Below, in pieces: positions 1 through 64,000 of a stretch of 64,000 nt of DNA; position 1 is the stretch's first letter; every line of letters starts with the position of its first letter. The stretch covers positions 1-64,000 of the forward strand of contig NZ_VTUX01000008.1 in NCBI RefSeq assembly GCF_008370495.1. Direction: 5' to 3'. The notes under the pieces were generated by a model. The model did not search any database and was not told the origin of the DNA. It saw only the letters and a list, made by a program, of their open reading frames with translations. Both the position numbers and the translations under genes were made by a program. Source of the stretch: Pseudohalioglobus sediminis (GTDB taxonomy: Bacteria > Pseudomonadota > Gammaproteobacteria > Pseudomonadales > Halieaceae).

Positions 1-96
1 GCCAAAGCGGAGATGGGGCTTGGGATATTGAGCTACAACCTGGCCAGAATAGTGAATGAGGTGGGTGTGCCGAGGTTGCTGGCGGCGATGAGGTAA
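1..96 (+). CDS. 3' end of an IS transposase (partial)
   Basis: An open frame enters from outside the window and reads 31 codons to TAA at 94-96. The tail (AEMGLGILSYNLARIVNEVG) resembles the C-terminus of IS5/IS1182-superfamily DDE transposases, which often end in a helix of the type AEMGL..LAYNL.R. The catalytic DDE core lies outside the window, so the family call rests on this tail alone. A strong terminator follows at 131-159 and a possible IS end at 172-195. The element probably inserted at the left edge of the accessory island. Confidence 0.5.
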   Translation, partial: AKAEMGLGILSYNLARIVNEVGVPRLLAAMR

Positions 97-130
97 TACA
101 CCCCCTGAGAATCAGGTACCGAAAAGAGAA

Positions 131-159
131 AAGCCCAGCTGAAATCAGCTGGGCTTTTT
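131..159 (+). terminator. Rho-independent terminator after the transposase
   Basis: AAGCCCAGCTG (131-141) pairs with CAGCTGGGCTT (146-156), an 11-bp perfect stem with a 4-base loop. A run of T follows the stem. It lies 35 bases after the transposase stop. Confidence 0.85.
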
Positions 160-171
160 AGTTCAAGGCCG

Positions 172-195
172 CTAGAGCGTGTTTTTACACAGTCT
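172..195. mobile_element. Candidate right terminal sequence of the IS element
   Basis: The complement of 172-195 reads AGACTGTGTAAAAACACGCT and onward, which resembles terminal inverted repeats of IS5/IS1182-type elements (recalled, not searched). The right-flank repeat (6066-6124) has a complete hairpin, but the matching left copy begins exactly here without its left arm. That fits an insertion end at about 195. The other IS end is outside the window, so the call is inferred. Confidence 0.3.
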
Positions 196-196
196 C

Positions 197-255
197 CACT
201 CGGTGGCCCTTTTCATTTCTTGCCGGTCAGTTTCAAGCCGGCATTCCAAAGTTCG
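197..255. repeat. Island-flanking repeat, left copy (truncated)
   Basis: These 59 bases align without gaps to 6066-6124 with 45 identical positions by hand count. The shared core is GGTGGCCC then TTCATTTCTTGC, with CAGTTT and CAAAGTT further on. Only the right arm of the hairpin present in the other copy is kept here; the left arm is replaced by the presumed IS end. The bases from 256 to 403 show nothing further beyond the ribosome binding site of the next gene. Confidence 0.6.
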
Positions 256-403
256 TAGGTGCGCCGCCCGGCGCAGAACGATGGGGGCAGGGCAATTGTA
301 AAACAACATCCCGCTCGCGCAGCTACTAATCAATTTCTCCCAAACACAATACTCCCACCGCCGTCACTCGTATCATAAGAACTCGCACCAGGAGATTTCA
401 CGG

Positions 404-856
404 ATGCCTGCCTATCGAGTCGCGAATAAACTATCCATTGCTGAAGCAGCCTATATAGCCGGACTGGTCGATGGCGAAGGCAGTATCACCCTGACTCGCA
501 AACACCGAAATGAAAATCGACACCTGGGACTGACGATCAGCAGCACGGAACTGCAGCTTCTGCAGTTTGTAATAGATGCTGCTGGTGTTGGGAAAATCTC
601 TAACAAGAGAGCGAGCAAACCCGGCCACTCCCACAGTTTTGCCTACGGTGTATACAATCGACAAGCCCTACAGCTGATTGAACAGATCCATCCACATCTA
701 CTGTCTTACAAGGCAGAACGTTGTGCGCTTGTCCTGAGCGAATACCTCAGACTGACACCCAGGAACGGCAAGTACAGTCCGCAACTGATGAAGGAGAGAA
801 AGCATTTTGAATCCCGCTTCCTGGATATCAAACCAAACAATTTCAAGCGGGAATGA
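404..856 (+). CDS. Free-standing LAGLIDADG-type homing endonuclease-like protein
   Basis: A 150-residue protein with one LAGLIDADG-like motif, AGLVDGEGSI, at residues 19-28. The basic tract that follows and the later YKAERCALVL helix are typical of single-motif LAGLIDADG proteins, which act as homodimers. By family such enzymes cleave long DNA sites and promote their own spread; some have become maturases or regulators. No intron or intein is visible around it, so it is free-standing. The start is supported by AGGAGA eight bases upstream of ATG. It opens the accessory island, on the strand opposite to the helicase unit. Activity cannot be judged from sequence alone. Confidence 0.75.
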   Translation: MPAYRVANKLSIAEAAYIAGLVDGEGSITLTRKHRNENRHLGLTISSTELQLLQFVIDAAGVGKISNKRASKPGHSHSFAYGVYNRQALQLIEQIHPHLLSYKAERCALVLSEYLRLTPRNGKYSPQLMKERKHFESRFLDIKPNNFKRE

Positions 857-1030
857 AGCTCTGGCCTCTCTCCAATATGCTCAACTAAAAACACACTTTA
901 AGTGCCAAATAAGACACTTCTTTCGACCATTCGTCATCAGGAACACCCCAGCACATACCCAAAAAAAACGTAAGTTGAAACTAACAGCTACTTCTTGGTC
1001 ATGGAACAGTGCGCCAGGCCCTGGTAATCG

Positions 1031-4000
1031 TTAATCGCTAAAGTAGCCATACAAAGCCGCTGAAAGAGGTGTTTTAAGCAACCAGGTAACGTTCATCGGC
1101 TTCTCAGAAGTGTGACCTTGATAGTCAACTTGACCACAGTAAATAAACGGCGCCGCTTTACCCTTTTGAAGTTTGTGCTTCCTAACAAATAGCTGAACAA
1201 GGCTGCCTTGAGCTCGATGCTCAATGATACCCCTCCCCCTCTTTCCGGTGGGGCCTGTGCTATTTTGGCTTTGCCAATGAAAGGTTTTCTTGTCTAAAAA
1301 GTAGTCATGATACTGCTCACTCTTGTTTTTTCCCTGCTTATTCAGCGTGACCAATAAAATCTGATAGTTACTATTTTTTGGGCAGACATGTCCTGTTTCC
1401 CAAATGGCCTTGCTGAACTCCAACCCAAAAAGCGGCGGAATATCTGCGCGCATAAACGATTGATGTACCTGCAACTCCAGTTCATCGATTACACTCTTTA
1501 AGCGTGCGAGCAGAGCGATATCTGCTGTCAATGGCATTGCAGGATAGCTAGGATTCTGGGCAGCCAGGACGATATCGCCGCTAACTGCCGTTTCTACATT
1601 CCGAACCAAGAACTCATTGCCGTACTCTTTGCGATTCTCGGCGATGACAGTTCCCAACTCAGCAATCTCTGATTCCTTCACACTGGGCTCTCGTATCTCG
1701 TTTGAGGCGATCTGGCTAGATCCCCTTCCGGGTGGAAGAAGTTCGAAAAGAAGATAATCACCATCCCGAATTGGATGATCACCGCCATCCATAGAGTTAC
1801 CAGAGGCTTGAGCCACAAAATGCTTAGCAGGATCTAGTGCTCCATACACAGAAGGCAAGGGTCGATAATCAATACTCGTATTGTCGTGCGGACTCTCTCT
1901 AAAATAGCCACACGCCACCTTTAGGTCTGTAAAGAACGGAATCTCTACCGATGCTTGATCTAGATCCAGCACTGGTGCAACAGGTGTTTGCTGCTCGATA
2001 CGAGACTCATACTGCCTAAATCGAAAATCAACGATCTCCTGCACCATATCAGCAAATGTAGCTAAAAGGCTTGGCGATATGGGTTGCCGAAAACGAAAGG
2101 CACCGTCATCTATCTGGAAGTGCGCAGTTGCGGTGGAAGTATTGCCACCAATCCAAGCATTGATAGGGTTGTCAGACCAATACTTTAACCATCCTTTGAC
2201 CTGATCTTGAGATATATCGGAGACTTGACGATATATTTCGGGCAGATCAGTCAGTAAAACCCGCCGCCGCTGAAGGACGTCGAAACTCTTCATTGCTAGG
2301 GCTGCTATCGAAGGCGGATTGGTAAATCCATCTAACTCGATAAGCGCTTCAAGTAGCACTAGCTTAAACGACTTTACCAACGTGGTTGTTTCTAGCTCCC
2401 TCAAAAAGCTCCCAAAGGTTGAAAAGCATTCAATTTCATTGTCTGCGAGGTCCTGTTCATCCTTTAGGAACGCAAACCATTGACCAAAATCTCTGCGGAT
2501 TGTATCTGCACTACCCCCTACTCGATAGAATTCTGCCAATGACGGCCTCCTACCCAGAGAGTCCTTCAGATTTCGATAGATTTCAATCTGTTGATCACCC
2601 TTGGTTGATATCAACTGCTCCATGAAATCTATCGACTCCAGGTCGTAGTTCACGAAACAACCCGCCGGCAGCTCTAAGTTTTTCTTCCGAACATCATCGA
2701 TAAAGGCTTTGCGATCCTTTGTTGTCACTCCTACATTGAATAGTGCTTCGGGCTTTCTGAAGAAGCTAACATGGTTGCCGATAAAATCTAGAACCACCAA
2801 TTGGTCTTTTCCGGTTCCCGAGCTGTTTCTAAGACCGCGTCCAAGCTGCTGCAAAAAAATAATCTTCGATTCAGTAGGCCGGAGCATCAAAACAGTATCT
2901 ATCGCTGGAAGATCAACGCCCTCATTAAACAGATCGACCGAGAATATGACCTGCAAGCGACCTTGTTCCAGCAAAGATAATGCCTCATTGCGGCGCATTT
3001 CTGAGTCTGAATGGACAGATGCAGTATGGATGCCCTGTCGATTAAAGTAATCAGACATAAAATCCGCATGCTTTTTGGATATGCAGAACGCAAGCGTCCG
3101 ACTCTGGTGTTTATCTTGCCAGTGTCTGAAGTTATGCCGTGCTCGGGCATTGGTTGCCAGCTGGTTCTCCAACTGTTGAGGATCAAACTTACCATTGCGC
3201 CAAGTGATCTCCTGATAGTTCACTTCATCAGCGATACCGAAGTAAATAAACGGGCACAAAAGCTTGGTTTCTATGCCGTGGAATAGATCTTTGGTGTAAA
3301 CAAGATTGTCATCACATAAGGCCAGAATATCGGACTGGTCGGTCCGTTCTGGTGTGGCTGTAAGCCCCAAGAGAAACCTAGGCTCAAAATGAACTAGCAA
3401 TTTACGGTAGGTACTCGCAGCAGCATGATGAAATTCATCAACAACTATGTAGTCGAAGTGCTCTCGACCAAAAAGCTTGAGATGGCTGGCTTGTCCCAGT
3501 GTTTGTACCGAGGCGAACAGCATATCTACATCTAGCTCTTTCTTTTGTCCGTTGTAGCGACCTACTTTTACATCGGGCCGAATCCTGACAAAAGTCTCCT
3601 CTGCCTGCTTGAGAATTTCTTCTCTATGAGCCACAAACAACACTCGCTTGGCGTTCATTTGCTGACTATCGAAGGCTGACAACCAGGTTTTTCCAAGTCC
3701 TGTCGCTAAAACGACTAGTCCCCGCCTGTAGCCTTGCTGCCGAGAGGCGGCTAGTGCTTCAAGGGCTTCTAGTTGGATTGCATTGGGCTCAGGTGGGGGT
3801 ACTTGCTCATCTTGACCAGGCTCACTCGCTGGCGGCGCTGCAGACGCCTCCGGAATCCGCTGTATGTATTCATCAATCCATTCGTGTGACAGCGTTTTGC
3901 ATGAAGGATTAGCGTAAAGTGTTTCGTACTCGCACAGAATACGAGCAAATCGATCATGATCCTCCGCTTGATCGACTTTAAGGTTCCATTCGAGTCCACT

Positions 4001-4399
4001 TACCAATGCAGCATGACTAAGATTACTCGAACCGATAAAGGCACAGCCCTCGGCGTCGGTAGCTGATTCACTGCGCGTAAATAGGTAGGCCTTCATATGA
4101 AAGCTCGTCTTCCCACGGCTTTCAAATACCTTAACTTCGGCACCTTGCTCATGAAGCAGCATCAAGTACCTTAGTGCTTGTGGGTCGGTAACCCCAAGGT
4201 AGTCTCCAGTGAGCACCCTCACCCGAGCACCCCGCTCTAACGCGTCCTCTAGCGCACCTTGTATGAGACGAACGCCTGTCATGCGGATAAAGGCGGTAGC
4301 GATCGCTATATCATCGGCGTGATTAATTGCTTCCAATAGACTCGGAAGAAACGGGTTATCCCCTCCGACAGTAAGCGCAGTATCTGGAAATTGGCTCAC
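1031..4399 (-). CDS. PLD-SF2 helicase fusion with DUF3427-like C-terminus
   Basis: An 1122-residue multidomain protein. The N-terminus carries a phospholipase D-like half motif (H101-x-K103 with GSSNLS at 123-128), seen in nucleases and DNA-binding modules. An SF2 helicase core follows: Walker A GLGKTW near 234, DEFH near 321, TATPER near 348 and a motif VI-like QQLGRGLR near 515. The C-terminal half matches the DUF3427 arrangement and includes a LexA/S24-like patch (SGNSMDGG...IRDGDYLL). The GTG start overlaps the upstream NUDIX-methyltransferase stop by four bases (GTGA), so the two are translationally coupled. Family members are DNA-dependent ATPases, often on islands, and a role in defence or DNA processing is inferred. 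Base composition is poorer in G+C than the downstream chromosome. Confidence 0.85.
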   Translation of the reverse strand: MSQFPDTALTVGGDNPFLPSLLEAINHADDIAIATAFIRMTGVRLIQGALEDALERGARVRVLTGDYLGVTDPQALRYLMLLHEQGAEVKVFESRGKTSFHMKAYLFTRSESATDAEGCAFIGSSNLSHAALVSGLEWNLKVDQAEDHDRFARILCEYETLYANPSCKTLSHEWIDEYIQRIPEASAAPPASEPGQDEQVPPPEPNAIQLEALEALAASRQQGYRRGLVVLATGLGKTWLSAFDSQQMNAKRVLFVAHREEILKQAEETFVRIRPDVKVGRYNGQKKELDVDMLFASVQTLGQASHLKLFGREHFDYIVVDEFHHAAASTYRKLLVHFEPRFLLGLTATPERTDQSDILALCDDNLVYTKDLFHGIETKLLCPFIYFGIADEVNYQEITWRNGKFDPQQLENQLATNARARHNFRHWQDKHQSRTLAFCISKKHADFMSDYFNRQGIHTASVHSDSEMRRNEALSLLEQGRLQVIFSVDLFNEGVDLPAIDTVLMLRPTESKIIFLQQLGRGLRNSSGTGKDQLVVLDFIGNHVSFFRKPEALFNVGVTTKDRKAFIDDVRKKNLELPAGCFVNYDLESIDFMEQLISTKGDQQIEIYRNLKDSLGRRPSLAEFYRVGGSADTIRRDFGQWFAFLKDEQDLADNEIECFSTFGSFLRELETTTLVKSFKLVLLEALIELDGFTNPPSIAALAMKSFDVLQRRRVLLTDLPEIYRQVSDISQDQVKGWLKYWSDNPINAWIGGNTSTATAHFQIDDGAFRFRQPISPSLLATFADMVQEIVDFRFRQYESRIEQQTPVAPVLDLDQASVEIPFFTDLKVACGYFRESPHDNTSIDYRPLPSVYGALDPAKHFVAQASGNSMDGGDHPIRDGDYLLFELLPPGRGSSQIASNEIREPSVKESEIAELGTVIAENRKEYGNEFLVRNVETAVSGDIVLAAQNPSYPAMPLTADIALLARLKSVIDELELQVHQSFMRADIPPLFGLEFSKAIWETGHVCPKNSNYQILLVTLNKQGKNKSEQYHDYFLDKKTFHWQSQNSTGPTGKRGRGIIEHRAQGSLVQLFVRKHKLQKGKAAPFIYCGQVDYQGHTSEKPMNVTWLLKTPLSAALYGYFSD

Positions 4400-5388
4400 A
4401 CCTGCCCTCCACGCTTACGAACAATCGCGTATACCCATCTTTGTGGCTTGTCGCGTAGCGTCGTTTCAGCGTCCCAGAGCTCCAGAATTTCAGTATCCTG
4501 AATGCTTTCCAGAAGAAAACCAAGTGACTGAGTCGTCTGGTTAGTGAAATATCGTCCTCGTTCATCGACGGAGGGTGACTCCCCCCATTTGAAAGACATA
4601 TAGGCAATCGCTTGGTCCTTCAACGCCGCAAGTATCTTTTGGATAACATCCTTCAGCTGCGTTTCGGGACAATGCAATAAGCTGGCGGATGCCCAGACAG
4701 CATCGAATTCATCTTTGTAGTCCAGCTGTTGGAAAGATTTCACCTCCACAGGATGTCCTGTAAACACACTCGCCCATGCCGCGATTTCAGCGTTTCCATC
4801 CACCCCCGTGACGTTGTGGCCCATTTCTCTAAAGGCTTTACTGTCTCTACCCGAACCACAGCCCAAGTCAAGAATATGGGCTACTGGCGATAAATGCTTA
4901 AGAAACGGGCGATATAAATCGCCGATATCAAATTCGCTGGTTTCTCTACAATACTCGACTGCACTGGTTGAATAATAACCAGCTGTTCTTGCCCAGGCTT
5001 CATACTGCTCTACCAACGGGATGTCGGCAGGCGCCCATTTCACATCAGTAAGCTGATCCATTTTAAGCCAGCGCAGCTCATCGTGATCTACCAACTCGAA
5101 TTTGCCAGCCGTATGCTCAACCTCATAGCCCAGTAAACGAACTACCTTTTCTCCGTAATCGTAAACACTCTCGCCTATATACTCCCCTATTTTGGAGGAA
5201 ATACTAAACTCCTCCGCCAGTTCGCGCTCTAGACAGCTCTCTGGAGATTCATTTTCCTCAAGCTTGCCACCAGGGAACTCCCAGTATCCTTCAAGGTGCT
5301 TTCCAGGGCCTCGTCTTGCCGCAAGGACCTTACCGTCTCTGACTATTACTGCAGCGGTGACTTGAATTACAGTCTTCATCGCATCCAT
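4396..5388 (-). CDS. NUDIX hydrolase-SAM methyltransferase fusion
   Basis: A 330-residue two-domain protein. Residues 1 to about 125 form a MutT-like NUDIX domain with a box at 41-63 (GKLEENE, then RELAEE), able by family to hydrolyse nucleoside diphosphate-linked substrates such as damaged dNTPs. Residues from about 140 form a class I methyltransferase with motif I ILDLGCGSG at 172-180 and a GVD acidic turn about 15 residues later. It is the first gene of a two-gene unit and its stop overlaps the helicase start. The ATG three codons in, at 5379, is an alternative start with a better-placed GGATG. A TATTAT -10-like box (complement of 5417-5422) lies upstream. The fusion is rare enough to suggest a specialised nucleotide or DNA modification role. 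Confidence 0.85.
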   Translation of the reverse strand: MDAMKTVIQVTAAVIVRDGKVLAARRGPGKHLEGYWEFPGGKLEENESPESCLERELAEEFSISSKIGEYIGESVYDYGEKVVRLLGYEVEHTAGKFELVDHDELRWLKMDQLTDVKWAPADIPLVEQYEAWARTAGYYSTSAVEYCRETSEFDIGDLYRPFLKHLSPVAHILDLGCGSGRDSKAFREMGHNVTGVDGNAEIAAWASVFTGHPVEVKSFQQLDYKDEFDAVWASASLLHCPETQLKDVIQKILAALKDQAIAYMSFKWGESPSVDERGRYFTNQTTQSLGFLLESIQDTEILELWDAETTLRDKPQRWVYAIVRKRGGQV

Positions 5389-5663
5389 TGTTTTTCAGTG
5401 AGCATTTTTTTCGAAAATAATAGACCGACTATCAGCGAGCAACTATGGCCCGAGAAGCTGCTTCGTGAATACAGTCCATGATGCTGACCAGTTGAGCCAT
5501 TCCGCTCGGGGATTAGACGATCAGAGCTGGAAAGTAATGAAAATTTGATTCAAAGTAAACGAGCGTATAGCGTACCCGGTCAGTGGAGGGTGGTTTTTTG
5601 TCACGCCAGCCGAAGAGCTCGGGAAATTTTTTTAGTGCATTTAAGGGAATTACTTGGAGAAAA

Positions 5664-5862
5664 ATGAAGGTTTCAGAACTAATTGTAGAATTAAAAAAAA
5701 ATAGCGGATCAAGGTGATGCTTGGAAAGATGCTGAAGTGGAGTGGTATGGCACAAAAGAAGAGACCGAAAAACGCGGTGGGCCATGTGCTCTTGGTGAGA
5801 TCGAACAATTGGATTTTGGAGATCATCTTCTAGTAGTTATCTCCGCCGCTGAATCACCTTGA
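5664..5862 (+). pseudogene. Small ORF broken by a frameshift in a 9-A run
   Basis: From ATG at 5664, preceded by GGAGA, the frame reads MKVSELIVELKK and then stops after NSGSR. The break falls in a run of nine A (5693-5701). Dropping one A lets the frame continue through ADQGDAWKDAEVEWYGTKEE to TGA at 5860-5862, about 65 residues in all. The joined product starts like many short phage and island proteins (MKVSELI.xLK). Options are a real frameshift mutation, a sequencing error in the homopolymer, phase variation, or translational slippage at AAAAAAA. The function is unknown. It lies between the helicase unit and the right repeat. Confidence 0.5.
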
Positions 5863-6053
5863 CGAGAGTCAGATCCGACAGCTCTCGGTTGGCCGAGCAA
5901 AACAGCGATCTGAAACCAATCCATATTCGCCCCCTCGCACCGCCAAATTTCAGTGATATACGTAGGGCTATAGCTCTATAGAGGATCGCATAGTGGTCAT
6001 CGATAAACAGAAGATCATGCGTCCTCTCAATTGCCGCCGCCTCCACCAACGCA

Positions 6054-6083
6054 GAACAGGGCCACCACTTGGTGGCCCTGTTC
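6054..6083. terminator. Perfect 13-bp hairpin at the island's right edge
   Basis: GAACAGGGCCACC (6054-6066) is fully complementary to GGTGGCCCTGTTC (6071-6083) around the loop ACTT. ATTTCTT follows, a weak T tract. It may terminate the frameshifted small ORF. It is also the hairpin portion of the repeat shared with the left edge, so it may be a mobile or recombination-related structure and not only a terminator. The rest of 5863-6187 shows nothing coding. Confidence 0.55.
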
Positions 6084-6124
6084 ATTTCTTGCAGTGCAGT
6101 TTCGACCACTCCGTTCAAAGTTTG
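6066..6124. repeat. Island-flanking repeat, right copy
   Basis: Ungapped relative of 197-255 with 45 of 59 positions identical by hand count. Unlike the left copy it retains the complete hairpin. Together the copies bracket the LAGLIDADG, helicase and NUDIX-methyltransferase genes, a cassette-like layout. Classical integron attC core sites (RYYYAAC and GTTRRRY) were looked for and not convincingly found. Confidence 0.55.
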
Positions 6125-6193
6125 CGGCCGCCCACCCCAAAGCAGTGTTAGCATATTCACCATGGGATTGCCCATTGGGACACAGGAATGCGC

Positions 6194-6688
6194 ATGAACG
6201 ACCCCGACAGTGCGGCGCTCATCGAGCGACTCGGCCTCGAGCCACATGTAGAGGGTGGGTATTTCAGGAGAACCTTCCAGGCTGATCACCGGGAGTGCGT
6301 GGACCAGGGCGATGGCCCGCGCTTCACCATGACCTCCATCTACTACATGCTCACTCGCGAATCACCGGTCGGGCGCTGGCACCTGAACCGCTCTGACATC
6401 GTGCATTATTTTCACCTCGGCAGCCCGGTCAGCTATTACCTGATCGATGCCGAGGGGCGGCTGGAGACGGTCGAGCTAGGCCCTGACCTGGAGGCGGGCC
6501 AGCAGCTGCAACTCACTGTTCGCGGCGGCATGTGGAAAGCCTCACACCTGCAAGCGGGGGAATACGGCCTGATTAGCGAGGCGGTAGCGCCGGGTTTTGA
6601 CGATCAGGACATGCAACTCGGCGAGGAAGCCAGCCTGCTCAGGGCATTCCCCCAGCACCATGAACTGATCCGCGCTTTCACGCCGTAG
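6194..6688 (+). CDS. Cupin family protein (DUF985/Cupin_5)
   Basis: A 164-residue single-domain cupin of the DUF985 type. Landmarks are the N-terminal EGGYFRRTF strand, FTMTSIYYML, the metal-site region WHLNRSDIVHYFHLG, and the late GLISEAVAPGFDDQDM. Members are small cytosolic beta-barrels related to sugar epimerase-like folds, and their reaction is not established. Another ATG lies at 6188, but AGGA directly abuts it. ATG at 6194 has the correct spacing and is preferred. This is the first gene with the GC-rich composition of the rest of the window, so it marks the return to ordinary chromosome. Confidence 0.85.
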   Translation: MNDPDSAALIERLGLEPHVEGGYFRRTFQADHRECVDQGDGPRFTMTSIYYMLTRESPVGRWHLNRSDIVHYFHLGSPVSYYLIDAEGRLETVELGPDLEAGQQLQLTVRGGMWKASHLQAGEYGLISEAVAPGFDDQDMQLGEEASLLRAFPQHHELIRAFTP

Positions 6689-6713
6689 GCCGAAGAACGC
6701 GGCGGGGCTGCGT

Positions 6714-8564
6714 TTACGGCGAATCGTCCCGGTAACGCTTCGCCACTTGCGGCTTGCCGAAGAACAGGGCTGCACTGAGCACCAGGCGTTCCGGTGCACT
6801 GAGTTCCGCCAGCTGCGCCAGCACTTCGCGGGCCAGGGCGGGTTCATCGGTGATGACACCGTCCACTCCCCGAGTGGCCCACTTCGCCATCGACAGCCCG
6901 TCGTTCACCGTCCACACGAACACCTGCTTGCCCGCCTTGTGTGCACGGCGGACAAACGCAGTGGTCGCCATGCCCTGATTGACGGCGAGAAAGTCCACAT
7001 CAACACGGCTGAGGTCGCCGATGGACTTGGCCGCCAGTACGCCGGCGGTCCATTGGGGGCGTATGGCCTGGAGTTTCTCCACGCCGCTGAGCTTCAGCGA
7101 CATCACTGCCACCTCGTCGGTCATGTTAGCGGCCTCGACGATGTCCACCACGCGCTGTTCCAGCGCCTCATCATGGCCGTAGTACTTGAGCTCGATCAGC
7201 AGCCTGGAGCGGCCGCGCACGGTTTCCAGCACCTCGGCCAGTTTGGGCACCCGTTCCGCGGAGAAACGCGGGTCGAACCAGCTGCCGATATCAATCTGTT
7301 GCACGGAAGCCAGGTCGCCCTCCCATACCTTGAGCGGATTACCGGCGAGCTTCATAAAGTCGCTGTCGTGCACCACAACCACCTCGCCGTCACGGGTTTC
7401 CTGTACATCGATCTCCACCCAGTCGGCGCCGTCATCCAGCGCCTGGCGCACGGCAGCCAGCGTATTTTCCGGGGCCGCTCCGGCGGCACCGCGATGCGCT
7501 ACCACCGCCACATCCCGATTGATATCTACGCCGCGCAACAACAGCAGCCCGGCGCCCACTGAAAACACGGCCAGACCTGCCAGCAGCAAAGCAGTGCCGG
7601 GCAGCCAGCGCCGCCCTGTGGGTTCGGCACCGGTGGCCGCAAGCAAGGTCGCGACATCCTGCTGCTGAGCACTGGGCGCCAGTTGCGCGAAGAGCCGGGC
7701 CACCGCCATGGTGAAGCCGGCCATGTTGATCGCGGCGACGAGCACGTTCAGCAGCGTCCACACCAGCGCGGCAAGACCCAGCAACGCCACCAGGGTGGGC
7801 AGGTGAGACACGCCGGCACCAATCAATCCGGCATTGGTAACCGCCAGAAACAGCAACGGCACCAGGGACAGCGACACTGCCAGCAACAACCAGGACAGCA
7901 ACGTGCGCAGACACATTCCGCGCTTGCCTCTGGTAATTGCCTCGCTGGCGGCAAATGCGGCCCGCGGCGATTCGCCCGCCACCAGCACCAGCGGTAGCAC
8001 CAGGCTCCAGTCCAGCAGACGGCGGCCGAGTAAGACCAACAGTGCCGCGGTCAGCACAACACCCACCACCAGGGCGACAACAAACTCCGGAGGCCGGCGG
8101 GAGAGATAATAGTTGATGTCATGGTCAGCGAGCAGCCACCACGCCACGGCGCCGATCAGCAGCAGATAGGGCACGAGGTAGACCAGCACCCGCAGGGTCA
8201 GGCTGAGCGTGAGGCGCAACAGCGATGGCGCGTTGCGCAGGGTATGTTGTATGGCGGCGGTCGCGGGCACGGTGCTGTCGCGCTGTGCAGCGCAGGCAAG
8301 CATCTGCAGAGCGCCCAGCTCCAGCGCGCTGATGGCAAGGAATATGGCCACCAGGGTAATGGCCACGGTGAGACCCAAGGGCGATAACAGCAGCAGGGCG
8401 ATGTCCTGGTCCGCCACTGCTGCCGAGCCGGTCATCGCCACGGCGCTGCGTACCAGGAACCCGAACAGCGGCGTCAGCAGCGCCACGCCGAGCAGGGTGA
8501 AGAACAGGTGGATGACGACAATGCGCCGCCAGTTGGCGCGCAGCGGTGCGATCAAGCCTGGCAT
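6714..8564 (-). CDS. Membrane-anchored glycerophosphoryl diester phosphodiesterase
   Basis: A 616-residue protein. The N-terminal half is a multi-pass membrane domain of the glycerophosphodiesterase membrane type, with about seven hydrophobic stretches. The C-terminal third is a GDPD TIM barrel with the catalytic signature VAHRGAAGAAPENTLAA, then WVEIDVQ and VVHDSDF. The enzyme hydrolyses glycerophosphodiesters to glycerol 3-phosphate and an alcohol, recycling phospholipid head groups. The open frame extends upstream to 8597, but GGAGGAG sits at proper distance from ATG at 8564, so that start is chosen. Confidence 0.9.
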   Translation of the reverse strand: MPGLIAPLRANWRRIVVIHLFFTLLGVALLTPLFGFLVRSAVAMTGSAAVADQDIALLLLSPLGLTVAITLVAIFLAISALELGALQMLACAAQRDSTVPATAAIQHTLRNAPSLLRLTLSLTLRVLVYLVPYLLLIGAVAWWLLADHDINYYLSRRPPEFVVALVVGVVLTAALLVLLGRRLLDWSLVLPLVLVAGESPRAAFAASEAITRGKRGMCLRTLLSWLLLAVSLSLVPLLFLAVTNAGLIGAGVSHLPTLVALLGLAALVWTLLNVLVAAINMAGFTMAVARLFAQLAPSAQQQDVATLLAATGAEPTGRRWLPGTALLLAGLAVFSVGAGLLLLRGVDINRDVAVVAHRGAAGAAPENTLAAVRQALDDGADWVEIDVQETRDGEVVVVHDSDFMKLAGNPLKVWEGDLASVQQIDIGSWFDPRFSAERVPKLAEVLETVRGRSRLLIELKYYGHDEALEQRVVDIVEAANMTDEVAVMSLKLSGVEKLQAIRPQWTAGVLAAKSIGDLSRVDVDFLAVNQGMATTAFVRRAHKAGKQVFVWTVNDGLSMAKWATRGVDGVITDEPALAREVLAQLAELSAPERLVLSAALFFGKPQVAKRYRDDSP

Positions 8565-8790
8565 GGCCCTGGCTCCTCCGGGATGCAATGCGCCCACCTT
8601 AACACGACTTCAAGCGGCGCTCTTGACGATTCACCTCAGGTCGGCCCAAGCACTTCCACCAGGATAGCCTGCCGGGTGATATGACGGGCGTCGTCGCTGG
8701 CCGCGAATCTGCATCGGGGGGGGAAACGGTTGGCGGCGGGGAGTCACGGCTGGGGGTTCGGCCGGCCTTTACCCAGCGATCAATCCGCGC
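8565..8790. other. Gap between hupE-like gene and GDPD gene
   Basis: Holds the GDPD ribosome binding site and an 8-G run at 8716-8723. On the minus strand one frame gives a short helical tail (DDARHITRQAILVEVLGPT, then stop) without a start codon. This is possibly a decayed gene end. Nothing stronger was seen. Confidence 0.3.
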
Positions 8791-9387
8791 TCAGGAGCCG
8801 GTGACCCAGAGCAGCGAGAGTACCAACAGGCTACTGGCTGCGCTCCAGGAGCCGGCGACCCGAACGGCAATGCGTTGCCACTCACGTTGCGCCAACTCGG
8901 CAATGGCCGCGAACACGACCAGGCCGATACAGGCCCCGAGGCCACTACCGGCCAGAACCGCGGCGGCCTGGGCGACGCTGTCAGATTCAGGAAACGAATC
9001 CAGGCCCACGGCCACCCCCACCCCCGCGGCCAACAGTCCCGCCAACGCCACCGGGGTGCGCAATTGCAGCGCGGCGAAAAAGCCGCAGCAAATGCTCGCC
9101 GCCAACAGCCACGGCTGCATCACCGGCACCCAACCCGCGCCGGAGGCGAACAGGCCCGCCACAATGGCCGGCACGAACGCGCAGTAACCAACGCGCATCG
9201 CTGTGAGCCCCCGCTGCCCGAGGAACAGTCCCAGTGAGAACAGGGCGAGAAGCTGCGCAGGCACTACAGCCGGGTGCAGTATTCCGGCGTAAAAATCGCC
9301 GATGCCTTCTATGGGGCTGTGGGCGCTAGCACAAGGTGCTATCAATAACCCCGCGAGCACTAAAGGGATGCGCCAGCGAGACAGCAC
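8791..9387 (-). CDS. HupE/UreJ family membrane protein, second copy
   Basis: A 198-residue protein beginning at GTG (9385-9387), whose first base is shared with the TAG stop of the upstream hupE-like gene, so the pair is translationally coupled. It has an N-terminal signal segment (LVLAGLLIAPCASA), then HSPIEGIGDFYAGILHP and five or six hydrophobic helices. The HP..G-type motif is shared with HupE/UreJ proteins, secondary nickel or cobalt permeases. It is more diverged than its neighbour. No hydrogenase, urease or cobalamin genes are in the window, so the metal is not known. Confidence 0.75.
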   Translation of the reverse strand: MLSRWRIPLVLAGLLIAPCASAHSPIEGIGDFYAGILHPAVVPAQLLALFSLGLFLGQRGLTAMRVGYCAFVPAIVAGLFASGAGWVPVMQPWLLAASICCGFFAALQLRTPVALAGLLAAGVGVAVGLDSFPESDSVAQAAAVLAGSGLGACIGLVVFAAIAELAQREWQRIAVRVAGSWSAASSLLVLSLLWVTGS

Positions 9388-9971
9388 TACCAGGCGCCAC
9401 TGAGAAACCCGACGCCAGCGCCCGCTATCAGCCCGCCTGCCATGCGCACGGCGAGGCGCCCTGCGGGCCAATGGGCCAACAGCCCAAAGGCAATACCCGC
9501 AACGTGCAGGAGACCGGTACTGAGCACAAAGCCAAGGCTGTAGGTCAGGGGGCTCACTGCGGCCGGCAATTCGGTGCCATGGGCATGACCGTGGAAAATC
9601 GCGAAGGCGCCAACGATGACAGCGGCGACCCACAGCGGCGCTTTCGCCGCAAACAGGATCATCGCGCCGAGTACAACGGCGGACGCGGCAATGCCTGTCT
9701 CCACGGCGGGCAGCGGCACACCGGCCACGCCAAGCACCCCGCCCAGTGCCATTACCAGCGGGAACACCACCGGCAGCAGCCAGATTGCGGGTTTGCCAAG
9801 GAAAGCACCCCACAGGCCCACCGCCACCATGGCGGCAACGTGATCCCAACCCAGTATCGGATGCATAAAGCCACTGGCGAAGCCGCCCGCCAGGCCAGTC
9901 GTTTCATGCGCGTGGGCGCCCCCTGCTGCGCACAATAGCAACACCCCTGTGGTTAGTAGCAGCCTGCTCAT
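9387..9971 (-). CDS. hupE: HupE/UreJ family metal permease
   Basis: A 194-residue protein with a cleavable signal (LLLTTGVLLLCAAGGAHAH) followed by the family signature GFMHPILGWDHVAAMVAVG, whose His and Asp residues in the first helix are needed for nickel or cobalt transport in characterised HupE proteins. FHGHAHG follows in a later helix. It is predicted as an inner-membrane nickel/cobalt permease. The start at 9971 is preferred over 10004 because AAGGAGAAG lies just upstream. It is first of a two-gene coupled unit. The gene symbol is by homology only. Confidence 0.85.
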   Translation of the reverse strand: MSRLLLTTGVLLLCAAGGAHAHETTGLAGGFASGFMHPILGWDHVAAMVAVGLWGAFLGKPAIWLLPVVFPLVMALGGVLGVAGVPLPAVETGIAASAVVLGAMILFAAKAPLWVAAVIVGAFAIFHGHAHGTELPAAVSPLTYSLGFVLSTGLLHVAGIAFGLLAHWPAGRLAVRMAGGLIAGAGVGFLSGAW

Positions 9972-10134
9972 CGCTTCTCCTTTCGCGTCGGTTGCGGAAA
10001 TCAAGTTCGGGGGATTATCAGGTAAATCGACCGCTTTCGCACCCTATCCGGCGCCGAGGCCTGACACATCGGCGACAGCCGTTGCGGGGCGCGTTGCCGG
10101 CGGATCCCACAGCAAACATGTTTCTGGCCGCCAG

Positions 10135-11535
10135 CTAACACTCCACAATACTGACCGGCAGTTCCAGTACGTTAACCGCCAGGCCACCGCGCGCAGTTTC
10201 CTTGTACTTTTCCTGCATATCGCGGCCGGTGTCACGCATGGTCTTGATGACCTGGTCCAGCGACACATAGTGTTCCCCGCTGCCACGCAGGGCCATACGC
10301 GCGGCGCTGATGGCCTTGATCGCGCCCATGGCGTTGCGCTCGATGCACGGCACCTGCACCAGGCCGCCGATGGGGTCACAGGTCAAACCGAGATTGTGTT
10401 CCATGGCGATCTCGGCGGCGTTCTCCACCTGTGCCGGTGTGCCGCCCAGTACGTCGGCCAGCGCGCCGGCGGCCATGGAGCAGGCGGAACCAACCTCCCC
10501 CTGGCAGCCGACCTCTGCGCCGGATATGGAGGCGTTGATTTTATAGAGGATACCGATCGCGGCAGCGGTGAGCAGAAAACGAACGATATCCTCCTCGCTG
10601 GCGCCGCGGCAGTGTTCCAGGTAGTACTTGAGCACAGCCGGAATGATGCCGGCGGCGCCATTGGTAGGAGCGGTCACGATGCGCCCGCCGGCGGCATTCT
10701 CCTCATTCACTGCCAGGGCATAGAGCGTCACCCAGTCCATGGTGTTCAGGGAGGCATCGCCAATGGAGTCGTGCTGGCTTTTCAGCTGCCGATGCAACTG
10801 CGCCGCCCTGCGTTTTACCTTCAAGCCGCCGGGCATCACGCCCTCGGTCGCGCAGCCGCGCTCGATACAACTGTCCATCACCTGCCACAACTGCAGCAAG
10901 CGCTGGCGCACCTCCGCCGGAGGCCGCCAGGCGGACTCATTGGCCAGCATCAGCCCGCTGATGGAAAGGCCGCTCTCCCGGCACTGCTGCAGCAGTTCGG
11001 CGCCCGAGGTGAATGGGTACGGCAGTGAGGTTGGGTCGTCGACGATGAAGTCACCGTCGGTGGCGGTGTCATCCACCACAAAGCCGCCGCCGACAGAGTA
11101 GTAGGTCTGGCTGAATAGCTCGCCCGCTGAGGTATCGAAAGCGGTGAAACGCATGCCGTTGGCATGAAAAGGCAGCGACTCCTGCCGGTGCATGACCAGG
11201 TCGTTGCGGTAATCGAAGGCAATCTCATGGCGCCCGAGCAGGCTGATACGTCCCTCCTCCCGCGCCCGGGCGACGCGCGCGGGCAGGCTGTCGATCTCCA
11301 CCTGTTCCGGCGTTTCGCCCTGCAGGCCCATAATCACGGCTTTCGGGGTGCCGTGGCCGGCGCCCGTGGCGCCCAGCGAACCGTACATTTCACTGCTGAC
11401 TCTGGCGCTGCGTTCCAGCACGCCTCGGCTCTCCAGCGCGAACACGAACCTTCGCGCGGCCACCATCGGCCCCACGGTGTGCGAACTGGAAGGGCCGATA
11501 CCGACCTTGAACAAGTCAAATACGCTGATAGACAT
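10135..11535 (-). CDS. sdaA: L-serine ammonia-lyase, iron-sulfur type
   Basis: A 466-residue single-chain L-serine dehydratase, converting L-serine to pyruvate and ammonia with a [4Fe-4S] cluster. The N-terminal beta domain opens with [19 protein letters not shown]. The alpha domain carries [32 protein letters not shown] and [19 protein letters not shown], which supply cluster cysteines. Length is normal for the family. It is divergent from the SnoaL-like gene at 11695, and one of the seven palindromic operators (11605-11620) lies 70 bases upstream. It could therefore belong to the LacI regulon, providing pyruvate, but it may equally be an unrelated border gene. Confidence 0.95.
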
Positions 11536-11604
11536 TGTGCCTGCTACTCGATTGCCTCTCCGCCAGGAGGGGCTGGACCTTGAAGGGAGTTTACAGTACC
11601 ATTT

Positions 11605-11620
11605 TTGACTTCGAATGCAA
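11605..11620. promoter_or_regulatory. Candidate LacI-family operator 1
   Basis: TTGACTTCGAATGCAA, one of seven copies of a palindromic word with central CG. It sits between divergent sdaA and the SnoaL-like gene. On the minus strand TTGCAT is followed 16 bases later by TACTGT, a weak promoter for sdaA. Confidence 0.75.
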
Positions 11621-11694
11621 TAACAGCTTCACGCGGTAGCTGCTAAGCTTCTCCAACCTGCCGCGGCAGCAATAACACAGGCAACAATCTATTC

Positions 11695-12759
11695 ATGGAC
11701 AACCATTACGACAGCGCGCCGGCGGGCACAGATACCGGCTCCATGCGCGGCTTTGATCCCGAGTTTACCGATATCGTCGATTACATACTGCGCATCACCT
11801 ATCGCATCTGGGAAGGCAAGCAAGTGGGCCTGTGTCGCGACTACTACTCCGAGGACTGCCCGGTGTACACGCTGGCCGGCTACACCGAGGGCGCCGAAGC
11901 CGTCACCCAGAACACCATGCGTACGCTGAGCGCTTTCCCGGACAGGACCCTGCACGCCGACAACATCATCTGGGGCGGCAACGACGAGGACGGAATCCAC
12001 TCCTCGCACCTGATCACCACCAATATGACCAACCTCGGCCCCAGCGAGTTCGGCGAGGCCACCGGCGTACAGGCGCAGATCCAGGTGATCGCGCATTGCG
12101 TCTGCAAGGAAAATCGCATCGTCGAGGAATGGCTGGTGCGCGACAACCTGTCGCTGGCGCTGCAGTTGGGCGTCGATCCGCTGGCCTACGCCCGGGAACA
12201 GGCGCGCAAACCGCTGGATGCAAAGGGCACCTTTGCGCGCTGGCTGAACGACGAACACACCAGGGTGTCGACCTCTGGCCGGGAGCGCCAGGACTACCCG
12301 GCGCAGGACGAGCACGAGGCCCGCATCAGCACCGCTCTGCATAATATCTGGAACGCGCGCATGGTGGGTGATTGCCACCTGCTGTACGCAGAGAACGCAC
12401 GCCTGCACGCCTCCGCGCGGGACGACTACGACGGCGTGGACAACATCGTTCGCTTCTATCTGGAGATACTCGGCAGCCTTCCCGACGCCCGCATCAGCGT
12501 TGACTACACCTGCAGTAACGCGATGCTCGAAGGTAACTACATCGCCGCGCGCTGGGTGATTGCCGGTACGCACAGTGGCGCGTCACTCTGGGGGGAGCCA
12601 ACCCACGCTCCCATCGTGATCCTTGGCGAAAGTCACTACCGCCTGGTCGACGGCAAGGTGATGGAGGAGTGGCTGGTGTTCGATGAACTGGCGGTGCTGA
12701 CCCAGGTAGCACGCGCAAGACTGGCTCAATCCGAAAATAAAGAAGGAGACGACAGATGA
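11695..12759 (+). CDS. Two-domain SnoaL/NTF2-like protein A
   Basis: A 354-residue protein of two NTF2-like alpha+beta barrels in tandem, roughly residues 20-165 and 205-345. Each has the pattern of N-terminal helices, a tryptophan-rich strand and an EEWLV strand (IVEEWLVRDNL and KVMEEWLVFDEL). The SnoaL/ester-cyclase family includes polyketide cyclases, isomerases and hydrolases with a buried pocket; no unique catalytic set can be fixed here. There is no signal peptide, so it is probably cytosolic. It is the more distant relative of the three two-domain proteins at 14275, 15287 and 17947. An operator copy lies 75 bases upstream. The following small NTF2-like gene overlaps it (ATGA). Confidence 0.8.
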   Translation: MDNHYDSAPAGTDTGSMRGFDPEFTDIVDYILRITYRIWEGKQVGLCRDYYSEDCPVYTLAGYTEGAEAVTQNTMRTLSAFPDRTLHADNIIWGGNDEDGIHSSHLITTNMTNLGPSEFGEATGVQAQIQVIAHCVCKENRIVEEWLVRDNLSLALQLGVDPLAYAREQARKPLDAKGTFARWLNDEHTRVSTSGRERQDYPAQDEHEARISTALHNIWNARMVGDCHLLYAENARLHASARDDYDGVDNIVRFYLEILGSLPDARISVDYTCSNAMLEGNYIAARWVIAGTHSGASLWGEPTHAPIVILGESHYRLVDGKVMEEWLVFDELAVLTQVARARLAQSENKEGDDR

Positions 12760-13175
12760 CGGCGTTTGCTACAGCAACGGCTTTTTTTCACGCCTGCGAG
12801 GGCCTGCAGGGATGGCAGGGTTGCGCACAATACATCGCCGATGGCGCCGCATTCTCCGCACAGTGCGAGCCGCTGGTGGATATCAGCAGCGTGGCGGATT
12901 ACTGCGAGTGGATGGCCGGCCTCGGCAACGGTCCACTGCCGGGCTGCGGCTATACCCTGCACAGCAGCGCCTGGGATGAAGCCAACCGCACGGCCCTGTT
13001 CTTCGCCACTTTCAATGGCAAGCATACCGGCGAAGGCGGCCCGGTGGCAGCAACCGGCAGCGAAACGCACACGCACTATGTGTACGCCATCACCATGGAC
13101 GCCGACGGCAAAGTCTGCGCCATGACCAAGATCTGGAATGCCCCCTGGGCGCTGAAGGAACTGGGCTGGGCCTGA
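12756..13175 (+). CDS. Single-domain NTF2-like protein
   Basis: A 139-residue protein with one NTF2-like fold. An N-terminal helix (FHACEGLQGWQGCAQYIADG) is followed by strands with THTHYVYAITMD and a final KIWNAPWALKELGW. Its start overlaps the stop of the previous gene in ATGA, and GAAGGAG stands in the proper place inside the upstream gene, so it is translationally coupled. Proteins of this shape serve as small isomerases, cyclases or binding proteins, and the substrate is unknown. It ends two bases before the convergent exported hydrolase gene. Confidence 0.75.
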   Translation: MTAFATATAFFHACEGLQGWQGCAQYIADGAAFSAQCEPLVDISSVADYCEWMAGLGNGPLPGCGYTLHSSAWDEANRTALFFATFNGKHTGEGGPVAATGSETHTHYVYAITMDADGKVCAMTKIWNAPWALKELGWA

Positions 13176-13177
13176 GG

Positions 13178-14176
13178 CTAGCGGAACCGCTCGAACCAGG
13201 CCAGGTCCCTGGCTACGGCGGTGGCAAACTGCTCGCCGGTGAACAGGTGATCGCCACCCGGGTAAACCATCAACTGATAGTCCCTGCCGGCCAGGTACAA
13301 TTGCGCCGCCAGTCGCAGAGACGCGGCTACCGGCGTGGTCGGGTCTTCCGCCGCATGCTGTATCGACAGCGGTACGCGCAGATTTCCCGCGCCGTCGATG
13401 GGGCGCAAAACCTCCCTGTTGCCAATATTCTCCAGCTCAGCGGCCAGCTGGTCCAACGCCGGCTTGGCCCGGGTGCCAGCGTCCTCTCCAGCCGATGCCT
13501 GCAGCGACATCTGCATCAGGTAGTCCAGCCCACCGCCGGCGGTGGTTGACCAGACAGCGCCAGCGCGAACTCGATCACCCAGCGCGAGCAGGGCTCGCAG
13601 CGTGACGCCCGCTCCCATGGAATGTCCGAGCATATACGCGCGACCGAGGTCGATATTCTGCAAGGAGGGTAACGCCAGGAAACAGGCGACAGCGTCCCGC
13701 GTATACCACATGTCGGCAAGCAGCCTGCGCGTAAACGCAGCCCCGGCTGAGATATTGTGGCCGCGGTAGTCGGGCACCACGGTGACATAACCAGCCCTGG
13801 CCAGGGCCTGCACGGTTTCCCGGTAGTAGTCGCCGGGCCTGTCACTCACGCCCTGGGCATTGAACCCGTTACGCGGCGGGTCGGGATGATAGCCGTGGTT
13901 GAATTGCACCACCGGCCAGCCCTGCCCGGGTGGCTCACCCGCTGGCCACAGCACCAGCGCATACTGGCGCAGGTCGTCCACCGAGAAACTGACCACCTCG
14001 CGGCGAATGCCTTCTGTCGGTGTGTTCTCACGCACGTGAGCGAAGGCATAGCCGCCCTTGCCGATCAGTGCCTGTAGATCCGTCGGGTCAACTTTCTCTG
14101 CATTGGCTGTCGCCGGCGACAGCGATGCCGCCAGCATCAGGGCCAGTGAGATCAGCAGGCGATTAGTTGTTTGCAT
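13178..14176 (-). CDS. Exported alpha/beta hydrolase
   Basis: A 332-residue protein with a signal peptide (LLISLALMLAASLSPATANA) and an alpha/beta hydrolase fold. The oxyanion region is VVQFNHGYHPD, the nucleophile elbow GHSMGAG, a candidate acid follows AEDPTTPV, and the catalytic His lies in YPGGDHLFTGE. The architecture is like dienelactone hydrolase or secreted acyl esterases, acting in the periplasm or outside. GGGGAA precedes the ATG. A possible promoter (TTGCAT, 17 bases, GAGCAT, complement of 14253-14225) has its -35 box inside operator 2. Regulation together with the divergent SnoaL gene is inferred. The ester or lactone substrate is unknown. Confidence 0.85.
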   Translation of the reverse strand: MQTTNRLLISLALMLAASLSPATANAEKVDPTDLQALIGKGGYAFAHVRENTPTEGIRREVVSFSVDDLRQYALVLWPAGEPPGQGWPVVQFNHGYHPDPPRNGFNAQGVSDRPGDYYRETVQALARAGYVTVVPDYRGHNISAGAAFTRRLLADMWYTRDAVACFLALPSLQNIDLGRAYMLGHSMGAGVTLRALLALGDRVRAGAVWSTTAGGGLDYLMQMSLQASAGEDAGTRAKPALDQLAAELENIGNREVLRPIDGAGNLRVPLSIQHAAEDPTTPVAASLRLAAQLYLAGRDYQLMVYPGGDHLFTGEQFATAVARDLAWFERFR

Positions 14177-14237
14177 CTGTATTCCCCAGGGGTTCTTATA
14201 TGTGACGACAGCCGATTTTTTGCTATGCTCCCGCTTA

Positions 14238-14253
14238 TTGACTTCGAATGCAA
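14238..14253. promoter_or_regulatory. Candidate LacI-family operator 2
   Basis: TTGACTTCGAATGCAA, identical to operators 1 and 5. It lies in the divergent region of the exported hydrolase and SnoaL-like protein B. Rightward, GTGACG (14202), 16 bases and TATGCT (14224-14229) would place transcription start at the operator's edge. Leftward, the operator covers the -35 box. Confidence 0.8.
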
Positions 14254-14274
14254 ATAATTGGGATCAATCAGTTC

Positions 14275-15297
14275 ATGGATATACACAGCCAGAATAAAAA
14301 CCGCTACGCGCCGCTGCGCGATGCCCTGTACAACTTTGAGACCGATCACGTCCGCAACACCCTGAACGCGCTGTTTCGCGATGACGCACTGATCCAGTTG
14401 GCGTACCCCTTCGAAACCCTGGCGGGCCCCGGCCAGTTGTTCGACCAGGCCTACGCGCCGCTGCAGCGCGCCATCCCCGACCTGGAACGCCGCGACACCA
14501 TTGTGATGGCCGGGCGCACCGCGCACCAACAGGACTGGGTCGGCTGTTGCGGCTACTACACCGGCAGCTTCCAGCGCCCCTGGCTGGATATTCCCCCTAC
14601 CGGCCACCAGGTGGCCATGCGCTACCACGAATTCTTTCGCTTTGAGGAACAGCGCATTGTTGAAATGCAGGCCCTGTGGGACATACCGGAAGTCATGATG
14701 CAGGCCAACGCCTGGCCCATGAGCCCGAGCCTCGGTCGCGAGTGGCAGGTGCCCTCCCCCGCGCCCCAGAACGGCATCGTGCCCGGCCCCTGGGACGCGC
14801 AGCACTCCGCCGCCAGCCTGCAACTGGTAAGTGACATGTGCGAGGGGCTGGGCAGGTACGCCAGCGGTGGTGTGGAAGCGATGCAACTGGAAAAGTACTG
14901 GCACCCGCGCTGCAGTTGGTACGGACCCTCCGGCATCGGCACCGGCCGCGGCATCAGCGGATTCCGCAACTGGCACCAGATACCCTTCCTCAACGGGCTA
15001 CCGGATCGCGTGGGCGATGCCGCCGCCGGGCACCTGTTTGCCGACGGCGACTTTGTCGGCTTCACCGCCTGGCCGGGTATGCACATGTCAGTGAGCGGCG
15101 ATGGCTGGCTGGGCATCGCCCCTGCCGGACAGCAGATCACCATGCGCAGCCTGGATTTCTGGCGTTGCGAGCAGGGTCTTATACGCGAGAACTGGGTGCT
15201 GGTGGACCTGCTGCACGTCTATCATCAACTCAATGTCGATGTCTTCGCGCGACTGCGCGAATTCAACAAGGCTCGGCCCGGGCTATTCAGGGATTGA
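14275..15297 (+). CDS. Two-domain SnoaL/NTF2-like protein B
   Basis: A 340-residue two-domain SnoaL-like protein. It shares with the copies at 15287 and 17947 a distinctive second-domain block: a YWHP-type start, WYGPSGIGTGRGI, HQ.PFL, a W-rich strand, G.LG..P.G and ENWVLVDLLH. The first domain has QLAYPFETLAGP and RAIPDLERRD. The shared motif suggests a common ligand pocket. The longer open frame from 14248 begins inside operator 2, so ATG at 14275 is chosen; its ribosome binding site is weak. No signal peptide is seen. Its 3' end overlaps the convergent copy at 15287 by 11 bases. Confidence 0.8.
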   Translation: MDIHSQNKNRYAPLRDALYNFETDHVRNTLNALFRDDALIQLAYPFETLAGPGQLFDQAYAPLQRAIPDLERRDTIVMAGRTAHQQDWVGCCGYYTGSFQRPWLDIPPTGHQVAMRYHEFFRFEEQRIVEMQALWDIPEVMMQANAWPMSPSLGREWQVPSPAPQNGIVPGPWDAQHSAASLQLVSDMCEGLGRYASGGVEAMQLEKYWHPRCSWYGPSGIGTGRGISGFRNWHQIPFLNGLPDRVGDAAAGHLFADGDFVGFTAWPGMHMSVSGDGWLGIAPAGQQITMRSLDFWRCEQGLIRENWVLVDLLHVYHQLNVDVFARLREFNKARPGLFRD

Positions 15298-16291
15298 GAA
15301 TCGCGCTGGTGCGCTCCAGCACGTCAAGGCCCTGTTGCTTGAGCCAGTAGGGAATGTCGATGATGACCCAGTTTTCCAGCAGTTTATCGCCTTCCCGGCG
15401 ATAGACGTCTACCACGCGCATATGCGTGCGCTCGCCTCCCGGCAGGCCCATGAAGCCGCCGGTGGGCCGGTGTGACAGATTGGGCCAGCCGAAGAAACAG
15501 GCGAAATCGCCCTCGGCAAAACGGCACACATGGCCGTTATAGACTTTGTCGGTGAGCCCCTCACGAAAAGGGTACTGATGCTGCTGCTGGTAACGCGGGA
15601 TGGTGCAGGTGGCGCCGATACCGGCGGGCCCATACCACACCATGTTTTCGTGCCAGGTGCGTGCGAGGTACTCGGGAGGGCAGTTGTCGTTGCCACTTTT
15701 ATTGAGTGCGTCGAGATCATCGATCATCTGGTTGAGCACAGCCAGGGTCTTCTCGCCCTCCTCCGGCGCCTGCCGGTCGAGCAGAATACCGTCATGGCCC
15801 CGCGGCCCCGGATAGACGAAGGACGCCCCGGTCTGCGGCGGCAGCGGGTTGCATCCCACCTGCTGCATCAGGCCGATGATGTCCAGGAACATGCCCGTCT
15901 GCACGATCTTGCCCCCGGCCACGCAGTTGAACTCGGCGTAGCGCAACATCACCATCTTGCGGGTCGCACGAATACCCAGCCAGTCGGCATCGAACAGGCC
16001 CATGAAGTGCCCCATGCTCATGACCCACTGGTCGCCGGCGATTTCGCTGGTACCGGCGATGAAAATATCCTGCCGCCGCTGCAATGAGTTGAACGCGCGC
16101 AGCAGCGGCTGCCAGAATCCTTCTGCGATGGCCTCCTGCCCGTGTATCTCATCGAAGGGATGGCTACCGAGAAACCGGCAATCGGCACTGGTGTAGCGCG
16201 CGAGCACCGCCGGCAGCGTGTCCGCAGCGGCGGCCTCCAGCGCCTCGAAGTACTCGATCACCAGGGCCTTGTTTTGCTGGTAATCACTCAT
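15287..16291 (-). CDS. Two-domain SnoaL/NTF2-like protein C
   Basis: A 334-residue paralogue of the proteins at 14275 and 17947. Domain one runs to about residue 160. Domain two keeps WYGPAGIGA, the QHQYPF segment, WPNL, GGFMGLPGG and LLENWVIIDIPYW, while the usual RG after GIGT is replaced (GIGATCTI). It is last in a minus-strand run of bicupin, SnoaL, symporter and SnoaL. It starts 18 bases after the symporter stop with GGAG upstream. The function is unknown; an isomerase, cyclase or lactone-handling enzyme is possible from the family. Confidence 0.8.
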   Translation of the reverse strand: MSDYQQNKALVIEYFEALEAAAADTLPAVLARYTSADCRFLGSHPFDEIHGQEAIAEGFWQPLLRAFNSLQRRQDIFIAGTSEIAGDQWVMSMGHFMGLFDADWLGIRATRKMVMLRYAEFNCVAGGKIVQTGMFLDIIGLMQQVGCNPLPPQTGASFVYPGPRGHDGILLDRQAPEEGEKTLAVLNQMIDDLDALNKSGNDNCPPEYLARTWHENMVWYGPAGIGATCTIPRYQQQHQYPFREGLTDKVYNGHVCRFAEGDFACFFGWPNLSHRPTGGFMGLPGGERTHMRVVDVYRREGDKLLENWVIIDIPYWLKQQGLDVLERTSAILNP

Positions 16292-16309
16292 GACATCACG
16301 CTCCGGGTA

Positions 16310-17920
16310 TCAACCGATCATCGCATTGAACAGGTACAGGAAAACCACCGTCAAGATGAAAAGGCCCAGCAGGTAGTAGCTGACGCGATCGACCCGACCC
16401 GGGATCAGGTACCAGTTACCCTCCTTTTCCGGTCTGCCCTCGGCGGCAAACTGCGCCTTCTGGCCCACCACCGTGTAGGGCGAGTATTCCTCCTGCCTGC
16501 CGTCCAGCGCCAGGCTCGCCAGCAGCGAGACGCTGATATTGACGGCGCCGCCGATCGCGCAATACCAGGGCCAGGCGATATCGGTGTTGGTCGCCACGTA
16601 CCAGATCACCACAAAACCCACGGCCACACCGATCAACAGCCCGCGCTCGGTCGTATGCTTGGAAAAGAATCCGAGGGCGAACATGCTCAGCTTGGCACCA
16701 ACGAAATAGGAGCCCACCTTGCTCAGCGTCTCCAGCACCGAGCCTTCGCTCTCTGCAAACATCAGCGCAGGAATCACAATCATCACCGCCCAGAACACAG
16801 TGAACAGGCGCGAAACTTTCAGGTAATGCTCACCGGATTCGCCGGGCTTAAAGTATCGCTGGTAGAAATCCACGGTGGAAACCGTGGACATGGAGTTGAA
16901 GGCGGAATCGAGGCTCGACATGCTGGCGGCGAGCACCGCAGCCGCAATCAGGCCCATCAACCCGGGGAGCCCATAATCAGTAGCGAACTGCAGGATGATG
17001 GTGTTGCCGTTCTCAAACTCGCGGCCGCCATAGTAGGAGTAAAACAACACGCCCAGCAAGATAAACAGGAAGTAAATAAAGAAAGCACCAAAGCCCATCA
17101 TCAGGAAAGACTTCTTGGCATCGCCGATATTTTTCGCCGCCAGGGTTCGCTGCACCATCATCTGGTTGGCCCCGTACACGGTGACGTGGAACAGGGTCAT
17201 GGCGATTACGCCGGACCAGACCGTGGTCACCCTGGTCATGTCCACGCTGAAATCCAGCGCATCGGTGCGGCCCTGGGCTTTCAGCTGCGCCAGTGCCTCC
17301 GCCACCGGCACGGGCATCTCGCCCAGCAGGGCGAACAGAATGACGAAGGCCCCGACGAAGAGGATTCCCGCCTGTATCACGTCGGTCCAGATCACCGCGG
17401 CAATACCGCCGAGGGAGGTGTAGATCAGCGCGATCAGGGTCACGATGGCAATACAGTATTCCACCGGCAGGCCGGTAATAAATTCCAGCACCAGCGATGT
17501 GGCGTAGAGCACCGCCGCCGAGGTCAAGCCCTGGGACAGCAGGAACACCCCGGACATGACGCTGCGTGAAGCGGGGCCGAAGCGCTTCTCCTGGTACTCG
17601 TAAATCGAGGCCACCCCGCTGTTGAAAAAGAAAGGCAGGAAAAAGGTCACCACAAAGAAGATGACCAGCGGGTAATTCAGGTGAATGGCAATCACGGATA
17701 GCCCATCGGTATACGACCATGCAGGGCCGCCGAGGAAGGTGAGTGCACTGACGTAGGTGCTGACCACGGAGATACCGATCGCCCACCAGGGGATGCTGCG
17801 ATCACCCAGGAAGAAGTCGTCCGCCGAATGAATTTTCTTACCGAGAAAAAAGCCCAGGCCCAGGTTGGCAATCACGTAGATCACCAGGATAGACCAGTTC
17901 AGCGCACCAAATTCCGCCAT
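16310..17920 (-). CDS. Sodium:solute symporter (SSS family)
   Basis: A 536-residue inner-membrane transporter with about 13 transmembrane helices. SSS hallmarks are the N-terminal FFLGKKIHSADDFFLGDRS, WWAIGISVVSTYVSALTFLG, the GGIAAVIWTDVIQAGIL helix and the SSLDSAFNSMSTV loop typical of sodium-binding helix 8. SSS proteins import sugars, acids, amino acids or inositols with sodium, and the substrate is not deducible. ATG at 17920 is preferred over the GTG at 17926 because AGGTGA has good spacing. It lies inside the operator-controlled minus-strand run, so it probably imports the substrate or a hydrolysis product of this cluster. Confidence 0.93.
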   Translation of the reverse strand: MAEFGALNWSILVIYVIANLGLGFFLGKKIHSADDFFLGDRSIPWWAIGISVVSTYVSALTFLGGPAWSYTDGLSVIAIHLNYPLVIFFVVTFFLPFFFNSGVASIYEYQEKRFGPASRSVMSGVFLLSQGLTSAAVLYATSLVLEFITGLPVEYCIAIVTLIALIYTSLGGIAAVIWTDVIQAGILFVGAFVILFALLGEMPVPVAEALAQLKAQGRTDALDFSVDMTRVTTVWSGVIAMTLFHVTVYGANQMMVQRTLAAKNIGDAKKSFLMMGFGAFFIYFLFILLGVLFYSYYGGREFENGNTIILQFATDYGLPGLMGLIAAAVLAASMSSLDSAFNSMSTVSTVDFYQRYFKPGESGEHYLKVSRLFTVFWAVMIVIPALMFAESEGSVLETLSKVGSYFVGAKLSMFALGFFSKHTTERGLLIGVAVGFVVIWYVATNTDIAWPWYCAIGGAVNISVSLLASLALDGRQEEYSPYTVVGQKAQFAAEGRPEKEGNWYLIPGRVDRVSYYLLGLFILTVVFLYLFNAMIG

Positions 17921-17946
17921 TACCACTCACCTTGTTGTTATTGCTT

Positions 17947-18909
17947 TCACTTTATTTGTGCTTTCATTTCCGCGAATACATCGAGGCCCATTTGCGCGAG
18001 CATATGCGGTATATCGATCGCCACCCAGTTTTCCTTGAGCCGGTTGCCCTGCCGGCGCCAGATATCCATTACCCGCAGTGCCAGGTGCTCGCCGGAAGGC
18101 GGCAGGCCCAACCAGCCGCCACCGGAATGGGTGCCGTGCATATGCGGCCAGCCGCCGGTGGCAACATAGTCGCCGCAGGCCACGGTACAGGCGTGGTGAT
18201 CCACATCACGGTCGGGGAAGCTGCGCAGGAACGGCCCCTGGTGGTGGGCGCGGAAACCGGCAATACCCCGGGTGGTGCCGATGCCGCCAGGCCCATACCA
18301 CATGAAATCCGGGTGCCAGTATGTCTCCAGATCCATGCTTTCCAGATCCCGGCCATCATAGCGGCGCAGGCAATCCAGCATATCCATCACCAGTTGCACC
18401 GAACTGGCGCTGTAGGCCGGGTCAGTATCCTCGCCGCACAGTCCATCCAGCGTGGCCGGAGGCATCACCAGGCCGGGGTGCCCCAGCGCAGGTCGCAATG
18501 GATAAACACCGGCCTGGTGCATGGCATCGAGAAAATCCGGAAACAGGTAACACTGGATGATACGCCCGTTCTCCAGGCGTACCAGTTCAGAGTAGCGCAG
18601 GTACAGCGCCCTGCCCGTGGGCGGGATACCAAACAAGGGCGCCAGAAACGTGCCGCAGAAATATCCGGCCCCGGCAACCCACTGCTCGCCCTGATACTGG
18701 CCCGGAATCTCGATGAAAGGCCTGCGCTCAAGGTCCGGTAGCGCCGCCCGCAAAGGCAGCATGAATTCTGTCAGTACTGCGTCGGGGCCGCTCAGGTCAT
18801 TTACCGGATGGCACACCGACCACGCCACCTGTTCATGCAATGCGCTGCGCGCGGCACCGGCTGCATCAGGCCCCGCGGCAGCGGCGTAGAACTCGGCTAT
18901 CACACTCAT
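17947..18909 (-). CDS. Two-domain SnoaL/NTF2-like protein D
   Basis: A 320-residue paralogue of proteins B and C. Domain one has RAALPDLERRPFIEIPG and IPPTGRALYLRY, aligning with DLERRD and IPPTGHQVAMRY of protein B. Domain two has TYWHPDFMWYGPGGIGT, then RGIAGF, HHQGPFL, WLGLPPSG and LKENWVAIDIPH. ATG at 18909 gives alignment with the other copies but has no ribosome binding site. A strong GGAGGGGGGGG lies about 50 bases upstream with only a GTA near it, so the true N-terminus is uncertain. The 8-G run there could hide a sequencing slip. It follows the bicupin gene and precedes the symporter. Confidence 0.75.
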   Translation of the reverse strand: MSVIAEFYAAAAGPDAAGAARSALHEQVAWSVCHPVNDLSGPDAVLTEFMLPLRAALPDLERRPFIEIPGQYQGEQWVAGAGYFCGTFLAPLFGIPPTGRALYLRYSELVRLENGRIIQCYLFPDFLDAMHQAGVYPLRPALGHPGLVMPPATLDGLCGEDTDPAYSASSVQLVMDMLDCLRRYDGRDLESMDLETYWHPDFMWYGPGGIGTTRGIAGFRAHHQGPFLRSFPDRDVDHHACTVACGDYVATGGWPHMHGTHSGGGWLGLPPSGEHLALRVMDIWRRQGNRLKENWVAIDIPHMLAQMGLDVFAEMKAQIK

Positions 18910-18979
18910 GTACGGATCCGCTATGGTGAACGCGACAGGCGCAGGGTGATCTTTTACCCCCCCCTCCTGACAGACGTGA

Positions 18980-20032
18980 TTAATTGGCTGCGGCCGAGCG
19001 CGTCGGGGCTTCCATCCACACTGCCGCTGCGGGGGCGTCGCCGCCGCGGACCACGTAGGCCACGGTATTACTGGCGCCGGGATTACTGAAGCCATGCATC
19101 AGTTCACGGGGCACGGTAAGCACATCCCCCTGCTGCAACGTCAGCTCACCGCCATCCCAGCTGAACAAGAGTTCTCCGCTGTGCAGGTATACGACTTCTT
19201 CCTCGTGACGGGCATGGAAAGGCAAGCGGGCGGCCGGCTCGAAATCCATGCGGCGAACCTGGAAGCCGTGCGGCCAGGCCATCTTGCCCGCAGGCACGCC
19301 CTCCGCCTGGCTGGCGGGGCCAATCAGCGCGTATTCAGCCACGCCGGGCACGCTATCGGTGAGTGCGGAGCCGGCACGTGAGCACTGTTCCTCCTCGCGA
19401 TAAACACACTCGAGCATTTCTTCAACACTCATCACCCGGTGCGCCTTCACCTGCTGCTCGGTAGTCTTCGGTTTGGGATTGACGCCTGCAGGCACCTGCT
19501 CCCCCCGCGTGGTATCCACCAGGCGGCCATTCTCCAACAGCACCAGGCCATACTCACAGGCCTTGTCAAAGACATCCGGCGCCCAGAGCACGTTGCCCGG
19601 GTCGTCACCACCGAGCACGGCAAACAGGTAGCCGACGTCATCACCCACGTTCTCAAAGCCGCGGAACACGTTCACCGGAATGCTGATACAGTCTCCCGGA
19701 CCCAACACGGCCTCGCCATCCTGGCACTGGTCGCCCCAACGGAAGGCCCAGCGACCGCTGTGTACGATAAAGACTTCCTCGGTTTCATGACTGTGCTGGG
19801 AGTTGGTGCAGCCCGGGGGCTGCCGCGCGCCGCCAATGTTGAAGCCGTGCGGCTCGGTAATGTGCACGTACTGGTCGGGATGCTCCGCCACACCCGGGCC
19901 GATAACGGTGAAATTCTCTTTTTTGTCGCTGCCGGGGGTATAGGTATCGACAAACGCGTTGGTGCAGGGTCGCAACTCCGTATAGCGCACCAGACGCTGC
20001 TGCATCGCTTCGGTAGTCCACTGCTTGGACAT
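18980..20032 (-). CDS. Bicupin protein, dioxygenase-like
   Basis: A 350-residue protein with two cupin barrels. The first metal motif is NSQHSHETEEVFIVHSG with PGDCISIP and later H-rich strands. The second is LPFHARHEEEVVYLHSGE with QGDVLTVPRELMHGFSNPG. The arrangement recalls gentisate 1,2-dioxygenase and other bicupins, but an oxygenase role is not shown and sugar-binding or isomerase roles are possible. ATG at 20032 is chosen because GGAGAGAGG precedes it. It heads a minus-strand run with the SnoaL, symporter and SnoaL genes. Its promoter (TTGATA, 17 bases, TACATT) is overlapped by operator 3. Confidence 0.82.
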   Translation of the reverse strand: MSKQWTTEAMQQRLVRYTELRPCTNAFVDTYTPGSDKKENFTVIGPGVAEHPDQYVHITEPHGFNIGGARQPPGCTNSQHSHETEEVFIVHSGRWAFRWGDQCQDGEAVLGPGDCISIPVNVFRGFENVGDDVGYLFAVLGGDDPGNVLWAPDVFDKACEYGLVLLENGRLVDTTRGEQVPAGVNPKPKTTEQQVKAHRVMSVEEMLECVYREEEQCSRAGSALTDSVPGVAEYALIGPASQAEGVPAGKMAWPHGFQVRRMDFEPAARLPFHARHEEEVVYLHSGELLFSWDGGELTLQQGDVLTVPRELMHGFSNPGASNTVAYVVRGGDAPAAAVWMEAPTRSAAAN

Positions 20033-20103
20033 GGGGCCTCTCTCCACTCAAATAGTTATTAAAAATCACCGGGGCCACTTGCACTGGCAATCTGATTGGT
20101 GAA

Positions 20104-20132
20104 AATGTACTTCGAATGCAAAAATTTATCAA
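20104..20132 (-). promoter_or_regulatory. Promoter of the bicupin-symporter operon
   Basis: On the minus strand TTGATA (20132-20127), a 17-base spacer and TACATT (20109-20104). Operator 3 fills the spacer's 3' part and most of the -10 box. The geometry is the same as at the TonB receptor promoter at 35366-35394. Confidence 0.65.
20106..20121. promoter_or_regulatory. Candidate LacI-family operator 3
   Basis: TGTACTTCGAATGCAA between the divergent bicupin operon and the lactonase-like amidohydrolase. It overlaps the bicupin -10 box and lies 32 bases before the amidohydrolase ATG. Confidence 0.8.
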
Positions 20133-20152
20133 GCGCAAACAGAGACTGCTTC

Positions 20153-21043
20153 ATGCCTGACTCAATGCCCATGTTTATCGATGCCCACCACCACCTCTGG
20201 GACCTGCACCACTGCCACTATCCCTGGCTCATGGCCCGGGGCGAGAGGCGCTTCTTCGGCGACCCGACCCCCATTCAACGCAATTACCTGCCCGCGGAGT
20301 TTGCTGCCGAGTCCGCCGACTATAAACCCGTGAAAAGCGTGCACATACAGGTAGGAGTGCGCACCGAGGACGAAACCAGGGAAACCGCCTGGCTGCAATC
20401 ACTGGCGCCGTATCCACAGGCCATCGTGGCCGCGACCGACCTGCGGGCACCGGACCTGCCCGCCAGTCTGGACGCACATGCCGCCCATGAACGCTTTCGC
20501 GGTGTGCGCCAGATCGTCGGCCGTCACATCGCCGAAGACCGCAAGCACGGCAGCGACGAACTGCTTGACGACCCGGCGTTTGTGGCCGGACTGCGCGAGC
20601 TTGCCACCAGGGGCCTGTCCTTCGACCTGCAGATGATTCCGCCACAGATGCCGCGGGTGCTTGCCGCGCTGCAGCAGGTGCCCGAGCTGCGGGTGGTGCT
20701 GTGCCACTGTGGCTCACCCTGGGATCAGAGCCCCGACGGACTCGCCGACTGGGGCAAGGGCCTGCGGGCGCTGGCCGCACGGCCCAATACCTGGTGCAAG
20801 GTCTCGGGCCTGGGTATGTTCAACCCGCAATGGACCGACGCGGCGCTCGCTCCGCTCATCACCGAGGTGGTGGATATCTTCGGCCCGGGGCGGGTGATGT
20901 TCGGCTCGAACTTCCCGGTGGACAAGCTGTACAACAGCTACGAGGCACTGTGGCGCTGTTACAACGCCGCCACGTCGCAATACACCGCCACGGAACGGGA
21001 GCAGATGTTCTACCACACCGCGGCGGACTTCTATGGCATCTAG
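20153..21043 (+). CDS. Amidohydrolase-2 family, lactonase-like
   Basis: A 296-residue TIM-barrel hydrolase. The start MFIDAHHHLWDLHHCHYPWL has the HxH metal motif and the W.....YPW pattern of the COG3618 group, which includes L-fuconolactone and L-rhamnonolactone hydrolases and pyrone-dicarboxylate hydrolases. Later come VRQIVGRHIAED, VVLCHCGSPWD and MFGSNFPVDKLYNSY, giving the second-strand and eighth-strand metal or acid residues. The longer frame from 20096 begins upstream of operator 3 and reads through it, so ATG at 20153 is preferred. In this cluster it may open a lactone formed by one of the dehydrogenases. Lactonase is inferred; decarboxylase-like activity is the alternative. Confidence 0.85.
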   Translation: MPDSMPMFIDAHHHLWDLHHCHYPWLMARGERRFFGDPTPIQRNYLPAEFAAESADYKPVKSVHIQVGVRTEDETRETAWLQSLAPYPQAIVAATDLRAPDLPASLDAHAAHERFRGVRQIVGRHIAEDRKHGSDELLDDPAFVAGLRELATRGLSFDLQMIPPQMPRVLAALQQVPELRVVLCHCGSPWDQSPDGLADWGKGLRALAARPNTWCKVSGLGMFNPQWTDAALAPLITEVVDIFGPGRVMFGSNFPVDKLYNSYEALWRCYNAATSQYTATEREQMFYHTAADFYGI

Positions 21044-21072
21044 CGGGCTGTGCGGATGACTGCCCTGAACCG

Positions 21073-21831
21073 CTAGCTGCCGCGAAACCGCTGCACCAGG
21101 CTGGCGGCGCCCTGCAGCAGGAAACCGTGATCCGATGACAGCAGGAAAAGTGTGGCACCGGCATCCTGCCAGCGCGGGATCTCGTCCAGGTTGCCCACGA
21201 ACATACCCACCGGTCGCCCTGCCGCGGCGGCACTGCGGCAGACTTTTTCCACCGCTTCGACCACCTCCGGGTCTGCCGGCGATGCAGCGCCAAGGGCGAC
21301 AGTAAGGTCGATACGGCCGACAAACAGGCAGTCTATGCCATCCACCGCGGCGATATCATCGATCGCCTCCAACGCTTCCAGATCCTCTATCTGTGCGATC
21401 ACCACCGACTCGGCAGCGCTGGCGGCAAGGTGCTCGGCCATCGGCCGGGTAGTGTATTCCGCCGCCCGGGTGGAACCGGCGTAGCCACGCCCGCCGGCGC
21501 CGAAATGCGCGGCAGCGGCGATCTCCTCAGCCATCTCCGCTGATGTCACATGTGGCACCACCACACCGGTAGCGCCGCAATCGAGGGCGTTGAGGGTGTG
21601 CTCCGGGGCCGCCGAGGGCACGCGTACAAGCGCCGGTTTGCCTTCGCTCCTGAGCGCATAGAGACATTGATCCTGCACCAGGCGATCGAAGGGGGCGTGT
21701 TCGGCGTCCAGGCAGAGCAGGTCGAGATCGGTTTTTCCCAACACCTCGCAGAGGATCGGTGACGGGGTTTTGACAAAACTACCCAGCAGCTGCTCACCGG
21801 CGGCGATACGCGATTTCAGCGTCTTGTTCAT
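21073..21831 (-). CDS. HpcH/HpaI family aldolase
   Basis: A 252-residue class II (metal-dependent) pyruvate aldolase. Landmarks are DLDLLCLDAEHAPFD (catalytic base region), VRVPS (phosphate or pyruvate arginine), GATGVVVPHVTS, AQIEDLEALEAIDDIAAVDG (metal Glu) and FVGRIDLTVALG (metal Asp). Relatives split 4-hydroxy-2-oxo-heptanedioate or 2-keto-3-deoxy-rhamnonate into pyruvate plus an aldehyde. ATG at 21831 aligns with the family N-terminus; the longer frame to 21933 overlaps the upstream gene. It ends a minus-strand run of hisD-like, lacI, hydrolase, metE-like and aldolase genes. It likely performs the carbon-carbon cleavage step of this pathway. Confidence 0.9.
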   Translation of the reverse strand: MNKTLKSRIAAGEQLLGSFVKTPSPILCEVLGKTDLDLLCLDAEHAPFDRLVQDQCLYALRSEGKPALVRVPSAAPEHTLNALDCGATGVVVPHVTSAEMAEEIAAAAHFGAGGRGYAGSTRAAEYTTRPMAEHLAASAAESVVIAQIEDLEALEAIDDIAAVDGIDCLFVGRIDLTVALGAASPADPEVVEAVEKVCRSAAAAGRPVGMFVGNLDEIPRWQDAGATLFLLSSDHGFLLQGAASLVQRFRGS

Positions 21832-21835
21832 AGCC

Positions 21836-22981
21836 CTAGCTCCACAGCCTGTCACTGGCCAGTGCTGCGCCTTCCACCATCGCGCCCAGCTTGGCGTAAA
21901 CAATATCCTCGTCCACCGCCCCGAATCCGGCAAAGGTGGAGAAACCGCAGTCAGTGCCGGCGATCACGCGCTCGCGACCGACGATGTCGGCGAACCGCTC
22001 GATACGCTGCGCCACCAGCCGCGGGTGCTCGATGAAATTGGTAGTGGAGTCGATCACCCCGGGCACCAGCACTTTGTCGTCTGGAATAGCCGCATCGCGG
22101 AACACCTCCCATTCATGTGCATGCCGCGGGTTTGATGATTCGAACAGTAGTGCCTGCGGCTTCGCTTGCAAGGCGATCGGCAACACCGTCTCCATGGGTG
22201 CGTCGCAGTGATGCGGGCCCTCGTAGTTGCCCCAGCAAACATGCAGGCGCACCTTTTCCGCGGGAATATTGCGCAGGGCATCGTTGAGTACTTCGACGTG
22301 CAGGTTGGCGAGAGCGACATACTCTGCTTCGGGCTTGCCCTTGAACAGCATATGGCGCCCCAGGCCGAGATCGGGAGAATCCAGTTGCAGGATAAAGCCG
22401 GCATCGACAATCGCCTCGTACTCGGCGCGCATGGCATCGGCCAGGGCCTGCAGGTAGGCCTCGTGTCCGGCGTAGTACTGGTTGGGTTGAAACAGCGCGA
22501 TCACCCCCGGCGAGGCGGCATTCATAAAGCCCTCTGTCGGCGCGTGCGCGGTCACCGCCGCCCTGAAGTTATCCAGGTCTTCCTGCAGCGGCGCCATATC
22601 CTTGACCGCGATTTCGCCAACACAACAGGGGCGCTTGTAGCTGGGGGTGCCGCCGGAACTGGCCTGGCGCTCGAGAAACCCCGGGAAGGCTTCCAGGTCG
22701 GCAGGCGGATTGCGCTCGCTGTCGCCGTCGAACCCGCTGATGCGGTCCTTGATGTAAGTGGCGTAGCTGATCTTGCTCATCTCGCCGTCGCTGACGATAT
22801 CCACGCCGGTCTGCACCTGGCGTGCAACCACCGCCTCCACCGCCGATCGCAGTGTGGCCGCCATGGCATCCGCATCAACAGGCTGTTCATTCTCCTTGGC
22901 AAACACCGCGTCGGTAACGGCTTTCGAGCGCGGCAGGCTGCCCACGTGGGTGGTGAGGATCCGGTCTGTACTGAGTTGCAT
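21836..22981 (-). CDS. MetE C-terminal-like zinc methyltransferase
   Basis: A 381-residue protein of the cobalamin-independent methionine synthase II-like family, corresponding only to the catalytic C-terminal barrel of MetE. Zinc ligand positions are visible: HVCWGNYEG (His-x-Cys), LLFESSN (Glu) and GTDCGFSTF (Cys). THVGSLPR at the start is also characteristic. Stand-alone versions include core methionine synthases and epoxyalkane:coenzyme M transferase, and many act on unknown methyl or alkyl donors. Its position between a hydrolase and an aldolase inside a catabolic operon argues against housekeeping methionine synthesis. Demethylation or thiol-based ring opening of the substrate is inferred, not shown. 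Confidence 0.85.
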   Translation of the reverse strand: MQLSTDRILTTHVGSLPRSKAVTDAVFAKENEQPVDADAMAATLRSAVEAVVARQVQTGVDIVSDGEMSKISYATYIKDRISGFDGDSERNPPADLEAFPGFLERQASSGGTPSYKRPCCVGEIAVKDMAPLQEDLDNFRAAVTAHAPTEGFMNAASPGVIALFQPNQYYAGHEAYLQALADAMRAEYEAIVDAGFILQLDSPDLGLGRHMLFKGKPEAEYVALANLHVEVLNDALRNIPAEKVRLHVCWGNYEGPHHCDAPMETVLPIALQAKPQALLFESSNPRHAHEWEVFRDAAIPDDKVLVPGVIDSTTNFIEHPRLVAQRIERFADIVGRERVIAGTDCGFSTFAGFGAVDEDIVYAKLGAMVEGAALASDRLWS

Positions 22982-22998
22982 TATTGTGGTCTCTCTCT

Positions 22999-23709
22999 TC
23001 AGTTAAGCCATTTTTTAAGGGCGGCGTTGACCGCGCCCGGTTGCTCCATCGTGGCCAGGTGACCACAATCGGGGATGACCAGCAGCTGCGCTGCGGGAAT
23101 CCGCTGCGCCATCTCCCCGTGCAGCGACGGCGGGCACAGTTCGTCTTCCTCGCCGCACAACACCAGCGTCGGGCAGGTGATCGTCGGCAGGGTTGCGGTG
23201 CTGTCCGGGCGGTCGCGCAAAGCCAGTGACTGGCGCACGAACACCTCGGCCCCAAGCCCCATACCCATGTACAGCACCTCGTCCAACAGCGCCCGGTTGT
23301 CACGGTGGCAGGACGCCAGGTAGTTGGGCTTTAACTCGTCGCGCAGAATGGCACCCAGTTCGCCCCGCCGCGCCTGCGCCATTTGCCGATCGCGCACTGC
23401 GCGCCGCTGTGGAGTATCGGCGCGAAAATTGGTATCCAGCAGCGCCAGGCGCGCTATGCGTTCGGGTGCCTGGCGCCACATTTCCAGGGCGACGATACCC
23501 CCCATGGACAGCCCAGCCAGGGCGAAGCGCTCCGGCGCCCCGGCCAGCACACCGCGCGCTATGGCGGCGATGTCGTCATGGCCGGTGATATCACCATGCA
23601 GCAGCGGCAATTCGCCACCCAGTTCCGCTTCCTGCGCTCGCCATAGCCCGGCATCACACATCATGCCCGGAAGCAGCAGCAGCGGTGTACTTCGAATGCA
23701 TTCAGCCAT
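22999..23709 (-). CDS. Cytosolic alpha/beta hydrolase
   Basis: A 236-residue alpha/beta hydrolase. The oxyanion strand is LLLLPGMMCD, the nucleophile elbow GLSMGG, an acid candidate lies in LVLCGEEDELCPP and the catalytic His in IPDCGHLATMEQPG. There is no signal peptide. It lies 11 bases after the lacI stop and 17 before the metE-like start. Operator 4 overlaps codons 3-8 (GAA TGC ATT CGA AGT ACA), so the first residues are coded by regulator-binding DNA. ATG at 23709 lacks a ribosome binding site, but starting later would delete the first core strand. Ester, lactone or C-C hydrolase activity is possible. Confidence 0.85.
   Translation of the reverse strand: MAECIRSTPLLLLPGMMCDAGLWRAQEAELGGELPLLHGDITGHDDIAAIARGVLAGAPERFALAGLSMGGIVALEMWRQAPERIARLALLDTNFRADTPQRRAVRDRQMAQARRGELGAILRDELKPNYLASCHRDNRALLDEVLYMGMGLGAEVFVRQSLALRDRPDSTATLPTITCPTLVLCGEEDELCPPSLHGEMAQRIPAAQLLVIPDCGHLATMEQPGAVNAALKKWLN
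23686..23701. promoter_or_regulatory. Candidate LacI-family operator 4 (intragenic)
   Basis: TGTACTTCGAATGCAT, within the first codons of the alpha/beta hydrolase and just downstream of the lacI stop. It could separate lacI expression from the downstream catabolic genes by acting as a roadblock or by controlling an internal promoter. Confidence 0.7.
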
Positions 23710-23720
23710 AAATAAAAACG

Positions 23721-24761
23721 TCAGCCGCGAATGCTGCTGCCATTGCGCAGCACGCCGGAAAACAGCCGCTTCTCCGGCGGTAGCTCAGGATTGTCTACTC
23801 GGTCCATCAGCATGGAAACGGCCGCCTCCGCCATGCTCTCCACCGGCTGTACCACCGTGGCCAGGTCAAAACTCGCCCAGGCCGCGGCGCGCACGCCGTC
23901 GAACCCGACCACGGAGACGTCGCCGGGCACATCGTAATCCAGCCGATAACGCAGCTCGTCCATGGCGCCAAAGGCCATCACGTCGTTGGCGCAGATAATC
24001 GCATCGGGCATGTCGCCTCGCCGGTCCAGGATTTCCTGCACCGCCCGGCAACCGGACCGGTAGCCGTAATCGCCGCTGACCTGCAACACCTCGGTGGCGC
24101 CACATTCCCGCAGTCGCTCCAGCGCACCGCGGGTGCGCTGCATGCTCACCACGGAATCTGCGGGGCCGGTAATAATGGCAAAACTGCGGTGCCGGGATGC
24201 CTCTACCAGGCGATTGATCAGCGCGCGCTCGCCTTCAATCTGGTCGCAACTGACCGAGCAGACCTGCACGTCCTCGTAGGAGCGGTTATAGAACACCAGC
24301 GGAATATCACGCTCCACGAAGGTGGCTATTTCATCCGGCGACAGGTGGGCAGCGGCGATCACGCCGTCTACCTGGTATTGCCACACCTGTTGCAGTGTGC
24401 GGCTGACATCGCTCTCGTGGTCCAGGGTGAACAGCAGCACGTGCACACCGCGCTCGGTGAAGCGCGCACTGAGTTCAGAGACCACCTCGGGATAGAAATT
24501 CAGGTTGGAAACGATCACCGCGACCATGTTGGAACGACGCGTGATCAGCCCACGGGCAATCGCGTTGGGCGTGTAGCCCAGTTCCTCGACCGCAGCCATC
24601 ACCCGGGCGCGCATCTTCTTGGAGACACTCGCGCCGGGTTTGAAACAGCGGGACACGGCTGACTGCGAAACACCGGCGTGCTGTGCGACATCGTAGGATG
24701 TCACATGCCGCTTGGTGCTGGCGAAGTTTTCTTTTCGGGTGCTAGCCCCCGCTTTTGCCAT
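23721..24761 (-). CDS. LacI-family transcriptional regulator
   Basis: A 346-residue LacI/GalR regulator. The helix-turn-helix is [20 protein letters not shown] (residues 21-40) and the hinge helix [12 protein letters not shown] periplasmic-binding-protein-like effector domain follows, with [18 protein letters not shown] and DVSVVGFDG. Its start overlaps the end of the HisD-like gene by 20 bases, so the two are co-expressed. Seven palindromes with the central CG typical of LacI-family sites are scattered through the surrounding genes, making this the likely regulator of the whole cluster and of its own operon. The effector would be a sugar-like ligand by family analogy; its identity is unknown. 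Confidence 0.93.
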
Positions 24762-26025
24762 ACCTTCTTACGCGAATATCAGCCTGTTCCTTGTGCCCGG
24801 CAAAGCCCTCTACAGCACAAAGCCGTGAGCAGTATTCGCCCACCATGGCCGAGGCTTCCGGAGTTACCCGCTGGAAGGTGCAGGTCTTGATAAACTTGCC
24901 CACCCAGAGGCCGCCAGTATAGCGTGCGGCTTTCTTCGTTGGCAAAGTATGGTTGGTGCCGATGACCTTGTCGCCGTAGGACACGTTGGTTTCCTGGCCC
25001 AGGAACAGCGCGCCATAGTTGCTCATGTTGTTGAGGAAATAGTCGGGGTCGCGCGTCATCACCTGCACATGCTCGGAGGCGATCTGGTCGGCGATCTCGA
25101 CCATCTCCTCATAGCTGTCGGCGACGATCACCTGCCCGTAATCGCGCCAGGCGGCCCCCGCTATCTCTGCCGTGGGCAACACCGTCAGCTGCCGTTCGAC
25201 TTCCGCCATGGTGTCGCGCGCCAATTGCTCGGAATTGGTCAGCAGCACCGCGGGAGAATTGGGCCCGTGTTCGGCCTGGCCCAACAGGTCGGCTGCGCAT
25301 AACTCGCCGTCACAGCTGTCGTCGGCGATCACCAGCGTCTCGGTGGGGCCGGCAAAAAGATCGATGCCGACGCGGCCGAACAACTGACGCTTGGCCTCGG
25401 CTACGAATGCATTGCCGGGGCCGACGATCATGTCTACCGGCGCTATGGTCTCGGTACCGATGGCCATGGCACCTACCGCCTGCACACCGCCGAAGCAGTA
25501 AATCTCGTCCGCGCCAGCCATATCCATGGCGACGACGATGGCGGGCGAGGGTTCGCCGTTGAATGGTGGCGCCGCCGCGATCACCCGTTTGACGCCGGCA
25601 ACTTTGGCCGTCACCACGGACATGTGCGCGGAGGCCACCAGCGGATACTTGCCCCCCGGCACATAGCAACCGACGCTGTTCATCGGTATGTGCTTGTGAC
25701 CCAGTACCACGCCCGGTAGCGTTTCTTCTTCCACATCGAGCATGGAATTGCGCTGGATCTGGGCGAAATTGCGCACCTGTTCCTGGGCGAAGCGGATATC
25801 GTCGATCACCTGTTGGTCCAGCTGCTCGTAGCAGGCTTCGATCTGCTCACGGCTGAGCCGGAAACTGTCCGGGGACCAGGCGTCGAACTTCTCCGAGTAG
25901 TCGCGGATCGCCGCGTCTCCCTCACTCTCGATGCGGCCGAGGATATCCTCAACGATGCCCCTCACTTTGGCATCCTGAGTCTGTACTTCCTCGACGGACA
26001 TTCCCTCTTTCAGATATTTGGCCAT
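24742..26025 (-). CDS. HisD-like NAD-dependent dehydrogenase (catabolic type)
   Basis: A 427-residue protein of the histidinol dehydrogenase family. Visible are [74 protein letters not shown] and TNHTLPT. The family makes four-electron oxidations of an alcohol to an acid. The [12 protein letters not shown] variant and the setting with LacI and aldolase genes resemble catabolic homologues such as sulfopropanediol dehydrogenase HpsN, not histidine biosynthesis; no other his genes are near. CGGAGA precedes ATG. It heads the minus-strand operon. A TTGCAT, 17-base, TAGCAT promoter has its -35 box within operator 5. The true substrate is unknown. Confidence 0.88.
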
Positions 26026-26064
26026 TGTTATTTCTCCGAGGCTGTCTGACGTGTAAAAACCGGC

Positions 26065-26108
26065 ATGCTAAACAGTTTTGACTTCGAATGCAATTTATCG
26101 TCTATAAT
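26065..26108. promoter_or_regulatory. Divergent promoters around operator 5
   Basis: Leftward: TTGCAT (26093-26088), 17 bases, TAGCAT (26070-26065) for the HisD-like operon. Rightward: TTGACT (26078-26083), 19 bases, consensus TATAAT (26103-26108) for the exported hydrolase. Both -35 boxes are inside the operator palindrome. Confidence 0.6.
26078..26093. promoter_or_regulatory. Candidate LacI-family operator 5
   Basis: TTGACTTCGAATGCAA between the divergent hisD-like operon and the exported hydrolase-SDR pair. Bound repressor would cover both -35 boxes at once. Confidence 0.82.
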
Positions 26109-26148
26109 GGCTCGCGATCAAGCACCACAACAGGCAAACTCTGGATTA

Positions 26149-27558
26149 ATGCGTTTTATATCACTCGCCATCACTGCGCTCTGCGTGCTGCCATGGCCGG
26201 GCTTTCACCCGGCCGCTGCGGCAGAGGTGACGACCCCTGACTGCAGGTCCACGCCGCAGGTTTGCCTGAACTCCCTGGCAGATATCGCGCCGCCGGCGCT
26301 ACGTGTGCGCGAGTACGGCAGCACACTGACGCCCCTGAAGCGAGTGCGGGAGTTACCGACGCAGCGCACCAGCCTGCTCCGCTATACGTCCGACGGGCTG
26401 GCGCTCTACAGCCGCCTCGACCTGCCTCGCTCAGGGCCGCCTGAACAGGGCTATCCACTGGTCGTCATCGCCCCGGGCTGGATCAGCCGGGAACAGGCAC
26501 CGGGCTGGGATTTCGGCATCGGTAGCGAGGCCACATTCAATGCCGTGATTGACGCCTTCGTCGCCCGGCGCTACGCCGTGATCACTGTCGGGTATCGCGG
26601 CAGGGGTACGGTAGACAACGTGCCCGCGCAGGGCATGGCCTTCCGCGATGCCTGGGGCAATGGCAGCTATATCTCACCGATCTTTTACGCTATCGATGTG
26701 CTCAACCTGCTGGCGGGCCTGGGCAGCCTGGACGCTGCTCCCTGGCAAGCAATGCTCGCTCCCGGCGAGGCCAGGCCACGCTTCGATCTCTCCCGGGTTA
26801 ACCTGTGGGGGCATTCCCAGGGCGGCGATGTGGCGCTCACCGCGCTGGCGGTGAGCGGCCGCAACCCGCAATTCCCGCAGCGCGTGGCAGCCGCCTCCAT
26901 CTGGGCCGGCAACATACCTGACCGTTTCATCCAGGCTGACACCTTTGGACCCATGGCCTCAACGCCGCAGGCGTTCATGTCCGGCGATGGCACCTGGACC
27001 GGCTCAGCCATTGGCAGGCAGGGTGAGGTAAACCCGGACTTCGTCTTTGCCTGGCCGGCGGACTGGATCAGCAGCCTCGACAGGCGGGACTGGACCTGGC
27101 AGACGCAGCAGTGGTCAACGCCCAGCGTGGCCGACGCCAGGCTGGCCAAGTACCGCGAGATGTACGCGGCGCTGAATCGCTATGTAGCGGACATGGACGA
27201 CCTCGCGTTTTCCCTCTATCAGGATGACAACGGCAGGACCCGTATTCGCCATGCCCCCGAGGTCGCCGCGATCATGCCCACTCTCGGGGGTTATCACCAT
27301 GCCCGCTTTATCGACACACCCTTGGCCCTGCACACCTCCGACCGCGATTACTATTCACTGCCGCGGTGGAATCACGACCTTGCCGGGCGGATAGGCGAGC
27401 ACGGCGGACAGGCCCGCGTCTACATCTATCCCGGCAATACCCATTCGCTGGGCCGTAGCGAACACCCCTGGTTCTCCCCTGCCGGCACCGTTGCCGGCGC
27501 ACCCGTCGCCATAGCCCGCGACCTGGCACTGTTCGGCGGTGCCGGCTTTTCTGACTGA
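26149..27558 (+). CDS. Exported alpha/beta hydrolase, large
   Basis: A 469-residue protein with a signal peptide (MRFISLAITALCVLPWPGFH, ending PAAAA) and an alpha/beta hydrolase core: VVIAPGWIS, VGYRGRGTVDNVP, nucleophile elbow WGHSQGG, and a terminal YPGNTHSLGR that provides the His. An insertion of about 140 residues between elbow and His may form a lid. The frame opens at 26065 within the promoter region; ATG at 26149 fits the signal peptide, with 26107 as alternative (which overlaps the TATAAT box). Two bicysteine-containing segments after the signal (PDCRS and QVCLN) suggest a periplasmic disulfide. Ester or peptide cleavage of an imported substrate is inferred. It is followed by the SDR gene. 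Confidence 0.82.
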   Translation: MRFISLAITALCVLPWPGFHPAAAAEVTTPDCRSTPQVCLNSLADIAPPALRVREYGSTLTPLKRVRELPTQRTSLLRYTSDGLALYSRLDLPRSGPPEQGYPLVVIAPGWISREQAPGWDFGIGSEATFNAVIDAFVARRYAVITVGYRGRGTVDNVPAQGMAFRDAWGNGSYISPIFYAIDVLNLLAGLGSLDAAPWQAMLAPGEARPRFDLSRVNLWGHSQGGDVALTALAVSGRNPQFPQRVAAASIWAGNIPDRFIQADTFGPMASTPQAFMSGDGTWTGSAIGRQGEVNPDFVFAWPADWISSLDRRDWTWQTQQWSTPSVADARLAKYREMYAALNRYVADMDDLAFSLYQDDNGRTRIRHAPEVAAIMPTLGGYHHARFIDTPLALHTSDRDYYSLPRWNHDLAGRIGEHGGQARVYIYPGNTHSLGRSEHPWFSPAGTVAGAPVAIARDLALFGGAGFSD

Positions 27559-27579
27559 ACCCATAGCAAGGAATCCCCC

Positions 27580-28329
27580 ATGAGCGACCAGCAGCCCTCC
27601 CCGTTTCGCCTTGATGAAAAAATCGCTCTGGTCACCGGGGCCGGCAAGGGCATCGGCCGCGCCTGTGTCGAAGGCCTGGTGGCCGCCGGCGCCCAAGTGA
27701 TTGCGGTGGCACGCACGGCCAGCGACCTGGAGAGCCTGCAGGCGGCGCACCCGCAGCGCGTGCAGGCCTGGGCTGCGGACGTCACCGACCCCGGGTTCCT
27801 GGAACGCATCGCCTCGCTGCCGCAACTGGATGTGCTGGTCAACAACGTCGGTACCAACAAGCCACAGCCGTTTACCGACGTAGAGATATCGGCGCTGGAT
27901 CTGATGCTGGAACTGAACGTCCGCTCCGCCTTTCTGGTGGCGCAGGCCGCGGCGCGCATCATGGTGCGCCAGGGCGCCGGCTCCATCATTCACATGGGCT
28001 CACAAATGGGTCACGTGGGCGCCGCTAACCGCACGGTCTACTGCATGACCAAGCACGCCATCGAGGGATTGACCAAGGCCATGGCAGTGGAACTGGCACC
28101 CCAGGGCGTGCGCGTCAATTCCGTGGCGCCCACGTTTATCGAAACACCGATGACCCGGCCCATGTTCGAGGACCCGGCATTTCACCGCGATGTCATGGCG
28201 CGCATACCCCTGGGCAAGATCGGCCAGGTGCAGGATGTGGCCAACGCGGTAGTGTTTCTGGCCAGTGACGCCGCCGGCATGGTGACCGGCGACAGTCTGA
28301 AAGTCGACGGGGGCTGGACGGCGGTATGA
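27580..28329 (+). CDS. SDR family oxidoreductase
   Basis: A 249-residue classical short-chain dehydrogenase: TGAGKGIGRAC (nucleotide binding), NNVGTN (NNAG variant), a catalytic Ser in HMGSQMGH, YCMTKHA (YxxxK) and the terminal GDSLKVDGGW. It is most like 3-oxoacyl-reductase and sugar dehydrogenase SDRs. It starts 21 bases after the exported hydrolase with AAGGAA upstream, so it is in the same operon and under operator 5. Within the pathway it may oxidise a hydroxyl of the imported compound; NAD or NADP preference cannot be set with confidence. Confidence 0.92.
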   Translation: MSDQQPSPFRLDEKIALVTGAGKGIGRACVEGLVAAGAQVIAVARTASDLESLQAAHPQRVQAWAADVTDPGFLERIASLPQLDVLVNNVGTNKPQPFTDVEISALDLMLELNVRSAFLVAQAAARIMVRQGAGSIIHMGSQMGHVGAANRTVYCMTKHAIEGLTKAMAVELAPQGVRVNSVAPTFIETPMTRPMFEDPAFHRDVMARIPLGKIGQVQDVANAVVFLASDAAGMVTGDSLKVDGGWTAV

Positions 28330-28405
28330 TACGCCGCCTTCGCGCCGCGGCCGGGAAGCGTACGGCACTGGCCCGGCAACACCTCGCAGCGGGCGTCGGT
28401 GCTGC

Positions 28406-30277
28406 TCAGTCGTGCCCCAGCGCCGCCACCAGTGGCTGCAAAAACTCCTCGTATCGCTTCCAGGCCGCGACCGCGTCCCGATAAATCGGCTCGCGGACCT
28501 GGCTGGCGCTGGGTGTTTTCACCAGCCCGCCACCGCTATGGAATTCGAGCATCGCCGGCTGGAACTCAAGTTCCAGAAACCCGAGCATACGCTCGCACTG
28601 TGCGCGCAGATCGGCGACGGTGGCTTCGTAATCCACGTCCAGGATGCGCTCCGGGTAGAGTGCGTGCCACGCGTCCATCATCCGGCGGTACTGCTGATAA
28701 TAATCAGCCAGAGACTCGAGACCGTGGGCGTAGGTCTGCTTTTCATCGAAGGGTATGCGGTGAATGGAAAAGCAGTTGTCCACCGGCTCACGGCGGCAGT
28801 GTATGAACTTCGCCTCCGGCAGCGCCCGCGCCATCAGCCCCAGGTACTGAAAATTCAGTGGCGTCTTGTCGACTATCCACGCCGTACCCTGGTCGACCTC
28901 CCGGTGACGGCTGCGATAGTAGCGGCCGATTTCCTCCAGGTGCGCGTCCGTGAGCTCGGCCACGCACTGGGGAAACGGCTGGTTGGTCAGGTGCGATGCC
29001 AGCCGCGCGCAGTCAAAAGCGTAGCTGACCTCGCCGGCACCCATGATGCAGCTATGGGCAGACAACACCTGTTCGGTAAGGGTGGTGCCGGATCGCGGCA
29101 TACCCATGACGAAGGCAATACCTGGCGAAGCCGGCGCGCGCGCCTGCCCGGGAGGGCGAGCCTGCAGTGCACGCGCAGCGGTGATGATGCCGTCGGTGAG
29201 GCTGTGGGTAAATGCCCTGTCGTAAGGACTCGCCTCGGCCTTGATGCGATTACCCTGTGCCAGATAGTGCCAGGCTTTCGCTACCTCATCGCGCTGGTCC
29301 CAGGCCCGGAACAGGGCGAAGGCAAGCAGCTTCCTGTCCTCATCGAGCATGCCATCGGCGCGCCACAGTAGTTCCATCTGTTGCAGCTCCTGTTCCGGCG
29401 TCTGCCTGCCCTTGAGCTGCGCCAGCTGGTAATGCGCACTGGCGTAGTCCGGCGCCAGCTGCAGGCAGCGCTGGAAGCATTCGGCGGCACGGTCGCGGTC
29501 TCCCAGCTGTTCATGCAATACACCCAACGCATGCCAGGCAAACGGATTGCCGGGCTCGCGCTGCAGCACCGTATCAAGAGTCTGCCGCGCTTCGTCGGCG
29601 CGATTCAGGTCCCTGAGCGCATCCGACTTCTCGATCATCACGTCAGTGCGTCCGGGCTCCAGTTCGAGCACGCGCTCAAAGCAGGCCAGCGCGTCCTCGA
29701 AGCGGGCCAGCTTAACGAATACAGATGCGCGCAGGTGATGCGCCGCGACCTGCTCCGGGTCCAACTCCAAGGCCCGGTCCAGGGCTTTCATTGCCTTGCC
29801 GTAATCCTCCATATCGCGCTGCGCGGCGGCCAGGTTGCTCCAGCAGGCGGCGTAGGCCCTGTCCAGGCGCAGTGCGGCTTCGAAACAGGTAATGGCGTCG
29901 CGTGCATTACCACTCTCGCGCAGGGCATTGCCAAGATTGTTCATCATCACCAGGTTTTTGGGGTTCAGCTGCAGGGACTGCTTGAAGTGCGCCACAGCGG
30001 CTTCAAACTGGCCAGCATCCTTGTAGGCCAGGCCCAGGTTGCCGTGCGCCTGCGGGTCATCGGGGTTCTCCGCCAGAGCCTGTGTAATCAACTCGATGGC
30101 CTCCAGCGGCCGGTCAGAATTGATGGCCAGGATGCCCAGCAGGTTCAATGCGTGCACGTTGCGGGGATCGAGCTTTAGTACCTCTCGGTAGCCTGCCTCC
30201 GCCTCGCCATAGCGCCCCTGTTGCTGCAGTTGATAGCCCTGTTCGAGATACCGCATGATTTTCTCAGGTGATGTCAT
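28406..30277 (-). CDS. TPR-repeat sulfotransferase family protein 1
   Basis: A 623-residue protein. About nine tetratricopeptide repeats fill residues 1-330 (for example NLLGILAINSDRPLEAIELI, NLGLAYKDAGQFEAAVAHFK). A sulfotransferase domain follows, with the PAPS 5'-phosphosulfate loop GMPRSGTTLTEQV and a 3'-phosphate motif region FIHCRREPVDNCFSIHR. There is no signal peptide. The acceptor is unknown; TPR segments suggest a protein or peptide partner. Proteins of this type often sit beside TonB receptors, as here. No operator copy is upstream. It follows the first TonB receptor, separated from it by a terminator. Confidence 0.88.
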   Translation of the reverse strand: MTSPEKIMRYLEQGYQLQQQGRYGEAEAGYREVLKLDPRNVHALNLLGILAINSDRPLEAIELITQALAENPDDPQAHGNLGLAYKDAGQFEAAVAHFKQSLQLNPKNLVMMNNLGNALRESGNARDAITCFEAALRLDRAYAACWSNLAAAQRDMEDYGKAMKALDRALELDPEQVAAHHLRASVFVKLARFEDALACFERVLELEPGRTDVMIEKSDALRDLNRADEARQTLDTVLQREPGNPFAWHALGVLHEQLGDRDRAAECFQRCLQLAPDYASAHYQLAQLKGRQTPEQELQQMELLWRADGMLDEDRKLLAFALFRAWDQRDEVAKAWHYLAQGNRIKAEASPYDRAFTHSLTDGIITAARALQARPPGQARAPASPGIAFVMGMPRSGTTLTEQVLSAHSCIMGAGEVSYAFDCARLASHLTNQPFPQCVAELTDAHLEEIGRYYRSRHREVDQGTAWIVDKTPLNFQYLGLMARALPEAKFIHCRREPVDNCFSIHRIPFDEKQTYAHGLESLADYYQQYRRMMDAWHALYPERILDVDYEATVADLRAQCERMLGFLELEFQPAMLEFHSGGGLVKTPSASQVREPIYRDAVAAWKRYEEFLQPLVAALGHD

Positions 30278-30305
30278 CCTCGCTCCGCTACTGGTGGCGC
30301 CACAA

Positions 30306-30333
30306 CAAAAAAAGCCCCACGAGGTGGGGCTTT
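30306..30333 (-). terminator. Terminator after TonB receptor 1
   Basis: AGCCCCAC (30313-30320) and GTGGGGCT (30324-30331) form a stem. Read on the minus strand it is followed by seven T. It lies between receptor 1 and the TPR-sulfotransferase. Confidence 0.85.
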
Positions 30334-30378
30334 AGCATACTAGCACTGTGCCCTCATCCCGGGGCAAGCCTGGACCGG

Positions 30379-32820
30379 CTAGAAATTGTAGCCCAGCCTG
30401 ACACCGTAGGTGCGCGGGTCGCCGAAGTCCGCAAACGCGCGCGCTCCTGAAAACACCGTGGTCTCGGTCAGGTATTCCTCGTCGGTGGCATTCTTGACGA
30501 ATGCCTGGGCGGTGATCGCACCGCTTGCCGACATCCAGGTCAGGCGCAGGTCCAGCGTGGTGTAGGCATCCTGCTTGGCGAAGAAGTACTCGACATTCTG
30601 CGTCTTGTAGTCATCCGTGTGATAGATAAAGGCGCCGGGTATCAGCACCCCTGCACCACCCAGGTCCCAGTCGTAACTCACACCGAGGTTCAGCGTGTAA
30701 TCCGGGCTGAAGCGGGGCTTTTTGCCGCTGAGGTCGTAGATACGATCCCCTGCCGGGCCTATCTCGCCGCCTTCGGCGAAGCGACTTTCGCCCTCGGTGA
30801 ATTCGTCGAGTTCGGAATCGTCGAAGTTGGCTCCGGCAGTAATATTCAGGGCCGGGGTGGGCTGCCATACCATCTCCACTTCCAGCCCCCGCGCCGTCAT
30901 GCTGCCGCCGGGAGCTGTCTGGGCAATGATGGTTCCGCCCTGGGGCACGAACACCGTAGTGGACAGGCCATCGAAGTCGTTGTTGAACAGCGCCAGGTTC
31001 AGAGTCATGGTGCCGTCCAGCAGGGTCGACTTCAGGCCCAGTTCAAAGGCCTCGACCTCATTGGGGTCAGAGAGCTCCGTGCTGCCCGCGCGAATCGGGT
31101 TGCCGGCAATGTAGCCGGTGGCTGCCGAGGCGTACAGCATCATGTTATCGCCAATATCGTATTGCGCTGCCAGGCGCCAGTCGGTGTGATCGTCATCGCC
31201 CTTGTTCGCCGAATCGCGGTTCAGCGTAAAGGTTGGCCAGTCGCGCTGGCGGCTCTCCTCGTTCAGGGAACCACTGTAGAAGTTGCGCTCATCCTTGGAA
31301 TAACGCAGGCCCGCAGTCATACGGAAACGATCAGTGAAAGAATACTCAGCCTGGCCGTAGACGGCCTGCGACTTGGTGCCGCCAAAGCTCGCACTGAGCC
31401 AGTGCGCCCAGCGCGGCCGCTGCGGCGTTGCTGAATTGGCGTAACCGTATACGAACTCATACTGGGTATCGTCGGGGTCGGAGTCGTCGTACAGGAAGTA
31501 ACCCAGGGTCCACTGCAGGTCGCCATCGCTGTTTGAGTTCAGGTTGATATCGGCCTGCACAGCATTGGACTCATTGCGTTCACCGGCGGCGATACCGCAG
31601 CGCTGCTGCGTGGTCGCGTCCCAGTACCACCAGGGCCCTTCCGGATTGGAATAGTCCACGCAGAAACCGTCGTACTCACCCACCAACTGGCCGTTGAGGG
31701 TGGGGTTGGCCGACATGTCACTGTCCGTCAGGCGTCGCTCTTCGTAATCGAACACACCCAGATTGGCGCGCAGGTCTGCGAAGCCCAGGTCCCAGTTGAT
31801 CAGTGCACTGAACGAGGTTTCCTCGATATCGCGCTGCGGCCGGAAATCGGAGGAGATTTTGAAAGGATCATCAATGGTGGCAGCAGTGGAATCCTGGGGG
31901 AACACGCCTGTGAACTCCTTGCCGCCACCGAAGCCGTCGGTGACGCCCTGGCGCGGTTGCATCACGCCATTGATACCGTTGGTCTGGCCGGTTTGCGGAT
32001 TCACGGGGATACCCAGCACCTTGTAGGCGTAGTCAGAGTTACCGTTGGCAGTATCTTCCCAGTAGGTTGCCGTCAGGGTGATATCGAAGCGGTCGGTGGG
32101 CGCCCACAACAGCTGGGCACGGGCGTACTGGTTGTCCTCGTCCTTAAGCCCCGCGCTGGAGTTGAACACGTTCTCCACGAACGGGTCCTGGGAGGTGTCG
32201 CTGGCGGTGATGCGCAGCGCGACCGTATCGCCCATGGGGATATTGACGTAGCCCTCGTAGCGCTGGTAGTCGTAATTCCCGGCGGTGACGGCGGCGCCCC
32301 AGGACAACTCCCCCACGTCGGGCTTGTTGGCAATAAGGTTAACCAGGCCACCGAGGGTATTGCGCCCGAACAGCGTGCCCTGGGGGCCGCGCAACACTTC
32401 CACCCGCTGGATATCGATGTAACTTGCCAGCGCCTGGCCAGCGCGCGGGCGATACAGCCCGTCGATATAGATGGGCACAGCGATATCGTTGACCCCGGCA
32501 GCACCGGCGCCGCGCATGATGATCACCGGGTCGTTACCCTTGTTGTTGACCTGCATGCCCGGAACGCTCTTGTCCAGGTCCAGCAGGCTGGTGATCTGCA
32601 GTTCCGTCAATCTGTCGCCGGAGATGGCGGTAACGGCGAGGGGAATATCCTGCACACTGGCGGAGCGCTTGGTGGCAGTCACCACCACCTCTTCCAGGAA
32701 ACCGTCCTCCATCACGGTGGAGCCCGATCCGCCCTGGGCCCACACCGGGGCCGTCGACAGTGCCAGTGACACCCCGATCGACATGGCCGTGCGTTTGGTG
32801 TTCATACCGTGTGTTCTCAT
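30379..32820 (-). CDS. TonB-dependent receptor 1
   Basis: An 813-residue outer-membrane receptor. It has a signal peptide, then EEVVVTATKRSASVQDIPLA (TonB box and plug start), plug landmarks [19 protein letters not shown] and a 22-strand-type barrel ending in the aromatic GVRLGYNF. The family imports large or scarce solutes with TonB energy. The start at 32820 is supported by AGGAG nine bases upstream; ATG at 32805 is the alternative. It is closely related in style to receptor 2, immediately upstream, and separated from it by a terminator. No operator copy was found in front, so its control may differ. Confidence 0.92.
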   Translation of the reverse strand: MRTHGMNTKRTAMSIGVSLALSTAPVWAQGGSGSTVMEDGFLEEVVVTATKRSASVQDIPLAVTAISGDRLTELQITSLLDLDKSVPGMQVNNKGNDPVIIMRGAGAAGVNDIAVPIYIDGLYRPRAGQALASYIDIQRVEVLRGPQGTLFGRNTLGGLVNLIANKPDVGELSWGAAVTAGNYDYQRYEGYVNIPMGDTVALRITASDTSQDPFVENVFNSSAGLKDEDNQYARAQLLWAPTDRFDITLTATYWEDTANGNSDYAYKVLGIPVNPQTGQTNGINGVMQPRQGVTDGFGGGKEFTGVFPQDSTAATIDDPFKISSDFRPQRDIEETSFSALINWDLGFADLRANLGVFDYEERRLTDSDMSANPTLNGQLVGEYDGFCVDYSNPEGPWWYWDATTQQRCGIAAGERNESNAVQADINLNSNSDGDLQWTLGYFLYDDSDPDDTQYEFVYGYANSATPQRPRWAHWLSASFGGTKSQAVYGQAEYSFTDRFRMTAGLRYSKDERNFYSGSLNEESRQRDWPTFTLNRDSANKGDDDHTDWRLAAQYDIGDNMMLYASAATGYIAGNPIRAGSTELSDPNEVEAFELGLKSTLLDGTMTLNLALFNNDFDGLSTTVFVPQGGTIIAQTAPGGSMTARGLEVEMVWQPTPALNITAGANFDDSELDEFTEGESRFAEGGEIGPAGDRIYDLSGKKPRFSPDYTLNLGVSYDWDLGGAGVLIPGAFIYHTDDYKTQNVEYFFAKQDAYTTLDLRLTWMSASGAITAQAFVKNATDEEYLTETTVFSGARAFADFGDPRTYGVRLGYNF

Positions 32821-32971
32821 GCTGTGTTTCTCCTGGTAAAGCTTATATGAGCCTTTTTGAGTAGGTTCCCTGGCGCTCCCAGGAAAAATCTTCGCGGCCG
32901 CCCGCAAATACTTCAGGCCGAGGGTGCGTCCACCCCCGGCCTGTCATTCAGTGGTGTGCTGGTATCGTGGC

Positions 32972-33000
32972 AAAAAAAATCCCGGCCCTGCGGACCGGGC
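32972..33000 (-). terminator. Terminator after TonB receptor 2
   Basis: On the minus strand CCCGG and CCGGG pair around a GC-rich centre (32981-32999) and are followed by a run of eight T (32972-32979). It lies just downstream of the receptor 2 stop. Confidence 0.75.
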
Positions 33001-33030
33001 AACCACAATGGCCACGAGGGCCTACCGCAC

Positions 33031-35289
33031 CTAGAAATTGTACGACGCGCTCAAACCCCAGATTCGCGGATTGTTCCAGCTGGCCTGGATTGAGGCGATG
33101 TCCGGTGCGTCACCCGGGTTGAAGATCACCGAGCGGGTGAGCACCTCTTCATCGCCGATGTTGAGGACGTAAGCCTGCACTTCTACAGATCCGCTCGCCG
33201 ACAGCCAGACAACCCTTGCGTCTGCCATGACATAGGCGTCCTGCGCGGCCTCGTCCACGTTGATATCAAACGAGTAGTACTCGTCCGAATAGGCCAACTG
33301 CAGTATCGGGGTCAGCAGGCTGCCGCCCGGGAGCTGGATGTCGTAGCTGGTCTGCAGGCTCGCGGTCCACTCCGGCGACAAGGCCGGCGTCCAGCCCTTC
33401 AGGGACAGGTTACCCTCGGGAGTCAGGCGCCCCGAGAACTGGTCCAGGCCGTTAACCCAGGAAATCTCATAGTCCCCGAACTCGGAGTTCATGTAGGCCA
33501 GGGTGGCGTCGACGCGCCAGGAATCACCTGCCAGCCAGTTGAGTTCAAACTCGGCACCCCAGGTGTCAACCTCACCGCCACTTTCCGTGAACTCGGAAAC
33601 CACGTTGTCTTCGCCCAGTATGGCGAAGGACTGTGCCTGCATGTCATCGTAGTCGTTGTAGTACAGGGCCGTGTTGAAAATCAGCGTATTGTCCAGCCAC
33701 GTGCTCTTGTAACCGAGTTCGTAAGCGGTGACTGTCTCCGGGTCATAGGTAAGCGGCACACCCTCGGCGATAAAGTTGATGCCACCGGCACGATACCCCG
33801 TAGAGACCTGCGCATAGGCCATGGAGTCGTCGTCAAGGTCTTGTTCCACACCGAACTTCCACAGGTTGTCGTCCCACTCGCCCTCTTCGCCCGTGCCCGG
33901 TGCCGGTATCGGCGGGAACACCGTCCAGTCCAACTGGTCTTTCTTGGTCTTGGTGTCCTCGGCGTAGCGATAGCCGCCCAGCAGTCGGGTGCTGTCGGTG
34001 AGCGCGTAGTTGACGTTGACGAACAGGCCGGTGGAGTCGCTGGTGTAATCACCAACGCGATCCCAGTGCGGAATTTCGAACTGGCCGTCGGTGCGCTCCA
34101 GCCAGTTCCAGGCACTTTCCATCTCGAAGTAATAGGCTCCCACCAGCCATTCCAGCGGGCCATCGCCATTAGATACCAGTTGTAGTTCGGTAGACCAGGT
34201 CTCCTGGTCAGTACCCCAGCCGGTAAAGCCGTTGTTCTCGGGGTCGCCGCCGTCGCTGTAGTCAGAGTCGTAGTTCTGCTCGCCTTCGAAATCATTGATG
34301 TTGCCGATGAACTTCACCGTGGCGAAGCCGATATCCCAGTTCATGTGCAGGGTGTAGGCGGTACTCTCGAGATCGGCGTTCGAAGGCAGGTCACGCCGCA
34401 CTTCCCAGGGGCCGTTGTCGAAATTATCCGAGGCGTTTTCCGGCGCCCACAGGTGACCCGACTGGTAGTTGCCGTCGATGAAGCCGCCAATCTGCTGATA
34501 GCCCCAGATGGCGTCACCGCTGCTCTCCTGGTCCATGTAGGCGATGCGCAAGGTGGTCTCGAAGTTCTCGGTGGGCGCCCACAGCAGGGTGCCGCGCAGG
34601 TACTTGGAGTCCTTGTCACGCAGGTCATCCCCACCGGGGTACTTGTTTTCGATGTAGCCGTCGTGCTCGTCCATCATCCCGGCGAAGCGCACTGCGAAGT
34701 GCTCACCCAGTGGCAGATTGATAGCGCCTTCCAGCTTGGTGCGGTCGTAGTCTGCGTAGACGCCGGTCAGGTAACCATTGACCGAATCCAGGGTCGGCGC
34801 CTGGGTGTGCACATTGATGGTGCCGCCGAAGGTGTTGCGACCATACAGCGTACCCTGGGGACCGCGCAGGACTTCGATGCGCTCAAGGTCTACGTAGGAA
34901 CCCAGCGCCTGCGTGGTGGTGGGCACGTAGACACCGTCTTCGAAGATACCGATAACCTGCTCTGCCTCGGTACCGACGTTATTGGTGCGCGTACCGCGCA
35001 TCGCCAGGCGAGCCTCATTGCCCGACTGACCCATTTTCATGCCGGGAACCATGTACTCCACGCGCGTCAGGTCTTCGATGCCGCCGCGTTTCAGGTCTTC
35101 TACCGAAAATGCCGTGACTGACACCGACACATCCTGGACGCTGGTCGAACGCTTGGTGGCGGTGACCAGGACCTCTTCAAGTTGACGGCCTTCTTCCTGG
35201 GCGATAGCGCCGACAGGTATACCGAGAGCCAGGGACACGCCCAGAGACAGGGCAGTACGGTGATGAAAAGGGCGCTTAAACATTGGCAT
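33031..35289 (-). CDS. TonB-dependent receptor 2
   Basis: A 752-residue receptor with signal peptide (LSLGVSLALGIPVGAIAQ), TonB-box region LEEVLVTATKRSTSVQDVSV, plug motif [19 protein letters not shown] and terminal WGLSASYNF. The open frame extends to 35466, but the added residues are coded by promoter and operator DNA. ATG at 35289 has AGAGGA in front, with 35283 also possible. It is the receptor most clearly tied to the regulon: TTGACA, 17 bases, TACAAA directs it, and operator 6 lies across the spacer and -10 box. It therefore probably imports the cluster's substrate. Confidence 0.93.
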   Translation of the reverse strand: MPMFKRPFHHRTALSLGVSLALGIPVGAIAQEEGRQLEEVLVTATKRSTSVQDVSVSVTAFSVEDLKRGGIEDLTRVEYMVPGMKMGQSGNEARLAMRGTRTNNVGTEAEQVIGIFEDGVYVPTTTQALGSYVDLERIEVLRGPQGTLYGRNTFGGTINVHTQAPTLDSVNGYLTGVYADYDRTKLEGAINLPLGEHFAVRFAGMMDEHDGYIENKYPGGDDLRDKDSKYLRGTLLWAPTENFETTLRIAYMDQESSGDAIWGYQQIGGFIDGNYQSGHLWAPENASDNFDNGPWEVRRDLPSNADLESTAYTLHMNWDIGFATVKFIGNINDFEGEQNYDSDYSDGGDPENNGFTGWGTDQETWSTELQLVSNGDGPLEWLVGAYYFEMESAWNWLERTDGQFEIPHWDRVGDYTSDSTGLFVNVNYALTDSTRLLGGYRYAEDTKTKKDQLDWTVFPPIPAPGTGEEGEWDDNLWKFGVEQDLDDDSMAYAQVSTGYRAGGINFIAEGVPLTYDPETVTAYELGYKSTWLDNTLIFNTALYYNDYDDMQAQSFAILGEDNVVSEFTESGGEVDTWGAEFELNWLAGDSWRVDATLAYMNSEFGDYEISWVNGLDQFSGRLTPEGNLSLKGWTPALSPEWTASLQTSYDIQLPGGSLLTPILQLAYSDEYYSFDINVDEAAQDAYVMADARVVWLSASGSVEVQAYVLNIGDEEVLTRSVIFNPGDAPDIASIQASWNNPRIWGLSASYNF

Positions 35290-35365
35290 GAAATCCTCTC
35301 TTATGACGTTATTTTTGACTGCAGTCTTATGCTGCATAAACACGTTTGGTGATGCGCTGGGAGTA

Positions 35366-35394
35366 TTTGTACTTCGAATGCAATTTAATGTCAA
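35366..35394 (-). promoter_or_regulatory. Promoter of TonB receptor 2
   Basis: Minus strand: consensus TTGACA (35394-35389), 17-base spacer, TACAAA (35371-35366). It is the best sigma-70-type promoter seen in the cluster, with operator 6 inside it. Confidence 0.75.
35368..35383. promoter_or_regulatory. Candidate LacI-family operator 6
   Basis: TGTACTTCGAATGCAA, identical to operator 3. It covers the spacer and most of the -10 box of the receptor 2 promoter, an arrangement expected for repression. Confidence 0.85.
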
Positions 35395-35706
35395 ATCTTT
35401 GCCACCATGGCGCCGTCTGTTGTTGCGCACGCCATACGAACGCCATGAGACGAGCCAATAAACCATACTTTTCCTATTATTTTCAGTATGTTAAAGCAGG
35501 TAGAACGAATGATGACAGAGCCATTTCCAGCCCTGAGCAAGAGGGAAAAAGTCATTTCCCACAGGCGGCAATGCAGTTTTTTCCATAAATCAGATGCAGG
35601 CACAACGGTCGTCCTGGCAGTCTCTGAGGGCTGCAGAAACGGCAGCGCAGGCGTTACAGGGCCACGCATCGGCAACAGGTGCTGCAGTCAAATAGCGTTA
35701 GCGTTC
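35395..35706. other. Non-coding stretch between receptor 2 and TPR-sulfotransferase 2
   Basis: About 310 bases without a convincing gene on either strand. Short frames here lack ribosome binding sites and recognisable domains. It is richer in A+T near 35470-35560. No hairpin terminator was seen. It could carry the upstream part of the sulfotransferase promoter. Confidence 0.4.
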
Positions 35707-35722
35707 TTGCATTCGAAGCCAA
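35707..35722. promoter_or_regulatory. Candidate LacI-family operator 7
   Basis: TTGCATTCGAAGCCAA, the only copy in the opposite orientation on the top strand, with one change from the reverse of operators 1, 2 and 5. It ends 19 bases before the ATG of TPR-sulfotransferase 2. TTGCAT, 17 bases and TCAAAT would make a promoter with an almost leaderless transcript. Confidence 0.72.
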
Positions 35723-35741
35723 AATTATCTCAAATGCGCGC

Positions 35742-37466
35742 ATGAGTATTACCAAGGCACAACTGGCCATGCGCGAGGGCAGATTGCCGGAAGCGCGGCA
35801 ATTGCTGGAAGCCGTGGTCCGGAACGGGCCCTCCAATCCGGAGGTACACTACAACCTGGCCATGGTGCTGGTCAGGTTAAAGGCGTACACCGAGGCCGCC
35901 AGTCAATTCAGGCACTGCCTGCGGCACGCGCCCGGTCACGTCGACCTGCTCAACAATCTTGGCAACGCACTGCGGCTGAGCGGGCAGCATCAGGAAGCGC
36001 AGCGCACTATCGATGAAGCCCTGGCATCGGCGCCACGGCACGCAGCGCTGCGCTGCAATCGCGGCTGGCTGCAGCTTGCCATGGACAACCCACCCGCCGC
36101 TGCCGCCGACTTCAGATCGGTTCTCGAGCAAAACAAGGATATCGAGGATGCCTGGCATGGTTTGCTCAAGGCGCTAATCGCCCAGGCGAAGTGGCGCGAG
36201 GCAGCCTCCGTGGGCGAAATTGCGACGCAGCGTTTCGCCAATTCATCCTCGCTGTGGAATGCTCTTGGCGTCACCCACAGCAAACAGCACGCACCGGACA
36301 ACGCAATGCCTTGCTTCCGCAAAGCCGCACAGCTCGATTCGAGTAATGCAGAAGCACTGGTGAATCTCGGTATTTGCGCCGAGCAGACAGGCGACCTGGA
36401 TGTCGCCGAACGCAGCCTGTTGCGGGCACTGGAGCTGAATCCCGATCACCCCGGCGCACACTTCCACCTGGCTAACCTGTCAACGCACCGCGGCAGCGCA
36501 GCCGAGGTATCAGCAATCGAACGAGCGATCGACAGACACCAAACCGAGAGTGCCAAGGTTGAACTGCATTTTGCCGCCGGCAAGGCTCTGGCCAAACTCG
36601 GCGAGCACCGTCGCGCGTTTCAGCATTTTCAGGCGGCACGCAAGCAGCGTGCGCGCGCAGAAGACTTCGATCTGGCGGCGGCGATCGATGCCCTCACCCC
36701 TCCGGCGTTGGCCCTGGGGCCACAACCAGCTACCGATGCGCGAATGCGTATCTTCGTGGTCGGCATGCCCCGCTCAGGCACCACCCTTGTAGACCAGATA
36801 CTGGCATCGCACTCACAAGTCCACTCTCTCGGCGAAGCCCGCGTTGCCGAAAAACTGGCCTCCCGTTTGCAATCCCTGTCGTCTACGCAGGTTCACCGGA
36901 CGCTTGACGGCCACGACTCTGCCGAAATCGCGCGATGGCTGCGTCAACAGATGTCGACGTCAACACCCAAAGCGGCCATCGTCGAAACCAGCCCCGGCAG
37001 TTTCACAATGCTCGGTGCGCTTGCGCAATTACTGCCCGAGGCGGTTTTCATACATTGCACTCGAAACCATCTGGATAACTGCGTTTCGCTGTTCGAGACC
37101 CCGCTCACGGGCCCTCACGGTTACGCCAATACGCTATCGGGCCTGGGCCAATATTACAGCGCCTATCGCCATACCATGGCACACTGGCAGGCAATGTATC
37201 CCCAACGTATCCATAACGTTGCGTACGAAGACCTGGTCAGCAATCCGCACAGCACCATCAGCCGCCTGCTGGATCATTGCAAGCTCCCTGTGGAGGATAC
37301 TTGCCTGTCCTTTCATCAGCACAGTCGCAACGTGATGACGCCGAGCGCCGCACAGGTAAGGCAGCCTGTCACCACGCGTTCCATCGGTCGCTGGCGACAC
37401 TACGAAGAGTTTTTGTCGCCACTGCGTAAAACCCTGCAGGATTGCCCTTCCCAGGGTAAAGCCTGA
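35742..37466 (+). CDS. TPR-repeat sulfotransferase family protein 2
   Basis: A 574-residue relative of the protein at 28406. TPR repeats occupy about residues 1-300. The sulfotransferase domain has GMPRSGTTLVDQILASHSQV and FIHCTRNHLDNCVSLFE, then the conserved YAN.LSGLGQYY.AYR and ending RWRHYEEFLSPLR. The longer frame from 35679 reads through operator 7, so ATG at 35742 is chosen. The operator ends just before the start, linking this gene to the LacI regulon, unlike sulfotransferase 1. With its sister it brackets the two TonB receptors. PAPS-dependent sulfonation of a protein or carbohydrate is inferred from motifs only. Confidence 0.87.
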   Translation: MSITKAQLAMREGRLPEARQLLEAVVRNGPSNPEVHYNLAMVLVRLKAYTEAASQFRHCLRHAPGHVDLLNNLGNALRLSGQHQEAQRTIDEALASAPRHAALRCNRGWLQLAMDNPPAAAADFRSVLEQNKDIEDAWHGLLKALIAQAKWREAASVGEIATQRFANSSSLWNALGVTHSKQHAPDNAMPCFRKAAQLDSSNAEALVNLGICAEQTGDLDVAERSLLRALELNPDHPGAHFHLANLSTHRGSAAEVSAIERAIDRHQTESAKVELHFAAGKALAKLGEHRRAFQHFQAARKQRARAEDFDLAAAIDALTPPALALGPQPATDARMRIFVVGMPRSGTTLVDQILASHSQVHSLGEARVAEKLASRLQSLSSTQVHRTLDGHDSAEIARWLRQQMSTSTPKAAIVETSPGSFTMLGALAQLLPEAVFIHCTRNHLDNCVSLFETPLTGPHGYANTLSGLGQYYSAYRHTMAHWQAMYPQRIHNVAYEDLVSNPHSTISRLLDHCKLPVEDTCLSFHQHSRNVMTPSAAQVRQPVTTRSIGRWRHYEEFLSPLRKTLQDCPSQGKA

Positions 37467-37667
37467 GTCTTCACTCCGGCGACTGAAGGCAGCGAGGGGC
37501 CCAGCCTGTATCTGCATTTTCATATTACCGACCTACCGGGGCTGGACCTGAAACAACAGCGCGCACGGTGGTCGGGTTTCATCGAACGCGAGCCGCTCGC
37601 GGTCTGGGTAGCGCCGCAACAGCGCCTTATCGTGAGCAAGCCCTGGGTCAATGCCGAGACACCTTGA
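37467..37667 (+). pseudogene. Possible gene remnant after the sulfotransferase
   Basis: The same frame stays open past the sulfotransferase stop and reads about 65 codons to TGA at 37665-37667, including SLYLHFHITDLPGLDL and FIEREPLAVWVAPQQRLIVS. It has no start codon or ribosome binding site. The composition looks protein-like, so it may be the C-terminal remainder of a deleted gene. No family was recognised. Confidence 0.3.
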
Positions 37668-37691
37668 CCCGGAGCGCCGGTGAATCCGCTG

Positions 37692-38189
37692 TCAATACAG
37701 CTCGCAGGTCTCCTGGGTCTTGTAGCTCACGGAGCCGTCATGCCAGTTGCCCTCGCCCACGGCTTCACCGCTGTCGGCACGCACCACTTCCACCGTGTCA
37801 TCTTCAGCGCGACTGACCTGCAAGGTATAGGAGGTTAACTCCGGGTAGTTGACGGCGATAAACTCGCTGTCGCAGCCCCGGCTGAAGCCGCTGCGCTCGG
37901 CATCCAGCAGAAACAGCTGCCCGGCGGCATCGAAGACCCCGGTAATGGCATAGGTCACGTGACACTCGACGATGTCATCATCGCCGGGATTACTGTAGTT
38001 ATAGTGGGTTTCCGTCCCTATGGTGTCACCGGTCGCGGCGTCGAACTGCAGTTCACCGATGTAGTAGCGGCTGCTACCGCGAAAGCCGGTGCTGTCCTGT
38101 GACGGATCGCAATTGCGAAAGGCCTGGGCTGTGCTGTGCCAGCCCAGGCTCGCGGCAATGAGCGCACAAAAGGCTACTGGCCTGCGCAT
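37692..38189 (-). CDS. Hypothetical exported protein
   Basis: A 165-residue protein with a clear signal peptide (FCALIAASLGWHSTAQA). The mature part is beta-rich and contains four cysteines (NCDP, VECHV, RGCDS, TCELY) that could form two disulfides. It also carries acidic stretches such as NPGDDD. No catalytic motif or family was recognised. It is transcribed toward the sulfotransferase and stands 38 bases downstream of the DUF3313 lipoprotein gene, possibly in the same unit. Function unknown; periplasmic or secreted location is inferred from the signal. Confidence 0.7.
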   Translation of the reverse strand: MRRPVAFCALIAASLGWHSTAQAFRNCDPSQDSTGFRGSSRYYIGELQFDAATGDTIGTETHYNYSNPGDDDIVECHVTYAITGVFDAAGQLFLLDAERSGFSRGCDSEFIAVNYPELTSYTLQVSRAEDDTVEVVRADSGEAVGEGNWHDGSVSYKTQETCELY

Positions 38190-38227
38190 CGGCGTTTTAC
38201 CCCGGGCACCCGGTTCGAGACCCGGCG

Positions 38228-38899
38228 CTAACGGCCGGTGACCTGGTCAAGCCCGTCGCGGAGCAGGCCCGCCCAGCGTTTCAGGGTGCGATCGGCCTCG
38301 GCCTTGTTGGTAACGCCGTTGGTCCACTGCAGGCGCCCCATCTCCGGTGCGCGCCGGCGATCGAGAACACGGGCCAAGACCTGCCCGGTGGTGCCATCCA
38401 CCAGTTCCAGGCTCAGCGTCATTTCACCCGTGGAGGTCGTATAGGTTGTCGACCGGCCCGAGCTCATGGTGTCCGGCGCATTGATATCCAGGTTGATTAT
38501 GCCGGGCCGCACCACCAGCACCGCTTCACCGTTATCGAAATTATCTACCAGCGTATACGGGGGCGCCTCCTGCAGGGCCGCACGGAAGTATTGCTGGCAA
38601 TCCCGGCCGAGATTGTCCTTGATCTGGTCCACGTCCTGCTGTGTGACCCGACGGCTCAGGTCAACCCGACTGCTGTTCTGGTCGCGCAGCCAGTTCTTGC
38701 GAAACGCCACGGTGCAGTCGGCGACACCAAACTCGCTGTAGCTGCCGAGGTCCGCACCGGGCAGCAGGTACACTTCCTTGAAACGGGTGTCTGGCTGCAA
38801 CACCAGGCCATCGTGGGTTTCCTGGGGCGCCTGGCTGGCGCAGGCACTGAGCAGCACCACGGCTGACAGGGACATCATGTATTGCCACAACTTGATCAC
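38228..38899 (-). CDS. DUF3313-like outer-membrane lipoprotein
   Basis: A 223-residue protein with a lipoprotein signal and lipobox LSAC (Cys20). The mature domain matches the DUF3313 pattern: an early YLLPGADLGSYSEFGV segment, then VVRPGIINLDINAPDT, a TYTTSTGEMTLSLEL strand and TGQVLARVLDRRRAPEMG. DUF3313 lipoproteins are of unknown function. Residue +2 is Ala, so outer-membrane sorting is expected. It may be co-transcribed with the exported hypothetical protein. Confidence 0.8.
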   Translation of the reverse strand: MIKLWQYMMSLSAVVLLSACASQAPQETHDGLVLQPDTRFKEVYLLPGADLGSYSEFGVADCTVAFRKNWLRDQNSSRVDLSRRVTQQDVDQIKDNLGRDCQQYFRAALQEAPPYTLVDNFDNGEAVLVVRPGIINLDINAPDTMSSGRSTTYTTSTGEMTLSLELVDGTTGQVLARVLDRRRAPEMGRLQWTNGVTNKAEADRTLKRWAGLLRDGLDQVTGR

Positions 38900-38997
38900 G
38901 GTATCGTGCTCCTTTTATCTGCTAACGACTGCATAGCCACAGTCGTATTTACTTACGTTGCTGGCGGCCTCGCGGTTTTCACCATGCTGGCGCGCGG

Positions 38998-40155
38998 CTA
39001 GCGCAACAACCAGACATTATCATAGGCGGCCGTTTCTTCACGTCGCCGCCCGCTATCTCGCTGGGCCACACCGTCGATACTCTGGCGGATGTCCGCCGCG
39101 ACATTGCCCACCAGGTAGTAGCTGTGCTCCACCAGCCCCGTAACCACGCCGCTGCAGTCCACCTGGTGTACCTTGCGGTGCAACTGCCCGGGGCGCGCCG
39201 CCCCGGCTCCGCCAAGGCGTTCCGGTTGCCCCTTACTGTAGTCGGAAATCACCATCGCGGTGTCACCACGGTTGTGGTAGACGCTCACCTGCCGCGCCAA
39301 CTGGTTGATCTGGCCCAGGGGTTCACCCGGTTCCAGCGCGGTGTCATCCACATCCGGGGCACACAGGAACACCTGGTCAAACAGGCGCGGCAGGGCGCGC
39401 CCGGGGGTAAACTGGTTGAGGCGATCAATCACCTCCTGCAGCAGGTAGTTGCCCATGGAATGACACAGCAGGTGAATCTGCTGGTCACACAGTTCCACCT
39501 CACGATTGCGCGCCCTGTCGTGCAGGGCATGCAGGTAGTCGCGGGTTTTGAGCAGGGCGCGACCGAAGGACGCACCGGAGCCCCTGGCCTCGGCGCGGTC
39601 GGATTTGTAAGAGACCCAGGGCAGCATCAGGCCGTCAGAGGGCCAGGTAAACAGCACCACCACCACATCCTTGCTCTCACAATTGGCGGAGAGATTGGCC
39701 TTGGCCTGCATCATCAGTTGCAGGGCCATGGCAGTACCTACCGCCTGGTGCCAATTGACGTTGAAACCGTGCACGTAAACCAGCACATCGGCGGCGTTGG
39801 TCATCGCTTCCTGCAGGTCGGCGAGCATGGCTCGCGAACCCAGCACGGCATCGTCCTGCGCCGACTCGGCAATGCCATCGCTGAGCTTCTCCGGATACGC
39901 ACGGATAGTGCCGGTGTCTTGCGACTGTTTCGCCAGGTAGGAGGCCAGCGCCTCGCCGTTACCGGTGCCATTGGGTGACATGTCCCGCTCGAGGCAGGCA
40001 TTGATGTCGCGCTTCAGGGCGGTGACGCGCACCACACCGAAACGCAGGTTTTCTATGCCATCCTGGCTGAAGTGGCGGCTGTAGCCCGTCGGCCGCCAGC
40101 GATTGCGCCCCTCATGGCGACGGTTGGTCGCGTAGTAGAGCTTCAGCCGGGCCAT
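38998..40155 (-). CDS. DUF900-like alpha/beta hydrolase
   Basis: A 385-residue serine hydrolase fold protein. The oxyanion strand is VLVYVHGFNVNWHQA, the elbow LLCHSMGNYLLQEV, an acidic residue follows FLCAPDVDD and a C-terminal His lies in LVEHSYYLVGN. The YATNRRHEG start is common in DUF900-type proteins. No signal peptide is seen. It is followed closely by no partner and preceded by the ferritin gene with only three bases between, so the two may be co-transcribed. Substrate unknown. Confidence 0.78.
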   Translation of the reverse strand: MARLKLYYATNRRHEGRNRWRPTGYSRHFSQDGIENLRFGVVRVTALKRDINACLERDMSPNGTGNGEALASYLAKQSQDTGTIRAYPEKLSDGIAESAQDDAVLGSRAMLADLQEAMTNAADVLVYVHGFNVNWHQAVGTAMALQLMMQAKANLSANCESKDVVVVLFTWPSDGLMLPWVSYKSDRAEARGSGASFGRALLKTRDYLHALHDRARNREVELCDQQIHLLCHSMGNYLLQEVIDRLNQFTPGRALPRLFDQVFLCAPDVDDTALEPGEPLGQINQLARQVSVYHNRGDTAMVISDYSKGQPERLGGAGAARPGQLHRKVHQVDCSGVVTGLVEHSYYLVGNVAADIRQSIDGVAQRDSGRRREETAAYDNVWLLR

Positions 40156-40158
40156 GTA

Positions 40159-40665
40159 TCAGGGCGCAGCGGCGGGCGTGGTGCGCGAGCCCAGCTCATT
40201 GTCGATCATGAGCAGGCCGTAGCCGTCGTCCTTGACCAGCTTCAACTTGGAGATCAGCTCACTCACCGTGGCTTCTTCTTCAACCTGCTCATTCACGAAC
40301 CATTGCAGCAGGTTGTAAGTGGCGTGGTCCTTTTCCTTCAGGGCCTGGTCACTGAGGTTGTTGAGTTTCGCGGTCATCTTCTGTTCGTGCGCCAGCGACT
40401 TCTGGAATACCTCGAGGATGGTACCGAACTCGGTTGGCGGCCGCGGGATCTGATCCAGCACCACGTGCGCGCCCTGGTCGATCAGGTAGTTATAGATGCG
40501 CGTGGCGTGCTGCTGCTCCTCCTCGTACTGCATCTTGAGCCAGTTGGCGGCGCCGCTGAAATCGATATGTGAACAGTACGCTGACATCGCCAGGTACAGG
40601 TAAGCGGAGGAAAATTCGTCGTTGAGTTGCTGGTACAGCGCTTGCTGCATTTCGGTGGAGATCAT
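40159..40665 (-). CDS. ftnA: Bacterial non-heme ferritin
   Basis: A 168-residue four-helix ferritin. Ferroxidase residues are visible in LNDEFSSAYLYLAMSAY (Glu), MQYEEEQQHATRIY (Glu, Glu, His) and the later EQVEEEATVSEL. It stores iron as a 24-mer in the cytosol. The length fits FtnA, without the heme-binding methionine pattern of bacterioferritin. It lies three bases upstream of the DUF900-like gene on the same strand. No Fur-like box was recognised upstream. Confidence 0.92.
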   Translation of the reverse strand: MISTEMQQALYQQLNDEFSSAYLYLAMSAYCSHIDFSGAANWLKMQYEEEQQHATRIYNYLIDQGAHVVLDQIPRPPTEFGTILEVFQKSLAHEQKMTAKLNNLSDQALKEKDHATYNLLQWFVNEQVEEEATVSELISKLKLVKDDGYGLLMIDNELGSRTTPAAAP

Positions 40666-40740
40666 GGGAAGCCCCTTGCTACTGGTCCCCCCATTCTAGT
40701 GAACGGCAGTAGCAAGCGCCACTGCCGGGCCCACGCATCC

Positions 40741-41619
40741 TCACATCTGTGGTATTTCCTCGAATACGATGGGCAATTCCGCGCGCCGGTAGCGCTCCGA
40801 GCGCACCCGCAACTGCTCTGCGGCCTCGTCCAGGTTCATCATGATGACAAAACGCTGTTCGCGCACGCCATCCAGGGTAAAGCGCGCCAGCTCATCCAGG
40901 TCCTGGATCTGCAATTCTACGCCGGCCGTCTTCATGGCCTCCTTGAAGGCCTCGATATCCGGCGGTGGCGCACCGGGCTTTTCCCGCGCCAGTTCGGCAG
41001 GACGGTTGCGCTCCGGGTTCCACAGGCCGGTCACCAGTACCCCGCCGGAGGGATAGAACAACGATGCCCGCAGTTTGGTGTTCTCGCTTTCCAGCTGCGA
41101 GGCCAGGCACTCGGTCAGCGCACACACGGCGGCCTTGCTCGAGGCGTACACCGACTGGTAGGGCAGGCTGGAAATACCGCCATCGGCAGAGGTGGTATTG
41201 ATGATGTGCCCTTCCTCACCCCCGGCGATCATGCGCGGCACGAAGGCCTGGATGCCGTGGGCGACGCCCATGACATTGACACTGTATATCCAGGACCAGT
41301 CGTTGGGCGTGGTCTCCCAGACATTGGCAGAGGGTGCCGCCACACCGGCATTGTTGAACAACAGGTGACAGGCGCCGTGCTCGGCATAGACGTAGTCCGC
41401 CAGCGCCTCGACCGAATCCGGTTTGCGCACATCCACCTTGAAGGCACTGACCTGGCGCCCCTCACCACTGCATTCGGCAACGGCTGCGTCCATGGCGCCC
41501 TGCTCGACGTCGGCGATGACCACTCTGGCGCCGTCGTCCAACAGCGCCTTGACCAACGCCTTGCCGATGCCGCCGGCGCCACCGGTAACTACCGCAACCT
41601 TGTTATTGAAGTCCTGCAT
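40741..41619 (-). CDS. SDR family oxidoreductase
   Basis: A 292-residue classical SDR with TGGAGGIGKAL, NNAGVAAPS, the Ser region IINTTSADGGISS, and YASSKAA (YxxxK). The C-terminal extension (YRRAELPIVFEEIPQM) is a little longer than usual. Similar enzymes oxidise alcohols in hydrocarbon or steroid breakdown, but the substrate here is open. It lies downstream of the DcaP-like porin, behind a hairpin at 41671-41701. Confidence 0.9.
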   Translation of the reverse strand: MQDFNNKVAVVTGGAGGIGKALVKALLDDGARVVIADVEQGAMDAAVAECSGEGRQVSAFKVDVRKPDSVEALADYVYAEHGACHLLFNNAGVAAPSANVWETTPNDWSWIYSVNVMGVAHGIQAFVPRMIAGGEEGHIINTTSADGGISSLPYQSVYASSKAAVCALTECLASQLESENTKLRASLFYPSGGVLVTGLWNPERNRPAELAREKPGAPPPDIEAFKEAMKTAGVELQIQDLDELARFTLDGVREQRFVIMMNLDEAAEQLRVRSERYRRAELPIVFEEIPQM

Positions 41620-41670
41620 GCTGTACTCCCTGTTCGCTGCAAAAGGATAATCATTTCACAACCACGGCAA

Positions 41671-41701
41671 AGCGGCAGTGACCACAGAGATCACTGCCGC
41701 T
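41671..41701 (-). terminator. Hairpin after the DcaP-like porin gene
   Basis: AGCGGCAGTGA and TCACTGCCGCT form an 11-bp perfect stem with a 9-base loop. On the minus strand only TTT follows, so termination may be partial and allow read-through into the SDR gene. Confidence 0.55.
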
Positions 41702-41725
41702 GACCGATTCGTTCACAGCTTGCGA

Positions 41726-43153
41726 TTATTCGCGGGGGAAGTTCACTTTCAGGGACAGCTGGGCGCGCAGGTCGTAGCCATCGTCACCGCTGACATCCTC
41801 GCGTTCACCCCAGATCAGTTCGCCACCGATCAGCACGCCACTGGTGGGATAGTGCAGCAGGTTGATCTGGGCGATCTGGCCCTGTTCAAACTCACTGCCG
41901 TCCTGGCCCTTGGTGGTATCGAGCTTGGTGGTACTCCAGCCCACGGAGGTGGACCACTTGTCGCTCCAGTAGTGGTCATAGTAGGCAACGACACCGAGGA
42001 TAGGCACCGCCTCGGCACTATTGCCGACTCGCGTGGCCTCGCGCGGCGCGAGGTCGACGCCGCCATCGTTCATATAGTTACCCACGCCTTCGCCATAGAC
42101 CAGCTGCAGCTTGAGCTTGTCCTGGCCGAAGGTGTTGATCACCGTACTGGCGTTCACACCCCAGCCGAACTCACTGTCCTTTTCGCCGGTATCCAGGCGC
42201 TCGTAACCCAGCTTGCGCGCGATACCCGCCAGCTGCCAGTGTCCCCAGTCCGTGTTGTCGCGGTAGCGTATGGAGAGATCGGGAATGTCGTTGTATTTCC
42301 TGAACACATCGTTGAGCACCGAGTCGCAATTCTCCTCCAGCTCGGCGGCGCACTCATCACGGAACTTGCCGACGGTCAGTGCCGTGTCGGGGTTCTCCAG
42401 CGCGATGGAGAATTCATCATCGCCCATCGGAAAACTGTAGCGCACCTGCTGGTTACGGTAGAACACCATGCCAGTGGGGCCCCAGTAATCGATGGTGTTC
42501 GGGAACACATCGATATCCATGAAGTTGGACCAGTACTGACCGAGGCCAATGTTGTTCCAGGTGGCCCAGGCATGACGCAGGCGCGGAGTGGTCTGACCGG
42601 CATCGCCGCCGGTGCCAAACAGTTCCGCTTCCAGCAGTGCAGTGACCTTGCCTGCCGGGGTGTCGTACTCGCCGCGCACACCCAATCGCGACTGGCGCAC
42701 GCTGAATACAAATTCGCCGTCTTCGCCGTACTGCCCGTCCTGGGTCGGGATGGTGCTGACACGCAGGGTGTCGTTCCAGTCAGGATCCACCCGTTTGAAG
42801 TCGTAGATAGCATCGGCCATCACGAATCCATAGATATCAAAACCGAGCGGGTCGGTCTCCGTGGGCGCCACCGCGACCGCTTCCGCCTCAATCTCCTGAG
42901 GCTGTACAACGCTGTGCACCGCCGTCGATTCCACCTGGCCCGGGTCGGCCCGGCCAGGTTCGGCCCGGCCAGGCGCGGCCTGGCCTGCTTTTAACTGCTG
43001 CAACTCCTGCTGCATCATCTGCAGCATCTGTTGCTGCTGCTGGAGCTGTTGTTCGAGTTGTTTTATACGTTCGGCTTCAGTGGCAGCGCCGGCAGACATG
43101 GTCATCACCGCTGCCGATACGGCCGCGGACAACACTAGACTGTGTTTCAGCAT
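41726..43153 (-). CDS. DcaP-like trimeric outer-membrane porin
   Basis: A 475-residue outer-membrane protein with a signal peptide, an N-terminal coiled coil (AERIKQLEQQLQQQQQMLQM and on), a Pro/Gly linker PGRAEPGRADPG and a beta barrel starting FDIYGFVMADAIYDFKR. DcaP proteins form trimers with a periplasmic coiled coil and pass dicarboxylates and similar anions. The linker is coded by an imperfect GC-rich tandem repeat at about 42945-42985. The C-terminus SLKVNFPRE has the aromatic residue three before the end instead of at the end, which is slightly unusual for barrel assembly. Confidence 0.82.
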   Translation of the reverse strand: MLKHSLVLSAAVSAAVMTMSAGAATEAERIKQLEQQLQQQQQMLQMMQQELQQLKAGQAAPGRAEPGRADPGQVESTAVHSVVQPQEIEAEAVAVAPTETDPLGFDIYGFVMADAIYDFKRVDPDWNDTLRVSTIPTQDGQYGEDGEFVFSVRQSRLGVRGEYDTPAGKVTALLEAELFGTGGDAGQTTPRLRHAWATWNNIGLGQYWSNFMDIDVFPNTIDYWGPTGMVFYRNQQVRYSFPMGDDEFSIALENPDTALTVGKFRDECAAELEENCDSVLNDVFRKYNDIPDLSIRYRDNTDWGHWQLAGIARKLGYERLDTGEKDSEFGWGVNASTVINTFGQDKLKLQLVYGEGVGNYMNDGGVDLAPREATRVGNSAEAVPILGVVAYYDHYWSDKWSTSVGWSTTKLDTTKGQDGSEFEQGQIAQINLLHYPTSGVLIGGELIWGEREDVSGDDGYDLRAQLSLKVNFPRE

Positions 43154-43302
43154 CGAGATTTCCCCGGGTTACTCGTTCGCCAGAATGCGAACACTTCCCA
43201 GACTATAGTTGCCCACGGCGTCGTGGGCAAACTCAATGTGCGGCGGCCGCAACAGCGCAGGCAATAGCCCCATCCGGCCCACCGGATGAGGCCGCAAATA
43301 GC

Positions 43303-44094
43303 TTACTCAAGCAGTTCCGGCTGCTCGGCAATGATCACGTCGTACAGGGGCTGGAAACTGAACCAGCCCGCCAATGGGGAGCCGACGGTCTCGCGCGTGC
43401 CCAGCGCCACCTCATGCGGAATCAACTTCGGCTCACCCGCCGCCTCGGCCATAAGCTGCGCCTGGCAGCTGCGCTCCATGGTGATATACCACCAGGCCGC
43501 CGCATCAATGGTCTCGCCCACGGTAAGCAGGCCGTGGTTCTGCAGGATGGCGGCCTTGCGGCCGTCCAGCGCGGCGGCAATGCGCTCACCCTCGCTGTTA
43601 TCCAGCACCACGCCGGAGAAATCATCAAACAGCACGTGGTCTTCATAGAAGGCACAGGCGTCCTGGGTCAGCGGGTCCAGGGTCTTGCCCAGCGCGGAGA
43701 AGGCCTTGCCGTATACGGAATGGGAATGCGCCGCCGCAGTGATGGATGGGTCGGACATATGAATCTGCGAGTGGATGGTGAACGCGGCGCCATTGAGCAG
43801 GCCCGCGCCGTGAACGACTTCACCCTTGTGATTGACCAGCAGCAGATCGGATACCCGCATCTGCTTGAACGAGCGCCCCATGGGGTTAACCCAGAAATGA
43901 TCGGTCTGCTCCGGGTCGCGCACAGTGATATGGCCCGCCACGCCCTCGTCAAAGCCGAATTTGCCAAACACGCGCAATGCCGCCGCCAGTTTGTTCTTGC
44001 GATCCGCGCGGATCTCCTCCGGATTCTCGGTAGAGGGCAGGATTCCCTCCGCCGCGTCCATATTCATCACAATGTCATTGGCTGCATCGCTCAT
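43303..44094 (-). CDS. Class II aldolase/adducin family protein
   Basis: A 263-residue class II aldolase-like protein. Metal-binding histidines are visible in AAAHSHSVYGKA and AILQNHGLLTVG. GVAGHITVRDPE and DDFSGVV are further family marks. Relatives are fuculose-phosphate aldolase and many proteins of unknown activity in aerobic catabolic clusters. The open frame extends far upstream to 44523, but ATG at 44094, with GAGGTGAG in front, matches the family start. It diverges from the DUF1653 gene. A short CATCCGG/CCGGATG hairpin lies just downstream. Confidence 0.88.
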   Translation of the reverse strand: MSDAANDIVMNMDAAEGILPSTENPEEIRADRKNKLAAALRVFGKFGFDEGVAGHITVRDPEQTDHFWVNPMGRSFKQMRVSDLLLVNHKGEVVHGAGLLNGAAFTIHSQIHMSDPSITAAAHSHSVYGKAFSALGKTLDPLTQDACAFYEDHVLFDDFSGVVLDNSEGERIAAALDGRKAAILQNHGLLTVGETIDAAAWWYITMERSCQAQLMAEAAGEPKLIPHEVALGTRETVGSPLAGWFSFQPLYDVIIAEQPELLE

Positions 44095-44205
44095 GAGACT
44101 CACCTCGGTTGGTTTGTTATCGGTACGCTTAAACTGCCACCGTGGCTCACGTACACTTGGCAGAAGCATTAAGCTACTTTCCACGCCACAGCACAAGGGC
44201 AGACA

Positions 44206-44430
44206 GTGAACGCAACACCGGAAGCCGGCATTTACCGGCACTACAAGGGAAACGAATACCAGCTCTACGAGGTGGCCACGCACTCCGAGACGGGGGAACA
44301 GCTGGCAATTTATCGCCCGCTCTACGGCGACCGCGCACTGTGGGCACGCCCACTGGCAATGTGGAGTGAAACCGTCACCACAGGGGGTATCACGCAGCCG
44401 CGATTTACCTTCCTGCGCCCAACGGAGTAA
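44206..44430 (+). CDS. DUF1653 protein
   Basis: A 74-residue protein with the DUF1653 pattern GIYRHYKGNEYQLYEVATHS...YRPLYGD..LWARPLAMW. The start codon is GTG at 44206; no better ATG keeps the family N-terminus. These small proteins have no established function. It stands alone and diverges from the class II aldolase gene. Confidence 0.88.
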   Translation: MNATPEAGIYRHYKGNEYQLYEVATHSETGEQLAIYRPLYGDRALWARPLAMWSETVTTGGITQPRFTFLRPTE

Positions 44431-44441
44431 CCCGGGCAGGA

Positions 44442-45071
44442 CTAGCCCTGCGCGCGCTCCGTTGCCGGCAACAGGCTCACCAGGCCACGCATCAATGGTG
44501 TGTCGCGTGATTGCCAGGCCCATACTGAAATCGGCGCCACCGTCGGCACGATCAGGACGTTGAGCTGGTAAAACAGCGCGATGAAGTTGTCATTGGGCAC
44601 AAATACACCCGGTTGCTCCATGAACAGGGCGCCGAGGGCCACCATCAGTTCCTTCAGGCAGATACTCAGCAGGCCGATCAGGATCAGGGGATAGAGCCAC
44701 ATCACCCCCGCGACAAAGCCGGTCAGGTAGTGCTGTTTGGGTGTGGCAAAGTGCAGCGCGGCGTAGAACGGCAGGGAATAGGACAGGATTCCCGGGTTTA
44801 CCGCCAGTGCCAGCCGGTATTCGGACTGGTCCGGGGGTACCGGCCGGCCATCAAGCTCCCCAAATCGGGTCATCAGCACCACGTCTTCACCGTGAAACAC
44901 CAGCCCCTCCACGACCGAGGGAAACCAGGCCGTCAGGATCATATCGGCAAGCCCGACCACGGGCATGGCCAGGGCACCCGCGACCAGGGTCCACAGGGCA
45001 AAGCAGGGCAGGATCAGGGCGAAGGCGAATAACAGGAACTGGCGCAGGTTGTGGTCACGCGGCAGCGGCAT
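44442..45071 (-). CDS. Exosortase H-associated membrane protein
   Basis: A 209-residue protein with about five transmembrane helices. It overlaps the end of the exosortase H gene by 17 bases, the usual partner arrangement for this exosortase subtype. It has no catalytic residues of its own that I can identify. Its role, perhaps substrate recognition or assembly of the sorting machinery, is inferred from the conserved pairing. Confidence 0.78.
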   Translation of the reverse strand: MPLPRDHNLRQFLLFAFALILPCFALWTLVAGALAMPVVGLADMILTAWFPSVVEGLVFHGEDVVLMTRFGELDGRPVPPDQSEYRLALAVNPGILSYSLPFYAALHFATPKQHYLTGFVAGVMWLYPLILIGLLSICLKELMVALGALFMEQPGVFVPNDNFIALFYQLNVLIVPTVAPISVWAWQSRDTPLMRGLVSLLPATERAQG

Positions 45072-45564
45072 GGGCGCCCTCCTCCCCCGACCTGCCCAGG
45101 TAGCGCAGATAGAAAATGAACACCACCAGTACGTCGAGCATGATCAGCGCGGGCCACAGGTACAGATGCACCCAGGAGAAGATGTCCAGGTCCCAGTCCC
45201 CGAGGTAAAACAGGGTGATAATGCGCACGATGTTGAGCGCCTGAATGGTCAGGAAGCCCAGCGCAATGGCCAGAATGCGCGCCTTCCAGCTGGCCGGGTA
45301 GGCGACCACGGCGGCGATCAGCACGATGGCCGCTTCCACACCGTTGCAACCCGCCTCGATCGACACCGCAAAGCCGGTGTCGCGAAACTGCAGGATCTTG
45401 CCGTAAGCAATTACCGTGTCATCAAATGGCGCAATGATGGCCGCGCTGATAGTGGCAAGCATGCTGGTGAAGGGAATGATCACATGCTCCTGTACCGGGT
45501 TGAGCATTTCCAGCGAAAACAGTGCTACCAGCACGACAAGGAAGGTAATGACAAAACGTTTCAA
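45055..45564 (-). CDS. xrtH: Exosortase H
   Basis: A 169-residue integral membrane cysteine transpeptidase or protease. The catalytic triad of exosortases is visible: Cys in SIEAGCNGVEA, Arg in LNIVRIITL and His in FSWVHLYLWP. The short single-domain form matches the XrtH subtype, which processes proteins with an IPTLxxWG-CTERM tail. No such substrate was found in this window. It is followed by its associated membrane protein. Confidence 0.88.
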   Translation of the reverse strand: MKRFVITFLVVLVALFSLEMLNPVQEHVIIPFTSMLATISAAIIAPFDDTVIAYGKILQFRDTGFAVSIEAGCNGVEAAIVLIAAVVAYPASWKARILAIALGFLTIQALNIVRIITLFYLGDWDLDIFSWVHLYLWPALIMLDVLVVFIFYLRYLGRSGEEGAHAAAA

Positions 45565-45611
45565 CGCGAGGGCCCCTGGATACTACAGCGGCCAGTTTAA
45601 CACGTCAGCGG

Positions 45612-46796
45612 CTACACGCTCACTGCCGGTCGAGGCTGGAAGAAGGCTTCCAGCATGTCGCGCTGCTCCATGGCGTCGCGATAGCCGCAGGCGATTAACT
45701 CGCGGCAAAAACTGCCTTCGAACAGCAGGTAACTGGCCAGGCTGGTGCCACCGCCCTGGGGCGTGGCGCCGGTGATGCTGAGCACGCTGCGCATGGCCCG
45801 CGGCAGACTGCCAATGTGCCTGGACACCAGCTGGTCGATCTCGATCGAGGGGTTGATGCACAGGAAATCCACCAGCCGCAAGGCACCGGTGGACTTGTAG
45901 GGTGCCTCGTTGTGCACCATGCCGACCAGCTCATTGATGCGGGTCAGGTGGTCCATGTCATTTTCCAGTGCATCGATAAAGGCGCTGTTGAACACATGGC
46001 CCACCATGCGCGCCAGCGAGGGAGAGTGGTTTTCGTGGTGCACCTCGGGCGGGCGCTCGGGATTACCACTGACACCCACCACCATCACCCGTTGCGCACC
46101 CAGGTGCAGCGCGGGACTGATGGGCGACACCTGGCGCAGGGCGCCGTCACCGTAGTAGCTGTCGCCAATTCGCGTCGCCGGCAGGATAGTGGGAATGGCC
46201 GAGGAGGCCAGCAGGTGTTCAACACCAAGGCGCGTGGGCACCCCGCGGCGGCGTGAGCGCAGCCAGGGCAGCAGCACCGTGCCCTCGAGATCGCTCTGGT
46301 AAAACGTCACCGACTCACCGCTGTCGTAGCTCGATGCGGTCACCCCGATCGCGTCCAGCTGCCCACCGCGCAGGCGTTTCTCCAGATCTTCGAAATTGAT
46401 AGCGCGCTGTAACAGCTCCGCCAGCGGCGCCGCGTCAAGCAGTGACAGGGGCTTGCTGATGCCGGTACCGCGGTGAAACAGTGAACCCACCAGCCGCAGC
46501 ACACTGCGCAACAGGTCGAGGTAACCCGCGCGATACACCTGGTCAACGCTGAGGTTGCTCCAGATATACTCCACTTTCTTTACTGCCAGCCGGAAATTGT
46601 TGGCCGAGGCACCCAGCGCCACCGCGTTGATGGCGCCGGCAGACGTGCCGGTGATGATGGAAAACGGGTTGTGCGCACGCTTGGGCAATACCTCGGCGGC
46701 GGCCTTGAGTACGCCCACCTGGTAGGCCGCGCGTGCACCGCCACCGGTCAGGACCAGGGCAGTGCGGTCGGGCGCGGGCAGGCGTGGCGGGGTCAT
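45612..46796 (-). CDS. Patatin-like phospholipase
   Basis: A 394-residue patatin domain protein. The oxyanion motif [11 protein letters not shown], nucleophile motif GTSAGA and dyad acid DGALR (DG-A/G) are all present. Lipid acyl hydrolase activity in the cytosol or at the membrane is expected. ATG at 46796 lies 10 bases after the stop of TonB receptor 3, and the reading frame upstream is only the receptor's antisense, so this start is chosen although no ribosome binding site is clear. Co-transcription with the receptor is likely. Confidence 0.88.
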
Positions 46797-46806
46797 GACG
46801 CCATTG

Positions 46807-49473
46807 TTACCGGAAGTTGTAGCCGATTGCCAGGCCGTAGGTACGGGGCTCCAGGGTAAACACGTTTGTAAACAGCCCGGAGGACGGGCTGGACAGGTAG
46901 TAGCCCACAAAGTGGTCCTCGTCGGCGATATTTTTCACATAGGCGCGTGCATACCAGGATTCGTCCGGCGACAGCAGGTTGGCCTGCGCGTTCCAGATAT
47001 CCCAGGCGTCTATGCGATCGATGTCGCGGTTGTACAGGCGCGTGTACATCTCATCCTGCCAGTAGTAATCAACCCGCAGCGACAGGCCGTAATCGCCCGG
47101 CAGGCTGGCGTTGTACTGCGCGCCCAGGCTGAGCGACCACTCCGGCGAGTTCAGCAGCTGGTTGCCGTCCAGGTCCTCCAGCACGCCGTCGGTCACCGGC
47201 AGGCCCTGGTCGGTCAGGCCGCGACAACTGTTGAACTGGCCGCCCACATCCAGCGCGGCAAATTGGTCCGGCGACAGCAGCACCACACAGTTGGTGGCCT
47301 GGGTATCATCCTTGATCAGGGTCACGTCATCACGTCCGCCGGTGGGATCGCGGGAGTCGATACTGGCGAAATCCTTGACCTCGGTGTGCAGGTAGGACGC
47401 GTTGGCGTTGAACTGCCAACTGGCACTGGGCGCGAACAGGAACTCGGCTTCCAGACCGTAGATCTCGGCATCGGTGTTCTCGTTGAAGGATGTGCGGTTG
47501 ACGATCTTGGATGTCTGCATGCCCTCGTAGTCATAGAAGAAGGCGGAGAAATTGGCCTGCAGGGTGTTGTCCAGCAGGGTATTTTTCACGCCCGCTTCCC
47601 AGGCATCCACAAATTCCGGGTCGAAGGTCGCCGTCTGGCTGGGGAAGTCTATCGGGTCAAAGGGCGGGTTGAAGCCGCCGCCCTTGTAGCCCCGGGACCA
47701 GGAAGCGTAGGCCAGCGTGTCCTCGTTGACAGCCCAGTCGAGTACGACCCGGCCCGTCCACTCTTTCCATTCGTTGCTGTCGTTGCGATAGGCTACCGGG
47801 ATGGGTTCATCGGCGCCCAGCGCCTGGAACAGCGGTGCACCGGTAGCCTCGTCGTTGTTGAGCAGGATCTGGCGGTCACGGATGTCTTTGGTATCGATGT
47901 TGTAGCGCGCACCCAGCGTCAACTTGAGGTCAGAGGTGAGGTCCAGGTAGAGCTCGCCGAACAGGGCCTCGGACTCGATCTTGAACTGCTCGGTATCGGT
48001 ATTGAACTGGGGGCCCACCCAGCCAAAGCCGTCACTGAAATTCACGGCACCGGCCACCGCCGCCACGTAGTCGAAGCCGTTGGCGATGACCCAGTAATCA
48101 TCCTGCATATCCACCTCCATGTAGAAGGCGCCGACCAGGAAGTTGAAGCTGCCGTCGTAATCCGACTGCAGCCGCAGCTCGATGGAGGATTGCTCTGACT
48201 CGCGATCCGACTGGTCGAAGGACTCCAGGCCCTGTGGCGTATAGGCGATGTTGCCACCCACGGACCCGGTAGCATTCGCCGACGGAGCAGACAGCGGCAG
48301 GCCCTCGCTGAACAGTGTGGCGTAGGTTTCCGGCGCCAGCACCTGCAGCAGCGCCGGCACTTCCAGCGGCACACCGACATTCCAGGTGTAGTCCATGCGC
48401 GAGAGTACGCTGGTCTCATGGTAGCCAGCCACCAGCGCCAGGGTGTGGTTTTCCATCTCGTGCTGGATATCCAGGGTCACCAGGGTCTCGTCGGCCTCGT
48501 AGATGGGGTCGAAGTCGGCAAACACCTTGCGCAAGTCCCGCGGCTCCTCGCCGGGATTGTTCGAGCCATACTCAAACAGGCCCAGGGGGCCAAGTAGTGC
48601 ATCCGAGGCGAGTATGTTGGACAGCTGCGCACTGGGGTTGGGCTTCTCGAAGGCCAACCGGTCCGGGGAGCAGCCCAGCAGGCCGGTTGGGTCATTGCCG
48701 CACATCTGCTTCTGGCTGCGACTGCGGGTGCTGTCCTCGTCAAAGTAGGAAATCATCAGGTCGGCGGTGGTGCTTTCGCTCGACCAGTTGAATGAAGCGC
48801 GCAGTGAGTACTGATCGCGGCCATCGATATCGTTGCCGGTATACAGGTTCTCGGTATAGCCGTCCCGCTCCAGCCACAGGCCGGCGAAGCGCGCGCCCAG
48901 CTGGTCACCCAGGGGTACATTGATGAAACCCACCACTTTCTTGTGGTCGTAATTCCCGTATTGCGCCTCCAGGTTCCCCTCGAGGTCATCGGCGTGGGCG
49001 GTGCGCGTAATCATGTTGACCGCGCCACCAGTGGAGTTGCGGCCGTAGAGTGTGCCCTGGGGCCCGCGCAACACCGCGACCTGGGCTACATCGTAGTACT
49101 CGGTCTCGAACAGGCGCGGCGAGAAGACCGGCACCTCATTGACGTGGATGCCGACACCGGAATCGGCGGAGGCGGCGACCAGGTTGGTGCCCACGCCGCG
49201 GATCTGGAAGTTGTTACCGGTGAAATTGCCCTTGCTGTAATTGACGTTGGGGGCGGTAAAACGCATATCGCCAAAACCCACAATCTGGCGCTCGCGCATC
49301 GCGTCCTCGTCGAAGGCGGTGATGGCGATCGGCACATCCTGCACCGACTCACTGCGCTTCTGCGCAGTAACAATCACTTCTTCCAGTTGCGCAACGGCGG
49401 GCAAAGGCGCGATCAAACAGGTGGCGAGAGCAAAAACCAGTGGACGCTTCTCGGGTGCAAAATACCCCTTCAT
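46807..49473 (-). CDS. TonB-dependent receptor 3
   Basis: An 888-residue outer-membrane receptor: signal peptide, [20 protein letters not shown], the plug motif [19 protein letters not shown] and a barrel. The last residues are [10 protein letters not shown], one Arg beyond the normal terminal aromatic, which is unusual. It lies outside the LacI operator area and has no copy of the operator upstream. It is followed at once by the patatin-like gene, so uptake of an acylated compound or lipid is a possible theme. Substrate unknown. Confidence 0.92.
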
Positions 49474-49584
49474 ACAGACTCCTCATTTATTAGAATTATG
49501 CAAGCAGCGCGAATACTGTGGCACAGTGTCCGCAGAAATTCATCCCCGAAACGGTCGTTTTTGAACTTACACAGGTAGACGCCA

Positions 49585-49986
49585 TTGCGACGGACGCTTT
49601 ACAAACCCCTGGGCCTTGCCTGCCTCGCGCTGGGTGCCGCCGGCGTGGTGCTGCCGGTATTGCCGACCACGCCCTTTGTGCTGCTCGCGGCCTGGTTCTT
49701 CGCCCGCTCCTCGGAAGCCTGGCACCAGCGGCTGCAGGACAGCGAGCTGTTCGGGCCCATGATTCGCAACTGGGAAGAGCAGCGCTGCGTGTCGCGGCGG
49801 ACCAAGTGGGTGGGGATCGGCTCGATGCTGCTCGCCGGCGGCGCCTCGATCGTGTTTGCCCTCAGCAACCCGTGGGCGAGGGCCGGCACCGCGGCATTGA
49901 TGCTGGTGGGGGCTATCGTGCTCGGCTCAATCAGAACCTGCCCGCAGGCAGCCGACACCGCGCCGCCAGCTAGAGGGAGCGAGTAA
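49585..49986 (+). CDS. DUF454/YbaN family inner-membrane protein
   Basis: A 133-residue protein of the DUF454 type: LGLACLALGAAGVVLPVLPT, TPFVLLAAWFFARSS, then F..W....C.S...K. It has three or four transmembrane helices. The start is a TTG at 49585, chosen because it aligns with the family N-terminus and no ATG is available before the first helix. The 3' end overlaps the convergent acetyltransferase gene by 17 bases. Function not established. Confidence 0.85.
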   Translation: MRRTLYKPLGLACLALGAAGVVLPVLPTTPFVLLAAWFFARSSEAWHQRLQDSELFGPMIRNWEEQRCVSRRTKWVGIGSMLLAGGASIVFALSNPWARAGTAALMLVGAIVLGSIRTCPQAADTAPPARGSE

Positions 49987-52651
49987 CCAGGGTCACTTCC
50001 GGGTCTTCGGCGCTGCGCATGGCACGGAAACCCAGCTGCTTGCACATGCGCAGCATGCGCGCGTTCTGCGACAGCACCTCGCCGATCATGGTGTCCAGGC
50101 CGCGCTCGCGCGCCACGTGCATCAGCCGCTCCATGAGCTTGGGGCCGACGCCCCTGCCCTGCCAGGCATCGGCAACGGTGAGGGCGAACTCACAGGAACT
50201 GCCGTCCGGGTTGATGGTGTAACGCGCCACACCGAGGAATGAAGGGCGCGCGTCCGCACCCGGGGCAATGGCCACCAGCGCCATCTCCCGGTCGTAGTCG
50301 ATCTGCGTAAAGCGGGCCAGCATCTCCGGCGTGAGCTTGTTAAGGCCGTGCATGAAACGGAAATACTTGGACTGCGCAGACAGGTTGGTGACGAAATCCT
50401 GCTCCTTGCGCGCGTCCTCCGGGCGGATAGGGCGCACCAGCACCTCAAGGCCATCCGCCAACACCATGTTGCTTTCCAGGTTGGCCGGGTAGGGGTGGAT
50501 GGCCATGTGCCCGTAGCGCACGGTGCTGGCGGCCGGCGCCTTCACGGTAATGCGCGCGCCCACCGCTACCACACCATCCTCGTCCACCAGCAGTGGATTG
50601 ATGTCCAGCGTGTTGATGCTCGGCAGCTCACAGGCGATCTCTGACACCCGCTGCAGCATCCGCGACAGCTCGCCCAGGTTTGCTTCCGGAAAACTGCGGA
50701 ACTGGCGCAGGAAGCGTGACGCCTGGGTGCGATCAATCAACTCCCGGCTGAGGAAGTCATTCAGTGGCGGCAGTGCAACCTGGTTGCCTTCGGAGAGCAT
50801 CTCGATCGCCGTTCCGGCTGCGCCAAGGTGAATGACCGGACCAAAAACAGGGTCCCGCGCGATGGCGACCATCATCTCCCTGGCATGGGGCCGGTCGATC
50901 ATCGGCTCTATGCAGACGCCCTGGATACGCGCCTCGGGCACGCGCTCGGCCACCTCGCGGGTGAGTTCCTCGTAGGCCTGGTAGATACTGCGCGATTCCC
51001 GGATGTTCAGGCGCACCCCGCCCACATCTGACTTGTGCAGGATGTCCGGTGAGTTGATCTTCATCGCCACCGGCAGGCCGAGGTTCTCTGCCGCCACCAG
51101 AGCATCGACGGCGTCGTGGGCGTTGATGCTGGGCAGCACCGGAATCTTGAATGCGCGCAGGATGGCCTTGGACTCAGCCAGGGTGAGTATTTCCCGACGC
51201 TCCGCCAGGGCATGATCGATGATGGCCTGCGCACCATAGATATCCGGCCTGTCGTTTTCCGACAGCGGTTCCGGTACCTGCAGCAGCGCGCTCTGGTTGC
51301 GGCGGTAACTGGCCAGGTAGGCAAAGGCGTCGACTCCGCCTTCCGGCGCAATGAAGTGCGGGATGCCGGCGTCCGTCAGGCGCTTGCGACCGGCAGCCAC
51401 CAGGCGCTCGCCCATCCACGATGCCAGTACCGGTTTGCGCCCGCCCCTGGCGCCATCGATGACGCCCTGCGCACAATCGTCGGGGTCGGTAAAGCCCTGG
51501 GGCGTGCACAGCACCAGCAGGCCGTCCACATTCTCGTCCCGCAGGATGATCTCGGTGGCCGCTCGATAGCGCTCACCATCGGCGTCACCGAGAATATCCA
51601 CCGGATCACAATGCGACCAGTGCGCCGGCAGCACGGCGGAGAGGGCCTCGACCGTGGACTCTGCCAGCGGCGCCAGCGGCACCCCCTCGCTGCCCGCCCA
51701 GTCAGCCGCCATAACACCGGGACCACCGCCGTTGGTGAGCACCGCCAGCCGCGATCCCTTCACGCGTGCACCGGTGGCGAGAATGGTGGCGGCAGCAATC
51801 AGCTGGCTGACCAGCGTCACCCGGACGGCGCCGGCACGGCGGATGGCCGCATCAAAGACCTCGTCACTGCCCAGCGGCGTATGGATATGGCCGAGCGCCG
51901 CGCGCTTTCCCGACTCGTTACGACCGGACTTGATCACCACTACCGGCTTCAGGCGCGCGGCAGCGCGCAGGCCGCTGAGAAACAGGCGGGCGTCGGTAAT
52001 CCGTTCCACATACAAGAGGATGCTGTTGGTGTGTGGGTCCTGGGCGAGGTAATCCAGCATATCGCCAAGCTTCACCGCGCTGGACGCACCCAATGAGGCC
52101 ACGGCGGAAAAACCGAAATTATTGCTATCTGCCCAGTCCAGCAGCGCCGAGCAGAACGCCCCTGACTGTGTCACCAGCGCCACTTTACCGCGGGCCACCG
52201 GGCTGCGCGCGGACGACACATTCAGCTGGTTTACGGGGCGCACGACGCCGAGGCACCTGGGCCCGACCAGGGCGATGTCATAGGCGCGCGCAATGTCTAC
52301 CAGTTCGTTCTGCAGTGCCAGACCGCGCTCCTGGGTTTCGGTGAAGCCGCCTGACAGCACGATGGCGGCCCTGACCTTGCGCTCACCACACTCGCGCAAC
52401 AGGCCCGGCTGGGCTTCCGCCCTGGCGGCGATCACCGCCAGCTCAACAGGCCCGTCAACGTCGGCTATACAAGCCCGGGCGGGGATGTCCGCATCCGGCG
52501 AGCAGTCGGGCATGACCGCGTGCACGGCACCCTGGTAACCGGCCGCGCGCAAATTATGCAGCACCTGCAAACCGATGCCGCAGTAAGTGCTGTCGCAGAC
52601 CACCGCCACCGAGGCCGGGCTGAAAACGCTTTCAAGATAGTGTTTGCTCAT
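49970..52651 (-). CDS. Pat-type protein acetyltransferase (ACS-like/GNAT fusion)
   Basis: An 893-residue fusion. Residues 1-690 match NDP-forming acyl-CoA synthetase subunits: a CoA-binding domain, VTQSGAFCSALLDWA, TNGGGPGVMAADWAG and an ATP-grasp region with KINSPDILHKSDVGGV. The C-terminal 170 residues form a GNAT acetyltransferase with VADAWQGRGVG for acetyl-CoA. Size and order match Salmonella Pat/E. coli PatZ, which acetylate lysines of metabolic enzymes such as acetyl-CoA synthetase. The catalytic His of true synthetases was not identified. The start at 52651 follows the family. It diverges from a histone deacetylase-like gene 128 bases away. Confidence 0.88.
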   Translation of the reverse strand: MSKHYLESVFSPASVAVVCDSTYCGIGLQVLHNLRAAGYQGAVHAVMPDCSPDADIPARACIADVDGPVELAVIAARAEAQPGLLRECGERKVRAAIVLSGGFTETQERGLALQNELVDIARAYDIALVGPRCLGVVRPVNQLNVSSARSPVARGKVALVTQSGAFCSALLDWADSNNFGFSAVASLGASSAVKLGDMLDYLAQDPHTNSILLYVERITDARLFLSGLRAAARLKPVVVIKSGRNESGKRAALGHIHTPLGSDEVFDAAIRRAGAVRVTLVSQLIAAATILATGARVKGSRLAVLTNGGGPGVMAADWAGSEGVPLAPLAESTVEALSAVLPAHWSHCDPVDILGDADGERYRAATEIILRDENVDGLLVLCTPQGFTDPDDCAQGVIDGARGGRKPVLASWMGERLVAAGRKRLTDAGIPHFIAPEGGVDAFAYLASYRRNQSALLQVPEPLSENDRPDIYGAQAIIDHALAERREILTLAESKAILRAFKIPVLPSINAHDAVDALVAAENLGLPVAMKINSPDILHKSDVGGVRLNIRESRSIYQAYEELTREVAERVPEARIQGVCIEPMIDRPHAREMMVAIARDPVFGPVIHLGAAGTAIEMLSEGNQVALPPLNDFLSRELIDRTQASRFLRQFRSFPEANLGELSRMLQRVSEIACELPSINTLDINPLLVDEDGVVAVGARITVKAPAASTVRYGHMAIHPYPANLESNMVLADGLEVLVRPIRPEDARKEQDFVTNLSAQSKYFRFMHGLNKLTPEMLARFTQIDYDREMALVAIAPGADARPSFLGVARYTINPDGSSCEFALTVADAWQGRGVGPKLMERLMHVARERGLDTMIGEVLSQNARMLRMCKQLGFRAMRSAEDPEVTLVTRSL

Positions 52652-52779
52652 AGACTCCGCTGTCTGCGGTGAGCGTGGCCACCGGCGACTGATCCAGCGC
52701 AAAGTATAAGCACAAATTCCGCATGTTTGTTGCACGTGCTGCTGACAGCGTGCAAGATCACGAAAACTGGAGCGCATTT

Positions 52780-53706
52780 ATGAGTATCGGTTACATCACC
52801 CACCACCACTGCCAGATGCATGAGATGGGCGACTACCATCCCGAGCAGCCGGCGCGGCTGACGGCTATCAACGACCGCCTGATTGCTACCGGCCTGGACA
52901 TGGTGTTGCGTCAGTACGATGCCCTGCCCGCTTCCCGTGAACAGGTGGCGGCAGCCCACGAATCCGCCTATATCGATACCGTGTTTCGCAAGTCCCCCGA
53001 GCACGGGCACGTGTCGCTGGACGGTGATACCAGCATGAACCCATTTTCGCTGCAGGCGGCGCTGCATGCGGCCGGCGCGGTGGTGCAGGGAGTGGACAAG
53101 GTCATGTCCGGCGAACTGACCCAGGTGTTCTGCGGCGTACGCCCGCCCGGCCACCACGCCGAGCGCGACAAGGCCATGGGCTTCTGCCTGTTCAACAATA
53201 TCGCCGTGGGGGCGTATCACGCCCTGGAAAAATACGGCCTGGAGCGCATCGCCATCGTCGACTTCGATGTGCATCACGGCAATGGCACCGAAGACATCGT
53301 CAAGGGCGATGAACGCATCCTGTTCTGCTCCAGCTTCCAGCACCCGCTGTACCCGCACACCGGCCACGGCACCAGTGCTGCCAATATCACCAATGTGCCC
53401 CTGCCCGCAGGCTGCGATGGTCCGGCCTTTCGCAGTGCCATCAGCGAACACTGGTTACCGCGCCTGGCGCAGTTCCAGCCGCAACTGGTGATGATATCTG
53501 CCGGCTTCGATGCACATCAGGCGGATCCGCTGGCGGATTTCAACCTGGTGGATGAGGACTTCGCCTGGGTTACACGGCGCCTGTGTGAGCAGGCCGACGC
53601 CAGTGCCGAGGGCCGGATCGTGTCCTCACTGGAAGGCGGTTACGACCTGCATGCACTGGCGCGCTGTGTAGAGGCGCACCTGAAAGCAATGCTCGGGGAC
53701 GCATAG
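52780..53706 (+). CDS. Histone deacetylase family protein
   Basis: A 308-residue zinc deacetylase of the HDAC/AcuC/acetylpolyamine amidohydrolase superfamily. Motifs are DYHPEQPARL, RPPGHHAERDKAMGFC, VDFDVHHGNGTED and SAGFDAHQADPLADF, which contain the His-His charge relay and the Asp, His, Asp zinc ligands. The start at 52780 has GGAGC in front. Its position opposite a Pat-type acetyltransferase suggests an acetylation and deacetylation pair. The substrate could be a protein lysine or a small acetylated amine. Confidence 0.92.
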   Translation: MSIGYITHHHCQMHEMGDYHPEQPARLTAINDRLIATGLDMVLRQYDALPASREQVAAAHESAYIDTVFRKSPEHGHVSLDGDTSMNPFSLQAALHAAGAVVQGVDKVMSGELTQVFCGVRPPGHHAERDKAMGFCLFNNIAVGAYHALEKYGLERIAIVDFDVHHGNGTEDIVKGDERILFCSSFQHPLYPHTGHGTSAANITNVPLPAGCDGPAFRSAISEHWLPRLAQFQPQLVMISAGFDAHQADPLADFNLVDEDFAWVTRRLCEQADASAEGRIVSSLEGGYDLHALARCVEAHLKAMLGDA

Positions 53707-53718
53707 AACCCAGCTGAC

Positions 53719-54990
53719 CTAAAACCGCGCCAGCCTCGGTTTCAGCAGCGCCGGGCCAATGACAGTAGAGAGCAGGACCACCATGACCAAGGCGCTGTAG
53801 GTTTCAGTGCGAAACACGCCCTGCGCGAACGCAAACGCTGCGAACACCAGGCCTACCTCGCCCCGCGGCACCATGCCGAAGCCAATCCCCAGACGATCAA
53901 AACCAGGCCCCCTGACCAGGAAGCCGGCGGCGCCCTTGGAGACAACGGCGACCAGCGTGAGTACGACAATGGTGAGCAACATCACCGGATCGAGCAGCAC
54001 TTCCAACTGCACCAGCGCGCCAATGCCGACAAAGAAAATGGTGATGAGAATATCACTGATGGGCCGTATCAGCTCCTCGAGGGTATGCTTCTGCAGGGTG
54101 TCGCCAACCCTGAAATCCACATCGTCCAGCAACAGCCCGGCCACAAAGGCGCCTATCAAGGGCGCAAGGCCGGCAAACGCCGCCAGTTGCGCGAAACCCA
54201 GCGCCAGGCAGAAGGCAAATCCGGTCCAGATACTGGCGTGCTTGGTCAGCGCCAGCATCTGCACCATTTCCGGCATCAGCCGCTGGCCGATGTACAGGGC
54301 GCCGGCAAAAAACAGCACGGCCTTGACGATAATGATGAACAGGTCGGCATAGGCGAATTCACCACTGGTCGCGATACTGGCCAGCACCGCGAGCAGCATG
54401 ATGCCGAGCACATCGTCGATCACCGCGGCACCGAGAATCACCTTTGCGGAATTCGATTTGATCACGCCGTGCGATTCGAGCAACTTCGCGGTAATACCCA
54501 CAGAAGTGGCAGCCAGCATGGCGCCCACGAACCACCCTTGCAAGCCTCCATCGATCCCCATGGCGTAGGCTGCGGCCAGACCCAGTAACACCGGCAGCAG
54601 CACCCCGGCACAGGCCACCGCGGCGGCATTACTCCCCACCCGCAGCATGTCCTTCATATCGGACTCCAGGCCCACCAGGAACAACAGCAGCACCAGGGCC
54701 AGCTCCGACGAGTAGGTCATGAACTGACTCTCGCGCAGCAGGGCGCTGAAGTTGAAGTCGATGCCGACCAACGCCAGATTGCCAAGCAGGATACCGGCCG
54801 ATATCTCGCCCACCAGGTTGGGCATGCCAAAGCGCTCGAACAGCAGGCCACAGGCATCCGCCAGGGTAATCATCAGGATCAGCGCCAGTGACGTGCGCGT
54901 GAACTCCTCGCTGGCACCATTGGCCCAGGCCAGCGAGGGCAGCAGCAACGCCGCCACCAGTAACACGCCTATGCGCTTGCCTCGTTTCAA
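53719..54990 (-). CDS. CPA2-type cation:proton antiporter
   Basis: A 423-residue inner-membrane antiporter of the CPA2 (KefB-like) class with about 12 helices. The ion-binding Asp pair is in GAAVIDDVLGIMLL, and FVGIGALVQ and MVPRGEVGLVFAAFAF are further marks. No C-terminal RCK domain is present, so it is the short form. The N-terminus has a cleavable-looking signal (LLVAALLLPSLAWA) before helix 1. It diverges from the cytochrome P450 gene, and a 22-bp palindrome lies in the shared region. Confidence 0.9.
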   Translation of the reverse strand: MKRGKRIGVLLVAALLLPSLAWANGASEEFTRTSLALILMITLADACGLLFERFGMPNLVGEISAGILLGNLALVGIDFNFSALLRESQFMTYSSELALVLLLFLVGLESDMKDMLRVGSNAAAVACAGVLLPVLLGLAAAYAMGIDGGLQGWFVGAMLAATSVGITAKLLESHGVIKSNSAKVILGAAVIDDVLGIMLLAVLASIATSGEFAYADLFIIIVKAVLFFAGALYIGQRLMPEMVQMLALTKHASIWTGFAFCLALGFAQLAAFAGLAPLIGAFVAGLLLDDVDFRVGDTLQKHTLEELIRPISDILITIFFVGIGALVQLEVLLDPVMLLTIVVLTLVAVVSKGAAGFLVRGPGFDRLGIGFGMVPRGEVGLVFAAFAFAQGVFRTETYSALVMVVLLSTVIGPALLKPRLARF

Positions 54991-55126
54991 GTAAATACCT
55001 TGCCCTTGTTGTTAGAAAAGTCATGACAGGGATAGGCACATGCTAGCACGCAGCCGCCGCATCTGCCGCGCAGCGAATACGGTGGTGGCGGGAAGCGGAC
55101 ACACGGCGATTTATCCACTTGCAGAG

Positions 55127-55148
55127 AAAGTAGACATATGTATACTTT
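55127..55148. promoter_or_regulatory. 22-bp near-perfect palindrome upstream of the P450 gene
   Basis: Left half AAAGTAGACAT and right half ATGTATACTTT differ at one of eleven paired positions. It lies 32 bases before the P450 ATG. The size and form fit a TetR-like or similar dimeric regulator. No such regulator gene is in the window. Confidence 0.6.
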
Positions 55149-55179
55149 TGCCTCCGTCCTGTTTCTTCCGGAGTGAGTC

Positions 55180-56421
55180 ATGGCCGAAGCCGCCACCACC
55201 CTGCCCCCCGTTGCGGAGATTTTTAATCCCCACTCGGAGGCTTACATGAATGACCCCGTGCCCCAGTGCCTGGCGCTGGCCGCCCGCGGACCGCTGGTCT
55301 GGTATGAGCCCTGGCAGGCCTGGATCATGACACGCATGGACGACATCATGCGCTGCTGGAAGGAAGAGCCACTATCTTCCGATTTCTACGACTGGGAGTT
55401 CGCACCACCGCGGCCACCGGAAGATGAATGGAGTAACTTCGAGCGTGCGATGATCGGCCACAGCCTGCTGGCAGACCACGATCATCACCGCCTGGTGCGC
55501 AAAGTCACGGCACCGGCCTTTTCGCGCAACGTGGTTGACAACATCCAGGCCAAAATCGAGCCCGAGGTAAAGAAACTCTTTGACCGACTGGGCCAGCCGG
55601 AGACCTTTGACTATATCGAGGAAATCGCCAACCACATTCCCTTCATTTCCATCACCCGCATGGTTGGCATCCCGGAGAAGTACTGGCCGCAGATCAAGCA
55701 GGTGATCCTGACCTTCACCGAGACCTGGAACCCGACCATCTCCGATGAACAGCGCGAGGCCGCGCGCCAGGACTCCAACCGCGCTATCGATATCATCAAG
55801 GAAGTGATCGCCGAGCGACGCCAGGACCCGGAGCAGGACGATTTCCTGTCCACGCTGCTGCGCATCGAGGCGGAAAACGAGGGCTTCGAGGAAGGCGACA
55901 TCATCACCCTGATCCTGGCGCTGATCGGCGCCGGTGCGGACACGACCCTGGTCGCGCAGCAGTGGTCGGTCTACTGTCTGCTGAAGAACAAGGACCAGGT
56001 TGAACAGGCGCTGGCGACGCCGGAAAGCTTCGCCAACGCGTTCAGTGAAATCAATCGCTGGGGCGTGTCATCAAAGATGGGCTTCGCGCGCTATGCGCCG
56101 CGGGATATGGAGTTCATGGGCGAAAAGCTCCGTCGCGGGGTGATGGTACTGATGATGCCGCACCTGAAAGACTATGACCCCGATTACTACGACGACCCGG
56201 AAACCTTTGACGTGAACCGCGAGTTCGACCCCGATGTGATGTTCGGCTATGGCCCACGCTACTGCATCGGCGCGGCCCTGGCCAAGCGCCAGCTATACCT
56301 GACGCTGACGGAACTGTTCCGTCGCTTCCCGAACATCGAACTGGCGGAAGAGCCGGAACGCGATCCCAACGACCACAACGCGATTGTGTTCAAGCGGCTG
56401 TTGCTGCGCACCAACGCCTAG
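55180..56421 (+). CDS. Cytochrome P450
   Basis: A 413-residue soluble bacterial P450. The I-helix oxygen motif is IGAGADTT, the heme loop FGYGPRYCIG contains the Cys thiolate ligand, and EINRW with R..P-like RYAPRD forms part of the ExxR region, where the second element is altered from the usual ExxR (EINR). It needs electron donors, and no ferredoxin or reductase gene is adjacent. Its substrate could be a steroid, terpene or alkyl compound and cannot be read here. A strong palindrome lies in the promoter, so it is probably repressed until its substrate is present. Confidence 0.93.
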   Translation: MAEAATTLPPVAEIFNPHSEAYMNDPVPQCLALAARGPLVWYEPWQAWIMTRMDDIMRCWKEEPLSSDFYDWEFAPPRPPEDEWSNFERAMIGHSLLADHDHHRLVRKVTAPAFSRNVVDNIQAKIEPEVKKLFDRLGQPETFDYIEEIANHIPFISITRMVGIPEKYWPQIKQVILTFTETWNPTISDEQREAARQDSNRAIDIIKEVIAERRQDPEQDDFLSTLLRIEAENEGFEEGDIITLILALIGAGADTTLVAQQWSVYCLLKNKDQVEQALATPESFANAFSEINRWGVSSKMGFARYAPRDMEFMGEKLRRGVMVLMMPHLKDYDPDYYDDPETFDVNREFDPDVMFGYGPRYCIGAALAKRQLYLTLTELFRRFPNIELAEEPERDPNDHNAIVFKRLLLRTNA

Positions 56422-56422
56422 A

Positions 56423-56443
56423 CCCGGGAATTCTCTTCCCGGG
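56423..56443 (+). terminator. Hairpin after the P450 gene
   Basis: CCCGGGAA and TTCCCGGG form an 8-bp stem with a 5-base loop two bases after the stop codon. No T run follows, so it is a weak candidate. Confidence 0.45.
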
Positions 56444-56450
56444 CACCTCG

Positions 56451-56488
56451 CAGGCGAATAACGCGGCCAGCGCTGTGTTATTCGCCTG
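56451..56488. repeat. Inverted repeat between convergent P450 and glgP
   Basis: CAGGCGAATAAC (56451-56462) is fully complementary to GTTATTCGCCTG (56477-56488) with a 14-base loop. It may terminate from either side or be a remnant of an extragenic palindrome. Confidence 0.55.
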
Positions 56489-56519
56489 TACCGTTACCTC
56501 TACCCAGCCCGGTACAGGG

Positions 56520-59066
56520 CTAGATCCAGATCATCGCGCCCATTTCAAACGGGTGACTCTGGGCGTCGTTGAAGGGATACATACGCAATTTGTAGTATTG
56601 CAGGCCCGCCAGGTCGGCATCCAGGTCGATGCCGAACAGCACGGTACCGTTGTCTTCACCCATTGCTGACAGTGCCGCGGTCTGCTGCACATCCAGCTCG
56701 CCGTCCGGGCGCTCGCGGCCAAGCAGGCATTCCAGTTTGACGTCCCCGGCACCGAGGCCGTTGAGGTGCGCATTCACGCGCAACATGATTTTTTCATCGT
56801 GAAACAGGTGCGCAGAAGGCTGCACCAGCAGCTCCATACTCACACCCGGCCAGGCCTCGCGCACCCGCTGTTTCCAGGACGCCAATTGGCGCGCCAGCGC
56901 GGCATCGTCCGCCTCCAGCTTGCGCCGTTGATTGCGCGCCGGCGCGTAAAAATCACGCACATAGTCGCGCAGCATGCGCTGTGCATTGAACCGCGGGATC
57001 GTGGACTTCATCGACGCCTTGGACAGCGCCACCCACTGGTGGGAATACCCGGAACCATCGCGCTGGTAGTACTTGGGAATCACTTCGTGCTCGATGATAT
57101 TAAGCAGGTCGCTGGCTTCCTCGTGCTGGCGCTGGTCGTGTTCGAAGTGCTCGTCGCGCGGCGTGATACCCCAGCCGTTGTCGCCGGTGTAGCCCTCATC
57201 CCACCAGCCATCCAGCACACTGAGATTTACCGCACCATTGAGGCCCGCCTTCTGCCCTGAAGTACCGCTGGCTTCAAGCGGGTATTCCGGCGTGTTCAGC
57301 CACACATCCACCCCGGAAACCATCGCCCGCGCCAGTGCCATATCGTAGCCTTCCAGCAGGAAGATCTTACCGATGAAGTCCGGGTGCACCGAGTAGTCAT
57401 GAATCATCTTGATCAACTGCTGCCCGGGGTGGTCATTGGGGTGGGCCTTGCCGGCAAACACGATAACCGCCGGGCGCTCGGGATCATTGAGAATCCGCGA
57501 CAGCCGCTGCGGGTTCTCGAACAGCATTCCCGCGCGCTTGTAGGTGGCGAAACGGCGTGCGAAGCCCATCACCAGGATGTCGGCGTCCTCGTCGTCCAGC
57601 GGGCGAATCATCCGTTTCACCACGGCATCGCTGGTGCCGTTGCGCTCATGTTGCGCCGACAGCACCTCGCGCACACGCTGCAATAATTGCTGCTTCAGCG
57701 CCTTGTGCACGCTCCAGTAGTGATAATCAGGGATTTCTTCCAAGCGCTCCCAGTACTCATCGTTCAGCAACTCGTTGCGCCAGTCATCCAGGCGCAGGTC
57801 GAACAGACTGGTCCATTCCCGCGCCAGGAAAGTCTGCAGGTGCACACCATTGGTCACGTAGCGAATCGGGTTCTCCGCATGGGGCACCTGGGGCCAGATG
57901 CCCTGCTCCATCTCCGAGGCAACGCCACCGTGAATGCGACTGACCCCGTTGTGGAAACGCGTACAGCGCAGTGCCAGGCTGGTCATATTGAATCCGTCAC
58001 CGGAATTCAGGCCCAGGGCATACAGCTTCTCGAAGTCCAGCCCCAGGGCCGACGACATCGGCTGCAGGTACTTTGCCACCAGCTGATGCTCAAAGATATC
58101 GTGACCGGCGGGTACCGGCGTATGCGTGGTGAACACGGTACCCGCCGCCACCAGTTCCATGGCACTGGCAAAGTCCAGGCCCTCGTGCATGCGGTAGGCG
58201 CAGCGCTCCAGCAACTGGAAGGCCGCGTGGCCCTCGTTGATGTGCCACACCGTCGGCCGCAGGCCCAGGTCGCGCAGGGCGCGCACACCACCCACTCCCA
58301 GTACCAGTTCCTGTTGCAGTCGCATTTCGCGATCACCGCCGTAGAGCTGGTTGGTGATACGGCGGTCTTCCTCGCTGTTCGCCGGCACGTTGGTGTCGAG
58401 CAGGTAGAGCTTGATATGACCCGCCTGGGCCGTCCAGACCTGGGTCTTGATGGTGCGCCCCGGAAACTCGATATCCAGGGTGAGGTGCTGACCCGATGCA
58501 GTCAGCGCCGGCACTACCGGCAGGTCATGCGGATGCGAGCGGGTGTAGGAGACCTGCTGGTGGCCATGGCCGTCAATGGTCTGGGTGAAGTAGCCGGCCT
58601 GGTACAGCAGACCGACGGCGACAAATGGCAGCCCCAGGTCACTGGCCGCCTTGCAATGGTCACCGGCGAGGATGCCCAGGCCGCCGGAATAGATCGGGAA
58701 ACTCTCGTGAAAACCGAATTCCAGGCAGAAATAGGCAATCAGGTCCTCCTCCGGGTCGAACACCTCCGCCAGTTCCGGGTGTACCCGGTGCTCGCGATAG
58801 GAGTCGTAGGCGGCCATGACGCGACGGTAGTCCTCCATGAACGAACGATCGGCGACGGCATCATCGAGGCGCTCCTGCGCCACCCGGCGCAGAAACATTT
58901 TCGGGTTGTGACCGCAGGCGTCCCAGAGTTCCTTGTCCAGGCGGTGGTAAAGCGAGCGAATGGATCGGTCCCAACTGTAGACCAGGTCATTGGCGACTTC
59001 GCTTAGCCGCTGCAGTTGCGCGGGTATCCGCGGCTGTATTTCAAGGGGAAAACGTGTACCGGGCAT
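56520..59066 (-). CDS. glgP: Alpha-glucan (glycogen) phosphorylase
   Basis: An 848-residue phosphorylase of the DUF3417-containing alpha-glucan type. It releases glucose 1-phosphate from glycogen. The PLP-lysine region is EASGTSGQKAGLNGAVNLS, and EFGFHESFPIYSGGLGILAG near the N-terminus is typical of this shorter bacterial class. The start at 59066 lies three bases downstream of the glgA stop and removes a spurious upstream extension. It is the last gene of a glgB-glgA-glgP run, so synthesis and breakdown enzymes are made together. Confidence 0.94.
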   Translation of the reverse strand: MPGTRFPLEIQPRIPAQLQRLSEVANDLVYSWDRSIRSLYHRLDKELWDACGHNPKMFLRRVAQERLDDAVADRSFMEDYRRVMAAYDSYREHRVHPELAEVFDPEEDLIAYFCLEFGFHESFPIYSGGLGILAGDHCKAASDLGLPFVAVGLLYQAGYFTQTIDGHGHQQVSYTRSHPHDLPVVPALTASGQHLTLDIEFPGRTIKTQVWTAQAGHIKLYLLDTNVPANSEEDRRITNQLYGGDREMRLQQELVLGVGGVRALRDLGLRPTVWHINEGHAAFQLLERCAYRMHEGLDFASAMELVAAGTVFTTHTPVPAGHDIFEHQLVAKYLQPMSSALGLDFEKLYALGLNSGDGFNMTSLALRCTRFHNGVSRIHGGVASEMEQGIWPQVPHAENPIRYVTNGVHLQTFLAREWTSLFDLRLDDWRNELLNDEYWERLEEIPDYHYWSVHKALKQQLLQRVREVLSAQHERNGTSDAVVKRMIRPLDDEDADILVMGFARRFATYKRAGMLFENPQRLSRILNDPERPAVIVFAGKAHPNDHPGQQLIKMIHDYSVHPDFIGKIFLLEGYDMALARAMVSGVDVWLNTPEYPLEASGTSGQKAGLNGAVNLSVLDGWWDEGYTGDNGWGITPRDEHFEHDQRQHEEASDLLNIIEHEVIPKYYQRDGSGYSHQWVALSKASMKSTIPRFNAQRMLRDYVRDFYAPARNQRRKLEADDAALARQLASWKQRVREAWPGVSMELLVQPSAHLFHDEKIMLRVNAHLNGLGAGDVKLECLLGRERPDGELDVQQTAALSAMGEDNGTVLFGIDLDADLAGLQYYKLRMYPFNDAQSHPFEMGAMIWI

Positions 59067-59068
59067 AC

Positions 59069-60538
59069 TTACTCCACTGTCTCTTCCAGCCCGTACAGGG
59101 CCAGGTAATTGCGCGCGCTGCGCTGCCAGGAAAAGTCCTGCGCCATGGCGGTGCGCTGCATGCGACGCCAGGCTGCACGGTCGGGCCACAGCGACAGGGC
59201 CTGTTGCAAAACCGAGCGCAGCGCTTGTGAATCAGGCTGTTCGAACACGAAACCGGTCGCCGTGCCGGCGGCAAGGTTGGCCTCGCTGGCATGGGTCACG
59301 GTATCAGCCAGGCCGCCCACTGCCCTGACCAGCGGCAGGGTTCCGTAACGCAGGCTGTACATCTGGTTCAGGCCGCAGGGTTCGAACAGCGACGGCATCA
59401 GGAACACGTCCGCCGCGGCTTCGATGCGATGCGCCAAGCTTTCATTGTAGGCCAAAATGACCGCGGCGCGGCCAGGATGCCGCGCCGCCAGCTGCGCCAG
59501 CGCCTGCTCCAGCCGGGCATCGCCGGTGCCAAGCATGACCAGCTGGGCCGGTGTCTGCAGCAACTCGTCAAGCAGGGGCAGCAACAGTTCGACACCTTTC
59601 TGCTCGGCCAGCCGGCCGACAAAGCCAAACAGGGGTATGTCAGCCGCATCGTCGAGGCCCAGCTCACGCAGCAGGGACGCCTTGTTGCGCTGCTTCAGGT
59701 CGAGACGCTCGCTGTCATAATTCTGCTCCAGCAGCGGGTCGGTGGCCGGATTCCACACCGCCTCGTCGATGCCATTGAGGATGCCGACCAGCTGTTCCCT
59801 GCGATGATGCAACAGGCCTTCCAGGCCCATCCCGCCGGGGCTCTCGCAGATCTCCCGGGCGTAGGTCGGGCTCACCGTGGTAATCCAGTCAGCATAGCTG
59901 AGCCCGCCCTTGATAAAACAGAGCTGGTCGTAAAACTCCATACCCTCACCCGACCAGAAATGCGCCGGCAGCTGCAGGCGCTCGAAAGTGGCGCGATCAA
60001 ACATGCCCATATGCGCCAGGTTGTGGATAGTGAACACCGTGCGCGGGCGCGGCGTGCGCTCGTGTGCCAGGGCAATGGCCGGGCCGGTGTGCCAGTCATT
60101 GCAATGCAGCACCTCCGCCTGCCAGCCGAGGGCGGTATCGCCGCAGGCAATAGCGGCGGCGGCACGGGACAGCAACATGAAACGCTGGGCGTTATCGGCC
60201 CAGGGTTGCCCCGCGGCGTCGTGGTAGGGATTACCGGCGCGCGCGCTGAACAGGGGATGCTGCAACAGCCAGGTCCTGACGCCGCTGCCCGGCAGTGCGG
60301 TTTCCAGCAGCGTGACCTCATCGCCGGCACAGGCAAAGCTGCCGATCTCGACGGCATCATCGACTTTATCCAGGACATCGCCGTAGCCGGGGACGAGGAT
60401 GCGCACATCCAGCCCCATGTCCGCCAGTACCGTGGGCAGGCTCCCGGCCACATCCGCGAGACCGCCGGTCTTGACCAGCGGGTACACCTCACTGGCCACG
60501 AACAGCAGGCGACTGCGCTGCGCGGCGCGCTCACTCAC
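59069..60538 (-). CDS. glgA: Glycogen synthase (ADP-glucose type)
   Basis: A 489-residue GT5 glycosyltransferase that extends alpha-1,4-glucan from ADP-glucose. The N-terminal substrate motif [17 protein letters not shown] and the C-terminal [21 protein letters not shown] are both present. Length is normal. Its start overlaps the end of glgB by eight bases and its stop is two bases from glgP, so the three are one transcript. Confidence 0.96.
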
Positions 60539-62717
60539 CAGCGGGCTCCCATTGCAGCACGATACCTGCCAGCGGTGGCAAGGTCAGCACCAGTGACGCC
60601 GGGCGCCCCATCCAGCTGCTGGCCTCGCCGGCAATGTGTGTGCCGTTGCTGACATTACTGCCACCGTAAAAGTGTGAATCGGAATTGAACACCTCGCGAT
60701 AGACGCCCTGCTCCGGCACACCGACACGGTAATCTGCGCGCACTACCGGGGTAAAGTTGAGCACCACCACCAGGAAGCGCTCACCGTCGCGACGCAGGTA
60801 GGCCAGCACGGATTGTGTGGCATCGTTGCAATCGATCCATTCGAAGCCCTGGGCGGTGAAATTCTGGCCGTGCAGCGGCCCGTGCCTGCGATACAACTGG
60901 TTGAGGTCGCGCACCAGGTGCTGCACCCCTGCGTGCGCCGGCTGCTCCGCCAGGGCCCAGTTGAGCTGTTCGGCATGACGCCACTCCAGCGGATCGGCCA
61001 GTTCGCAGCCCATGAACAGCAGCTTGGTTCCCGGATAGGTGAACATATAGGTGTAGAGCAGGCGCAGGTTGGCGAAACGCTGCCAGTCGTCTCCGGGCAT
61101 GCGTCCCAGCAGGGAGCGCTTGCCGTGCACTACCTCGTCGTGGGAGAACGGCAGCATGAAGTTCTCGCTGAAGGCATACATCAGGCCAAAGGTCAGCTTG
61201 TCGTGATGGTAGTGGCGATAAATGGGCTCCATGGCCATGTAGTTCAGTGAGTCGTGCATCCAGCCCATGTTCCACTTCATGGAAAAACCCAGCCCGCCGA
61301 CCCAGGTCGGCCGCGTCACCTGCGGCCAGGCGGTGGATTCCTCGGCGATGGTAAGAGTGCCGGGATGGGCGCCGTGAGTGAGCGTATTCAGCTCGCGCAG
61401 GAATGCAATCGCCTCCAGGTTTTCATTGCCACCGTGTTCGTTGGGCGCCCACTCGCCCTCCTCGCGGGAATAATCCAGGTACAGCATGGACGCCACCGCA
61501 TCCACCCGCAGGCCGTCCAGGTGAAACTCCTCAAGCCAGAAGCTGGCACTGGCGAGCAGGAAGTTACGCACCTCGTTGCGGCCATAGTTGAAGATGAGTG
61601 TGCCCCAGTCGGCATGCTCGCCGCGCCGGGGATCGGCGTGCTCGTACAGTGCCGTGCCGTCAAAACGCGCCAGGCCGTGGGCATCCCGGGGGAAGTGGGC
61701 CGGCACCCAGTCCAGTATGACGCCGATATTGCGGCTGTGCAGGTAATCCACGAAGTAACGAAAATCATCGGGGGCACCGAAACGGGAGGTGGGGGCAAAG
61801 TAGCCCGTGGGCTGGTAGCCCCATGACTCGTCCAGCGGGAACTCGGTAATGGGCAGCAGTTCCACATGGGTAAAGCCCATGTCAGTGACGTAGTCCGCCA
61901 GCGCCGGGGCGATCTCCCGGTAATTCAGTACCTCACCGGTTGCTGCGCGCCGCCATGAGGCCAGCTGCAATTCATAGACGGAAACCGGCGCCCGTTGCCA
62001 GTCCCAGTGGGCACGGCGCTGCAGCCAGTCAGCATCCGACCAGGTGAACTCACTGGGCGCCTGTACCACCGAGGCGGTGGCCGGCCGCAGCTCGAAGGCG
62101 TTACCGTAGGGGTCGGCCTTGAGATGCAGGGCACCCTGTTGATCGCGAACCTCGAATTTGTAATTGCTGCCCGCCGCCAGCCCGGGGATGAACAGCTCCC
62201 AGACACCGCTGCCGCCACGCACCCGCATCGGGTGGGCCAGGCCATGCCAGCCATTGAAGTCACCCACCACGCTAACGCGCGTGGCATTGGGCGCCCAGGT
62301 GGCGAAGCGCACCCCGGTAACCCCTTCATGCCGGCAGCAGTGGGCGCCGAGAATACGGTAGAGATGTTGGTGCCGGCCTTCGGCAAACAGGTGCAGATCG
62401 AGATCGCCAATCAGCGTCCCGAAGCGGTAGGGATCCTCGAACTCACGCCAGTTACCGTCACCGCCGTGGCAGCGCAGGCGGTAGGCCGGCTCCGCCTTGC
62501 AATCGATACTGATGGAGAACAGGTCGGTCTCGGGGGTGCGCTCCATGGGCAGGCGGGCATCCCCGGTGACAACCTCCACCGCGGCGGCACCGGGCAATAA
62601 TGCCTTGATGTGCCATGTCCTGCCGCGGCGATGGCAGCCGAGCACGTCAAAAGGGTCGTGATGGTGGCCGGCCAGGAGCCGGCGTGCCGCGTCGCTGATT
62701 GTGCGCCTCTTCTTCAC
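60531..62717 (-). CDS. glgB: 1,4-alpha-glucan branching enzyme
   Basis: A 728-residue GH13 branching enzyme that makes alpha-1,6 branches. Two N-terminal CBM48-type modules precede the barrel. Active-site regions are [20 protein letters not shown] (nucleophile Asp), [11 protein letters not shown] (acid Glu) and [12 protein letters not shown] (transition-state Asp). It is the first gene of the minus-strand glg operon and diverges from glgC. A chance partial match to the LacI-type operator word at 60838 is inside this gene and is not counted. Confidence 0.96.
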
Positions 62718-62778
62718 TGTCGCAAATAATTATGTACTGATCTGAATCAAGTGGGAAAACGGGACAATTCCCGGTTCA

Positions 62779-62808
62779 TTGACCACAATGTAACAGTAAC
62801 CTCATAAA
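62779..62808 (+). promoter_or_regulatory. Possible glgC promoter
   Basis: TTGACC (62779-62784), an 18-base spacer and CATAAA (62803-62808) lie about 40 bases before the glgC start in the glgB-glgC divergent region. The -10 box is weak. Confidence 0.35.
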
Positions 62809-62849
62809 GTCACTTTACGCTAACTACAAAACAGTTCAATGAAGGCGCA

Positions 62850-64000
62850 ATGAATAATCCTGATTCTGTACGTTACGTGAGCCGCATCACCCGCAACACC
62901 CTGGCCATGGTGCTGGCCGGCGGTCGTGGGTCGCGACTCAAGCAACTCACCCAGTGGCGAGCCAAGCCCGCGGTGCCCTTTGGTGGCAAATTCCGCATCA
63001 TCGACTTCCCGCTGTCCAATTGCGTCAACTCGGGGATTCGGCGGGTAGGTATCCTCACCCAGTACAAGTCACACAGCCTGAACCAGCATATCCAGCGCGG
63101 CTGGGGTTTCATGCGCGGCGAACTGGGCGAGTTCGTGGAACTGGTGCCGGCGCAGCAGCGCATGGAAACCTCCTGGTATGAGGGCACCGCGGACGCCATC
63201 TACCAGAACATCGATATCATCCGCGCCCACAATCCGGAGTACGTGCTGATACTCGCTGGCGACCACATCTACAAGATGGACTACGGCACCATGCTGGCGG
63301 CGCACGTCGAAAGTGGCGCCGACGTCACCGTAGGCTGCATCGAGGTACCACTGGAAGAGGCCTCCGCCTTCGGCGTCATGGCAATCGACGAAGATGGCCG
63401 CATCGTCGAGTTCGCCGAAAAACCCGCGCAGCCGCCGGCCATGCCCGGTCAGCCTGACAAGGCGCTGGCGTCCATGGGCATCTATGTATTCAGCAGGGAC
63501 GCCCTGATCGATGAATTGATCCGCGATGCCAATACCGACGGCTCCAGCCGCGACTTCGGCAACGACATCATTCCCTGCATTATCAAGCAGCGCCATGTCC
63601 GCGCCTTCCCGTTTCGCAACACCAGCACCGGCGGGCCAGCCTACTGGCGGGACGTGGGCACTGTAGACGCTTTCTGGTCCGCCAACCTGGAGCTTATCGG
63701 TATCAGCCCGGAATTGAACCTCTATGACCGGCGCTGGCCGATCTGGACCTACCAGGACCAGGTCCCGCCGGCGAAATTCATCTTTGATGACGAGGGGCGC
63801 CGCGGCATGGCCGTGGACTCCATGATCGCCGGTGGCTGCATCGTATCCGGCTCCTCGGTGCGCCACTCGATGCTGTTTTCCAATGTGCGCATCCACTCCT
63901 ATTGCAAGGTAGAGGATGCGGTAATCTTCCCCGACGTGGAAATCGGTCGCAACTGCCACATTCGCAAGGCCGTGATCGACAAACGCTGCGTGATTCCACC
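62850..64000 (+). CDS. glgC: Glucose-1-phosphate adenylyltransferase (partial)
   Basis: The frame starts at ATG 62850 with GAAGG in front and runs off the window after 383 codons. It makes ADP-glucose from ATP and glucose 1-phosphate, the first committed step of glycogen synthesis. Motifs are [15 protein letters not shown], the [16 protein letters not shown] nucleotide and allosteric region, [13 protein letters not shown] and [10 protein letters not shown]. The left-handed beta-helix repeats of the C-terminal domain begin near the window end. It is divergent from glgB-glgA-glgP. Confidence 0.96.

Follow-up and report, generated by a model that had tools for sequence, protein, structure and literature searches.

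A LacI-family gene of Pseudohalioglobus sediminis lies among seven similar palindromes. Do these words serve one local regulon, and what would such a regulon degrade? We addressed this in a window of 64,000 nucleotides (the whole stretch of DNA analyzed; contig NZ_VTUX01000008.1, positions 1 to 64,000). All seven copies named in the original prediction are present, with 0, 0, 2, 3, 0, 2, and 1 mismatches to TTGCATTCGAAGTCAA in order of position. Six are on the minus strand: between sdaA (minus) and snoA (plus) at 11605..11620; between abhB (minus) and snoB (plus) at 14238..14253; between the bicupin operon (minus) and the amidohydrolase gene (plus) at 20106..20121; over the first codons of abhS at 23686..23701, inside the hisD-like/lacI/abhS/metE-like/hpaI operon; between the hisD-like/lacI operon (minus) and abhL-sdr (plus) at 26078..26093, which is probably the autoregulatory site; and upstream of the TonB receptor operon (minus) at 35368..35383. 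The seventh (35707..35722, plus strand) is upstream of a TPR-sulfotransferase gene (plus). Every copy lies upstream of a gene start or over one, as predicted. Long open frames had also been said to run through the copies. Indeed, six of the seven sites fall within or at the edge of mechanically called frames (14248, 20096, 22999, 26065, 33031, and 35679), and in five of these six frames we judge the true start to lie downstream of the operator.

The words of this cluster are beyond chance. Dinucleotide shuffling (100 shuffles) gave a mean of 0.40 copies and a maximum of two, against seven operator words. Across the whole 4.43 Mb genome, six copies have at most two mismatches, and all six are inside the cluster. 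When up to three mismatches were allowed, a search of all 4,431,436 bases returned 24 strand-hits and the reversed control 18. The 18 copies with three mismatches comprise the site at 23686 and 17 elsewhere, and 17 is the control level. The genome scan for scattered copies of equal quality thus found none as good outside the cluster, and the predicted confinement to this span held.

The putative regulator is a LacI-family protein, as the original prediction had it. Its gene (23721..24761, minus strand) encodes domains that match PF00356 (53.8 bits; cut-off 27) and PF13377 (86.8 bits; cut-off 26.5), and NCBIfam models match it below their cut-offs only. The recognition-helix stretch VSQSAVSR is identical across the full-length relatives compared, which are 36-84% identical to the query LacI (outgroup L040 and L062, for which the wrong frame was taken, excepted). 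One locus, L031, encodes a second LacI protein (39%) close to the first, whose helix it shares.

Judging from sequence comparison, the operator appears to be conserved with the regulator and absent without it, with genomes G037, G039, G041, and G244 as exceptions. Orthologues of the LacI are also encoded by other Halieaceae, by Microbulbifer, and by Lysobacterales and Alphaproteobacteria MAGs, where the words precede the same genes; the named LacI loci are those of HTCC2148, Microbulbifer, and the Lysobacterales and Alphaproteobacteria MAGs. Ten of 11 orthologous LacI loci have sites (at most three mismatches to the window words). Within the family, orthologues of at least 70% identity are present in six of 140 genomes, the own genome counted; 62 of the 140 fall outside the class defined by completeness of 90% or more and contamination of 5% or less. 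Three of these 140 genomes, all with the LacI, contain the exact word TKKACTTCGAATGCAA (reversed control, 0), which is absent from the 134 genomes for which no such LacI was found. The other three LacI-bearing genomes are without it: G037 has one-mismatch variants, the LacI match of G039 begins at a contig end, and G041 has no site at two or fewer mismatches in a 7.4 kb contig, the only stretch read. At the order level, TKKACTTCGAATGCAA gives 32 matches in 10 of 286 genomes, and the reversed control gives six single matches in six other genomes. Nine of these ten belong to the 20 genomes with a bicupin match; the exact word is missing from 11 of the 20, and is present in G244, for which no bicupin match is listed.

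Sites are likewise concentrated at homologous genes. The 18 loci counted (353 kb in total) contain 85, where 0.4 would be expected; 76 adjoin a homologous gene start, nine are without a recognized homologous start beside them, and 15 of 16 bicupin starts in this count have a site. The count left out L034 (a 5 kb stretch), L083 (without the LacI or a site), L086 (7 kb), L024-L028 (short, or from the same genomes), L074-L077 (additional stretches or duplicates of the L029-L031 assemblies), and the plasmid loci, and snoB starts in L029-L039 were outside its effective scope. L083 (genome G233) has much of the gene set, yet neither the LacI nor a site at two or fewer mismatches in 19.9 kb. In L034, the only match is to the symmetrical word, with two mismatches. 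The cluster version of Novosphingobium EMRT-2 has the perfect palindrome TTGCATTCGAATGCAA three times, and the Hyphomicrobiales and Roseobacter clusters have another center (TTGCATACGTATGCAA-like). In L066, sites have two mismatches or are weaker, and L063 has none that is clear. The Sinorhizobium locus L070, unannotated in PLSDB, was analyzed by blastp of its open reading frames.

These distributions make it highly improbable that the LacI is a bystander and that the words are sites of some other regulator or a mobile repeat. Given the helix of the second L031 LacI, a sister protein could use these sites too, but the LacI gene and the word co-occur across genomes. The sites are also single, palindromic, and at gene starts with unrelated flanks, unlike a mobile repeat; that candidate was rejected, the flanking sequence differing at all seven sites.

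We therefore regard the seven words as, very probably, operators of this LacI, through which one catabolic island would be repressed until a pathway compound is present. From these patterns, we infer binding, repression, and induction, as well as the roles of the genes and the order of the steps. The protein would bind TTG..TTCGAA..CAA palindromes and repress the island, its own operon included (site 26078), and the compound would release it from the operators. The operator over abhS, internal to its operon and 2.4 kb away from site 26078, may aid DNA looping; an operator at or near the abhS start is also found in L029-L033. The proposed control of at least nine transcription units is reasonable, with ten promoter arms and one internal site counted for the seven operators, each arm of a divergent pair being a candidate for control.

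About twenty neighboring genes appear to be tied together by the seven operator copies into one switchable set, which would take up and degrade one small compound. The TonB receptor, symporter, hydrolases, dehydrogenases, and aldolase were correctly named beforehand; SnoaL-like proteins, a bicupin, a MetE-like protein, and a serine dehydratase are additional. Passage through the outer membrane would be by two TonB-dependent receptors (30379..32907 and 33031..35289, both minus; start of the latter judged). Exported hydrolases would then trim the compound before a sodium:solute symporter of the SSS family (16310..17926, minus) carries it into the cell. Two proteins are probably exported: the alpha/beta hydrolase AbhB (13178..14176, minus), with a signal-like N-terminus by eye, and the large AbhL (26107..27558, plus), which is without a Pfam or NCBIfam match and whose hydrolase reading and start are judged.

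Inside the cell, the carbon skeleton would be cleaved by dehydrogenases (HisD/HpsN-like, 24742..26025, minus; SDR, 27580..28329, plus), SnoaL-like proteins, the bicupin (18980..20032, minus; start judged), a hydrolase, and an HpcH/HpaI aldolase (21073..21831, minus; start judged). Three SnoaL-like proteins have two domains, namely those of snoA (11695..12759, plus), snoB (14275..15297, plus; start judged), and snoD (17947..19095, minus; with a mechanical start, overlapping the bicupin gene); the fourth gene is snoC (15287..16291, minus). The MetE-like enzyme (21836..22981, minus) would transfer a methyl group, and the L-serine ammonia-lyase encoded by sdaA (10135..11535, minus; TIGR00720), the sole copy found in the genome, would handle serine set free. 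Also present are abhS, for an alpha/beta hydrolase (22999..23709, minus), an amidohydrolase gene (Amidohydro_2; 20153..21043, plus; start judged), a small open reading frame after snoA (12756..13175, plus; 80% identical in HTCC2148), and two TPR-sulfotransferase genes (28406..30277, minus; 35742..37466, plus; start of the latter judged). The conserved catabolic route would comprise the HisD-like enzyme, SDR, bicupin, alpha/beta hydrolase, HpaI or RraA aldolase, SnoaL, amidohydrolase, symporter, and TonB receptors. RraA occupies the place of HpaI in the Roseobacter and Martelella versions, and the MetE-like protein is a further member in part of the relatives only.

The HisD-like enzyme belongs to the same family as histidinol dehydrogenase (above the TIGR00069 cut-off, its motif likewise ending in PL), but is nearer HpsN by sequence. 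Its best solved-structure match is HpsN, with an E-value of 5.5e-121 over 421 residues. Another HisD-family gene in the genome, at C17, scores higher (530 bits vs 473 for the island copy); thus, the island copy may be free for another role. According to one report (PMC11382572), the R-DHPS 3-dehydrogenase HpsN oxidizes a CH2OH adjoining a carbinol, and the His of its G-R-Y-A/S-H motif binds the sulfonate. Compared with that description, the island enzyme keeps the GDK stretch and is without this His: the motif is G-K-Y-P-L in 10 of 11 rows and G-R-Y-P-M in one (L024 and L029, both included, being the same gene). We considered DHPS (sulfonate) catabolism because HpsN is the best structural relative, and rejected it, since the sulfonate-binding His is missing from all 11 rows and no sulfite-lyase family was found among the 20 window proteins scanned.

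In the MetE-like protein, the HxC..E..C residues, which are zinc ligands in MetE-type methyltransferases, are kept in 10 of 10 rows. The bicupin keeps the HxH..E motif only in its N-terminal cupin (27 of 27 aligned rows). Foldseek searches with its model (pLDDT 80.2, pTM 0.82) returned oxalate decarboxylases, quercetinase, and seed globulins; these matches are mostly of TM 0.4-0.5, so the fold does not settle the reaction.

For the same regulon, a branched sugar acid or a C4-C6 acid sugar giving tetronate is a possible substrate, if an unlikely one. The solved structure nearest to the HpaI enzyme is a 2-dehydro-3-deoxygalactarate aldolase, that nearest to the amidohydrolase is 4dlf, which we take to have lactonase activity, and LacI control is joined by CUT1 transporters. 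The bicupin gene of Vibrio pelagius adjoins otnK, otnI, and an aldolase gene, and that of Ensifer NER9 adjoins otnK and an aldolase gene. However, these bicupins are just 30-35% identical. In comparison with four-carbon acid sugar (otn) pathways, otnK joins these distant versions and otnI that of Vibrio only, whereas otn genes are absent among the window proteins scanned. An acid sugar would also leave the methyltransferases, glycine transporter, and serine dehydratase unexplained.

A methoxylated aromatic or lignin-like dimer seems quite unlikely as the substrate of this regulon. SnoaL-type lyases act in lignin-dimer pathways, GMC oxidoreductases occur in L035, L036, and L038, and in Croceicoccus and Sphingobium RAC03, relatives of the MetE-like protein (49-51%) have THF C1 genes beside them, joined in Croceicoccus by ligA and ligK. 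Yet no extradiol, intradiol, or Rieske dioxygenase was found among the 20 window proteins scanned, and LacI control with CUT1 sugar-type ABC transporters in relatives points to a polyol-like compound. The RraA-like aldolase of the Roseobacter and Martelella versions is shared with gallate/protocatechuate 4,5-cleavage, to which CHA/HMG aldolase (RraA family) steps belong, but no ligAB-type dioxygenase is annotated in these stretches.

In some relatives, the operator is linked to further genes (L-serine dehydratase, glycine transporter, and corrinoid demethylase), and these may point to a methylated compound whose breakdown yields both glycine and serine. Glycine betaine/sarcosine demethylation, raised by the serine and glycine genes, was set aside, as it leaves the aldolase, HisD-like, SnoaL, and amidohydrolase genes unexplained. 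Mycosporine-like amino acids (algal sunscreens, e.g., shinorine and mycosporine-glycine) are a tentative candidate. Their ring bears an enol methoxy group, a tertiary alcohol with CH2OH, and glycine, with serine too in shinorine. Demethylation would fall to MetE-like or corrinoid enzymes, and oxidation of the CH2OH to the HisD-like enzyme. The cupin and hydrolase would be responsible for ring opening, and a tertiary-alcohol oxo-acid would be split by the HpaI/RraA aldolase; serine would pass to the sdaA product and glycine to its transporter.

Several operator contexts are consistent with such a substrate. The operator precedes sdaA in the window, HTCC2148 (L073), and L080. It is followed by sdaA and the glycine transporter gene in L073 and by the latter in L078, and L094 has a site about 500 bp before snoB, then the glycine transporter gene. 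This transporter family is present in 11 of 12 genomes searched, on the regulon contig in five, and follows sdaA in L086. Two weak sites in L038 (two mismatches each) lie beside genes for a corrinoid protein, a URO-D methyltransferase, and a pterin-binding protein. The replacement of HpaI by RraA and the closeness of the HisD-like enzyme to HpsN also fit.

Against mycosporines, C-N cleavage has no enzyme assigned, and tetronate genes occur in the Vibrio and Ensifer NER9 relatives. No MetE-like gene lies in the stretches covered for L032, L033, L079, L080, L082, L083, and L085, or in those for Martelella, Novosphingobium EMRT-2, and Klebsiella; that these stretches of several close relatives lack it lowers our estimate. 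The sdaA gene is on the regulon contig in five of 10 cluster-bearing genomes searched (G000, G028, G041, G054, and G148) and elsewhere in five, and is without a site at two or fewer mismatches in L093; in the window, L073, and L080, one site serves as the operator of both sdaA and a SnoaL gene that diverges from it. The glycine transporter gene is without an upstream site in L077 and L083, and is on another contig in the own genome. Literature searches gave no paper linking island genes to such compounds.

It is doubtful, if conceivable, that the island is a dedicated, LacI-controlled route of mycosporine degradation in marine bacteria, and likewise, with other transporters, in soil relatives. 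The methoxy group would go to a C1 carrier, glycine and serine would be released, and the cyclohexenone core would be oxidized by the HisD-like enzyme, opened to a citrate-like tertiary-alcohol oxo-acid, and split by HpaI/RraA into pyruvate and oxaloacetate-type products. Were the substrate an algal or coral sunscreen compound, this route would return a chemically stubborn pool of marine carbon and nitrogen to the food web.

The island is very probably a new LacI regulon, with a pathway that we did not find described; literature searches, mostly of titles and opening lines of abstracts, found no paper on this cluster. It shares with LacI-family local catabolic regulons (those of LacI, GntR, and the sucrose and fructose regulators) a helix-turn-helix and a sugar-binding-like domain, central-CG palindromic operators at several promoters per island, and a regulator within its own locus, but the literature searched showed no regulon with this operator word and these targets. 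It provides a firm gene set, operator, and regulator for this catabolic pathway, with core relatives in marine gammaproteobacteria, Alphaproteobacteria MAGs, Roseobacter, sphingomonads, and rhizobia. Other genomes can be searched with the operator for more members of the pathway; sdaA and the glycine transporter came to light in this way here. A promoter scan gave three sites against 4.4 expected, and a weak match (20132-20104, minus strand) overlaps the operator between the bicupin and amidohydrolase genes.

Seven palindromic words probably mark a new LacI regulon, and with it a conserved, uncharacterised pathway that has a testable inducer. The original prediction had assigned these 16-bp words to the LacI-family gene at 23721-24761 (-). 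All seven were found, at 11605, 14238, 20106, 23686, 26078, 35368 and 35707, with 0, 0, 2, 3, 0, 2 and 1 mismatches, respectively, against 0.40 expected; seven were reached in 0/100 shuffles. Searching the whole genome with ≤3 mismatches gave 24 strand-hits versus 18 for the reversed pattern. All six matches with ≤2 mismatches lie inside the window, and the remaining 18, the 23686 site among them, each carry three mismatches. The cluster is therefore genuine, and elsewhere in the genome matches stay at the background level of the reversed control; equally good copies are absent there.

The words are positioned at gene starts (gene families from Pfam and NCBIfam). Four are intergenic: between sdaA (L-serine ammonia-lyase) and the SnoaL-like gene snoA (11605), the hydrolase gene abhB and snoB (14238), the bicupin operon and an amidohydrolase (20106), and the hisD-like/lacI operon and abhL-sdr (26078). 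Two precede a TonB receptor (35368) and a TPR-sulfotransferase (35707), while the 23686 word covers the first codons of abhS within the lacI operon. Long open frames had been noted to run through the copies, and mechanical frames indeed cross or enter six sites; judging from the sequences, five true gene starts probably lie downstream of these sites. Both TPR-sulfotransferases (28406-30277 and 35742-37466) adjoin TonB receptors, a pairing that recurs in loci L032, L038, L077, L078, L080, L093 and L094 of relatives.

The predicted operators are conserved alongside the regulator. A protein search (E≤1e-50) matched the LacI in 6/140 family genomes, including its own. Scanning contigs yielded 12 LacI loci, 11 orthologous (59-84%) and one, L040, that served as outgroup (30%); the nearest named relative is HTCC2148 (84%; Halieaceae in NCBI taxonomy). 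Sites with ≤3 mismatches to the window words occur in 10/11 orthologous loci, the sole match in L034 having two mismatches to the symmetrical form, and none was found in the outgroup. Across 18 chosen loci (353 kb; two from HTCC2148 with one site in common, and the close pairs L037/L039 and L079/L082), there were 85 sites with ≤2 mismatches to six words, versus 0.4 in shuffles (five per locus). About 66 kb of control loci (the outgroup and own-genome places with three-mismatch matches; L020 excluded) held zero. The words are kept upstream of orthologous genes: 76/85 fall within an interval that opens 250 bp before the start of a homologous ORF and closes 90 bp after it. Operators accompany the starts of bicupin (15/16), hisD-like (11/15), abhS (9/15), sdr (9/16), tonB1 (5/6) and sdaA (2/2); hpaI (0/16) and metE-like (0/10) lack them, as expected for genes inside operons. 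The observation is thus confirmed, and its reading as a local LacI regulon is supported at the sequence level.

The exact word TKKACTTCGAATGCAA occurs in 3/140 family genomes (its own, HTCC2148 and G054), all LacI carriers; it is missing from carriers G037, G039 and G041 and from all 134 other family genomes (reversed control, 0). Within the order, 10/286 genomes held 32 matches; the reversed control gave 6, in 6 other genomes. A bicupin match accompanied 9/10 of these (G244 is not listed among bicupin matches), and 11/20 bicupin-positive genomes lack the exact word.

The regulon reaches across classes. The VSQSAVSR stretch is identical in the full-length LacI relatives aligned (L028 is truncated; L062 was left aside), and the outgroup reads VSVATVSR. 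Novosphingobium EMRT-2 has three copies of a perfect palindrome, TTGCATTCGAATGCAA, Sinorhizobium has TTGCATACGTATGCAA-like words, and Marinovum, Martelella and Octadecabacter have weaker relatives of these; no clear site was found in L063. The outer half-sites thus look conserved while the centre drifts. A Cellvibrionales MAG carries, close to the first, a second LacI-family gene (L031:13683-14708; 39% identical, same VSQSAVSR), which may share the predicted operators.

Among solved structures, HpsN comes closest to the HisD-like enzyme. According to PMC11382572, the HpsN motif is G-R-Y-A/S-H, its His binding sulfonate, and the HisD equivalent is G-S-A-P-L. The HisD-like rows aligned here read GKYPL (10/11) or GRYPM (1/11; L024 and L029 are one gene), ending in PL or PM. 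With this His replaced, we rejected a canonical DHPS enzyme. A histidine pathway role is also unlikely, since a second HisD in the genome outscores the island copy. HxC, E and C are retained in all MetE-like rows (10/10), HpaI aligns along its length with 2-dehydro-3-deoxygalactarate aldolase (EHAP, VRVP, QIE and DL stretches kept), and the bicupin retains HSH..E in its first domain only (27 rows). Novosphingobium EMRT-2 has two HisD-like genes within one cluster (L062:16154-17509 and L062:24230-25558, sharing 46% and 71% identity with the copy in the window), and Martelella also has two, which suggests two distinct oxidation steps.

Some operator-linked extra genes appear to point to methyl, glycine and serine. 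sdaA, single-copy in this genome, lies behind a site in the window, in L073 (HTCC2148) and in L080; the site is common to a divergent SnoaL gene in all three and could serve that gene instead. Of ten genomes with the cluster that were searched, five have sdaA on the regulon contig and five carry it elsewhere. A glycine transporter stands behind sdaA in L073 and L086, directly after a site in L078, and after a site and snoB in L094. Its family occurs in 11/12 genomes searched, on the regulon contig in 5/12 (G028, which is HTCC2148, G163, G185, G233 and G385; no upstream site was seen in G163 or G233), and away from it in P. sediminis. In L038 (4201-7206), genes for a corrinoid protein, a URO-D methyltransferase and a pterin-binding protein adjoin two weak sites (two mismatches each); together they look like a corrinoid demethylase linked to this regulon. 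These methyl, glycine and serine genes would suit degradation of mycosporine-like amino acids, but we consider that substrate improbable, given that the regions read in L032, L033, L079, L080, L082, L083 and L085 lack the MetE-like gene, that distant versions carry tetronate genes, and that MetE-like relatives also occur in methoxyaromatic or C1 clusters. Our literature search found no paper linking these genes to mycosporine-like compounds.

On annotated plasmids, a core of LacI, HisD-like, SDR, bicupin, hydrolase and RraA or HpaI aldolase recurs with other transporters, joined by SnoaL proteins in most versions. Carriers are Marinovum (no annotated SDR), Ruegeria (no annotated aldolase in SCSIO 43209), Octadecabacter, Martelella, Labrenzia, Paracoccus, Novosphingobium and, in a minimal version with no annotated SnoaL, Klebsiella. 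On Marinovum plasmid pMaD9, SBP56 and DMSP demethylase (DmdA) genes directly follow the pathway version (L061:19296-22929). A DNA photolyase gene set lies near the cluster in G180 (L079:14708-17795), possibly by coincidence, and frames in G216 (L082) match it in size and order.
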